From positions 1 through 40,231 of IMG/VR virus record IMGVR_UViG_3300028178_000005: a stretch of 40,231 nucleotides of DNA; one strand, 5' to 3'. The notes under the pieces are model-generated. The model was not told the DNA's origin. It saw only the letters and a list, made by a program, of their open reading frames with translations, and searched no databases. This document shows, piece by piece, positions 1-40,231 of this stretch; the stretch's first letter is position 1; every line of letters starts with the position of its first letter. The position numbers and the translations under genes were made by a program. This stretch comes from a virus.

Positions 1-137
1 AACTTCCGCAGGATCAGATCGCGGGGTGACATGGCGGGCGCTATCGCACACGTGTTGCATCTGCAGGTCAAGTGCAAAATCAGATATGCGGGCTGGCGGA
101 TTGCTACCGGAATCGGGCGGATCGGTAGCAATCGGTA
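1..137. repeat. Left copy of 137-bp terminal direct repeat
   Basis: This stretch is identical to 40095-40231 except at one base (11 is g, 40105 is t). The contig therefore closes on itself into a circle of about 40,094 bp, meaning the genome is complete. The overlap may be an assembler k-mer overlap of a circular or circularly permuted molecule, or a true short terminal repeat; the sequence alone cannot tell these apart. The first 29 bases are the 5' end of the leftward winged-helix gene that is complete at 39860-40123. Confidence 0.93.
99..133. repeat. 11-bp inverted repeat, 13-nt spacer
   Basis: GATTGCTACCG at 99-109 and CGGTAGCAATC at 123-133 are exact reverse complements. The second copy in the terminal repeat lies at 40193-40227. 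It lies 70 to 104 bases upstream of the start of the winged-helix gene (40123, minus strand), so it could be an operator or a leader hairpin. No T-run follows, so a terminator is unlikely. Confidence 0.7.
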
Positions 138-154
138 GTTGGTTCGGCCGGGTG

Positions 155-257
155 TTCAAACGCGTGTTTTATTCCGTTAGGATTCGCGATTGTTCCACGG
201 AACGGCTGTTAGGGGGCGCTAACGGAAAACGCGACGGTCGTTAAACGGGCGTTTGAA
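155..257. repeat. Nested inverted repeats (possible cruciform)
   Basis: Three arm pairs are nested around one centre: TTCAAACGC (155-163) with GCGTTTGAA (249-257), TTCCGTTAG (172-180) with CTAACGGAA (219-227), and GTTCC-ac-GGAAC (192-203). A further GTTAG at about 208-212 can compete with 176-180 for the CTAAC at 219-223, so two alternative foldings exist. Such nested symmetry in a non-coding stretch is typical of origins, recombination sites or switchable leader RNAs. Function is not known. Confidence 0.6.
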
Positions 258-259
258 AT

Positions 260-440
260 CCCACCCGTCCCACCCGTTCACCCTTAGTTTTTGAAACTAA
301 CTCTTTTGATGTTCATAGTGACAGCGATTTCAAGTGAGTTATGGCTTTTTTTCCATGTCCTAATATGCCTTCTCGTGGGAAAATATGCGCAGTCAGTAGG
401 GGATTATAGAATTTAATGGTGAACGGGTGGGACGGGTGGG
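260..440. repeat. Perfect 23-bp inverted repeat flanking a 135-bp AT-richer spacer
   Basis: The arms at 260-282 and 418-440 are exact reverse complements over 23 bases; each arm contains two ACCCGT(C/T) steps (CACCCGT and its complement). The spacer 283-417 contains a small hairpin (284-300) and AT-rich stretches, including TATAAT on the minus strand. It contains no transposase or other gene, so this is not an insertion sequence. The arms could be protein-binding iterons or form a long-range stem. Confidence 0.75.
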
Positions 441-512
441 GCGGATTGGTCCATCCATGCACGGGCGAACAGTGAACCCCGGCTGCGGGGATGGGCAGGT
501 TTCTGATTTTCC

Positions 513-539
513 TTTCTGAATCCGACGCGGATTCAGAAA
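513..539. terminator. 12-bp hairpin at the end of the early operon
   Basis: TTTCTGAATCCG (513-524), a 3-base loop, and CGGATTCAGAAA (528-539) form a perfect 12-bp stem. The stop codon of the leftward gene 533-886 lies inside the stem. Runs of A/T flank the stem on both sides, so it could end transcription from either direction, although on the minus strand the base run after the stem is purine-rich and not a classic U-tract. Confidence 0.5.
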
Positions 540-886
540 ATGTTCCACCAACGCCGCCCGGTTTTTTCTTTTTCCAGAAGCAGCAAGTCGATCCATTCCC
601 GGATCGTGGCAAAGGAAGTGGGATCAATGTCCCATTCCGGGAAATCCGCATGAAGGCGCAAGCCTTCGGTGAGGAATCTCTCCTTCTTCAGGGTGGACGC
701 CAGGTAACGCGTGATGAACACGCCGTCTTCGGTGATGGTTTCATCCGTCCCGCGTCTTTTCTGTCGGGTCAACCGATCATAAAACTCCACCATTGCCCGT
801 CCGCTCTCGGGGCAGGGAATCAGACGAAGCAGGAACCGGACGTAATGCGGGGTGGTGAATTCCAGGATGTGGGATGTATTTTTCAT
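533..886 (-). CDS. Hypothetical protein, last gene of early operon
   Basis: The product is 117 residues and I do not recognise its family. It is rich in charged residues and ends in a cluster of basic and aromatic residues (GRRWWNIF). I chose the ATG at 886 because it follows the primase-helicase stop by about 23 bases and starts with an A-rich codon run; a TTG at 913 would overlap the upstream stop codon and is the alternative. The stop codon falls inside the hairpin at 513-539. Being directly downstream of the primase-helicase it may help replication, but that rests on position only. Confidence 0.7.
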   Translation of the reverse strand: MKNTSHILEFTTPHYVRFLLRLIPCPESGRAMVEFYDRLTRQKRRGTDETITEDGVFITRYLASTLKKERFLTEGLRLHADFPEWDIDPTSFATIREWIDLLLLEKEKTGRRWWNIF

Positions 887-909
887 AGGAATAGCTCTCG
901 TTTTTTGTC

Positions 910-3549
910 TCAAAATCCCGGCAGGCCGGGTGCTTCTTCAGGAGGTTCCGCGACGGCTGCCCCGATCTGGCCGGGCTGTTCGATCACGTAGTGTTTTCTT
1001 TCCCTATGCTCTTTCCGGATCGGGTCGTATTCCATCTCGACCACGCGGGAGAAGTTGAGTCCGTCCACGATGAGCGGCGCGCCGTTGGAATCCTTGTAGA
1101 GCCTCCCGAGCATCTTGCCTACGCGCACTTCCAGCGCTTCGGACGTGGCCTTTCCCGGGAAGTGGCAATCGTGTTCCTCCGCCGCGTCGGCCATGTCGGT
1201 GGCGGTCAGCGCGTGGCCCTGGTAGCCGTCGCGCAGGATGCCGTTGATCACGTCGCGCAGAAACTGGAGCTTCGGGTTGGCGGCGCGCAACTGCTCCTCG
1301 CGGTGGCCGTCGAGCAGTGGCGACAGGCCGAAGATGTTTTGGACGATCCAATCCATCGGCTGGCACCAATCGCGGAAGTCGTGGCGCGTTTCGCGAGTTT
1401 GCGGGCGGCCTGCGGCGTTCCACTCGCGGATCACGGCGTGCACCGCGCCCAGGTAGCGCGGCTGGTGGGCGCGCACGTGCGCCTCGATGTTGCCCTCAGG
1501 GAAGGCGGCCCACTCGTGGTCTTCCGGGCGCTTGCGGATGCGGGTGATCACGGAGCGATTTGCCAGGTCGCGCGTGAGTTCCGCGCCGTTGGTCGCCAGT
1601 TGCCACAGAAACGGGCTGCAATCGATTTCCGCGCACGAGCGCAGGGACCGGCACTGCACGCGGCCGTGCCCGCGGATGGCTGTTTCCAGAATGGTGGAGT
1701 CCATCTTGCCGCGGAAGTTGTCGAACGTGATGATGGGCCGTCCCGAAATCAGCGCGGTGGAAACCTTCTCGTCCAGGCTGCCCACGCCGCCCACTGATTG
1801 GGTGATGAGCGTCGCGCGCTCGTTGTAGATCGCGCACACCAGCTTGTGGCGGTAGGTCTTGCCCGCCTGGCTCTGGTCGGCCTCGGCGATGTCCAGCGGG
1901 AAATCCCCCGTGATCCATCCGCCAATCTTCATCGCCGGCCCCAGCATGGACGCCACCGCGCGGGCGGCATCCCCGCCGGACGGGAAGTCGAAGTCCTGGA
2001 GCACGCCCAGCAGCAGCGCCACGGCTTCCTGCGCGTCCATGGCGGGCGTCTCGCCGCCGTGGCTGATGAAGGTGCCCCCGGCGTGCGCGTGCCACCCCTT
2101 GCTTAGAGTGGCGGCCGCGCCCGGGCCATTGGGTACCAGCACCGATGCGGCCACCAGCTGGCGCACGGGGGGCAGGCAGACGCGCGCCGCGTCGCTGGCC
2201 ATGGAAACCTTGGCCGTGGCCACCGGGAAAAGCGTGGGTCGCCAGGATACCTTGCCATCGTCGATCTCCTTGCGGGCCACGCGCGGGCCGAAGGTCTCCA
2301 CCACCGAGCAGAAGCGTTCCGGGGCCACCGGCGTCAGTTCAAAGTCGCCATTGGATGCTACGGCCACCTCGTGCACCACGCAGCCGCGCATGAACAGGCG
2401 GCGTGTCGGGCCGATTGCGGAAAAAATGTGGTGGGCGGCCAGATCGTGGGTCACGTCGCCACCCGGCACCGGGAAGATGATCGCGGGGATCGCGTGGGCA
2501 CCCTTGGGCCGCGCCGGACCTGGCTGGGTGGTTGGTGATGGATCGCCCCCGTTGGCTGGCTGGGCATGCGGCACCGCGTGGGGGGGGGGCGGTGCCGCTG
2601 CGCTGGTGGGAGCGCCGGGAATCCACCCGTGTTCCCGGGCGATCATGATCAGGGTGCCGATCTTCACCGTCTCCAACCGGTGGACGAACTTGTAATCGAG
2701 CTCGCCGCTTTTCCCGCATGGAGACCACGCCTCGAGCGCCGGCTTGGCCGCCTCGCCGAATTCCGCGAAAGCCGCGCTCACCAGGCGCATCCATTCCTGA
2801 TATTCCATCTTGGGCGGGATCACCGCGAGCATTTCGCGCAGATCGTCCAGCGTCAGGTCGCGTCCGCCGTGGCCGCCCCCGCCGCGGATGACCAACCCGC
2901 CGGACTCACTGATCTGATAGCGGGCCCGCGGCGGGGCGGCTTCTTCCGATTCGTCCGATTCGTCCGCGTCTCCAGGCTCGTCTTCCGGCTTCGGAGAAAA
3001 TTCCACCGCCGGGCGCGTGTGCAGCCAGGCGTCCGGGTCATGGGAAACAAAGCACAGCCGTCCGGTGTCCTTGCACGCGCGGTCGATGCGCAGCCCCAGC
3101 GCGAGGAAATGCGCCTCGGCGGCATGGAACGCCGCCTTGTGGGTGGCGGTGTCCGCCGGGATTCTCGCAATCCCTTTGACGCCCGCGCCGGACGGGGTGA
3201 CAAACCCGGCCACGATGTGCGGGTCGCCGCGCAGGATCTCCACCATGTCCGCGAGCAGGAAGCCCCCGTTATCCTTCGCGTCGAGGTCTATTTGCAGCAG
3301 TCCGTTGTGCTCGAAGCGTCCTTGCTCGGCGGCCTGTTTGCGCGGCCCGGCGGTCACACAGCCGGAGATCGATACGGCAGGCAGCTTGCGCTTGAGCGCG
3401 TCGGCCGATTTTCGGTCGCCGTTGCCCATCTCATTGCGCGCCGCCGCCACTTGCTGCGCGAAGTCATCCCCACGGATGCCCTCGATCAGGTCTGCCAGCG
3501 TCACGGTGGCGGACGGCTTGGTAGCCTCCGCGTTGCGGTAGTAATCCAT
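910..3549 (-). CDS. Primase-helicase: BT4734/VirE-N-like + PriCT-2-like + SF3-like ATPase
   Basis: The product is 879 residues and is the likely replication initiator. The N-terminal part looks like the BT4734/VirE-N domain, with primase-like motifs: IDLD (D88, D90), SGAGVKG (about 120-126) and a third block DRACKDTGRLCFVS (about 156-169). Residues 234-310 resemble a PriCT-2 linker ending in IGTLIMIAREHGW. After a Pro/Ala-rich linker, residues 540-700 carry an ATPase: Walker A-like DQSQAGKT (558-565), Walker B IITFDN (606-611), sensor-like LATNGAEL (about 651-658) and an arginine-rich SVITRIRKR. I prefer the ATG at 3549, which begins the conserved domain and is preceded by GAGGA; an in-frame ATG at 3609 would add 20 residues. 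Neighbours are a Pif1-like helicase and RusA. Whether primer synthesis is active cannot be told from sequence. Confidence 0.85.
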   Translation of the reverse strand: MDYYRNAEATKPSATVTLADLIEGIRGDDFAQQVAAARNEMGNGDRKSADALKRKLPAVSISGCVTAGPRKQAAEQGRFEHNGLLQIDLDAKDNGGFLLADMVEILRGDPHIVAGFVTPSGAGVKGIARIPADTATHKAAFHAAEAHFLALGLRIDRACKDTGRLCFVSHDPDAWLHTRPAVEFSPKPEDEPGDADESDESEEAAPPRARYQISESGGLVIRGGGGHGGRDLTLDDLREMLAVIPPKMEYQEWMRLVSAAFAEFGEAAKPALEAWSPCGKSGELDYKFVHRLETVKIGTLIMIAREHGWIPGAPTSAAAPPPPHAVPHAQPANGGDPSPTTQPGPARPKGAHAIPAIIFPVPGGDVTHDLAAHHIFSAIGPTRRLFMRGCVVHEVAVASNGDFELTPVAPERFCSVVETFGPRVARKEIDDGKVSWRPTLFPVATAKVSMASDAARVCLPPVRQLVAASVLVPNGPGAAATLSKGWHAHAGGTFISHGGETPAMDAQEAVALLLGVLQDFDFPSGGDAARAVASMLGPAMKIGGWITGDFPLDIAEADQSQAGKTYRHKLVCAIYNERATLITQSVGGVGSLDEKVSTALISGRPIITFDNFRGKMDSTILETAIRGHGRVQCRSLRSCAEIDCSPFLWQLATNGAELTRDLANRSVITRIRKRPEDHEWAAFPEGNIEAHVRAHQPRYLGAVHAVIREWNAAGRPQTRETRHDFRDWCQPMDWIVQNIFGLSPLLDGHREEQLRAANPKLQFLRDVINGILRDGYQGHALTATDMADAAEEHDCHFPGKATSEALEVRVGKMLGRLYKDSNGAPLIVDGLNFSRVVEMEYDPIRKEHRERKHYVIEQPGQIGAAVAEPPEEAPGLPGF

Positions 3550-3624
3550 GGTGATCCTCGTCGCCGGTGTATTCAGTTTTGCGGAGAGCACGGAGGATAT
3601 GGAAGGCATGGAAGTGGAGAGTCA

Positions 3625-4962
3625 TCATGTGAGGGTGAGCACCGGCGCGGAGGTGTCGTTTGACATCCCGTCCGCGATACGGCGGTGGAAATCGCGGGCC
3701 TGCGGGCTGATGAACATGCCCGCGAACCAATCTTTCAGGTGCAGCCCGGCCAGCGAGCGCACGCGCGAAACCGCCACGTATGCCTGCCCGGGTTCGCGGG
3801 CGGCGCGGATGTCCACCAGCGCGGCGTCGAGCGTGAGCCCCTGGCTCTTGTGGATGGTGCACGCCCATGCCAGGCGCAGCGGGTATTGCTCGAACACCGC
3901 GCTGCCCTCGCGCGTCGGGTCGAACTCCCACGTGTGCGGGCCGACGTGGATGGCGCGGCCGTTGTCGAGAGCGACCATGATATTATCCCCGCCCCAGCCA
4001 TTCACCGTGCCCAGGTCGCCGTTGGCGGCTTGCAACGCGTCGGGCCGGTCGGGATCGCGCAGGTTCGCCGTGACCATGACCCGCGCGCCGGGCTTGAGGA
4101 TCAGCGTGGTCGGCGTGACCAGGTTCTTCTGCAGCCACTCGATTTCCTCAGACGGCCCGGTGCCGGTGGCGGAGAATTCCATTTCCGGGCAGTCGATGGT
4201 GCCCAGTTGGTAGGAATTCCACTTATCCACCTGCGTGTTGTGGGTGAAGAGACGCAGCAGGTTCTTGTCGGGAAAAAGCGCCACGCGTTTTTTCAGGATC
4301 GCCGCGGAGTCCTTGGAAATCGCGCCCTCTCGGAAATCGTTGAGGATGCGCACGAACTCCGGGTCATCCTGCCGGTGCACCTTGCGCAGCGTCACGTTAG
4401 AGAAATCCATCGCCTGCCACACCGGGGAGGTGAACGCCCAGTCGTAGCGCCCGGATTTGGTGACCGGCGGGAGCTGCAGGAAGTCCCCGACGGCGATCAC
4501 CTGGATGCCGCCGAATGGGCGCCGGTCGCCGCGGGCCTGTTGGCAGACGTAGTCCACCAACTCCAGAATGCGCCCGGGCAGCATGCTCACCTCATCGAGC
4601 ACGAGTGTCTTGGTGCCCTTGATGCGGGCCTTCGCCCCATCCCATGTCCGGCCTCGTGAACGCATGTAATTGAAATACTCGTCGAACGACTGGCCCGGCT
4701 TCGGCCCGATGCCTATGCCCGCCCACCGGTAGATCGTGGACGTGTCCACGTGTTCGCCGAACATGGCCAGCAGCTTGTCGCGCAGATTGAGCGCGGCCAC
4801 CCCGGTCGTGGCGCACACTTTCAGCGAGCGGTCGCCCACGCGCCGGCGGATGGCCTCCACCGTCACGGATGATTTGCCGGTTCCGGCCGGGCCGGTGATG
4901 AACACGTTGCGCCCCTCGTTGATTCTGGCCAGCGCGGCGAGTTGGTCTGGATCGGGTTTCAT
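3625..4962 (-). CDS. Pif1/RecD-like SF1 DNA helicase
   Basis: The product is 445 residues and should unwind DNA 5' to 3' during replication or recombination. Motifs are clear: Walker A GPAGTGKS (24-31), motif Ia CATTGVAAL (about 50-58), Walker B TLVLDEVSML (119-128), motif III VGDFLQLPPV (158-167), and late motifs CTIHKSQGLTL and YVAVSRVRSL near the C-terminus, which are typical of Pif1/RecD2 proteins. The start at 4962 gives an ATGA overlap with the stop of the RusA gene and places the N-terminus just before the ATPase domain; a longer upstream frame overlaps rusA and is unlikely. The gene lies between the resolvase and the primase-helicase. Confidence 0.92.
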   Translation of the reverse strand: MKPDPDQLAALARINEGRNVFITGPAGTGKSSVTVEAIRRRVGDRSLKVCATTGVAALNLRDKLLAMFGEHVDTSTIYRWAGIGIGPKPGQSFDEYFNYMRSRGRTWDGAKARIKGTKTLVLDEVSMLPGRILELVDYVCQQARGDRRPFGGIQVIAVGDFLQLPPVTKSGRYDWAFTSPVWQAMDFSNVTLRKVHRQDDPEFVRILNDFREGAISKDSAAILKKRVALFPDKNLLRLFTHNTQVDKWNSYQLGTIDCPEMEFSATGTGPSEEIEWLQKNLVTPTTLILKPGARVMVTANLRDPDRPDALQAANGDLGTVNGWGGDNIMVALDNGRAIHVGPHTWEFDPTREGSAVFEQYPLRLAWACTIHKSQGLTLDAALVDIRAAREPGQAYVAVSRVRSLAGLHLKDWFAGMFISPQARDFHRRIADGMSNDTSAPVLTLT

Positions 4963-5429
4963 GATTCCATCTCCGCGAGTTCGCTGATTCGGATCAAACA
5001 CCCCGGGCTTTTCCTCTCCGGGCTTTCGTAATGGCGCGTCACGCGCATTTCGCACACCTGCGCGTCGTCCAGCCAGGCGTGGATGCCGGTCAGCGCGTCC
5101 AGCACCGCTTTTGCCAGGTTATCCACGTCAGGCTTCCCGTCGTGGATATAAACCGGAGACGAGTCTTTCAATTTCCCGTTAGACCGGAAGTGTGACTTCG
5201 GGCGCGGCATGTAAAACGCGAGTCCCACGGCCAGCGGCGCATGCAGGCATCGGCCTTCCAGATCGGCGCAGGCGCGGGCGATCTCGCCCTTCCACCCTTC
5301 CGCCGTGCCCGGATCATAGACCGCCGCCCGCCCGCCGCGCACGAACGCACGCGGGCGCGGTTGGCCCTTGGGCACGCCCTTGACGAGCCATGATCCGACA
5401 AAGGAGGTCCTGATCGTCATTTCCTTCAT
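4959..5429 (-). CDS. rusA: RusA-family Holliday junction resolvase
   Basis: The product is 156 residues, close to the usual size of this family. The signature DGKPDVDNLAKAVLDAL followed by WLDDAQV gives the acidic metal-binding set (D101, D103, D111, D121/D122). An N-terminal basic stretch (VPKGQPRPRAF) fits DNA binding. The enzyme cuts four-way junctions in recombining or replicating phage DNA before packaging. The ATG at 5429 overlaps the stop of the upstream 78-residue gene (ATGA), and its own stop overlaps the helicase start, so the three genes are coupled. A second ATG four codons in is possible. Confidence 0.92.
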   Translation of the reverse strand: MKEMTIRTSFVGSWLVKGVPKGQPRPRAFVRGGRAAVYDPGTAEGWKGEIARACADLEGRCLHAPLAVGLAFYMPRPKSHFRSNGKLKDSSPVYIHDGKPDVDNLAKAVLDALTGIHAWLDDAQVCEMRVTRHYESPERKSPGCLIRISELAEMES

Positions 5430-5662
5430 GCGGGCACCCTCCCGTGGCGGTTGACCCATTCGGCGATTTCGCGGGCGAACTGCACCCGCATGATGGTGAA
5501 CCACCCGCATTGCTCGCGCGTCAGGGAGAACCCGGCGCATTCGTCGTCATCATCCATGGATGCCAGCTTCTCGCACATGGCTATTTCCATGCCAGTCATG
5601 CGCCGGCGGCAGCGTGCCAGCATCGCCTTGGCGTGCTCGGTCGTGTCGTGGTCGTATTCCAT
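5426..5662 (-). CDS. Hypothetical protein
   Basis: The product is 78 residues with no family I recognise. The N-terminal half is basic with cysteine and histidine (EHAKAMLARCRRRMTG), followed by an acidic DDDDEC patch and a C-terminal helix containing FAREIAEWVNRHG. The start at 5662 lies one base beyond the stop of the upstream 300-residue gene, and the stop overlaps the rusA start by ATGA. Tight packing between DNA-metabolism genes suggests a small accessory role there. Confidence 0.8.
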   Translation of the reverse strand: MEYDHDTTEHAKAMLARCRRRMTGMEIAMCEKLASMDDDDECAGFSLTREQCGWFTIMRVQFAREIAEWVNRHGRVPA

Positions 5663-5663
5663 T

Positions 5664-6566
5664 TCAGTATTCCCGCGCCTCCGGTTTGGATTTCCGGCCC
5701 TTGCGGCCGCCCTTGGCTTCCGGCTTCGGTTCATCGGCTTCGAATAACAAATCATCCACGCGGCCGCGCAGCTTTTCCCGCACGGCTGCCGGCAGTTGCG
5801 TCCCGATGCCCGCTTCCAGACACAAATCCATCCCGGCCAGCGTGTCCACTGGCAGCGATGTTCCGAGTTCATATAACTTCGCCTCGATCCTCTTCGGGCC
5901 CTTGGCATCCGTCAGTGCGCGCATCATTCGCACGGATTCCGGAGAGATCCATTTTTCCTCGGCTTCCGGCCATCCGGTGAGCCGCAGCACCATGCGCTTG
6001 ATCCCGTGCTTGAGCGTCTCGCCCGCGCGTGTCTGGCTTAGCGCGTAATCCACGAACGCCCGCGCCGTGCCGTCCGCCAGCAGTTGCTCCAGCATCTCGC
6101 CGCGATGATGGGAAGTCGGCTGTTGCAGCAAGTCGACAAACGTGTCTTCCAGCAGTTCCTCGCTCCACTCCCGGGACCCCTCGTCCGACTTGTCCGACTC
6201 GTCCGAATCATCCTCGATGTCCAGCGGCATCACGAGTTGCAGATCCATGTTCGTCATGCGTTCGGTTTTCACCGTCTCGCCGGTGTCCAGGCGCACCGTC
6301 TGCTTGTGCTCCTTGTCCGGCGCGCTATACATCACCCGGCATTCCACGCTGCGCCACTCCTTGCCGTCGCGCACCTTGCGGCTCAGCTCGTCGGCCTTGA
6401 ACTGTATGCTCGCCAGCTGGTCCTTGTAGCTGTCGGCGGCGGTCTTCTTCTGTGCCTCCACCTGTTCCATGTCTCCCAGCGTGGTTGCCAGGAGTATGCC
6501 GTATTCCCTGCGCTCCTTGTCGTTCAGGTCGCAGATGAGATTCTCTTTGATGGTCTTGCTTTGCAT
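5664..6566 (-). CDS. Hypothetical DNA-metabolism protein, 300 residues
   Basis: I do not recognise a named domain. The first 75 residues look like a coiled coil (ERREYGILLATTLGDMEQVEAQKKTAAD), followed by a beta-rich segment (about 80-110), an acidic linker (DDSDESDKSDEGS), a helical middle, and a strongly basic tail (GGRKGRKSKPEAREY). The basic tail suggests nucleic acid binding. The start ATG at 6566 follows a leader of repeated CCAA units and an ATATATATATG run with no Shine-Dalgarno sequence. Its downstream neighbours are a small gene and rusA. Confidence 0.85.
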   Translation of the reverse strand: MQSKTIKENLICDLNDKERREYGILLATTLGDMEQVEAQKKTAADSYKDQLASIQFKADELSRKVRDGKEWRSVECRVMYSAPDKEHKQTVRLDTGETVKTERMTNMDLQLVMPLDIEDDSDESDKSDEGSREWSEELLEDTFVDLLQQPTSHHRGEMLEQLLADGTARAFVDYALSQTRAGETLKHGIKRMVLRLTGWPEAEEKWISPESVRMMRALTDAKGPKRIEAKLYELGTSLPVDTLAGMDLCLEAGIGTQLPAAVREKLRGRVDDLLFEADEPKPEAKGGRKGRKSKPEAREY

Positions 6567-6607
6567 ATATATATGTGTTGTTGGTTGGTTGGTTTGGTTG
6601 GTTGGAT

Positions 6608-6772
6608 TCAGATTTCCGCATAGCTCTTTTTGGGCGGAAGCCCCGCCTTGGCTCTGCGTTCGTTCTTGACGCGGAGCCTCTCGGCCTTCGCGTCACCTAT
6701 CCGCACCCGCTTCGCGTGGGCGCTTTGCTTGTGGACAAGGAAGTGATCGTAATTTTTCATGGCTTGTCGCAT
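6608..6772 (-). CDS. Small basic protein
   Basis: The product is 54 residues and very rich in Lys and Arg (KRVRIGDAKAERLRVKNERRAKAGLPPKK), so it may bind nucleic acid. No family is recognised. The ATG at 6772 lies four bases after the stop of the upstream 250-residue gene; a second in-frame ATG at 6760 begins with an AT-rich run and is equally possible. Confidence 0.6.
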   Translation of the reverse strand: MRQAMKNYDHFLVHKQSAHAKRVRIGDAKAERLRVKNERRAKAGLPPKKSYAEI

Positions 6773-6776
6773 TCTG

Positions 6777-7529
6777 TTATCTGCTGGAAACCACCGGCTT
6801 GAGGAACACCCGCAGGCCAATGGCTTTCCAATAATCGTCGGACTCCGGGTGGCCGGCGTCGCGGAGTTCCTTGAGAATCTCGGCGCGCTTCTCGGTGATG
6901 GTCACCAGGTCGCGCCGGCCCCTGGCCAGCAGGTCCATGTCGAGCACCTCGAAGTCCGCCGTGAAGCGCACGCCGTCCGCCACCCGGGCCGCGGCCGTCC
7001 CGTCGCTCGCCGCCATGCGCGCCGCCGCCGCTTCCATCCGCGCCTGTTCCGCCTGTCTCGCGGCGATCACGTCGCCGATGTTGTTGGTCTCGTCAGCTTT
7101 TGCGGCAGCTTCCGCCGCTGCTTCGCGCGCGGCCCGCGCCTCATCGAACGCCTTGCGCTCGGCGGCCTCCGCAATGGCCTTCGCCCGAGCCACTTCCGCC
7201 GCGTGGTCGCCCACCAGCTTGCGGATGCGCGTCTCCTCGCACTCGATGCCGGACAGGAAATCCTTGGCCGCCTGGTCGATGAGCTTTCCGATGCGGATCA
7301 CCGGTTCCTTCACATCCTTGCGGCTTTTCTCGACCAGCGTGCGCATGCCGGCCAGCGAGCGGATCACGCCCTGCGCGTCCGCGCTCTCGTCATTGTCGCG
7401 CACGGCCAGCACGCGGGATGCGCTGGCGATGAGTTGTTGTTTCTTTTCCTCCGCCTCCGGGGCGATGAACAGTTCGTATCCCTCTCCTTTGAGGATGAGG
7501 GCCGTGGTTTCGTTCGTGGTGTCGTTCAT
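6777..7529 (-). CDS. Coiled-coil protein of early operon
   Basis: The product is 250 residues. Residues about 75-185 are a long Ala/Glu/Lys/Arg-rich helical stretch (for example VARAKAIAEAAERKAFDEARAAREAAAEAAAK) typical of a coiled coil; flanking parts look globular. The pattern resembles phage early proteins placed beside recombination genes, but I cannot assign a family with confidence. The start at 7529 follows a C/A-rich leader ending in ATATATG without a Shine-Dalgarno sequence. Confidence 0.85.
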   Translation of the reverse strand: MNDTTNETTALILKGEGYELFIAPEAEEKKQQLIASASRVLAVRDNDESADAQGVIRSLAGMRTLVEKSRKDVKEPVIRIGKLIDQAAKDFLSGIECEETRIRKLVGDHAAEVARAKAIAEAAERKAFDEARAAREAAAEAAAKADETNNIGDVIAARQAEQARMEAAAARMAASDGTAAARVADGVRFTADFEVLDMDLLARGRRDLVTITEKRAEILKELRDAGHPESDDYWKAIGLRVFLKPVVSSR

Positions 7530-7560
7530 ATATGTATGGTGTTGATGTTGGTGTGGAAAA

Positions 7561-7731
7561 TCAGTCGTCCAATAAGGGATTGTTCACCAGGTCGCGGATT
7601 TCTTTCACCGTTCCCGGTTGCGTGACGGTGGAGACGATGACTCGAACCCATTCGATCCGGTCTTCATCCGGCAGGTTTTCGATGATCCCGGTGATGTCGA
7701 TTTCAGTGTTGATATATATATTCGCTTTCAT
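7561..7731 (-). CDS. Small acidic hypothetical protein
   Basis: This 56-residue frame fills the gap between the coiled-coil gene and the zinc-ribbon-like gene. It starts MKANIYINTEIDITG and ends NNPLLDD. It is acidic (PDEDRIEW) and shows a beta-strand start followed by predicted helices. The A-rich second codon and the even spacing to both neighbours (10 and 31 bases) support it as a real gene. No family is recognised. Confidence 0.65.
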   Translation of the reverse strand: MKANIYINTEIDITGIIENLPDEDRIEWVRVIVSTVTQPGTVKEIRDLVNNPLLDD

Positions 7732-7741
7732 GGTTGTAATG

Positions 7742-7912
7742 TCATTGGTGGAAAAATCCGCTCATGTCGGGCCGGCCGTTGCGCACGTCACCCGTGCAGA
7801 TGCAGTGGCCTGTCAGCAGGCTGCGGGCGAATGAGTGGTAGCACTTCGGGCATGTGTCAGAGGGTAGGGGCTGGTAGCGTGCCGCGCGGGCGATGGCCGC
7901 GAGCTTGTCCAT
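7742..7912 (-). CDS. Small zinc-ribbon-like protein
   Basis: The product is 56 residues. Four cysteines in CPKC (21-24) and CIC (37-39), with nearby histidines, look like a metal-binding knuckle. The role is unknown; such small phage proteins often touch nucleic acid or a host enzyme. The ATG at 7912 lies five bases after the stop of the 154-residue gene. Confidence 0.7.
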   Translation of the reverse strand: MDKLAAIARAARYQPLPSDTCPKCYHSFARSLLTGHCICTGDVRNGRPDMSGFFHQ

Positions 7913-7917
7913 GATGC

Positions 7918-8382
7918 TCAATACGGCTCGTTGTCGGCCCTCGCCGCCTGCGGATGGCACCACAGCAGCCATGGCAGCCGGTGGACCAGCATGGGCGGCA
8001 GGCCTTCCCTGTCCGGCCTCACCGCCAGCCAGATCACGTCGGGTTCCTTCGGGTCTCGCATCACGCAAAGCGAGCTCTCGAACGCGTTCAAAGCCGCATG
8101 CCAGGTTTCCACCTCCCTGTCCGCCGGCACCGGCGTCATGTCCAGCGCCTCGCCCGCGCCCAGCGCCAGGCTGCGCGGCTCCGGTTCCTCCGGCGGCCCG
8201 CTGATTGGCGTGCGCTGGCCGCGCGGCTCCGGCCCGCCAGGCAGGCTCTTGGACAGCACGATGCCCGTCACCCGCTTTCCCGGCGGATCGATCCGGTCGA
8301 TGGCCTCCCGGGTTGCGGTGTCTTCCTGCTTGGTCTGTTTGGCTTTGCCTTTGGCGGCCAGCAATTCGGCGATGGTTGGCAT
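7918..8382 (-). CDS. Hypothetical protein downstream of structured RNA
   Basis: The product is 154 residues. The first 40 residues are Lys/Thr/Glu-rich and likely disordered, then a Pro/Gly-rich linker, then a C-terminal domain (about 90-150) with ESSLCVMRD, DVIWLAVRP and LVHRLPWLLW. I recall similar proteins beside the OB-fold-like gene in other podoviruses but no assigned function. The reading frame stays open upstream to 8598, but that part overlaps a strongly folded RNA region, so the ATG at 8382 is the better start. Confidence 0.75.
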   Translation of the reverse strand: MPTIAELLAAKGKAKQTKQEDTATREAIDRIDPPGKRVTGIVLSKSLPGGPEPRGQRTPISGPPEEPEPRSLALGAGEALDMTPVPADREVETWHAALNAFESSLCVMRDPKEPDVIWLAVRPDREGLPPMLVHRLPWLLWCHPQAARADNEPY

Positions 8383-8400
8383 GGTGATTTTTTTAATTGT

Positions 8401-8617
8401 AGCGGCGGCCTGTGACCGTCGCTGGTTAGAGCGGAGCGGGAGGCGGCGCGTAGTGCGGCTTACCAAGACCGAGCCCTTGCGGGCCACCGCCTCCCGCCCG
8501 CAAAGCCCGACCCCGTTTCCAGGGTCAGGCGTGGCTGGTTGCCGGTCTCTCCCGGCTGTCACGTCTGGTTCAACTACTGTCCCGACGTCCGGACGCACAC
8601 CCGCGGAATCCCTCCGC
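8401..8617 (-). ncRNA. Candidate structured RNA / leader element
   Basis: The 239-base gap between two minus-strand genes can form at least six helices. In RNA order these are 8617-8603 (GCGGA/TCCGC), 8563-8530 (outer CGTG/CACG around GCCGG-gagaga-CCGGC), 8528-8507 (7 bp, loop GGAAACGG), a 15-bp helix with one bulge pairing 8501-8487 with 8446-8431, an enclosed hairpin 8484-8473 (GCCC-GCAA-GGGC, a GNRA tetraloop), and 8423-8401 (AGCG and CGG steps). Short AT-rich sequence then leads to the start codon at 8382. A long helix enclosing a GNRA hairpin, with side hairpins, is what an mRNA leader element, riboswitch or ribozyme looks like. I do not recognise it as a known RNA family. It could also be an independent small RNA. 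Confidence 0.55.
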
Positions 8618-8621
8618 TAAA

Positions 8622-9371
8622 TCAGTAATCGGGATCTTCTTCGCCGGCCGTGGCACCGAGCAGTTCCTCCACTTCGGTGAGCGCGGCGATCAACCGCTTG
8701 TCGTCGGCCTTGGGCTTCGCGTTCGCCTTGGCCTTTGGCAGCCAGTTGTCGATGAGCGCCTGCACCGCCTCCGCGTCCAGGTCGCCCAGGTCCACGCCCG
8801 CATGTTTGCCCACATGCACCTTGCACTTCTGCCAGCCCGCGCGGCCCTCGTCGTCCCCGGCCTTTGGTGCGGACCGGTAGCCCGCGGACGATCCGCTTTC
8901 GCTTGCTTCCCCGCCTTTCTCCGGGCGTTCGCACACCCGCGTGTATTTGCCGCTCGCCTTGATCGGCTCGTCCTTGTCCGGCCCGATGAATGACAGAGCG
9001 GCGTAGGTCTTGCCGTCCTTGCTGCTTTCCTCGTGTCTGATGATGAGCTTCGCGCCCATGCCGATCAGGCCTTCGGTGTCGAACTCGTCGAGTTCCTGCG
9101 CCGTGAGGTCGCGCCCCAGCAGGCGCTTGAGATCCTTGCGCAGACTCGCCTTCTCGTTGAGGGACGGCGTGTAGGGGCGGCTCCACACGCAGAAGCGCTT
9201 GCCCTCGTTATCCTTCACTTCCGTTTCATAGACCAGGCGGAACACCTCGCGCTCGCCGTATTCGCTCTGCACCTTCTTGAGGGGTGTCACGTCCACGATC
9301 ACCGCCTTGACGGTGTCGTCGGTTTCAGGATGCGGAACAAAGTCGCCGCCCTTTTTTTCTGATAGTTTCAT
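8622..9371 (-). CDS. OB-fold-like phage replication/ssDNA-binding candidate
   Basis: The product is 249 residues. Residues 20-130 resemble a family seen in many podoviruses with the pattern VxxxVxPLxxVQxxYGER, then RPYTPSLNEKASLRKDLKRLLGR and a closing IIRHEESSKDGKTYAALSFI, which looks like an OB-fold single-strand DNA-binding protein. The middle (150-180) is flexible and Ser/Gly-rich, and the C-terminus is acidic (GEEDPDY), as is usual for ssDNA-binding proteins. The start at 9371 follows an A/C-rich leader with no Shine-Dalgarno sequence. Function is inferred from this resemblance and from the early operon setting. Confidence 0.75.
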   Translation of the reverse strand: MKLSEKKGGDFVPHPETDDTVKAVIVDVTPLKKVQSEYGEREVFRLVYETEVKDNEGKRFCVWSRPYTPSLNEKASLRKDLKRLLGRDLTAQELDEFDTEGLIGMGAKLIIRHEESSKDGKTYAALSFIGPDKDEPIKASGKYTRVCERPEKGGEASESGSSAGYRSAPKAGDDEGRAGWQKCKVHVGKHAGVDLGDLDAEAVQALIDNWLPKAKANAKPKADDKRLIAALTEVEELLGATAGEEDPDY

Positions 9372-9409
9372 ATTGTTATATTTGGTTGTGTTGGTTCAGG
9401 AGATTTTTT

Positions 9410-9493
9410 TCAGCGCATCGGCCGGAACATCCAGATGGACAGCGCCAGGACCACGAGGATCCAGATTGCCGCGATCATGTATCCGGTGATCAT
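9410..9493 (-). CDS. Tiny membrane peptide
   Basis: This 27-residue frame (MITGYMIAAIWILVVLALSIWM then FRPMR) is one hydrophobic helix with a positive C-terminal end. It begins one base after the stop of the next 56-residue membrane gene. Size and placement suggest a small phage membrane protein; the short length makes the call uncertain. Confidence 0.4.
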   Translation of the reverse strand: MITGYMIAAIWILVVLALSIWMFRPMR

Positions 9494-9494
9494 G

Positions 9495-9665
9495 CTAGAG
9501 GATGGAGGTAAGGATTGCCGCCACCGCAAAGGCTATCGAGCCGATCACGGCGATTGCGCCGATCACGGTCAGCGGATGAGGCCGGCGCTCCTCGCGGTAG
9601 CGGTTCACGGCCCGGTGGCGGCGTTCGCGCATGGCGTCTATTTCATCTTGTGCGGTGTGGTTCAT
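9495..9665 (-). CDS. Small membrane protein
   Basis: The product is 56 residues: a charged N-terminus rich in Arg and Glu (MRERRHRAVNRYREERR) and one C-terminal transmembrane helix (LTVIGAIAVIGSIAFAVAAILTSIL). The leader CAACCAACACC before the ATG matches other leaders in this genome. Possible roles include membrane-linked exclusion or holin-like activity, but nothing in the sequence decides this. Confidence 0.6.
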   Translation of the reverse strand: MNHTAQDEIDAMRERRHRAVNRYREERRPHPLTVIGAIAVIGSIAFAVAAILTSIL

Positions 9666-9698
9666 GGTGTTGGTTGTTTCTTTTGTGTTAGTGTTTGG

Positions 9699-9780
9699 TT
9701 TCCTTCCCGGCCCGATTTTTGTGCACTGGATTACCTGGACTGAGGGCTAGGGCGGCGTCACCCGCTTGCCGGGAAGGAAA
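9699..9780 (-). repeat. 13-bp inverted repeat in a leader
   Basis: TTTCCTTCCCGGC at 9699-9711 and its exact reverse complement at 9768-9780 enclose 56 bases that include a short GCGG/CCGC hairpin. On the minus strand this lies between the excisionase-like stop (9789) and the small membrane gene start (9665), so it would be a stem in the message between them. It may act as an attenuator or protect the mRNA. No gene lies in 9666-9788. Confidence 0.6.
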
Positions 9781-9788
9781 AGTTTTTG

Positions 9789-10061
9789 CTATCCGCCCGC
9801 TGGGTTTTCGGATTCGCCCAGCAACCGGCGGATTTCCGCCTGGCTCACCCGGCAGCAGCCTATGCCCGGCACCGTGCGCACGATCCCCGCGGCGATCCGG
9901 CGGTGGAGCGTCGCATAGGACACGTTCAGCGCCTGCGCGGCTTCCCGTAAGGTCAGCGGACGCGAATATGACCCCGCGGCGTTGAGCTTGCGATAGATCG
10001 CGTCCGCCAGCTCGTCGAGCTGTGCGTCGTTCAGGCGGACTTCTAGAATCGTGGCGCTCAT
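9789..10061 (-). CDS. Excisionase-like / MerR-type HTH DNA-binding protein
   Basis: The product is 90 residues. Residues 36-82 ([24 protein letters not shown] then a wing and [11 protein letters not shown]) match the helix-turn-helix 17 / excisionase fold. A short N-terminal helix ([12 protein letters not shown]) may form dimers. It is the natural partner for the integrase at 12878-13912, bending attP DNA for excision, but it lies in the early operon and not beside int, so a transcription regulator is the alternative. Its start overlaps the stop of the pentapeptide gene (ATGA). Confidence 0.75.
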
Positions 10062-10693
10062 GACGGGTCGGCGGTTAGGTCGTTAGGTGCGGCAACCACC
10101 ACATCCGGCTTCGGATCGGCGGCTTCGGCGGCTTCTGCTGCGTCAAAAAGCCCGATGCCCGCGTCGAACATCGCCCGCGTTTCAGTCCCCACCGCAAACA
10201 ACGCGGCCACCTTCGCGCGGAATCCCTTCAGCGTGCCGCGCCAGCACCCGGACTGAACACAGTCGGCAGCGGGCCGATAGATCGTCATCTGTCGTTGCGT
10301 GCCTAACGGACCAAACGTGACGACACGGATTGAGAAAACCGCGCCGCTGAGGTCCGCGCTTCCGAGGTCCGCGCCGGAGAGGTTCGCGTTTCCGAGGTTC
10401 GCTCTTCTGAGGTCCGCGCCGGAGAGGTTCGCTCCGCTGAGGTCCGCGCCGGAGAGGTCCGCGCCGGAGAGGTTCGCGTTTCCGAGGTTCGCTCCGCTGA
10501 GGTCCGCGCCGTAGAGGTTTGCTCCGCTGAGGTTCGCTCTTCCGAGGTTCGCGCTTCTGAGGTCCGCGCCGGAGAGGTTCGCGCCGTAGATGTCCGCGCG
10601 CTCACCCTCCGGATCGTCATTTCGCCAGGCGTTATGTTTTGCCAGAATGTCGGCGAGTTGTTCGCGGGTGGGGGAGAATATGGGAGTGCTCAT
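10058..10693 (-). CDS. Pentapeptide-repeat protein with C-terminal phage domain
   Basis: The product is 211 residues. After a short helical N-terminus ending in DDPEGER, residues 33-117 are 17 clean pentapeptide units of the form A(D/N)LxG, which fold into a right-handed square helix. A C-terminal part (about 121-170: [17 protein letters not shown] ... [15 protein letters not shown]) resembles a small domain often fused or adjacent in phage early genes. Some pentapeptide proteins mimic DNA and inhibit gyrase (Qnr, MfpA); whether this one does is unknown. The coding DNA is correspondingly repetitive. The ATG at 10693 precedes the natural N-terminus; the upstream open frame overlaps the BRO gene. 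Confidence 0.9.
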
Positions 10694-10740
10694 GGGGTGT
10701 GCGGGGTCAGTGGTGATTGTTCTGTTTTTGATTACTTTCG

Positions 10741-11436
10741 TTAGGATGGATTGGCGGCGCGCTGCGCGAGCATTTCCTGGATCGTGCCGCCCGTGCGGGC
10801 CGGTTTGGATTCGCACACTTCCACGGGCACCGGCAGGCACCCCGCATGCCGGGCCGTCCGCCAGCGCACCGCGCCTTGAATGTAGATCCCTTCCGCCAGC
10901 GAGAGCACCGGAACCGGAACCTCCTGGAAAAACGTGTCCCGGTTCTGCCCCTTCGATGCGCTCGCATACCACCGCAGGCTGCTGGCGGCGCGGCTTACGC
11001 AAGCCAGCAGATCCGAGCACCGCCGCGCGTCATCGCGCAGATCCAGCCCCAGCGTGCCTATCCACTCGGTCAGCGTCATGCGCTGGCCGTCGCACAGCGC
11101 CCGCGCATCGTCCGGGTGGAACGCGCCCGTCCGGCGGATCGCCGGGAGCACCTCGGAGGTCACCCACCGCCGGAAACGCTTCGCCGCAGCCTTGCGCGAT
11201 TTGAACGCCAGATGATACAACCCGGATTCGGTGACGTGCAGCATTTGCTGCACTCCTCCAAGGGTATCCGTTAAGGTTATACCCTTTTCATCATCATCCA
11301 GCGTTTCAGTCGCCTTGCTGACATTCGTCAGATCAAGCACCGCGCAAACATCGGTGGCGCAGAAGAGAGGCGCGTGGGGAGTGCCGGAAATCCGGATCAC
11401 CGCGCCTTCAAAACATTCAGTCAGGTGGAAACTCAT
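10741..11436 (-). CDS. BRO-family antirepressor
   Basis: The product is 231 residues. Residues 1-105 match the BRO-N domain: a beta-rich start ([23 protein letters not shown]), [49 protein letters not shown]. This domain binds DNA or repressor and is common in phage antirepressors. The C-terminal half is variable and not recognised. Placement near the repressor control region fits a role in the lysis-lysogeny decision. Confidence 0.9.
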
Positions 11437-11451
11437 GGTCGTGTTTCTTGG

Positions 11452-11649
11452 TTAGGGGTTGTTGGGAGGGGTTGGCAGCCGGGCGTCATCATCGTCATCG
11501 ACTTCGGTTTCCTCCTGGCTCGCCAGGAGCATCCGCCCGATGTGGAAGCGGATGAACGCGCCCTCGCTGCGCTCCTCAAGCGCGGCGTGTCGTCTGATTT
11601 TCTCCCGCAGCGAGGTCGGAAGCCGAAAAGCAATTTTGGCTGTTTTCAT
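11452..11649 (-). CDS. Ribbon-helix-helix DNA-binding protein
   Basis: The product is 65 residues. KIAFRLPTSLREKIRRHAALEERS followed by EGAFIRFHIGRML gives a strand and two helices typical of Arc/MetJ-type dimers. The tail is acidic (DDDDD). It is the second gene of the leftward early operon and probably represses or tunes it. An antitoxin is an alternative, but no toxin gene follows. Confidence 0.75.
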   Translation of the reverse strand: MKTAKIAFRLPTSLREKIRRHAALEERSEGAFIRFHIGRMLLASQEETEVDDDDDARLPTPPNNP

Positions 11650-11663
11650 TCTCAGGGCGGGTG

Positions 11664-11858
11664 TTAGGCGGGATTGGCAGCCGGGCTAAATCCGGCATTG
11701 GCTGCGGCATTGTCCAGAATCTCGCGAATCACGTCGGGAATGGTCTTGCCCGTCGCGGAGTAGGAAATCAGGAAGTCCTTGGTGGATTCCGGCAGGTCGC
11801 TCAAAGCGATGTCCGGCAGCTTCAGATCGGATGTTGTGGCAGGCGCTTGCGTTGTCAT
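11664..11858 (-). CDS. Small regulator in Cro position
   Basis: The product is 64 residues. After an unstructured start, IALSDLPESTKDFLISYSATG and KTIPDVIREILDNAAANAG look like a strand and two helices, possibly another ribbon-helix-helix protein. It is the first gene of the leftward operon, divergent from the repressor-like gene, which is where Cro-like regulators sit. A -10-like TATACA (11875-11870, minus strand) lies so close that the message would have almost no leader. Family assignment is tentative. Confidence 0.6.
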   Translation of the reverse strand: MTTQAPATTSDLKLPDIALSDLPESTKDFLISYSATGKTIPDVIREILDNAAANAGFSPAANPA

Positions 11859-11898
11859 GAATGCAAGATTGTATAATTCTTATCCCGTCGCAAGATAA

Positions 11899-11918
11899 AT
11901 TTTCACTTTCCTGAAAAT
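11899..11918. promoter_or_regulatory. Palindromic operator candidate 1
   Basis: ATTTTCA-ctttcc-TGAAAAT is a perfect 7+7 palindrome with a 6-base centre in the 100-base gap between the divergent regulators. Such sites usually bind dimeric repressors. It lies about 40 bases upstream of the leftward gene start. Confidence 0.55.
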
Positions 11919-11927
11919 AATTGTAGA

Positions 11928-11944
11928 AACCTTATCTAAAGGTT
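11928..11944. promoter_or_regulatory. Palindromic operator candidate 2
   Basis: AACCTTATCTAAAGGTT is a perfect 6+6 palindrome with a 5-base centre, 15 bases upstream of the repressor-like start codon. Its sequence differs from operator candidate 1, which would fit two regulators, one for each direction. Confidence 0.55.
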
Positions 11945-11958
11945 GTTACGATTCGCCC

Positions 11959-12384
11959 ATGATTCCATTTGACGAGATTGACCAAAGATTGAAAGCGCTA
12001 GGGAAAGATCGCGCGTGGCTCTCCGAAGAATCGGGAAGAAAACCAGATTCAGTTAGGGTTGCACTAGCCCCCAACGCCCTCGCTGCCAAACGTTCAGAAC
12101 TGCTTCAAAAAGCTCTTTCCGACGCTATTGAGCGCGAGGAATCGTCGCGCGCGGCCAAGGCGGATCTTCCGTCCCGGCTTGCCGTGCAACCTGCGAACGA
12201 GGAGGAATTCCGCGCATGGTGCCGCGCATACAAGGCCAGCGCGCACGACACTCTTGAGGATTGGGCCATCGCATCGCTGAATGACGCAGCCGCCCAATGG
12301 CTGGCCTCCGGCAAAGCACCGCTGGCTGCCCTTCCGCCCGCGTCCTCACCAACCGCTGCCGCGAGTGTTCCTGCCCGCGCCTGA
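11959..12384 (+). CDS. Repressor-like HTH protein
   Basis: The product is 141 residues and opens the only plus-strand operon. Residues 5-50 (IDQRLKALGKDRAWLSEESGRKPDSVRVALAP) look like a lambda-repressor-type helix-turn-helix. The middle and C-terminal part is helical and ends in an Ala/Pro-rich tail; no S24 self-cleaving peptidase domain is visible, so induction would not follow the LexA-like route. Divergence from the early operon with palindromes between supports a prophage repressor. The precise family is not certain. Confidence 0.7.
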   Translation: MIPFDEIDQRLKALGKDRAWLSEESGRKPDSVRVALAPNALAAKRSELLQKALSDAIEREESSRAAKADLPSRLAVQPANEEEFRAWCRAYKASAHDTLEDWAIASLNDAAAQWLASGKAPLAALPPASSPTAAASVPARA

Positions 12385-12416
12385 ATCCCGTTCCACCCCT
12401 GTCCCTACTGCAAGCC

Positions 12417-12875
12417 ATGAACGACAACAACCACGACTTCACCCGCATCATTGACGAGCGCCGCGCCGCAGTGGCCCGCGAACATGAAGCCCGGCAGCTT
12501 ATCCTGCGGGAAGAGGAGGAGCGCCGGCGGCTCAACCTTCAGTTGGTGGAATCCACCCTCGCGGATATCGTGCTGCCGCTCTTCCGGGAAGCCGCCGCCG
12601 CTGTGGCCGCATGTGGCGGATATTCCCGCGTGGAATCCACCCATGTGGAAACAACCCGGCAATCAAGGATCGTCCTGGTAGCGGCACTGTGCGCGCACGG
12701 CGAACTGGCCGTGAACACCACTCAGGCTCATTGCCGCCTGTCCTATGAAGGCGATCCCGCCACGCTGTCCTTCGGCATCACCAATAACGGCACCCAGCGG
12801 GCGGCCGCGCCCATCGTGGCCATCACCGAAGAGAACGTCGCCGTTGAAATCACATCCCTCTTGCGGCAAATCTGA
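12417..12875 (+). CDS. Hypothetical protein, co-transcribed with repressor
   Basis: The product is 152 residues. The N-terminal third is a charged coiled-coil stretch (DERRAAVAREHEARQLILREEEERRRLN); the rest is a mixed alpha/beta domain with cysteines and ends VAVEITSLLRQI. No family is recognised. It follows the repressor-like gene by 32 bases and ends two bases before the stop of the convergent integrase gene. Expressed in the lysogen if the repressor is, so an immunity or exclusion role is possible. Confidence 0.75.
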   Translation: MNDNNHDFTRIIDERRAAVAREHEARQLILREEEERRRLNLQLVESTLADIVLPLFREAAAAVAACGGYSRVESTHVETTRQSRIVLVAALCAHGELAVNTTQAHCRLSYEGDPATLSFGITNNGTQRAAAPIVAITEENVAVEITSLLRQI

Positions 12876-12877
12876 TC

Positions 12878-13912
12878 TCAGCCCAGCAGCTTCACCGCCT
12901 CCAGGCTGTGGTCGTCTCTGATGTGCCCGTAAGTTTTCATCGCCAGCGCCCCGCCGTCCGCGTGTCCCAGCCACTTCGCCACCGTGGGGATGTCCACCCC
13001 GCGCTCGATGCACCAGGTCGCGAAGAAGTGCCGCAGATCGTGCACCCGCATCGGCGGCAGGGTGAGAGCCTTCACCGCGCTTCCCAGCGCCCGTCTGGGG
13101 CTGCCCATGGCGAACAAGCGGCCCGTCTCCCCCTCCAGGCGCATCTCGCCCAGCACGGCGCGCAGCGGCGCGGAAACAGGCACCTGCCGGAAGCGGCGGC
13201 TTTTCGTGTCCCCGTCCGCCCCCACCGTGATCCACTCCGGCCCCACGTCACTCCAATCGAGCGCCCGCAACTCGCCGTGGCGCATCCCGGAGAATGCCAG
13301 GCACGCCACCATGCGCGATGATTCCAGGCACAGCCGTTTCCCGCGCGTGCGGATGTGATGAACAATCGCGTCCATGTCATCCTTTCCCGGCATCCGCCGG
13401 TGCGCCTTGCGGCCCGGCATCGGACGGAACCCGCGCGTCGGATCGTCGGCACGCACGCCGCCCTCGATGAGCACCGCCGCCAGCCGGCGGATCGCGGAAA
13501 GCAACCGGTTGGCCACGCTGGGCGAGTATTTGCGCGTCATGCGCTGCCACCACTTCGCCGCTTCCGCCTGGCTCCATGTCGCGCCATGGGCCGCGAGCGG
13601 CAGCGTGGTTTCGAGTATCCGCGCCACCGACTTGCCGTAGGAGCGCGTCTTTTCCGCCACGTGCGGCCGCTCCACCAACTCCCGGCGCACTACGGCCACC
13701 GCGTCGCGCAGCGTGCGCACCGGTGCACCCAGGCGCTTGCCCGCCGCCGCGCGTTCCTTGGCCAGGCGTTCGTCGCGCTTGATTTTCGCGATGCGCAGAT
13801 CCCGCACTTTGAGCGACACCCGAATTACCTTGCCGCGCACCTTTGCCCGCAGGTAGTAGATGCCGTTCGCATGTCTCACCAGATTTTCAGCCGCATGTTG
13901 CCAATCGCTCAC
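12878..13912 (-). CDS. int: Tyrosine recombinase integrase
   Basis: The product is 344 residues, normal for phage integrases. An N-terminal arm-binding part (1-60) has the strand pattern GIYYLRAKVRGKVIRVSL, a core-binding domain spans about 65-155, and the catalytic domain carries R211 (SGMRHGEL), K237, H291 and R294 (VHDLRHFF), H317 (WLGHADG) and nucleophile Y328 (KTYGH). The start is GTG. It integrates the phage at a tRNA-Arg gene through the attP just upstream. One arm-type repeat (13951-13960) contains a -35-like TTGACC on the minus strand with GATAAT 19 bases further, so the enzyme may control its own gene. Confidence 0.97.
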   Translation of the reverse strand: MSDWQHAAENLVRHANGIYYLRAKVRGKVIRVSLKVRDLRIAKIKRDERLAKERAAAGKRLGAPVRTLRDAVAVVRRELVERPHVAEKTRSYGKSVARILETTLPLAAHGATWSQAEAAKWWQRMTRKYSPSVANRLLSAIRRLAAVLIEGGVRADDPTRGFRPMPGRKAHRRMPGKDDMDAIVHHIRTRGKRLCLESSRMVACLAFSGMRHGELRALDWSDVGPEWITVGADGDTKSRRFRQVPVSAPLRAVLGEMRLEGETGRLFAMGSPRRALGSAVKALTLPPMRVHDLRHFFATWCIERGVDIPTVAKWLGHADGGALAMKTYGHIRDDHSLEAVKLLG

Positions 13913-13950
13913 GTCCCAAGCGTGCGCGGATTATCATGCGTTGTCAATAT

Positions 13951-13973
13951 CGGTGGTCAAAAGCGGTGGTCAA
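13951..13973 (+). promoter_or_regulatory. Integrase arm-type repeats, int side
   Basis: CGGTGGTCAA occurs at 13951-13960 and 13964-13973, a 13-base period. The same decamer occurs twice on the other side of the att core. Paired direct repeats around a core, next to int, are the usual layout of arm-type binding sites. Confidence 0.75.
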
Positions 13974-14026
13974 AAACCCGAAAGCAAGTTAGGAAATCTC
14001 CGCAACAAATTGAATCATAAAGAATT

Positions 14027-14064
14027 GCGCCTGTAGCTCAGAGGATAGAGCACCCGCCTTCTAA
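14027..14064 (+). other. attP core: 5' half of a tRNA-Arg(TCT) gene
   Basis: These 38 bases read as a tRNA from position 1 to 38: acceptor GCGCCTG, TA, D-arm GCTC-AGAGGATA-GAGC, A, anticodon 5' stem CCCGC and the loop CTTCTAA with anticodon TCT. After that the match to a tRNA stops (ATAATCC instead of the expected GCGGG), and no 3' half is found nearby. This is the identity block shared with the host attB. Crossover in or near the anticodon loop would join the phage-borne 5' half to the host 3' half. Confidence 0.85.
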
Positions 14065-14142
14065 ATAATCCAAGGGGTTTTTCACTGATTCTCAACATTT
14101 ATCAATCCTTATGAAACAAGGGATTTCTTGAAATAACAACCA

Positions 14143-14156
14143 CGGGAAGTATCCCG
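14143..14156. other. Small hairpin in attP region
   Basis: CGGGA-agta-TCCCG can fold on either strand. It lies between the att core and the second pair of arm repeats. It may be a weak terminator or part of the recombination complex. The rest of 13913-14214 holds no gene. Confidence 0.4.
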
Positions 14157-14168
14157 CTTTGCCGCCGG

Positions 14169-14192
14169 CGGTGGTCAAACCGCGGTGGTCAA
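14169..14192 (+). promoter_or_regulatory. Integrase arm-type repeats, lysis side
   Basis: CGGTGGTCAA recurs at 14169-14178 and 14183-14192 (14-base period), in the same orientation as the pair at 13951-13973. With that pair it brackets the att core. Confidence 0.75.
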
Positions 14193-14196
14193 TAAC

Positions 14197-14218
14197 AAAA
14201 AACGGCACCGGACGTTAG
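14197..14218 (-). terminator. Possible late-operon terminator
   Basis: Right after the endolysin stop, the minus strand reads AACG-tccggtgc-CGTT followed by a run of six T (14202-14197). The stem is short, so this is a weak candidate. It would separate late transcription from the integrase region. Confidence 0.35.
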
Positions 14219-14715
14219 ATGGCGGGCCGGATACGGCAGCGGACCTGCGAAACGTTGCGCCGCTTTTGGAATACCCCGCCGCCCTCGCGGCTGCCCTCCT
14301 TGTCCGTATTGCCCTCGATGGCCTGGAATGACCCGGCCGCGTCGCACACGGAGACCGCGATGCCGATATGGCTGAAATGATAGATCACGATGTCTCCGGG
14401 GCGGATCATGTCCGCACGCACGGGGCGGCCGGTGCTGGTGGATCCGTCCTGTTTGAGACTCCAGTTCTCGAAGTCCCAGGCACCGGCGGTTTGCGGGCGA
14501 TTGAAGGTGGCGGTTTCCCTGACGCCCGAGAGCTTGAGCGCTTCCCGGAAACACCAGCAAACGAACGCGGCGCACCACGGCCAGCCCTGCTTCGGATTGT
14601 CCATCCATGTGGCGGCCTTGTATTGATTGACCCTTGGCCCGCAGTTCGTGCCGGCGATCTCGGTGACTCCGATTTCCTTGCGCGCCACGGCTATGAGTGC
14701 TTCTGATAGTTTCAT
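14215..14715 (-). CDS. CHAP-domain endolysin
   Basis: The product is 166 residues and should cleave peptidoglycan peptide bonds to release virions. The catalytic cysteine lies in WPWCAAFVCWC (C48), the histidine in YHFSHIGIAV (H116), and a polar residue follows in AIEGNTD (about 134-137), matching the CHAP/NlpC-P60 papain-like fold. The N-terminal EIGVTEIAGTNCGPRV motif is typical of the family. There is no signal peptide, so a holin or membrane partner is needed for export. It ends the lysis cassette and its ATG overlaps the upstream stop (ATGA). Confidence 0.88.
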   Translation of the reverse strand: MKLSEALIAVARKEIGVTEIAGTNCGPRVNQYKAATWMDNPKQGWPWCAAFVCWCFREALKLSGVRETATFNRPQTAGAWDFENWSLKQDGSTSTGRPVRADMIRPGDIVIYHFSHIGIAVSVCDAAGSFQAIEGNTDKEGSREGGGVFQKRRNVSQVRCRIRPAI

Positions 14716-15140
14716 GGAGGTGATGTTCTTACCCGCATGAATCCGGCAGGTTCGGGTCCGGTATCTGTCTTGATGACGGTCCAGTGGATCAGGTCGGGGG
14801 AGTGCTCGAAGATCCTCCTGATGTGAGGAATCACGGTGAGGGCATCTGAGGGATCCGACCAAAGGCCGGCGGAATTCTTTGCCCTGACCGTGACGAGGTA
14901 AGTTCTGCCCGCCTGCAAACCCGATAGCGATAGTCGGGCCTGGCTTGTCGGGTAGACCGATGCCGCCATGCCGAACACCTCGACTACGGAAACCTCATAC
15001 ACGGTCACCTGGTCCGAAACCGGATTGTCGTCCCAGGCGACGGTCAACGCCAGAACCCTGCTCACCTGGAGCAATGCCCACACCGCCCATACGAGCAGCA
15101 TGAGCGTGAGCATCCTGATAATACGGTCCATGTCCGACAT
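14712..15140 (-). CDS. Membrane-anchored fibronectin type III protein
   Basis: The product is 142 residues. A transmembrane or signal-anchor segment (about 9-32, RMLTLMLLVWAVWALLQVSRVLAL) is followed by a FnIII-like domain (about 33-103) with VTVYEVSVV, LSLSGLQAGRTYLVTVRAKNSAG and LTVIP. It lies between a lipoprotein and the endolysin with tight coupling. It could be a holin-like or envelope-disrupting protein; a FnIII domain here is not usual for spanins or holins. Function is not established. Confidence 0.75.
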   Translation of the reverse strand: MSDMDRIIRMLTLMLLVWAVWALLQVSRVLALTVAWDDNPVSDQVTVYEVSVVEVFGMAASVYPTSQARLSLSGLQAGRTYLVTVRAKNSAGLWSDPSDALTVIPHIRRIFEHSPDLIHWTVIKTDTGPEPAGFMRVRTSPP

Positions 15141-15148
15141 GGGAGCGG

Positions 15149-15343
15149 CTACTTGGTCGGACGGATCAGCGGCACCACCACTTGCAGCGCTGCGGCCGCC
15201 GCCGAAATGGAAGCGGCGTCAGGCCCCTTGGCTACGATCTCGGTCTTGCGGCCGTCAGGATCGGTGATGGTGGTGGTGGTGGTGGCGCAGCTTGCAAGCA
15301 AGGCGGCGCATGCGATGATTGGGTATAACGGTGTTGCTTTCAT
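15149..15343 (-). CDS. Small lipoprotein, outer spanin candidate
   Basis: The product is 64 residues with a signal peptide ending in the lipobox LLASC (cleavage before C19), followed by a Thr-rich stretch and a short helix. Length and lipid anchor fit an o-spanin, which joins the outer membrane to an inner-membrane partner during lysis. Its ATG overlaps the stop of the upstream TM/coiled-coil gene, the usual gene order of spanin pairs. A Gram-negative type envelope is implied if this is right. Confidence 0.7.
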   Translation of the reverse strand: MKATPLYPIIACAALLASCATTTTTITDPDGRKTEIVAKGPDAASISAAAAALQVVVPLIRPTK

Positions 15344-15744
15344 TGTGTTTGCGGGTTGCCCTTAACACGGGTGTTCAGTTCATGTAGGAGGTTGTTGTTC
15401 TCCGACATGATTATTCCGGTGGAGTCGAGTTGTTTACCGTTAGCCTTCACCGCGTCCAGCAAGGACGATACCGCGGGAGCCATGTCATCGACCTTGTCGT
15501 GACCCTTGTCGATCGATCTCGTCAGATCCGATATTGATTTGTTGGTCTCTCCCATGAGTGTGATGACGCTGTTGGCGAGGGTGGATACGTCCTGATTCTT
15601 TTTCTCATAACTCACCCAGAGAAATCCGAGCACCACCCAGGAGAAGGCCCACGGGCCGAAGAGCTTGATCACGGAGAAGGCGAAGCCTATGGGTGAATTG
15701 GGCACCGGCCATTCGGCGAGTTGTTGCTTGGTCGGTTGAGTCAT
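15340..15744 (-). CDS. Inner-membrane coiled-coil protein, inner spanin or holin candidate
   Basis: The product is 134 residues with one clear transmembrane helix (about 20-45, GFAFSVIKLFGPWAFSWVVLGFLWV) and a long helical soluble part after it (about 50-125). One N-terminal TM plus a coiled coil, directly before a small lipoprotein, matches an i-spanin. A holin is the other possibility since no other clear holin is found in the cassette. Confidence 0.65.
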   Translation of the reverse strand: MTQPTKQQLAEWPVPNSPIGFAFSVIKLFGPWAFSWVVLGFLWVSYEKKNQDVSTLANSVITLMGETNKSISDLTRSIDKGHDKVDDMAPAVSSLLDAVKANGKQLDSTGIIMSENNNLLHELNTRVKGNPQTQ

Positions 15745-16136
15745 GGAGTAACGATCTCTTTTATGGGTTCTGATTTCATTCCTTCGGTAAATTCAACAAC
15801 TTCGCGTTTCACGAATGCCGCGGACACTGGGTCGAGCATCACGTCGTAACGCATCATCGGTGCAGCAGGTGCCCGAGTTTTGATGGCGGGATGGGCCACC
15901 TTGTCGAGATACGAGTTCACGGCATCACCAAGGACAATATTCGCCTGTGAGATTTCGTTGAACGTCGCCTCGTCGTCGTTGAGACACTCTAGGCACGGTG
16001 CCAGGTCGATCAGGCGGAACTGGTAGTCGCAGTCGCGCAGGGTGGCGGCGAGGTGCTCGCACGCCCGGGCGATGCGGATCACAAGTTCATCCCGCAGGTC
16101 GCGGGTCTTTTGAAGGTCGGTCTTGGTCTGGATCAT
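15741..16136 (-). CDS. Hypothetical protein between fibre and lysis genes
   Basis: The product is 131 residues, mostly helical in the first 90 (TDLQKTRDLRDELVIRIARACEHLAATLRDCDYQF), with no signal or TM segment. It may be a fibre chaperone or a small virion protein given its position right after the fibre gene and the ATGA overlap, but no family is recognised. Confidence 0.75.
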   Translation of the reverse strand: MIQTKTDLQKTRDLRDELVIRIARACEHLAATLRDCDYQFRLIDLAPCLECLNDDEATFNEISQANIVLGDAVNSYLDKVAHPAIKTRAPAAPMMRYDVMLDPVSAAFVKREVVEFTEGMKSEPIKEIVTP

Positions 16137-18571
16137 GGGTTGTTTGGATCGGTTATGTCTCCCCAGAAAATGACCTTCACGAACCCCGAGCCGCCGTTAC
16201 CACCCGCACCGGATTTCTGTCCGTTGGTTATTGCGCTGCCACCACCACCACCGCCTCCGCAATTACCACCAGCACCACCGGGGTTTCCGGCGAACGTGGT
16301 AGCAGATGCGCTGCCACCGCCGCCACCGGCACCGACACCAAGAATTGACGAATACCCACCAGCGGTCCCGCTGCCGCCGTTGCCCCCGTTTGCCCCAGCC
16401 ACATACAAACTCGACATGACGGTGGTGGAACGACCGATCGCGCCACCAGCACCACCGGTTCCTCTTGCGGCATTGTTCGCCGTGATTCCACCGCCACCGC
16501 CGCCACTTGCCGGGGTGGAATTTGAACCGGCATTTCCGGCCCCGCCATTGGTTGTAGAAGCCGTGCCGCCACCGATATTAGAACTGAGCGTCCAGTTATA
16601 AAAACACGATCCGGCAGCACCAGCACCGGCAGCACCAGCAGTGAGGGTTCCGCCACCTCCACCCGCCCCTCCAACAGCGGTCACGGAGCCGCAGGTTGAA
16701 GCACTTCCCGTGTATCCAGTGGCTCCGCTGGTATCATCGGCAGTAACAGCGGCTCCTCCTTGTCCAGCACCACCGACCGAGAGGCTTGAGGCTTGACCGG
16801 CAGTCATTCCGACAAAGGCAAGGGGAACGCAGTCAAGTCGCACAATAGATCCACCAGCGCCACCACCACCGCCTGATTTGGCATCGGTCGAGATTCCGCG
16901 CCTCCCGCTGCCGCCGCCGCCACCACCACCAACAACGATCATGCTGACTGCTTTGGCGAACGGAGGGACAATGAGACTGTAACTTCCGGGAGAGGAGTAT
17001 TGCCAGATGCCTAACAATCCCAGGCGTGCGTCACCACCGTCGGCCACCGTGCCTGCGGTCGTGCCGACTGCGCGGGTGGCACTGTTTCCAAGACCGAGTT
17101 TTGTCCGCATGTTGGCGGCACTGGTCTCGTCGAGAAGATCCACGGCGAACGCCGAAATTCCGGTGATCTCAGAGGTCTGGAGGATGCCGGATGTGTTTGC
17201 AGTTAGAACGACAGTGCCATTTTTGGACGGCCAGTACGCCTCGTAGTTTCCTGTCAACGAAGCAGGCCAGTAAATCACAAAACCGGGACCGGTCCCGGTC
17301 TGGTAAGCCTGGCAATTAGAAAAATAACCTACATGTTCGGCACTATACAGATCCTTGGTGTCGATTGCGGTAAAGTTAATTACACCAGTGCCACCAAATA
17401 TGGCAACCTTGCCAGAGTCCGCAAACCCCTGCCCGCCAGTGCTTGTTGCTCGAGCCGCGGCATCACCCAGGTCACCTGGTTGTACTGATGCCTCCGCGGC
17501 TGCCTGTGCGGTTGCGGCATCTGATAACGCGGTGTCAGCAGTTCCCTGGGCAGCGTCCGCGGCAACTTGTGCGGTTGCGGCGTTTTCCAAGGCTGTTGCA
17601 ACAGCAGTGAGTGCGGTCTCGGCAGATAATTTCGCACTTGCTCCTTTGTCACCTGGATAAGCAGTTCCCGCCACTACACCTAACTGAAAGTGTGGCGTTT
17701 GAGAATGATCGTAGGCAGCCTTTCCAAGGTCTCCCCGATATGCGGTATGGTCGGTCTCACCCAATGGCACCGCATTCGCCGGAGCGTGCTCTGAGATCGC
17801 ATGCTGATAGGCGGCGTGTCCGTGGTCACCACGGTGCGCGGTGGTTTCGGTCTGGCCCAGCGCGAGCAGATTCGGCTTGTTGGCGACGTTGGTATTCCAG
17901 TCCGCGCCCTTGGTGGCGTCCGCCGGGGCGTGCGGAAGCTGTGAGTGATCGTAGGCTTCCTTGCCCCGGTCGCCGCGATAGGCGTCGCTTTCGCCCTCGC
18001 CGATTTCCACGACCGGATAGACCGTGAGATTGCCGTCATCGTCGAACCCGAGCACGCGCCCTGCGCGTTCATGCGGGCCGGGCAGCTCGCACGCCTGATC
18101 GATGGGATCAGTGACGGGGAAGCGCAGCGCCTTGACGGCCCGGGTATCGGCGATGAGGCGCAGGATCTTGTCCAGGCTGGCTTCCATCAAGCCCGATGGC
18201 AGGCGCTCGTTGTAGCGCAGGTTGAGGGTCTGGGTCAGGGCCGTGAGCCGGACACAGGTGATGATGTCACCGGGATCGGGGAGAACCGGGTAGGGCGGCT
18301 GTGGCAGCCCGCCGGTGGTGTCGAAGCCGATCACGGCACACGCCGGATTGGTGAGATCCAGGGTGTAATCGGTGCCCGGGAGTTGCAGCACGGGGATGCC
18401 GTCCGACTTTTCCAGCCATACTTGCAACTCGTCCGCGGTGGCGACGCGCAGGCCGGTGGAGTAGAATCCATCGTCATTATCACCGCTGCCCGGGGTGCCG
18501 GGCACGCCGTGGGAGATGCCCAGGAATTGGGTGATGACGTTTTCAGGCGAGCCGACCATGGGCGGAATCAA
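16133..18571 (-). CDS. Tail fibre / receptor-binding protein with polyglycine tip
   Basis: The product is about 812 residues. The N-terminal 150-200 residues (LTALTQTLNLRYNERLPSGLMEASLDKILRLI ... VTDP) resemble the virion-anchoring part of T7-like fibres. Then come repeats of the type AYRGDxGKxAYDHSQxPH (four variants, about 205-315), a helical Ala-rich shaft, a beta domain, and from about residue 545 a very Gly-rich C-terminal domain starting SMIVVGGGGGGGSG and ending GSGFVKVIFWG. Gly-rich tips of this kind form polyglycine helix sandwiches in some adhesins. I give the TTG start (18571) with GGTGAT just before it; the ATG at 18559 is the alternative. A 19-bp repeat lies just upstream. Confidence 0.88.
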   Translation of the reverse strand: MIPPMVGSPENVITQFLGISHGVPGTPGSGDNDDGFYSTGLRVATADELQVWLEKSDGIPVLQLPGTDYTLDLTNPACAVIGFDTTGGLPQPPYPVLPDPGDIITCVRLTALTQTLNLRYNERLPSGLMEASLDKILRLIADTRAVKALRFPVTDPIDQACELPGPHERAGRVLGFDDDGNLTVYPVVEIGEGESDAYRGDRGKEAYDHSQLPHAPADATKGADWNTNVANKPNLLALGQTETTAHRGDHGHAAYQHAISEHAPANAVPLGETDHTAYRGDLGKAAYDHSQTPHFQLGVVAGTAYPGDKGASAKLSAETALTAVATALENAATAQVAADAAQGTADTALSDAATAQAAAEASVQPGDLGDAAARATSTGGQGFADSGKVAIFGGTGVINFTAIDTKDLYSAEHVGYFSNCQAYQTGTGPGFVIYWPASLTGNYEAYWPSKNGTVVLTANTSGILQTSEITGISAFAVDLLDETSAANMRTKLGLGNSATRAVGTTAGTVADGGDARLGLLGIWQYSSPGSYSLIVPPFAKAVSMIVVGGGGGGGSGRRGISTDAKSGGGGGAGGSIVRLDCVPLAFVGMTAGQASSLSVGGAGQGGAAVTADDTSGATGYTGSASTCGSVTAVGGAGGGGGTLTAGAAGAGAAGSCFYNWTLSSNIGGGTASTTNGGAGNAGSNSTPASGGGGGGITANNAARGTGGAGGAIGRSTTVMSSLYVAGANGGNGGSGTAGGYSSILGVGAGGGGGSASATTFAGNPGGAGGNCGGGGGGGSAITNGQKSGAGGNGGSGFVKVIFWGDITDPNNP

Positions 18572-18595
18572 ATCACCTTGCGGGGCCCGCTGGCG

Positions 18596-18614
18596 ATTTC
18601 CCTGCTAGGAACTC
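18596..18614 (-). repeat. 19-bp late repeat, copy 3 (before the fibre)
   Basis: GAGTTCCTAGCAGGGAAAT on the minus strand, identical to the sequences at 34185-34203 and 37732-37750. The first two bases overlap the stop codon of the giant gene. It can form UUCCU-AGCA-GGGAA and is followed by a GCGG/CCGC mini-hairpin. It sits 25 bases before the fibre start. Confidence 0.8.
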
Positions 18615-21600
18615 AGAGAGGGTCCGCGTTTTCGATCATGCGCAGCGATTGGTCCACAAGATTGGAGAAGGCACCGGCTTCCGCCGCGCCCTTGTGGAAG
18701 AGCCCCAGGCCGATGAGAATTCTGTTGATCCGGCGTTCCATCCACATCACGCGGTTCTTGTCCGGTATATCCATGTGCCACAGCGCATCACCCAGATCCT
18801 TCATGGCCTTGAAAGCCTTGGTAGCCTTGGCCATTTCCGACATGTTCCAGCCGCTGGCCAGATCGCGGATCAAAGGGATGCCGCCGGCCGGACCCAGCAG
18901 CGCCTGGGCGAGCACGGCTTTGAGGCTCCAGTTGCGCTCGTCGAACCATTTGTCATCATCGCCGCCGTCCATCATGTCGCGCAGCATGCGGGAAATCACC
19001 GTGTTGATCAGGCCGGTGCTCAGCCAGATCGCGCCGGCGGTGGAGCGGAATTCCGCGCTGGTCAGCAGGCCGGCCGCGCTGTTTTCCTTCCACGCGCGGC
19101 GCGCGGACTCGAAGAAGAGCGCGCTTTCCTTGCGCGCGTCCGTGGCGAAGAGAAACAGCAACCGCGCCGCCTCATTGGATGACAGCTCGTAAAGCGAGCG
19201 CTCCGCGAGTTCCAGCGGCTGCGCGGTGCGCCTCACATCATCCTCGGTGAGACGGTCCGCCAGGGCGGAGGCGTCCGCCTCGGACAGCCCGGCGGCGCGT
19301 TCGCGGCGGAAGTGGTAATCCCAGGCGATGGCCGCGCCCAGCGCGGTGGATTGAGCGTCCGACGTGCCGATGAGCCGCATGGAGGCCAGAATCAGATTGC
19401 CGGCGCGGGTGGGTTTCTCGGATCTCAGGCGGGAAGTGGCCATCCGGAGTTCCGGGGAAAACCCGTTATCCGCGCGCAGCGTGATGTAATCCGCCTCGCG
19501 GAACCTGCGATAGCTGATTTTTCCGGCGGCGAAGCGTGCCAAACCGCGCGCCCAGTTCCCCACGCCGATGCGGCGCGCCGTGCCGAACGCGGGCAGCACG
19601 TAGTTCTTGATCAGCGTGGAGAATCGGAAGGCCAGGCCGAGCACCGCGATATTGCGCTGCATGCCGCGGATGAGATGGTCCACGCCATCCGAGACCTTGC
19701 GTTGCTTCAGCCCGTTCTGTTCGAACGCCAGCAGCCAGCCATCCAGCGCGTTGACCAGCGCCCGGCCGTGAACGGCCTCGATGGCCTGGCGGGTTTCCAG
19801 TCCGCCGAGCACGGCCTTCATTTCGCGCACCAGCGGGGCGAAGGCGCGCCAGTGTTCCGAGCTGGCGACGTGCCCCTGGAACACGCTCACAGCTCCTTGC
19901 AGCGCGGGGGCCAGGCTGTGCGAGGGGGCGCGGGTTTTGGTGAAATTGGCACGGAATCCGCCCTCCGGCACCATGCCCGCCGCTTCCGCCGGCCCGCCTA
20001 TCTCCTTATCGGTGCCGCCACGCTCCGCGCGGAATGGCGAGTAATTTTCCTCAAGCGGCAGATCCACGCCGAACATTTCGCGGAAGACCACCGCAAGGGG
20101 TTCGTAGTTTTCCCGGTAGAATTCGCCCAGCCAATCCGCCATGGACATGGCCTCCGGCCCGAGCTGGTCCACCGCGGATTGCACGACGTCCGGGGTGAAC
20201 CCGTGGAGTTCCAGATTCTTCGCGTAGCGCGCCTGGCGTGACGTGAGCACCAGCGTGACGGCCTGCATCGGCGTAAGATTGACTTCCACGGCCGTGCGCG
20301 TGCCGGTGGTTTTGAATTTGAGGAATTCCGTGGTATCGGCCCGGCCCTTGCGATCCACCGCGTTGTGCGCGTCGAGAGCCTCCTGGAGTGCGGGGAAATC
20401 CCCGGTGGTCAGCCCGTGCTCCGCCGGGTCGGCCGTGCCGTCGAGCAGGCCGGGCACGTTGGCCAGGCGGATTTCCATTTCCACGCCCGGCTCGCGGATT
20501 TGCTTTTGGATGGTGATGGATTGCTCCGCGCTCATTTCCCACAGGCGTTCCTGCACCTGGAAGATTCCGGGGTTTCCCATCGCGGCGGCTGCCGCTTCCA
20601 ACCATGCCTTATCGGCCGCGAGCATGGCATGGGTTTTCTGTTTCTGCGCATCCCCCACCGCCTGATTCCAGCGGGTGACGAGCGAATGCCCGGGCCCCAG
20701 CAGGCGTTCCAATACCTGCACGAAGGAAAGGAACTCCCCGCTGCCCGCTTCCAGCGCGGTGCGGTTTTCGCGCGATGCCTCGTGCGCCGCGCGCTGCTGG
20801 CGTGCGGCCAGGCTGCCCACGCCGCCCTCTTCCAGCAGCTTGCGCACCTTGGCCTTGTGGCGGGCCAGCGTGTTGCGCACCAGCGTGTCGTGATCGCGCA
20901 TGAGCGGCTCCGCTTCCGCCGGCGTCATGCCGTTGATGCGCCGGTGATCGAACTTCGGCATTTCAAAGCGCGGCAGGGTGACTCCCTTTTGCGCGGCGAG
21001 GGTTTCCAGCAGGATGCGCTGCAAGCCCGCCACTTCCGCCAGGCGATCCGATTCCTTGGCCTGCCACTCGTCGCGGCCGAAGGTGTAGGCACCGCGCAGC
21101 CATGAGAGTGCCGCCGCCTGGTCCGCCACGGTCTTGCCCTCGAAGCCCCCGGCGAGATCCAACACGCGGGCGCGGTTGGCCAGTTCCAGCGCTTCCGGGT
21201 GGACCACGCCTGGCACGCTCTCGTCGGCCATGCGTTGTTCCTCGTTTTCGATGGCCAGGCGTTCCGCGTCGAGCTGCGTTTCATCCAGCCCGTAATAGCG
21301 CTCCACCCAGCCGAACACGCGGTGCGCGTCCACGCCGATGCGTCCGCGCAGAGCTTCGCCGGGTTTGTTCTTCTTCGGCCTGGCCTTCTCGCGCAGGGTG
21401 GAGAGTTCCTTGCGGTGCTCGCCCTTGATCCACGCATCCACGTGTTCCTCTGCCAGCGCCACGCGGGCGGACAGGAACTTCAGCCGCGCCTCGTCGGATG
21501 CCAGCCTGGCAAGCTGCGTGTATCCGCCGATGCGCCCGCGCACTTCGGGCGGCAGCACCGTGAGGATGCCGTCGAGCATGGCCAGCGCGCGCAGCAACCG

Positions 21601-24600
21601 CTGGCGCGGACTGTAGTTGGCGGACTCCTCCTTGAGGCGTTCCCACTCCCACGCCTTGGCCTCCTCCTTGGCCTGTAAGCGCGCCTTGCGCACGTCCTCA
21701 CGGGCGGCGGCCATGTAGCCGCGCATCTTCTCCACGGTGGCGGCCTCGCGCTTCAGCGCGGCCCACAGCGCGTCCGGCGTGGGCGCGTTGATCAGGCCCG
21801 CGCCGAAGAGTTCCTCCGCCGCCACATCCGGCGCGATCGTGCCACCGAACACCGAGCGCGAAACCCCGTCGGATCCATCGTAGTCGCCTTGTTTTTTTGG
21901 ATCAAAGAAATCAATTCCGCGCCCGACAGCCTGTGCGTAGCCCATCAGGCGGCCGCGCAAGTGCGTTGCAGGATCGGCCAGCGCGGCATGCACCGGCTGT
22001 GCCTTGAGCTTGGCCAGATCCGGCTGATCGAGAATGCCATTGTGCCGGGCGTAGGCTTCTTCCTCAAGTTCCGCGCGGCGTGTGGCTTCGCGGAATGCGG
22101 CCTCGCGCTTGATCGATGCGGTCTTGCGCGGGTCCTCGATGGCCTTGCGCTTGTAGCCCTTGCCGAATGCGATCCCGAGTTCGTCCCTGTCGCGCTTGAG
22201 CAGGGAGAGCTTTTCAAGCATGCGGGTGAACATCGCCGCCTTGACGCGCGGGTCCTTGATGCGACTGGCGACGTTCATCGAAAGCGAATCCACGAACGCG
22301 GCCGGCGCGAGCGAGAATGAATCTTGTACCACCCACCGATGTTCGTGCTTGATTCCTGCCAGGAAGCGTGCGAGTGTTTCCGCGTCGCCCTTACCGGCGG
22401 CAAGGGCGGCATCCGTGGGAGTTTGAAGCTTCCGAGTAACGGGTGCCGCTTCTTCTTGCACTTCAAGCGCTTCAACGGAGTAAGCGGTATCGGATTGAAT
22501 GTCCTCTCCTTTCCAGCGGATCACCGTCATCAAAACATGGTGGCGCGTTCCATCAGGGAAATCCGCCCAGGCGTAACGCTTGTGGACTTCTTGAGCCGTT
22601 GGCTTTCCCGTCGCGCTCTCCACGATGGCAAGTTTTGAATTCCGTAACAGGCCGGGCAACATTGCGGCGGCTTGAAAATGATGGGCAAGGACTTCTTTCC
22701 GCTTCACCACGCCCGTCTCATCAAAGGTCCTTCCGCCAATTAAAACATTACCCTCCGGTAACGGGATCGTTTGTCTCCATTCACTGCGGTGATCTTCCTC
22801 CCATTGTTTCCATCGATCCAGCCACTCGGATTTTTTCGCCGATTCAAATCCTTCAAACGGATCGCTTGCGATTTTCACCACCTCCGGTGCTTCGGTGATT
22901 TTTCTCAATCCCGGCCCGGCGGGCACCATGCTGAACGGCTCGTCCTCCGTGGGCGTGAACGCCTCCTGGCCGACAAGCGCCGCGTGTTCGTCGCGCACGG
23001 TGCCGTCATGTTCGGCCTGAAGATCGCGGCCGGTGAGCTTGTTTAGAAACGCCTCGTAGTCCGCCTTGTCCAGCGTGCCCTCGCGCAGCGCCTTCTTCAT
23101 GGCCAGCGCACGGGCGGATGTGAGCCCGAGCACGCCTCGCGCGGCTTCCAGAAACGCGCGGAATTTGCGCGTGGCTCCCGGTGCCATGCGCGAGAGTGCG
23201 AGCAGGTTGCGCGATATGATGCCCGGCGAGATCCGCAGCGCCTTCGCGTCCTTGGCAAGCTTGCGGGTGCGCAGCAATTCGGATTCCAGAATGTGGGAGA
23301 TCCCCTCGTTGAGCATGCCATCGGTAATGTCCGCATCGGCGATGCCCTCGGGCAGCAGGGCCAGCTTTTGCCCCTTGAGCATGCCGCGCTTGAGCACCTG
23401 CCCGCGCATCACGCTGTCCACCGCGCGCACGAAGCGTAACTTTTCGTCGCGCACGATTACGCCCGCCGCCTCCAACTCGCGCAGCATGCCGTGGCCCATT
23501 TCGTGCACGATGGTCGTGACGCTGGCACCCTGGAACAGGCGGTTGGTGAACGTGCGCACTTTCCCCCGCAGCTCCATCACGTTGCGGCCCAGCGCGACCA
23601 TGGCCACTTCCCCGGTGCCGCCGTTGATTTGTTCATGCAGCGCCGCCTGTTCGTGGAATTGGTCGATGGCCCCGGGATCTTCCGCCGCGGCGATGGCTTC
23701 GGTGTAGCGGGTGCCCGTCTCGATGCTGTTGCGGGCCTGCCCGGTGGTGTCCATTTCCAGAGCCTCCGCGCCGCCTTCCAACAGGCTGGCCATGTAGGCC
23801 GTCTGATCGGCCCGGGATTCATCCATGGCCGCGCTGTGCGCGCGCATGACGCGCTCCGCGCCAGCCTGGTCAAGCCCGCTGGCCACCACCTCGCGCGTTT
23901 CCCCGTCGAGCACCGCGTAGCCGTCCGCGCTTTGGATCACCACGGGAACCACGCCGGATGCCTTGGCCTGGTTGGCGGTTTCCATTTGCGCCTTCATTTC
24001 CTCGGTGGCCGCCTTGGCGTCCGCGCTGTTCGGATCGTGGGTGGAAAGCACTTTATCGAGGGATGCGTTGCCGCTGTCCAACCCCTTGGCGGCTTCCAGG
24101 CGGAAGATATCGATATTCTCTTGGGGGATTCCCAAGGCCCTCAGCGCGACATCAGGTGCGTCCGTGAATGCCTTGACGCGTGAGTCGGCCCGGCTGCCGC
24201 CCGTCACCCCCATGATGGAGAGCGGCCCGACGATGGCGAAGGTCTCGATGGACTGCGCCCAGAAGCCGTCCAACTCGCCTCCCTTGCCCAGCCATTGCAC
24301 GCCGCGGATGTCGAGAGCCAACGCCGTGCCAAGCTTGCGCACCATCGGATCGATATAATTCTGTCCCACCTCCTGGACGCCCTCTTCCAGCCAGCCCGCA
24401 CCGAAGCGCGTCACGCCGCGTGCCAGCGGGCTTTTGATGCGGTCCATCATGCCGGTTAGAGCCTTGTCGAAGAACGGCAGGCGGCCGCGAACCAGCCCGG
24501 CCGTCAAACTGTCACCTATTAATTCCAAGGCCCCGCCGACGGGGGCCAGCACCGAGGCGTTGCCCTCCGCCTCCTGTTCGGATTGCCCTTGTGCGAGGAA

Positions 24601-25866
24601 GGTCCGGCGCAACGACTGATGATGATTCTCCGTGAGACTGGCGAAAAGCAAGGGCGACGCGTAGATCGCCGCGCCCACATTACCGAGCAGCCCGGGCAGC
24701 GCGTAGACCACCTTCTCCGGCAGGCGCTTCCAGTATCCCATGGAGTCGATCCCCGCCCCGTCCTCACCCGTCAGATAGCGGATCGGGTCATAGGTCTGCT
24801 GCTGCAACTCCACCACGTCCGCCACGAACGATTCGCGGGCGCGGAATTCCTTCTTTACCTCCAGATCCTGCTTCCGGTAGCGGTAGTTGAACTTCGCCTC
24901 CGGCCCGATCTCCCCCACGGGTGCCAGATCCAGCGCGCCCACCGCGCCCTCGTAAAGCATCCCGCCCACGTCGCGCCTGGCGGACTTGAAGAAGTTCACG
25001 AAGAATCCGTCCTGGTCGGTTTGCGAGAGTTCCTTGGAACGCACCCTGAGCGCGGCCAGGAACGGCTTGCGATCCGCCGGCGCGAGCGCTTCATACGCCG
25101 CGCGCGCGGCGTCCGCGTAATCCTCCTTAGCCTCGAAGGCGGAGAAAACCTTGTCGAGCTGCGGACGGAAGCGCGCTATCGTGTGCCTGACTTTGATCCG
25201 CGTATCGGTGTAGGCGACTGCTCGATCCGCAATGTCCTCCGGGGTGTCTCCGGGCATGCCGGCGATGTGATCTTTCTGCAACTTGAAAAATCCCCTCCGC
25301 CCGCTGGATCCCGTGTCGTCACGCGTGAGAATCTCATCCACGGCCGCGCGTTCAAGCGTCTTGTCCCAGACCGCTTTTTTGTCCCGGCGTTGCTGCGCGT
25401 CAGTCCGCAGCGCCTGGCGGAGCGATTCATCATCCCGCGCACCCGCGCCGCCGAATTGCTCCATGGAAAGCTTTTGGATCGCCAGCTTGCGGCCAAGGCC
25501 GGACGGCGGCACAGGCTCTTCACTGTGCAGATCGAGCCACGCGTCATTGACGGCGAGCAGATCCACGCGCGCCCGGCGCGGCCCCTCCGGCGTGCCGGTA
25601 TCCGCCAGCACCTCCGCGTCGATGTTATCCATGCCTTTGAAGTAACGGTCCACCAGCTCCTTGCGGGTTTGCTCGTCATCCTGTTCCCACGGTGGGATGC
25701 CCGCAGGAGTTCCATGATAAGCCAGGCGGGTGTTCACCTGCGCCGCGTTGAGCGCGTCGGGCGTCGCCTGCGCCACACCCAGCAGCGTGCGGTTGGGATC
25801 GGCTGCGGATTGCGGGATGCCCGCGGTGAGATCCACGGCGGGAACATCGAGAGTGCTTTCAATCAT
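18613..25866 (-). CDS. Giant polyvalent ejected protein with zincin and nuclease-like domains
   Basis: The product is 2,417 residues, 18% of the genome. It matches the large polyvalent proteins that podoviruses and plasmids carry, thought to be injected with DNA. Residues 1-600 are helical with some hydrophobic stretches (about 390-410). A zinc-protease motif HEMGH at 788-792 is followed by a helical section typical of this group. About 1035-1135 (GRTFDETGVVKRKEVLAHHFQAA ... YSVEALEV) resembles the BECR-like nuclease or LPD3-type domains of such proteins. A long coiled-coil region follows (about 1370-1850). The C-terminal part (about 1960-2417, with ENYSPF and HLIRGMQRNIAVLGLAFRFSTLIKNYVLPAFG) resembles the C-terminal LPD38-like domain. 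Base composition drops sharply near 22321-22880. Domain names are from memory of the family, not from a search. Confidence 0.85.
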   Translation of the reverse strand: MIESTLDVPAVDLTAGIPQSAADPNRTLLGVAQATPDALNAAQVNTRLAYHGTPAGIPPWEQDDEQTRKELVDRYFKGMDNIDAEVLADTGTPEGPRRARVDLLAVNDAWLDLHSEEPVPPSGLGRKLAIQKLSMEQFGGAGARDDESLRQALRTDAQQRRDKKAVWDKTLERAAVDEILTRDDTGSSGRRGFFKLQKDHIAGMPGDTPEDIADRAVAYTDTRIKVRHTIARFRPQLDKVFSAFEAKEDYADAARAAYEALAPADRKPFLAALRVRSKELSQTDQDGFFVNFFKSARRDVGGMLYEGAVGALDLAPVGEIGPEAKFNYRYRKQDLEVKKEFRARESFVADVVELQQQTYDPIRYLTGEDGAGIDSMGYWKRLPEKVVYALPGLLGNVGAAIYASPLLFASLTENHHQSLRRTFLAQGQSEQEAEGNASVLAPVGGALELIGDSLTAGLVRGRLPFFDKALTGMMDRIKSPLARGVTRFGAGWLEEGVQEVGQNYIDPMVRKLGTALALDIRGVQWLGKGGELDGFWAQSIETFAIVGPLSIMGVTGGSRADSRVKAFTDAPDVALRALGIPQENIDIFRLEAAKGLDSGNASLDKVLSTHDPNSADAKAATEEMKAQMETANQAKASGVVPVVIQSADGYAVLDGETREVVASGLDQAGAERVMRAHSAAMDESRADQTAYMASLLEGGAEALEMDTTGQARNSIETGTRYTEAIAAAEDPGAIDQFHEQAALHEQINGGTGEVAMVALGRNVMELRGKVRTFTNRLFQGASVTTIVHEMGHGMLRELEAAGVIVRDEKLRFVRAVDSVMRGQVLKRGMLKGQKLALLPEGIADADITDGMLNEGISHILESELLRTRKLAKDAKALRISPGIISRNLLALSRMAPGATRKFRAFLEAARGVLGLTSARALAMKKALREGTLDKADYEAFLNKLTGRDLQAEHDGTVRDEHAALVGQEAFTPTEDEPFSMVPAGPGLRKITEAPEVVKIASDPFEGFESAKKSEWLDRWKQWEEDHRSEWRQTIPLPEGNVLIGGRTFDETGVVKRKEVLAHHFQAAAMLPGLLRNSKLAIVESATGKPTAQEVHKRYAWADFPDGTRHHVLMTVIRWKGEDIQSDTAYSVEALEVQEEAAPVTRKLQTPTDAALAAGKGDAETLARFLAGIKHEHRWVVQDSFSLAPAAFVDSLSMNVASRIKDPRVKAAMFTRMLEKLSLLKRDRDELGIAFGKGYKRKAIEDPRKTASIKREAAFREATRRAELEEEAYARHNGILDQPDLAKLKAQPVHAALADPATHLRGRLMGYAQAVGRGIDFFDPKKQGDYDGSDGVSRSVFGGTIAPDVAAEELFGAGLINAPTPDALWAALKREAATVEKMRGYMAAAREDVRKARLQAKEEAKAWEWERLKEESANYSPRQRLLRALAMLDGILTVLPPEVRGRIGGYTQLARLASDEARLKFLSARVALAEEHVDAWIKGEHRKELSTLREKARPKKNKPGEALRGRIGVDAHRVFGWVERYYGLDETQLDAERLAIENEEQRMADESVPGVVHPEALELANRARVLDLAGGFEGKTVADQAAALSWLRGAYTFGRDEWQAKESDRLAEVAGLQRILLETLAAQKGVTLPRFEMPKFDHRRINGMTPAEAEPLMRDHDTLVRNTLARHKAKVRKLLEEGGVGSLAARQQRAAHEASRENRTALEAGSGEFLSFVQVLERLLGPGHSLVTRWNQAVGDAQKQKTHAMLAADKAWLEAAAAAMGNPGIFQVQERLWEMSAEQSITIQKQIREPGVEMEIRLANVPGLLDGTADPAEHGLTTGDFPALQEALDAHNAVDRKGRADTTEFLKFKTTGTRTAVEVNLTPMQAVTLVLTSRQARYAKNLELHGFTPDVVQSAVDQLGPEAMSMADWLGEFYRENYEPLAVVFREMFGVDLPLEENYSPFRAERGGTDKEIGGPAEAAGMVPEGGFRANFTKTRAPSHSLAPALQGAVSVFQGHVASSEHWRAFAPLVREMKAVLGGLETRQAIEAVHGRALVNALDGWLLAFEQNGLKQRKVSDGVDHLIRGMQRNIAVLGLAFRFSTLIKNYVLPAFGTARRIGVGNWARGLARFAAGKISYRRFREADYITLRADNGFSPELRMATSRLRSEKPTRAGNLILASMRLIGTSDAQSTALGAAIAWDYHFRRERAAGLSEADASALADRLTEDDVRRTAQPLELAERSLYELSSNEAARLLFLFATDARKESALFFESARRAWKENSAAGLLTSAEFRSTAGAIWLSTGLINTVISRMLRDMMDGGDDDKWFDERNWSLKAVLAQALLGPAGGIPLIRDLASGWNMSEMAKATKAFKAMKDLGDALWHMDIPDKNRVMWMERRINRILIGLGLFHKGAAEAGAFSNLVDQSLRMIENADPL

Positions 25867-28022
25867 GGGAGTGGCTTGTTTTGCATGCTCGCGACGGCCG
25901 TTTTCACCGCGTCATCAGCGCTGCCGGGATAGCCGTGCAGGAACAGCCATTGTTCCGCCTTGCGCCGGTTCTCCAAGCCCTTGGAGCGCTTGCCGTCCGA
26001 GTTGCGATAGAACGGCATGGCTTTTGCTATCTCGTTCACTCCCCGCGTGCCGCCAGCCAGCAGTTGTTCCAGGTCGCCCGTGTTGTAGTCGAAACTGGTC
26101 AACGCGTCGATTTGATGGGGTTCCAGATTGAGATGCTTGGTTTGTGCGATGACCCGCGCGCGATGCCCGGCAAGCTCCGTATCCAGCCGCTTGGATGCCT
26201 CCGCCTCGTCGATCACCTCACCCTCCTTGCTCCGGGTGCCGTAGCCGATGCTCCATTGTCGAACGTCCCAATAAGCCTTGGGAAAGAATTTCTTCGGTTC
26301 CCCCCCGGCCTCGATCTCCTTGACCATTTCCTTGAGGTTGCCCCCTTTGGGCACATCCGAAGTGTTTTCGTCCGCGCCTGGCGTGGCACGGCGGGCGCGG
26401 GCGGGCACCAGTCCTTCTTTCTTCGCCTTGCGGATATCCTCCTCGGTCAGTTCGAGAATCTGGTTGTCGATCTCCTCGACCGTCGCTTTCGGGTTGATTC
26501 TAACGTATTCCGCCACCTTCAGGCGGGCCGCACCCAGCTTGCGCCGGGCGGTGATCCTGCTTTCAAGCGCGGCGTCCACGGACTCCGGGTTCACGTAATC
26601 GATCTCCGTGGCACCACGGTAAATCGCCTCGCCGGTTTTCTGGACCAGCGGATCGATCCCTTCTTTTTCAAACCCGCGCTTGAGCCAGAGCCGCTGCACG
26701 GCCGCCGCGCGTTTCGCGTCGGTCTGTTTTTCAGGGTTCTCGCCATCCACGATTTCCGCGACCTGCGCCTTGTTCCACCCGAGCAGCGCGAGTTTTTCCC
26801 GGTCTTGCAGGAATCCGCCCTTGAGCGCTTCCGCCACGGTCATCTTGCCGGGCGTGTCGATGGACCCGAATTTGCCCGCCTTGTAATTCTCATCCAGCGC
26901 GAAATCGGCAATGTCCTTGGCGGTCTTGATTTCCTGCCACTTGCCCGCCCGCTTGTCCTTGATCAGGCGGTCCATTTCCTCGCGCGCACCGCTGCCCGCT
27001 GGCAGCGACTTGGCCGCGTCCACCAGGCGTCCGTAAACCGGATCTTCCTTGTCATCGGTCTCCGGTGTCCAATCGCGGATTTGCGAGGTGATCTCACCGA
27101 CCTTCTCCGCCTGGAATTCCGGCGTCTGCTGGCGGGCCTTGAACTCGTCGGATTGGATGCTCTCCAGGTAATCCCCCACGCGCCGGCGCAGGGCCGGGCG
27201 CATCCACGCGGTGCGCGGGTCTTTCTCCACCTGATCCCGGCTGGTAAGCTCGCCGGATGCGGCCAGGTCATACGCCTGGTCGATGCCTGTCATGGTCTTT
27301 TCCTTCGCCGCGCCTTCCGCCATATTGATGCCCCACGACTCAAGCTCCGGGGTGGACCCCTCCGTTTCCTTGCGCCAGGCGCCGCTTTTCAGCCTGGCAA
27401 GAGCGGTATCGGGATCGCTCTTGAAGTCATCGAGCAGTCCTTGCTTGGCGCTTTCCAAATTCCATTCGTATTGCGCCTTTTGCACATCGGCGGGAGACAG
27501 GATGCCGCTCTCACGGCCCGCCCGCAAGGCGGCCGCATGGGCCGCCTTGTTACCGGTGGCCCGGTAATAGTCCAACGATTGCACGATCTGCTGGCGCGCC
27601 ATTTCCACACCCTTGCTGGCGGCCCCGGCCTCAAGCTGGATCGTGCGCCGCGTGCGCCAGTCCGCGAAGCGCTCTTCCGCGCGGGCGCGGCCTTCGGGCG
27701 AGAGTCCCAGCCCTGCTATCCGGCTTTTCCAATCCCCCATTTTCTCGCCCAGTTCCTTCGGCCATTCCGCCGTGTCGCTGCGGGTGAGCAGGCTGTTTTG
27801 AAAATCGGCGGATTCCTTTTCGATTTGCGCCAGGTTGGCTTCCACCGCGCCCGCTTCCTCGTGCCGGCGCACGTCGGCCGCGATTTGCAGCCCGCGCTCG
27901 CCGATGGCGGCGATGGTCTCCCCGAAGCGCGATAGCGCGATACCGGAAGCCATGGCGGTCTGCGGGTTGGCCTGTGGCAGGCCGGGACCGGCATCGATGT
28001 AACGTGTGGGCGGGATGGGCAT
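25863..28022 (-). CDS. Internal virion protein with C-terminal GH24 lysozyme
   Basis: The product is 719 residues. Residues 1-550 are helical and coiled-coil rich, like podoviral ejection proteins. The last 158 residues form a T4-type lysozyme: catalytic Glu in EIEAGG (about 571), Asp in AYWDVRQWS (about 586), Thr in IGYGT (about 596), then PHQIDALTSFDYNTG and ENRRKAEQWLF. The enzyme probably opens the peptidoglycan so that DNA can enter, separate from the CHAP endolysin used at exit. Its stop overlaps the start of the giant gene (ATGA) and it follows the small internal protein by four bases. Confidence 0.9.
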   Translation of the reverse strand: MPIPPTRYIDAGPGLPQANPQTAMASGIALSRFGETIAAIGERGLQIAADVRRHEEAGAVEANLAQIEKESADFQNSLLTRSDTAEWPKELGEKMGDWKSRIAGLGLSPEGRARAEERFADWRTRRTIQLEAGAASKGVEMARQQIVQSLDYYRATGNKAAHAAALRAGRESGILSPADVQKAQYEWNLESAKQGLLDDFKSDPDTALARLKSGAWRKETEGSTPELESWGINMAEGAAKEKTMTGIDQAYDLAASGELTSRDQVEKDPRTAWMRPALRRRVGDYLESIQSDEFKARQQTPEFQAEKVGEITSQIRDWTPETDDKEDPVYGRLVDAAKSLPAGSGAREEMDRLIKDKRAGKWQEIKTAKDIADFALDENYKAGKFGSIDTPGKMTVAEALKGGFLQDREKLALLGWNKAQVAEIVDGENPEKQTDAKRAAAVQRLWLKRGFEKEGIDPLVQKTGEAIYRGATEIDYVNPESVDAALESRITARRKLGAARLKVAEYVRINPKATVEEIDNQILELTEEDIRKAKKEGLVPARARRATPGADENTSDVPKGGNLKEMVKEIEAGGEPKKFFPKAYWDVRQWSIGYGTRSKEGEVIDEAEASKRLDTELAGHRARVIAQTKHLNLEPHQIDALTSFDYNTGDLEQLLAGGTRGVNEIAKAMPFYRNSDGKRSKGLENRRKAEQWLFLHGYPGSADDAVKTAVASMQNKPLP

Positions 28023-28026
28023 GGGA

Positions 28027-28548
28027 TCAGTTGACGGGAGTGGATGGAGATCTTCCGGGCGGCGTAAGGCCCTTGGCCTGGAGAAAGCCCATGCCCGCGC
28101 TGGTGAGCCCCTGCGCCCCGGTGGCCAGTGACGTCGTGCGCAGCGCTCCGGCCTGCGTGCCGCCCTCCCACAGGCTCATTCCGGCCTGTGCCTGGAGATT
28201 GCGGGACTTGTTGGCCGCATCATAGCCGATGTCCAGGATATCGCGCTGCAAGGTCATGGCGGATTCCCCGAGCACGGCGAGCGGGCTGCCCTCCATGGCG
28301 AAGCCGGATTGCGCGATTGCCGCGCGCTGCGCGCCCAGAATGCGGGAATTCTCGCGCTGTTTGCGCCTGGCGTTCTCAGCGGCCACCGCGTTGACGCGCC
28401 GGGCCTCCTCCTTGGCGAGATCCGCATTGTATTCGCCGGTTGCTTCGGCTGCTTTCGCCGCCTGTTGCTGGCCGTAGACGGCCACGCCGGTTCCGGCGAC
28501 GGCTGCGGCTGCGGTGATGTAGGGAATGAGCGGAATGAACCAGGGCAT
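28027..28548 (-). CDS. Internal virion (ejection) protein, small
   Basis: The product is 173 residues. A hydrophobic N-terminus (IPYITAAAAVAGTGVAVYG) is followed by a long helix with the family pattern ARRVNAVAAENARRKQRENSRILGAQRAAIAQSGFAMEGSPLAVLGESA, which I recognise from T7 gp14-like and P22-like ejection proteins. It probably forms part of the channel through the envelope together with the next two genes. Confidence 0.85.
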   Translation of the reverse strand: MPWFIPLIPYITAAAAVAGTGVAVYGQQQAAKAAEATGEYNADLAKEEARRVNAVAAENARRKQRENSRILGAQRAAIAQSGFAMEGSPLAVLGESAMTLQRDILDIGYDAANKSRNLQAQAGMSLWEGGTQAGALRTTSLATGAQGLTSAGMGFLQAKGLTPPGRSPSTPVN

Positions 28549-28560
28549 GGCGGGCGGATT

Positions 28561-28959
28561 TCAGGTGGGTGAGAGGGTGGCGAAAACCGGGCTCTCCCCG
28601 GGCTGGAAACCCAGCCGCGCGAATTGCCGGGTGAGAGAGCGTGAATGCGTGAGGGTCATCATCGTGTGATAGCCAAGGTCCCGGGTGATTTTCTTGAGCA
28701 GGTCCACGGTCGGGCGGATCGAGCGGGCCACCTCGCGCGGTTTTGCGTCCGGGTTGGCCACCGGCCAGAGCAGCGAGCACAGGCCGCACGAATTGTCCAT
28801 GCTCACCCAGGCGGCGAACAAATCCTTGTCCCCTTCACTGGCGATCACGCCGAGCATGGGGACGCACTCGCACGGCGTGGCGGGCACACCGTGGCGGCAC
28901 CACCATTTTTCGACCATCGGATAGTCGCGGCCCTCGTCGTATGTGCGCAGCTGGATCAT
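28561..28959 (-). CDS. GNAT-like acetyltransferase-fold protein
   Basis: The product is 132 residues. MIQLRTYDEGRDYPMVEKWW, a central strand pair (MLGVIASEGDKDLFAAWVSMDNS) and a C-terminal helix-strand (TRQFARLGFQPGE) fit the GNAT fold. Proteins of this kind commonly lie between nozzle and ejection genes in podoviruses; the substrate is unknown. The start at 28959 overlaps the nozzle stop by ATGA. The acetyl-CoA loop is not clearly preserved, so activity is doubtful. Confidence 0.7.
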   Translation of the reverse strand: MIQLRTYDEGRDYPMVEKWWCRHGVPATPCECVPMLGVIASEGDKDLFAAWVSMDNSCGLCSLLWPVANPDAKPREVARSIRPTVDLLKKITRDLGYHTMMTLTHSRSLTRQFARLGFQPGESPVFATLSPT

Positions 28960-31823
28960 GTCATTTCTAGTGAATAGCGCAGCACCATGGCCTGCACGGC
29001 GGCGGGAAGGGGTTTGCGCATGCGCAGGATGCAGGTGACCTCGCGTTCGGTGCCGCCCTTCAGCCATTCCTCGTGCAGTCCGGTATGCAGCGCGGCCGGA
29101 GCGTCCATGAGATCCTCCGTGGTTGAGAAAACCAAATCCGAGTAAGTGGCCCCGCCATCCACGGACACCTGCACGCCGCCGGTTTTCCAGAACTGGAACA
29201 TGGCGCGGTGCATGCGTTTCTTTGCAGCCTTGCTGAGGGTTTGGGGATCGCCGGTTTCCAGGTAAGTGGGTTCCAACAGCGCGATGTATTCCAGTCCCAC
29301 GACCACTGTTTCCGCCACCGCATCCAGGGTGATTTGCCCGCTAACCACCCCTAGATTCGGATGGACCGCACCATCCGCCAATACGGAAACCCCGCAACCT
29401 TCCAGATGGTCCAGCCCCGTGATGACCTCGCTGGCCTGCCCGGTGAGAACCAGCGCGCAATCCGCGAACACGAGTTCTTTTTCCTCGCCGCCTTTCATGG
29501 CGTAAACCTGGTCCGGCACGAAGCGCTCGATGTAGCGCACTGTGGCATTGTTGACCGTGCGCACGGTGCTCACCCACACATGGTCATCCTCGCCCGAGCC
29601 CGCGACCACCGCCAGCGACTCGAACGCCCCGTCCGTGACATGGCGGCACCACCCGGCCACGTTCTGGCCGCGCTCGTAGGTGAGGCTCAGCAGGTCGCCG
29701 CGTTCCGTCACACACCATACCCGCGCTTCCGGATTGCGGGAAATGGCGATTTGGGTCATGCGCGCGTCGCCAAGGTGTTCGGCGAGCATGGTCAGATCGT
29801 TGGCGGCGTAGCCGTCGCGCTCCAGCGACCACGAGTATTCGCGCAGCTTGCGCTGTGAATGGCTGATAAACACAATCGAGTCGTTCACCGCGCGCGCCTG
29901 GATAGGCGCGGTGCCAAAAAGCGTGTTGCGCCGCAGCTTCGGGATATCCTCGCCGGGCCGCTCGCCCAGCACCCACTCGCCGGCGCTGGTGCCGATGATC
30001 AGAAAATCCTGCGACACGCACCATTCGATGGTCGCCGCCTCGTCGGCCTGAAGGGTATACATCACCGCGCGGTCGGCGGCGGCCGCTACGCGGAAATCCT
30101 CATAGGAATCCACCGCGCTGCCCCACAGGGTGGTCGGCTTGGCCGTGGTGCCGCCGAAGAAAAGCCGCGCCTGGTGGAGTGTGACCGCGCGCGGGTATCC
30201 ATTGCCCCCGCACCACGCCGGTTCCTCCCAATGCCGGGTGGCCGAGGATTCCAGCAACTGGCTTTTCACCACCCCTTTGAGCAGGGTGGTGGAGACGTAT
30301 TCGGTGATCTCCACGATGCCCGCATGATCGGGCGCGCCTGCCTGGAGTTCAGCGCGGATGCCGGGCGCGACGTTGGAGGCACCTTCGCACAGCGCATAGT
30401 TGAGCCGCAGGAACACCGGCACATCCTCGTTGCCGGTAAGCAGTTGGTTAACCTCGCTTTCGCTCGAAACAACCAGGTTGTGGGTCTCCCAGTTCACCTG
30501 GTCATCGCTGCGCTCGACAAGCACCGTGGTTTTCCACGCACCGCTGCCATTGCCGGTTGCGTTGGTCTGTGCGGACCACTCCCCCAGGACATACAGCGGA
30601 GCCGTGATCGCGCCCGCCGTGCCCGCCGTCACGTTATTGAGCTTGATTTCTCGGGTGAGGTCGTCGCGCTTGTGGGAAACCACCCACTTGGACCCCACAT
30701 GGCCGGCTGTGAAAAGAGCGCTCGAACAAAGCAGGCCCACCGTCTGGCCCACAGCCAGCTTTTCATAATCGCCCGCCGCCACATCATACGTCGTTTGCTT
30801 CCAGAATGCGTCTCCGTAAGGCTGTGAACCGGGTGCCACTCCATCCTGCAACCCGGACTGCCACGATGTGCGGACGTAGTATTTCGAGTTGTATTTGACC
30901 TTCTGGCCGGTGGTGTAATCCACCGCGGCGGAATAGGCGGCGGGCTCGCCGTAGAGTGATGTGGGGATCCACGCGCCCACCCGCCACCAGGTGGGGCTCG
31001 ATGCGGGCGTGTGGTTGGCATTGGCCGCCTGGAGCGAGGTATAGTAAAGCCCGCCACTCTTGCGTGTGACCCCCTGGCCGACCGAGGCGGATGTCCAATC
31101 CGCCGGTTCGCCCGCCTGATAGATATTGTCGTCCGCGATCCACAGCACTCGCCGCCACCAGGTGGGGTTTGTCGCCGGGGTGTGGCCGGTGTTGGAGCCG
31201 GCCAGCGAGACGTAGTGGATACCCGCATCCGTCACGTAAGCACCGAGTGCGTAGGTCCCTCCACCGTAGGTAGCCGGTCCGAACAGATTGTAATACGCCA
31301 CAAGCGGCGTGATGGTGGCCGTGGTGATATTGGGCCCCACGGTGGCGGGCCAGGCGTCGGCCACCCGGTCGATGCGCCAATCGGTTTCCGCATAGCGGGA
31401 AATCACACGCGGGAAGTGATCGGGATGCGCGATGTAACAAAGATCGTTCTGTTGGACGAACTGGAGCTGCCCGAGTTGCGCGGTGGTGTAGGGAGTGACC
31501 ATTTCGACGGGCACGTCCGTCACGCACACCAGCGCGGCATCCTCCGCGTTCCAGACGCGCATGAGCAGGTGGGAGAACTCCAGCAGGTAATGCGTGTCGC
31601 TGTCCACGGTGAACGCCACCAGGCGCACGGCGCTGTCACTCGCGGCCGCCGCTCCCAGGTATTGCGTGCCCGGCCGCCGGAACGCTCCGCCGTAGATATT
31701 GGGCGTCATGTTCTGCAAGGTGCGGCAGCCCATCCGGTATTTGTCCAGATCCACGCGCGGATCGAGCCACGGCGAGAGCTCGCCCGCGTTGAAGCTGATC
31801 CGGCGGTCGATGATTTCGGGCAT
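28956..31823 (-). CDS. Tail nozzle / tubular protein B-like, with three sugar-binding-like repeats
   Basis: The product is 955 residues. The opening (DRRISFNAGELSPWLDPRVDLDKYRMGCRTLQNMTP) and the later TSAGEWVLGERPG and SYTLQADEAATIEW-like blocks are typical of podoviral nozzle proteins that form the distal tail tube. Residues about 192-342 hold three repeats with the pattern GxxVxxxGxxYxS ... NTGHTPxxxPTWWRR (192-224, 247-282, 304-342), like CBM5/12-type carbohydrate-binding modules inserted in the nozzle. The start overlaps the adaptor stop by one base. Confidence 0.88.
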   Translation of the reverse strand: MPEIIDRRISFNAGELSPWLDPRVDLDKYRMGCRTLQNMTPNIYGGAFRRPGTQYLGAAAASDSAVRLVAFTVDSDTHYLLEFSHLLMRVWNAEDAALVCVTDVPVEMVTPYTTAQLGQLQFVQQNDLCYIAHPDHFPRVISRYAETDWRIDRVADAWPATVGPNITTATITPLVAYYNLFGPATYGGGTYALGAYVTDAGIHYVSLAGSNTGHTPATNPTWWRRVLWIADDNIYQAGEPADWTSASVGQGVTRKSGGLYYTSLQAANANHTPASSPTWWRVGAWIPTSLYGEPAAYSAAVDYTTGQKVKYNSKYYVRTSWQSGLQDGVAPGSQPYGDAFWKQTTYDVAAGDYEKLAVGQTVGLLCSSALFTAGHVGSKWVVSHKRDDLTREIKLNNVTAGTAGAITAPLYVLGEWSAQTNATGNGSGAWKTTVLVERSDDQVNWETHNLVVSSESEVNQLLTGNEDVPVFLRLNYALCEGASNVAPGIRAELQAGAPDHAGIVEITEYVSTTLLKGVVKSQLLESSATRHWEEPAWCGGNGYPRAVTLHQARLFFGGTTAKPTTLWGSAVDSYEDFRVAAAADRAVMYTLQADEAATIEWCVSQDFLIIGTSAGEWVLGERPGEDIPKLRRNTLFGTAPIQARAVNDSIVFISHSQRKLREYSWSLERDGYAANDLTMLAEHLGDARMTQIAISRNPEARVWCVTERGDLLSLTYERGQNVAGWCRHVTDGAFESLAVVAGSGEDDHVWVSTVRTVNNATVRYIERFVPDQVYAMKGGEEKELVFADCALVLTGQASEVITGLDHLEGCGVSVLADGAVHPNLGVVSGQITLDAVAETVVVGLEYIALLEPTYLETGDPQTLSKAAKKRMHRAMFQFWKTGGVQVSVDGGATYSDLVFSTTEDLMDAPAALHTGLHEEWLKGGTEREVTCILRMRKPLPAAVQAMVLRYSLEMT

Positions 31824-32452
31824 CAGGAAGGAAGTTGATAGGTTTCGGGATTGCGCCCGGTGCCGCGCGCGCGCAGCAGGCGGGAGCGCGAGAATACTTT
31901 CTGCCAGCGCGGATTGCGCCCGGTGCCGCTTTCCTGCGCGTCATGCTGGCGGGCCTCGCCCAGCGCCTCGCGGAAGAGCCGGGCGAAGGTGATGGCCTTT
32001 TCCTCGCTGCCGGTGAGCGGCAGGGCGATCTTGCCCGCCAGGCGCACCGCCATCGCATTGGCTAGCAGCCCGTCCGCGTAGCCGATGGTGATGCGCCGGA
32101 TGTAGCGGATGGATACCGAGTCCTCGTCACTGGCGAGCTTCAATCCCTCCACCTCGAAGAACTCGCTGGAATCCTCGTATTGCTCGCCGTTGACTTCCAG
32201 CAGCCGGATAAAGTCTCCCGGCAGGTCGTAGTAGAAATCATAACCCGCCACCGGGGCCGTTGAGTTTCTGGCCAGCGTCACGCGTTCGGTGGCGCAGTTC
32301 CACCGGCCCATGCGCAGCGTTTCGTCCATGGCGGACTGGATGAACTGGCGGCACACCCGCGCGGGCTTGCTCGTTTCGCTCTCGATGTCGGAAATCGGCA
32401 GCTCTCCCAGGAGCGCCAGGGCGTGGTTGGCAAGATCGGTGTTGGTGGTCAT
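31823..32452 (-). CDS. Tail adaptor / tubular protein A-like
   Basis: The product is 209 residues. TDLANHALALLGELPISDIES ... ARVCRQFIQSAMDETLRMGRWNCATERVTL and the YDLPGDFIRLLEVNG block match the gp11 (TubA)-like connectors that link portal and nozzle. The C-terminal tail repeats a short segment (GTGRNPRW and GTGRNPET). The terminator-like hairpin at 32461-32496 lies immediately before its start codon, so its message likely comes from read-through. Confidence 0.9.
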   Translation of the reverse strand: MTTNTDLANHALALLGELPISDIESETSKPARVCRQFIQSAMDETLRMGRWNCATERVTLARNSTAPVAGYDFYYDLPGDFIRLLEVNGEQYEDSSEFFEVEGLKLASDEDSVSIRYIRRITIGYADGLLANAMAVRLAGKIALPLTGSEEKAITFARLFREALGEARQHDAQESGTGRNPRWQKVFSRSRLLRARGTGRNPETYQLPS

Positions 32453-32496
32453 AAGGAAAACGGGCGGCGGACATCGGGAAAGACATCCGCCGCCCG
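32453..32496 (-). terminator. Strong hairpin with T-run before the tail genes
   Basis: On the minus strand CGGGCGGCGGA (32496-32486) and TCCGCCGCCCG (32471-32461) form an 11-bp GC stem followed by TTTTCCTT, a standard intrinsic terminator. The T-run ends at the ATG of the adaptor gene. This would cut expression of tail genes relative to the capsid genes upstream. Confidence 0.85.
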
Positions 32497-32530
32497 GTTA
32501 GGGTTGCTATAAGTCGGGCGAACTCCTCTC

Positions 32531-33022
32531 TTACAGACACTTGTAGGCCAGAATGACGTAGATTTCCCCCGCCTCGATGGTCGCGGTGAAGGTGGCCAGC
32601 GTCATGATGATGATCGAGGTGTCGGTGGTGGACACTCCGGTCGCGGCGACGGGGATCGGGTTGGCGAGTCCGTTGGGCAGCGGGGCCAGGGCAAGGAAGT
32701 CAACCACACCGGTCGAGGCGCAGTTGGCACCGTCGCAGTAGCGGTCAACGTCCACGATGTCACCGATATCGATGGTGAGGGCACCGGAGGTCGCGTCATC
32801 GGTCACGATGAGTTTGGACAATTCCGGCAGCACCATGGCTCCGGGTGGCAGCTTGCAGAGGGTGATGACATCGGTCGCCACATTGGCTGCATCGATGACA
32901 ACTTTGATGCGTGCTGTTTGAACATCGCCCCCGAGTTGACGCTTGTCGTCGATGCGCGAGCTGAAGTTCGCGCCCGCGGCGAGTTGCGCGGCGTATTGAA
33001 CGGATTGTGTGGTTTTGGCCAT
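32531..33022 (-). CDS. Capsid decoration or head protein candidate
   Basis: The product is 163 residues, beta-rich with few charges in its C-terminal half (TIDIGDIVDVDRYCDG ... IIIMTLATFTATIEAGEIYVILAYKCL). It lies directly after the capsid gene and before a terminator, so it is expected at high level. Comparable small beta-rich proteins follow capsid genes in podoviruses. No precise family is recognised. The leader holds CCAACCAACCAA and no Shine-Dalgarno sequence. Confidence 0.7.
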   Translation of the reverse strand: MAKTTQSVQYAAQLAAGANFSSRIDDKRQLGGDVQTARIKVVIDAANVATDVITLCKLPPGAMVLPELSKLIVTDDATSGALTIDIGDIVDVDRYCDGANCASTGVVDFLALAPLPNGLANPIPVAATGVSTTDTSIIIMTLATFTATIEAGEIYVILAYKCL

Positions 33023-33064
33023 ATGATTGTTTCGTTAGATCGTCGTTTTGGTTGGTTGGTTTAG

Positions 33065-33094
33065 CGGGCCGGGAGCGTGGTCACTCCCGGCCCG
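33065..33094 (-). other. Perfect hairpin between capsid and decoration genes
   Basis: CGGGCCGGGAG and CTCCCGGCCCG flank an 8-base loop and form an 11-bp stem eight bases after the capsid stop. No T-run follows on the minus strand, so it more likely protects the capsid mRNA 3' end or sets expression ratios than ends transcription. Confidence 0.7.
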
Positions 33095-33101
33095 GATTGG
33101 T

Positions 33102-34019
33102 TCAGAAGTCCTCGTCGCACAGGATTTGGATCACGCCCTCTTCATCCAGGCGCAGGCCGCCCCATCCCCATTCCGTGCGCAATTGCACGTCGTGGCGCTT
33201 GGTGGGCAGCTCATCCACCCATGATTGCGGGTTTTCCGCGATGCCGAACACCACCGAGTTGCGCGCGTAGGCGTAACAGGTGCGCACCTTGTTACCGTCA
33301 ATGGCCAGCAGGCTGGGCGAAACGGCCTTGACCGCCACTCCCATCAGGTTGACCACCGTGCCGGTGTGCAGGCGGCGGATTTCCGAGTAATCCGCGCTGG
33401 TGAACTGGGTCTCGCGCAAGAGGGACGCCACCTGGTTGTGGCTGATGACGAGCACCACCGGCGAGTTGTTTTCCACGTCCTGTCCGGTGACATCGTTGCT
33501 GCCCAGAATGCGGCAGACCTCGATCATCTTCTTGAACGTCATGTTGTTGGCGGTCTCGGCGGAGCCGAAATCCACCGCGATTTGCTGCCCGGCCGGGAAG
33601 GTGATGCCCGTGGCACCGGTCTTGCCGGACTGCACGGTTCCGCCAAGCGCGGCGATGAGCGTGCTGTCCATGTCACGGCCGGCGGCGGCGAGTTGCTGGC
33701 GCAGGATGGCCGCGTGCGGACTGCCCACCGTGCCGAGCTGCAGCACCTCGCGGCGGTCCACGATGTGCGCGGCATCCGAGAAACCGACATACAACCACCG
33801 GTATTCGGTGTCGATGTCATCCGGGTTGGTGTCGCCGAAGCGCGTGGTTATCTTGCGGGCGGAGAACGGCGCGATCTTCTGATAGCGCTTGGAATCGCCG
33901 TGGATGATCTCCGTGTTGACGTAGCCGTCGAGACGGGAGCTGAGTTGTTGGACGCCGAGACGCCACTGATCCGAATAGAGCAGCGGGAAGCCATCGGGAA
34001 TGTTGGATGTGTAAGCCAT
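33102..34019 (-). CDS. Major capsid protein
   Basis: The product is 305 residues, in range for podoviral coat proteins. Sequence between the scaffold gene and a small decoration gene, with FSDAAHIVDRREVLQLGT, RDMDSTLIAALGGTVQSG and a final RTEWGWGGLRLDEEGVIQILC, matches HK97-fold coat proteins I know from similar phages. The ATG at 34019 follows AAAACACTTTT with no Shine-Dalgarno sequence. The 195-base leader is unusually long and holds the 26-bp late repeat, a GCATTCTCGC block and two hairpins. Confidence 0.88.
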   Translation of the reverse strand: MAYTSNIPDGFPLLYSDQWRLGVQQLSSRLDGYVNTEIIHGDSKRYQKIAPFSARKITTRFGDTNPDDIDTEYRWLYVGFSDAAHIVDRREVLQLGTVGSPHAAILRQQLAAAGRDMDSTLIAALGGTVQSGKTGATGITFPAGQQIAVDFGSAETANNMTFKKMIEVCRILGSNDVTGQDVENNSPVVLVISHNQVASLLRETQFTSADYSEIRRLHTGTVVNLMGVAVKAVSPSLLAIDGNKVRTCYAYARNSVVFGIAENPQSWVDELPTKRHDVQLRTEWGWGGLRLDEEGVIQILCDEDF

Positions 34020-34178
34020 AAAAGTGTTTTCTGATAGGATGGATAGAAGCAAACGATTGGTTCCGAGTATCCGCACTCGCGGGTCGCCTGATTTTGTCAG
34101 GGTCGCGCCGTCCGGGTCGCCATCGCTGGCGAGTGTCCTATGGCTCAGACGCGGCGAGAATGCCTCCGCCGCGCGGGT

Positions 34179-34204
34179 CCGTCCATTTCCCTGCTAGGAA
34201 CTCG
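34179..34204 (-). repeat. Late repeat, copy 2 (before the capsid gene)
   Basis: This 26-base copy matches 37726-37751 exactly and shares a 19-base core with 18596-18614. It starts about 11 bases after the scaffold stop. GCATTCTCGC (34163-34154) follows 15 bases later, and the copy at 37726 has the same block 16 bases later. CGCGGCG/CGCCGCG form a stem right after the core here. Confidence 0.8.
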
Positions 34205-34214
34205 CGGGAAGGAA

Positions 34215-35189
34215 TCACCTGGCACCGGCGCGGCGCTTTTGCTGGTTGGCTTCCAGCGCGTAGAGTTCCTGCACACGGGCGGCCAGCGCCGGGTCGCGCT
34301 GCCACTGCGGGTTGGCCCGCATGATCGCCTCGCCCTGCTGGCGCGGAGACATGCTGCCGCTGGCGGCCTCCGCTCCCACGCCCGGCAGTGGTGCCTCGCG
34401 CAGGTTGCGGCGGCTATCATCGATCAGGCGCACGATCTTCGGATGGGAAAGCGCCGCCTGAAGAATCGGATCGGCCAGTTCCTCCGGCTCGAAGCGGGTT
34501 TGCACGTAGGCGCGGTTGGCTTCCAGCCGCGTTTCGTAATCCTTGCCCCACTCGGACTTGTAGGTCTGCTCGCTGGCCTGGATGAAGGAAACCACCCGGC
34601 TGTTGAACTGGTCCGTGGCCGCACCCGCCTGTGCCGCCACGGATTCCATGTGGCGCTGGAGAAGCTCCTGCGCGGCGGCCTGCGGCACGTGGTGGCGGTG
34701 CATGATTTCCGCGTAGCCCTTGGCTGTCTCGTCGCTCCATTCCACACCCGGCGGCAGGGTGGCCGGTTTGAGTTCGTAGGCGTCCGGAGAGTCGGGAACG
34801 CCGGCATCCTTGCGGTAAAGCGAAATATCCTCATCGGTCGCGCCGGGTTTGGGGTAGGAAATCCCGGTCTTTTTGCCGACGTATCCCAAAGTATCGTCCA
34901 GCACCTTGAACAGGGTGGTCTCGTCCTTGGCCAGCGCCGCCTTGGTGGCCAGGCGCTCGAAGCCCGCGGTGCGCAGGCTTTCGGTCCACCCTTCGGCGAA
35001 CGTGCCGTCCTTCTGGATGTGGTCGCCGAAAAACCGTGTCGGCGTGCCTGCGGGCGGTGGTGTGCCTGCCGCTGGCGCGGGAGTGCCGCCGCCAAGGAAT
35101 GGCGCGGGCGCTGCTACTGGTGCGGGTGTCGGGGTTGGTGTTCCTGCCGCAGGCGCGGCGGCCGGTGTTGCTGGTGCTGGTTCGCTCAT
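34215..35189 (-). CDS. Capsid scaffolding protein
   Basis: The product is 324 residues. A Pro/Ala/Thr-rich disordered start (about 1-50) is followed by a helical, charged body and a basic C-terminus (ANQQKRRAGAR), typical of scaffolds that bind coat protein. It lies directly before the capsid gene in the phage order. Start overlaps the upstream stop (ATGA). Confidence 0.85.
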   Translation of the reverse strand: MSEPAPATPAAAPAAGTPTPTPAPVAAPAPFLGGGTPAPAAGTPPPAGTPTRFFGDHIQKDGTFAEGWTESLRTAGFERLATKAALAKDETTLFKVLDDTLGYVGKKTGISYPKPGATDEDISLYRKDAGVPDSPDAYELKPATLPPGVEWSDETAKGYAEIMHRHHVPQAAAQELLQRHMESVAAQAGAATDQFNSRVVSFIQASEQTYKSEWGKDYETRLEANRAYVQTRFEPEELADPILQAALSHPKIVRLIDDSRRNLREAPLPGVGAEAASGSMSPRQQGEAIMRANPQWQRDPALAARVQELYALEANQQKRRAGAR

Positions 35190-35542
35190 ATGGGGAAAGG
35201 ATCACCCGGGCGGCAAAGGCCCAGGCAGTAGCGGAGACAGGAACGCTCTTGCTCGTCGAGCGCTTCCAGTTCCTCGCGGGTGGCGTGGTCCGCATACCAC
35301 ACGGCCACGCCTGGCGATTTCATGCCGATGCCGGTATGCGGCGGGCATGGTGGCCTGCCCTTGGACGGCTTGGCAGGAACAACCGGCTCCGCTGGCATGA
35401 TCTGGTAATTCTCCGCGATCCATGCGTCCACAGCGGGGCGCAGCCCGCCCTTGCCGGGAAACATTTGAATAGCTCCGGAGGCTCTCACCTTGCCGATTTT
35501 CTCCTCGTCGTTGTGAATGATGCCGTCTTGGATCGTGATCAT
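35186..35542 (-). CDS. Hypothetical protein between portal and scaffold
   Basis: The product is 118 residues. It begins with a small beta-rich part (MITIQDGIIHNDEEKIGKV), has a Pro/Lys-rich middle and a helical C-terminus containing cysteines (CLRYCLGLC). No family is recognised. Both ends overlap neighbours by ATGA, so it is made together with head genes and may be a minor head protein. Confidence 0.75.
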   Translation of the reverse strand: MITIQDGIIHNDEEKIGKVRASGAIQMFPGKGGLRPAVDAWIAENYQIMPAEPVVPAKPSKGRPPCPPHTGIGMKSPGVAVWYADHATREELEALDEQERSCLRYCLGLCRPGDPFPI

Positions 35543-35832
35543 AATGGCAGGATGTATTGAGGGTTGCCCTTGCGGCAGAGTTGCAGGATGTGGCAGATCA
35601 CCGCGCGTTCGCCGTCGCGGATGCCCGCGCGGATCGCGTTGACCTCGCCGCGCTCGGTCGCGATGTGCACCCGGCCCAGCAGGTCGAAGCGCTTCACCAG
35701 GTGCCCGAGCACCTCGCGCCCGCTTTCGGTTCCGAACACGTCGGCGAATACCTGCCCGAGGCGGTCCGCGTCCTTCACGTGCTCCGCCTGCTTCGTGCGC
35801 AGCGCCTCCATGCGTTCGTTGAGTTCGCTCAT
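35539..35832 (-). CDS. Bbp19-like small phage protein
   Basis: The product is 97 residues. FADVFGTESGREVLGHLVKRF and the closing AIRAGIRDGERAVICHILQLC match the Bbp19-like family, which is usually found next to portal genes of podoviruses. The function is unknown, presumably head assembly. Start overlaps the portal stop (ATGA). Confidence 0.8.
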   Translation of the reverse strand: MSELNERMEALRTKQAEHVKDADRLGQVFADVFGTESGREVLGHLVKRFDLLGRVHIATERGEVNAIRAGIRDGERAVICHILQLCRKGNPQYILPL

Positions 35833-37493
35833 TGGGGAAGTTGTTTGCCCAGTTGATCCTGGATTTGCGGTGGTGCGCCGCCGATGTTTTTAGCCACTTG
35901 GGAAGCGGCCTGCGCCTGTTCAAGCTGCGCCTGCTGCGCGCGCGCGGCGGCACGGTCGGCCGCCATCTTCTCGATTTCCTTCTTGGAGCGGATCCAGCTT
36001 TCCAACAGCCCCGCATTGCGGGCCGTGTCGCGCACGATCACCGGCATGTTGAGCGCGTCGATCGCGTCCGGGTAAACCTGGAGCATCGGCCCGGCGAGCT
36101 GCATGTATTCCATCAGGCTGCTATTCTGGCGGGCCTGCATGGCCAGCATGATCCGGTTCTTGTAGAGCACGGATGGAGTGGCCACTCCCGCGCGGCCCGC
36201 CTCGATGGTGCGCAGCACGGAGGCCGGCGGATTGGGAAACTTCCCGGCCCGCAGCAGCACCGCGAACACCCGCGTCAACACCGGATCGAGCATCTCGGAG
36301 ACCAGCCGCCCGAACACCGGCGAGAACTGGGAAAGCTTCTCACCCGCCGCGTATGCCGCTTCCGTCGCGGTGAGCGGACTGGAGCCCGCGCGGCTGGCGA
36401 ACAACTGGAAAAGATCCACGTGGAAAGCCCGTTCGATTTGTTCGCGCTTGTCGGCCATGCGGTCCTTGGCCACGTCGTAGCGGGACGTGGTGTTCCACTC
36501 CTTGAGCGATGCCACGGAGTTCGGATCATTGGAATCCACGTAGGTGATTTCCAGCGCGCCAAGCGCAACCTCGCCCTCAAGCGAGGATGGCGCGATCACC
36601 GGCGGGAATACCGCTTTCTCCGCAGCCACATCGGCCAGCTGGTTGAGGAAATTCAATTGATGCGCGTCGCCGCAGGCCGTGGTGCCCGGGCCGAATCCCC
36701 ACACGCACTGCCCGAATCTCCGGTAACGGTGCACCGCAAAGGGAAATTCGGAGTAACCGTCATCCGCCACGATTTCCTTGCTCCCCTCGTGCACGACGAG
36801 ACTCACCCACGGCCGCTTGTCCTTGTCAGGCGCGTCGGGCTTGGGATCTTCCATGCGCTGGAACACCGCGTGCACGAACATGCACGGTTCGGTCTTGCCT
36901 TCCGCCTTGCCCACCTTGGCGCGGATCGTTTCGGGCAGTTTGTCCGCGCCGAATTCCCCCGCCGCCTGGTCGGGCGTAAGCGATAGATCCCGGTAGAATC
37001 CGTTGACGCGCCCCTTGGCGTCCTCCGTGATGTAATAGGTCTTGATCGGCTGGTGGCGGAAGTGGATTTCCCCGTGATCGTCGATGTCCCCGCAGAAAAG
37101 CGCCGCCGTGCCGAAAACCGGAGAGCTGATGAGAACCTCCTGCCCCTCCTCGTAGAAGTTGCTGGCCTCCAGATTCTCCCTGGCCGTCTCGCTTGCCTTG
37201 CGGTAGAAGGAAACCGCGTCGTCATCGTCGCGCAATTCCGCGGGTGCCAGGTATTCGAACCAGATTTCCTCCCGTGGAATTACGAGGGATGCCAGCCCGT
37301 TGGCCAGGATGAGCGCCGCGCGCCGCCCGGTGCTGTCGTAAACCGCCTTCGCGGAAAGAATGTCGGGAATCCCTCCCGTGGCCATCAACGAGAACGGCAT
37401 GAACGAAGCGGACAGTTCGTCCCAGTGCTGTTCCAGAGGCTGCCGCGTCTTCTTGAGGGCATCCCGGCACGCAATGACTTCCTGTCCGGTCAT
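35829..37493 (-). CDS. Portal (head-tail connecting) protein
   Basis: The product is 554 residues. Segments FMPFSLMATGG, NGLASLVIPREEIWF, FRHQPIKTYYI and the long late helical region with QQAQLEQAQAASQVAKNIGG match the T7-type head-tail connector family (PF12236-like). Twelve copies form the vertex through which DNA is packed and ejected. The start at 37493 begins MTGQEVIACRDALKK and leaves one base after the 66-residue gene; a longer upstream frame overlaps that gene and is unlikely. Confidence 0.92.
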   Translation of the reverse strand: MTGQEVIACRDALKKTRQPLEQHWDELSASFMPFSLMATGGIPDILSAKAVYDSTGRRAALILANGLASLVIPREEIWFEYLAPAELRDDDDAVSFYRKASETARENLEASNFYEEGQEVLISSPVFGTAALFCGDIDDHGEIHFRHQPIKTYYITEDAKGRVNGFYRDLSLTPDQAAGEFGADKLPETIRAKVGKAEGKTEPCMFVHAVFQRMEDPKPDAPDKDKRPWVSLVVHEGSKEIVADDGYSEFPFAVHRYRRFGQCVWGFGPGTTACGDAHQLNFLNQLADVAAEKAVFPPVIAPSSLEGEVALGALEITYVDSNDPNSVASLKEWNTTSRYDVAKDRMADKREQIERAFHVDLFQLFASRAGSSPLTATEAAYAAGEKLSQFSPVFGRLVSEMLDPVLTRVFAVLLRAGKFPNPPASVLRTIEAGRAGVATPSVLYKNRIMLAMQARQNSSLMEYMQLAGPMLQVYPDAIDALNMPVIVRDTARNAGLLESWIRSKKEIEKMAADRAAARAQQAQLEQAQAASQVAKNIGGAPPQIQDQLGKQLPQ

Positions 37494-37494
37494 G

Positions 37495-37695
37495 TCAGGA
37501 AATTCCCAGGTAGGACGTGCCTTGGCCCGAGTTGCCCAGGGATTGCCCTGGCGCGGCGGAAAGGAAGGATTTGCGGTAGCTCGACTTGCGCCGCGCGTCG
37601 AGCATGGCGGCGTCGCCGGCGGAGTAGGCGTCGGCGGTCTTGGGGATCGCCGGGGCGGGCGGCGGTTCAGGCGGTTTCGGTGGTGAGCTGCCCAT
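37495..37695 (-). CDS. Small Pro-rich virion-gene partner
   Basis: The product is 66 residues: a Pro/Lys/Ala-rich start (SSPPKPPEPPPAPAIPK), a small helical part and a C-terminal YRKSF...GQGTSYLG. Very similar small proteins occur before portal genes in podoviruses, with unknown function. The GCATTCTCGC block ends four bases before its ATG. Confidence 0.75.
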   Translation of the reverse strand: MGSSPPKPPEPPPAPAIPKTADAYSAGDAAMLDARRKSSYRKSFLSAAPGQSLGNSGQGTSYLGIS

Positions 37696-38080
37696 GCGCG
37701 CGAGAATGCGCCCGGTTTTCCCGCGCCGTCCATTTCCCTGCTAGGAACTCGGCGGCGCGCTCCCAGCGCAGGCGCACCAGGCGTCCGTCGCGGTGGAAGG
37801 CCGCCCACGGCAGCCTCAGCCGGTCCGCTGCGGGCAGATGGGTGGGATCTCCGGCGAACAACCACACGAACCAACAATCACCGAGGGGATCGGTCTGCCT
37901 TATGTCCAGCAGCCGGGATTCCGGCCAGTCATGGCGCACCTTGCGCGCCAGCGCGAACATTTCAGGAGTGCTCCACACGTAGCCATGCAGAAAATGCGCC
38001 TCCACCACGTGGACAAACGGGGTTTCCGGGCAGTGTTCCAGGTGCCAGCGGGCGGCGCGCGCATAGGGTGTCTGATTCAT
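37667..38080 (-). CDS. Hypothetical protein between TerL and portal
   Basis: The product is 137 residues. Aromatic and His-rich first half (WHLEHCPETPFVHVVEAHFLHGYVWS), LLDIRQTDPLGDCWFVWLFAGDPTHL in the middle, charged C-terminus. No family is recognised. The last 29 bases overlap the 66-residue gene, and the 26-bp late repeat lies inside its 3' end, encoding EFLAGKW. The ATG at 38080 overlaps the TerL stop. Confidence 0.75.
   Translation of the reverse strand: MNQTPYARAARWHLEHCPETPFVHVVEAHFLHGYVWSTPEMFALARKVRHDWPESRLLDIRQTDPLGDCWFVWLFAGDPTHLPAADRLRLPWAAFHRDGRLVRLRWERAAEFLAGKWTARENRAHSRAHGQLTTETA
37726..37751 (-). repeat. Late repeat, copy 1 (before the 66-residue gene and portal)
   Basis: Identical over 26 bases to 34179-34204. 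Here it lies inside the coding part of the preceding gene, 31 bases upstream of the next start codon. The copy is therefore kept in spite of having to encode protein, which speaks for a function in the nucleic acid. Confidence 0.8.
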
Positions 38081-39384
38081 AGGGGTTGGTAGCGCCCGGC
38101 GCTCGCGGTGCGCTGGCGCAGGTGTTGCGGCCGGTGATCGCGGATGGCTTCTGAATGGCCTTTGAGCATGCCATTGAGCATGCCTTCCCCCATCACGCGG
38201 AATGCGTCCGCATGGTGGGAGCTCCAATCATGCACCGGCACGGACGTTACGTGATCGCCGCCCCGCTCGTGGCGCGTGTGGTAGCTTTCCAGCGCATCCA
38301 CCAGCCGCGCGCAGCGGGTCTTGTGGATGAGCATGCGCGGGAAGAATTCCGCCGCCTTGTTGATGCCCGGCCAGATGTCCTGGCAGCGCGGCACGATGCG
38401 GATGCCGTAAAGCTCCGCCTCGCTCATCTGCTGCTGGAAGTTCTTGCCGCTCTTTTCCTGCGCGGCCGCGTCGTGCGGGAAGAGGTGCCCGGCGTAAGGG
38501 TAGCCCTTGCCGTTCATGTGCGCCACCCGCGATACGGGCGAGAATTCCAGATCCGAATCATGGTCGATGATGTGGATCTCCCTGCCCACGAACTGCCAGT
38601 AAATGCACACCGTGTTCTTCGGGCTGCCCAGATCCCACGATGTCCAGACCGGCTGCGCGCGGTCCCACGGGAAGTCCTTGATGCGCTCTTCCTCCATCAT
38701 CTCGCCAATGAACCGCGCGTAAACCGCGCCCGGCATGCCAACCGAGAAGTCGCATTCGTATTCCTGCCGGTAGATGTCGTCCGGGGTGGACTTGCGGATG
38801 TCGTCGAGTTCATCCTGCGGGATGATCCCGCTTTCGCTGGCCCGCAGCACCAGCGAATACCACGCCTCGTCTCCGCAGGCGTGCCGGTGCGTGCGGTAGA
38901 ACGCATTGCGCCCCTTGGGCGTTCCGATGAAGGTCGCCCAGCCGTTGTAATCGGAAAGCGTCGGGCGTATCACGCTGGTCCATGCCAGCGGGTCAATGTC
39001 CGCGCTCTCGTCGATGACCACCCCGTCAAAATACAGCCCGCGCATCCGCTCATAGGAATCCCCCGAGTAAAGCCGTATCATCGCGCCGTTTGGCAGTGTG
39101 ACGGACAAATCCGCCTCGTTCACCTTCACCCCGGGAACCGGTGCCAGGAACCTCTTCAGGTATGGCCACGCGATGTCCTTCGCCTGGTCGCGCGTCGGGC
39201 CCACATAGGCGTAGCGCAGCGGCGGGCCTTTGCGCTTGTGTGTGGTCGCGCGGAAGATCAGGTCCTGGATACACGCGTAGGTTTTTCCCGCGCGCCGGTG
39301 CACCACCAGGCAGGCCCAGCGCTGCACCCGTTCCAGATACGCCCGGAACGCCGCGCGCGGGCGAATGTCCAAGGTCACTTTCAC
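38077..39384 (-). CDS. terL: Terminase large subunit
   Basis: The product is 435 residues: ATPase and nuclease that packs DNA into heads. Walker A VHRRAGKT (28-35), Walker B FDGVVIDE (119-126), coupling motif FIGTPKG (about 152-158), and nuclease acidic residues D251 (TSWDLG), D305 (FPHDAA) and D393 (HHADAFR) are visible. The HRRxGKT form is typical of podoviral and prophage terminases of the Terminase_6 group. The start is GTG, overlapping the TerS stop (GTGA). Confidence 0.95.
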   Translation of the reverse strand: MKVTLDIRPRAAFRAYLERVQRWACLVVHRRAGKTYACIQDLIFRATTHKRKGPPLRYAYVGPTRDQAKDIAWPYLKRFLAPVPGVKVNEADLSVTLPNGAMIRLYSGDSYERMRGLYFDGVVIDESADIDPLAWTSVIRPTLSDYNGWATFIGTPKGRNAFYRTHRHACGDEAWYSLVLRASESGIIPQDELDDIRKSTPDDIYRQEYECDFSVGMPGAVYARFIGEMMEEERIKDFPWDRAQPVWTSWDLGSPKNTVCIYWQFVGREIHIIDHDSDLEFSPVSRVAHMNGKGYPYAGHLFPHDAAAQEKSGKNFQQQMSEAELYGIRIVPRCQDIWPGINKAAEFFPRMLIHKTRCARLVDALESYHTRHERGGDHVTSVPVHDWSSHHADAFRVMGEGMLNGMLKGHSEAIRDHRPQHLRQRTASAGRYQPL

Positions 39385-39863
39385 TCGCGGGATTCCTCGT
39401 TGCCGCCGATCACCGCCACGATGTCAATCGATCCGCTATGATCGATGTCCAGCCGCTCGCCGTAGCGTTTGGGGTCCCACTTCGCCAGCAGCTTCAGGCG
39501 GGTTTCCACCCGCAACCGGCGGTGTCCCAGCATGTCGGCCCGTTTGATTTCGGTCCCCCACTCCTTTTCACACTCCTCGATTCCTTCTTCCGTCGTGTCG
39601 GCGATCCTCAGCGCGTCATGCGCTATCCGGTCAAATCCAACTTCCCTCGCGTGCGCGATATTAACAGAAAGATCCGCGTCCTTCGCGCTCCATGCTCTGA
39701 CCAGCCCGTGAGTCGGCATGTCCGGGGAATCGCAGAGCACGGTCAGCGGGGTTCCCTTGGACAGCCCGGAGAGGATGCGCCGGATCACGGCGGGGGTGCG
39801 CTTGGTCGGGCGGCCGGTCTTCTTCTTTTTGGCCGCCGGTTTTTTCGGGGTGGGGGCTTTCAT
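39381..39863 (-). CDS. terS: Terminase small subunit
   Basis: The product is 160 residues. A Lys/Pro-rich start (KAPTPKKPAAKKKKTGRPTKRT) leads to a helix-turn-helix (TPAVIRRILSGLSKGTPLTVLCDSPDMPTHGLVRAWSAKD) and an alpha-helical oligomerisation region, as in Sf6-type small terminases. It recognises the pac site and hands DNA to TerL. I chose the ATG at 39863 because it overlaps the upstream stop (ATGA); a GTG at 39878 adds five residues. Confidence 0.88.
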   Translation of the reverse strand: MKAPTPKKPAAKKKKTGRPTKRTPAVIRRILSGLSKGTPLTVLCDSPDMPTHGLVRAWSAKDADLSVNIAHAREVGFDRIAHDALRIADTTEEGIEECEKEWGTEIKRADMLGHRRLRVETRLKLLAKWDPKRYGERLDIDHSGSIDIVAVIGGNEESRE

Positions 39864-40123
39864 TGGAAGATCTTGCACAGGGCGGACGCGCCGGAAGGCG
39901 ATAGCCGGTAGGTTTTACGGCCGCGTTTCTCGCTGCGGGTCTCAATGCACCCCTGGTCGCGGCACATCAGCAGGCACTTCCATGTGCCCGAGGTGCTCAG
40001 GCGGGTTTCGTTGACGATGTCGCGCAGGCGCATGTCGCCGTGTTGGCCCAGTGACATGAGCACCAGCAGTTGGCCGTCCGACCATTTCTGTTCGAACTTC
40101 CGCATGATCAGATCGCGGGGTGA
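39860..40123 (-). CDS. Winged-helix DNA-binding protein, first gene of late block
   Basis: The product is 87 residues. FEQKWSDGQLLVLMSLGQHGDMRLRDIVNETRLSTSGTWKCLLMCRDQGCIETRSEKRGRKTYRLSPSGASAL is a MarR-like winged helix with a basic wing (SEKRGRKTYRLS). It may be a late-gene regulator or a packaging-site protein. The first copy of the terminal repeat has C in place of A at the second ATG (codon 8), changing Met to Leu, so the start should be the ATG at 40123 and not the one at 40102. A longer frame reaching 40225 crosses an inverted repeat and is unlikely. Confidence 0.75.
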   Translation of the reverse strand, partial: SPRDLIMRKFEQKWSDGQLLVLMSLGQHGDMRLRDIVNETRLSTSGTWKCLLMCRDQGCIETRSEKRGRKTYRLSPSGASALCKIFQ

Positions 40124-40231
40124 CATGGCGGGCGCTATCGCACACGTGTTGCATCTGCAGGTCAAGTGCAAAATCAGATATGCGGGCTGGCGGATTGCTA
40201 CCGGAATCGGGCGGATCGGTAGCAATCGGTA
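40095..40231. repeat. Right copy of 137-bp terminal direct repeat
   Basis: Same sequence as 1-137 apart from one base (40105). It includes the 11-bp inverted repeat (40193-40227) and the start of the winged-helix gene. Confidence 0.93.

Follow-up and report, generated by a model that had tools for sequence, protein, structure and literature searches.

A dyad-symmetric repeat beside three putative late promoters of a circular podophage, a candidate site for a phage-encoded regulator

Introduction

The control of late transcription is known in detail for only a few model phages. In an uncultured virus genome, an earlier note had drawn attention to a signal of 19 to 26 bp that recurs ahead of three late gene groups, and had named three options for it: a phage promoter for a modified host polymerase, an RNA processing site, or a boundary sequence allowing modules to be exchanged between phages. 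What is this repeat, and which factor might act on it? To address this question, we analyzed the whole stretch of DNA (40,231 nucleotides, hereafter the window) together with related viral sequences.

Results

Genome and late genes

The window contains the complete genome of a podophage, which is circular and 40,094 bp long; the ends of the window repeat 137 bp at 99% identity. Its late genes all lie on the minus strand, in the order winged-helix gene, small terminase, large terminase, 137-aa gene, 66-aa gene, portal, 97-aa gene, scaffold, capsid, tail genes, lysozyme-domain protein, 2417-aa protein and fibre (Table 1). Among bacterial genomes, the best terminase match (56%) came from a Verrucomicrobia MAG, and the host is probably a Verrucomicrobiota bacterium, a judgment based on the relatives and not on the window.

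A tyrosine integrase is also encoded. Near it, on the opposite strand, lies a short HTH-like gene at 11959-12384 (+), which had no Pfam match and is possibly an immunity repressor. Elsewhere, a pentapeptide-repeat protein is encoded at 10058-11020 (-) by an array with a 15-nt period, and a 60-nt repeat (70% identical) forms CCAACCAACCAA-rich leaders at 6549-6608 and 33003-33062 (-), directly before two start codons.

Table 1. Coordinates of the late genes, repeat copies and putative promoter elements in the window
Feature	Position	Strand	Remarks
88-aa MarR-fold winged-helix gene	39860..40126	-	Just upstream of terS; candidate late activator
Small terminase gene	39381..39878	-	Sf6-type
Large terminase gene	38077..39384	-	
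137-aa gene	37667..38080	-	After terL; copy 3 within its end
Copy 3, 16-bp imperfect dyad GTTCCTAGCAGGGAAA	37733..37748	-	Putative activator-binding site of 66-aa gene/portal promoter
Putative -35 of copy 3	37727..37732	-	TGGACG
Putative -10 of copy 3	37703..37708	-	CATTCT; 18-nt spacer; 7 nt before ATG at 37695
66-aa gene, then portal	37495..37695	-	Leaderless start predicted at 37695
Copy 2, dyad GTTCCTAGCAGGGAAA	34186..34201	-	Putative capsid promoter
Putative -35 of copy 2	34180..34185	-	TGGACG
Putative -10 of copy 2	34157..34162	-	CATTCT; 17-nt spacer
Major capsid gene	33102..34019	-	Leader of 130-140 nt with conserved RNA-like element
Copy 1, dyad GTTCCTAGCAGGGAAA	18597..18612	-	Putative fibre promoter; equivalents in G041, G043, G046
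Putative -35 of copy 1	18591..18596	-	TCGCCA, weak
Putative -10 of copy 1	18567..18572	-	TTTGAT; 7 nt before ATG 18559
Tail fibre gene	16133..18559	-	Predicted start ATG 18559, not TTG 18571

The repeat is an imperfect copy of an inverted repeat conserved in close relatives

The sequence GAGTTCCTAGCAGGGAAAT was found exactly three times in the window (37732-37750, 34185-34203 and 18596-18614), each time on the minus strand, before the 66-aa gene and portal, the capsid gene and the fibre gene. No copy was expected by chance (100 dinucleotide shuffles), and a search of the window that allowed up to three mismatches revealed no fourth. Besides the coding pentapeptide array, it is the sole exact sequence of at least 13 nt that is present three times in the window. 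In copies 2 and 3, the identity extends over 26 bases (34179-34204 and 37726-37751), and these two copies have GCATTCTCGC in common 15 and 16 nt further on. These results agree with the description in the earlier note, as does the finding that one copy is coding: copy 3 lies inside the final codons (E-F-L-A-G-K-W) of the 137-aa gene. Of the other two, copy 1 overlaps the stop codon (TGA) of the 2417-aa gene, and copy 2 follows the scaffold stop by 11 nt (19-mer coordinates).

In the close relatives, defined as phages with capsids 55-71% identical to that of the window, a 16-bp inverted repeat, ideally TTTCCC-N4-GGGAAA or a near variant, was found at the same boundaries, namely the end of the 137-aa gene and the gap between scaffold and capsid. 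Judged by its sequence, the window element is an imperfect copy of this inverted repeat, in which 5/8 pairs match. L223, L224, L227 and L228 each have two exact dyads, both at the equivalent boundaries and none elsewhere, as compared to a shuffle expectation of 0.0-0.025 per locus (for the loci in which shuffles were run); L238 has one exact dyad and one with a mismatch. Site positions were assigned by register in L229, L234, L236, L239 and L240, and no clear dyad was seen in L226 and L231. As in the window, a third site precedes the fibre gene in G041, G043 and G046, and the dyad stands at several putative late promoters per phage, three in the window and three each in G041 and G043. The exact 19-mer was absent from other viral contigs, because the relatives carry variants of their own. 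The earlier note had also asked whether copies in related phages precede the same gene groups, and our motif search indicated that they do.

The 66-aa and capsid sites of one phage were more alike than those of different phages (1/5040 permutations, with some of the sites register-assigned). This agreement fits a regulator that is specific to each lineage, and shared ancestry or within-phage conversion could add to it. When 2.9 million viral contigs were scanned for the dyad, its spacing and ATGG combined, 9 contigs matched: five known members of the group, a sixth (L248) in which the match directly precedes the 66-aa gene, and three unrelated contigs that look like chance matches.

The dyad abuts a putative -35/-10 pair at a fixed distance from the start codon

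Directly after the dyad stands a -35-like hexamer, and a -10-like hexamer lies 17-18 nt further; these hexamers are what had been noted earlier as a 26-bp extension and a shared GCATTCTCGC. In the window, TGGACG-N17/18-CATTCT occurs only at copies 2 and 3, and GCATTCTCGC also stands before the capsid gene of relative L239. The AT content past the dyad was 0.51 at positions 1-6, 0.26 at 7-23, 0.55 at 24-30 and 0.18 at 31-35. Two AT-rich boxes are thus separated by 17 GC-rich bases, suggesting -35 and -10 elements with a 17-nt spacer.

In the putative promoters of the 66-aa gene and the fibre gene, 35-39 nt separate the end of the dyad from the ATG, so that the transcript start would fall at the ATG. 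The dyad centre is located -43.5 to -47.5 from the A of the ATG (-45.5 in the window), values that are promoter coordinates only if transcription starts at the ATG. Both hexamers are poor and vary among the relatives, TCGCCA of copy 1 barely matching a -35 element, and a consensus promoter scan returned no sigma-70 site there. The 19-mer appears not to be a promoter core, and the dyad abutting the -35/-10 pair is probably a protein-binding site. The suggestion of a phage promoter for a modified host polymerase thus holds in part: the copies mark putative late promoters, before the same gene groups in the relatives, but the 19-mer is probably not their core.

A MarR-fold protein gene accompanies the terminase genes

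Immediately ahead of its terminase genes, the window has a winged-helix gene, which an iterative profile search also detected in 10/10 relatives that reach upstream of terL (L223, L224, L226, L228, L229, L231, L236, L238, L239 and L240); in L223 and L238, the small terminase gene follows it directly. The same search gave no match in the 27 more distant genomes or fragments, some of which end short of that region. The model of the window's 88-aa protein has a MarR winged-helix fold (pLDDT 93.9), with Foldseek matches to MarR proteins (best E 1e-5, TM 0.8-0.9). Pfam models of MarR, PadR and TrmB matched the protein below their curated cut-offs, and no Mor-family match was found for it.

Covariation between the recognition helix and the site was weak and not significant (Spearman 0.39, 269/4000 permutations; 585/4000 when controlled for capsid distance), and we rejected it as support for the binder. 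The assignment of the winged-helix protein thus rests on its position and co-occurrence, which make it the best candidate for the regulator that would bind the dyad. A ParB/KorB-like regulator was also considered and rejected, as such a protein is present in the distant phage G030 and has no match in the window.

Sites and leaders in distant relatives

Distant relatives (terminase about 50-60% identical) have repeated 14-20-mers of their own at late gene starts, in both orientations and often at the same borders, that is, ahead of the capsid and fibre genes and where the 137-aa gene ends. Their geometry differs from that in the window, as they lie either 0-20 nt or some 150 nt away from the ATG, and we do not claim that these sites and the window's dyad are the same system. 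In L088/G003, L087/G002, L098/G013, L166, L101/G016 and L099/G014, lineage-specific 14-17-mers at gene starts, such as GTTTTGACTAATCC and TTTTGACTGATACC, may form a distributed operator system. An 18-bp dyad, ATTGCCAC(TG/CA)GTGGCAAT, recurs about 20 times at gene starts across a 40-kb phage, L011/G030 (L211, L212), the same phage that encodes the ParB/KorB-like protein, and L109 (G024) contains an exact 48-bp repeat at locus positions 6596 and 8635. A host-regulon reading was rejected, since within the Verrucomicrobia MAG the related motif occurs nowhere but on the two phage contigs.

The capsid leader (window 34020-34157, minus strand) contains an RNA-like element conserved in 13 phages, with modules that include GGACACYCG-stem-GACCCG and GGCGACCCGC...GCGGACACTCG. 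Compensatory changes were found in 5/5 pairs of its first hairpin, and Rfam gave no match in the window. In several distant phages, a sigma-70-like promoter lies ahead of the capsid leader.

Discussion

We consider it reasonably likely that the repeat is the site of a phage regulator, most likely an activator, beside three weak late promoters. In the mechanism that we propose, a regulator encoded by the phage would bind to the repeat, a dyad-symmetric site directly upstream of the -35 in the late promoters of the 66-aa gene and portal, the capsid gene and the fibre gene. Like Mor and C of phage Mu, a dimer centred near -44 would recruit a host sigma-70-type polymerase to promoters in which both the -35 and the -10 are poor. 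The best candidate for this role is the 88-aa winged-helix protein with a MarR fold, whose gene lies immediately ahead of the terminase genes. Transcripts of the 66-aa and fibre genes are predicted to begin at the A of the ATG or at an adjacent base and to be leaderless, and the capsid transcript would have a conserved, apparently structured leader. Taken together, these features may constitute an undescribed phage late switch, probably of Verrucomicrobiota phages, in which a MarR-fold activator, its gene next to those for terminase, would fire several dyad-dependent promoters and two of the promoters would give leaderless mRNAs; we regard this larger proposal as tentative, somewhat more apt to fail in some part than to stand whole.

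The main alternative is that the dyad is an operator, at which a winged-helix or immunity repressor bound beside the -35 silences the late genes in the lysogen, much as multi-site operators or stoperators do. Repression is a common role of dyad sites and of MarR-type dimers, and MarR-type proteins are more often repressors; moreover, the window encodes an integrase, and the lineage-specific sites of distant relatives stand at gene starts in both orientations, some of them overlapping a -35 or -10. However, the site of the close relatives holds one fixed place upstream of the -35 with poor hexamers alongside, which suits activation, and a fixed spacing would be needless for an operator. In addition, the late genes alone carry the site, and none lies near the presumed repressor and integrase region of the window. 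We regard repression as unlikely, though still worth weighing.

A promoter for a phage-encoded RNA polymerase or special sigma factor, consisting of the 19-26-mer itself, would account for exact copies ahead of late gene groups, as in T7-like phages. This is improbable, since Pfam scans of the window's tested proteins showed no RNA polymerase, and since a near-palindrome looks much alike on either strand and on its own would give transcription no direction. A PF00940 search for a T7-type polymerase also gave no match, its positive controls being silent as well. Very improbable is a boundary sequence kept by recombination: the sites do lie at module borders, and fibre genes of differing kinds follow similar sites, but the dyad symmetry and fixed distance to the ATG would be left unexplained, and sites that differ between phages offer little homology for module exchange. 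Agreement within a phage and a constant distance to the start codon are instead what a regulatory site would show. Least credible of all is an RNA hairpin processed or bound in late mRNA. The hairpin UUCCU-AGCA-GGGAA, which had been proposed for each copy, can indeed be drawn, but folding energies at the three copies were no better than those of shuffled sequence (z -0.04, -0.76 and -1.09), and the additional GC hairpin was ordinary (z -0.38 and +0.53), as expected because the DNA is 63% GC. No Rfam family matched at the copies; the equivalent dyad of L223 has perfect arms and thus reads nearly the same on both strands; and if transcription starts at the ATG, the site lies outside the downstream gene's own transcript. 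We dropped this reading, and with it the RNA processing option.

If the activator reading is correct, an uncultured phage group, probably of Verrucomicrobiota, gains a testable late switch that consists of defined sites, start predictions at base resolution and a single 88-residue candidate protein. In related contigs, the dyad and its spacing can also be used to locate late-module starts.

Several known systems resemble the proposed one. In P2 and P4, a single activator (Ogr or delta) serves several late promoters through a dyad, as we propose here; that activator is a zinc-finger protein, unlike our candidate, and its site lies further upstream, near -55. Similar to the stoperators of mycobacteriophage L5, the sites are multi-copy, lie in short intergenic gaps and have a sequence specific to each phage lineage. 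Stoperators are asymmetric 13-mers, repressor-bound and orientation-dependent, with more than 20 per genome (PMC9283540), whereas the window has three near-dyads at a fixed distance to start codons; the two-orientation sites of the distant relatives had suggested such a system for the window, and this reading was dropped in view of the fixed-spacing dyad of the close relatives. In staphylococcal phages, the small regulator gene for Ltr/RinA lies just upstream of the late (terminase) genes and is required to switch them on (PMC13123087). The likeness to our small candidate gene is one of gene position; the staphylococcal sites are direct repeats at a single late-operon promoter, and those in the window are dyads at three separate putative promoters. 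The closest likeness in promoter geometry is to phage Mu, in which Mor binds a dyad from -51 to -36, centred at -43.5, in Pm, a promoter without a -35 hexamer (PMC4287176). Here, the candidate is a MarR-type winged-helix protein, the dyad sequence is another one, and leaderless starts are predicted. As at the Mor and C promoters (Pm; Plys, PI, PP and Pmom), the dyad abuts a poor -35 region from upstream, its centre is near -43.5 if transcripts start at the ATG, and one related dyad is common to several putative late promoters (PMC4287176).
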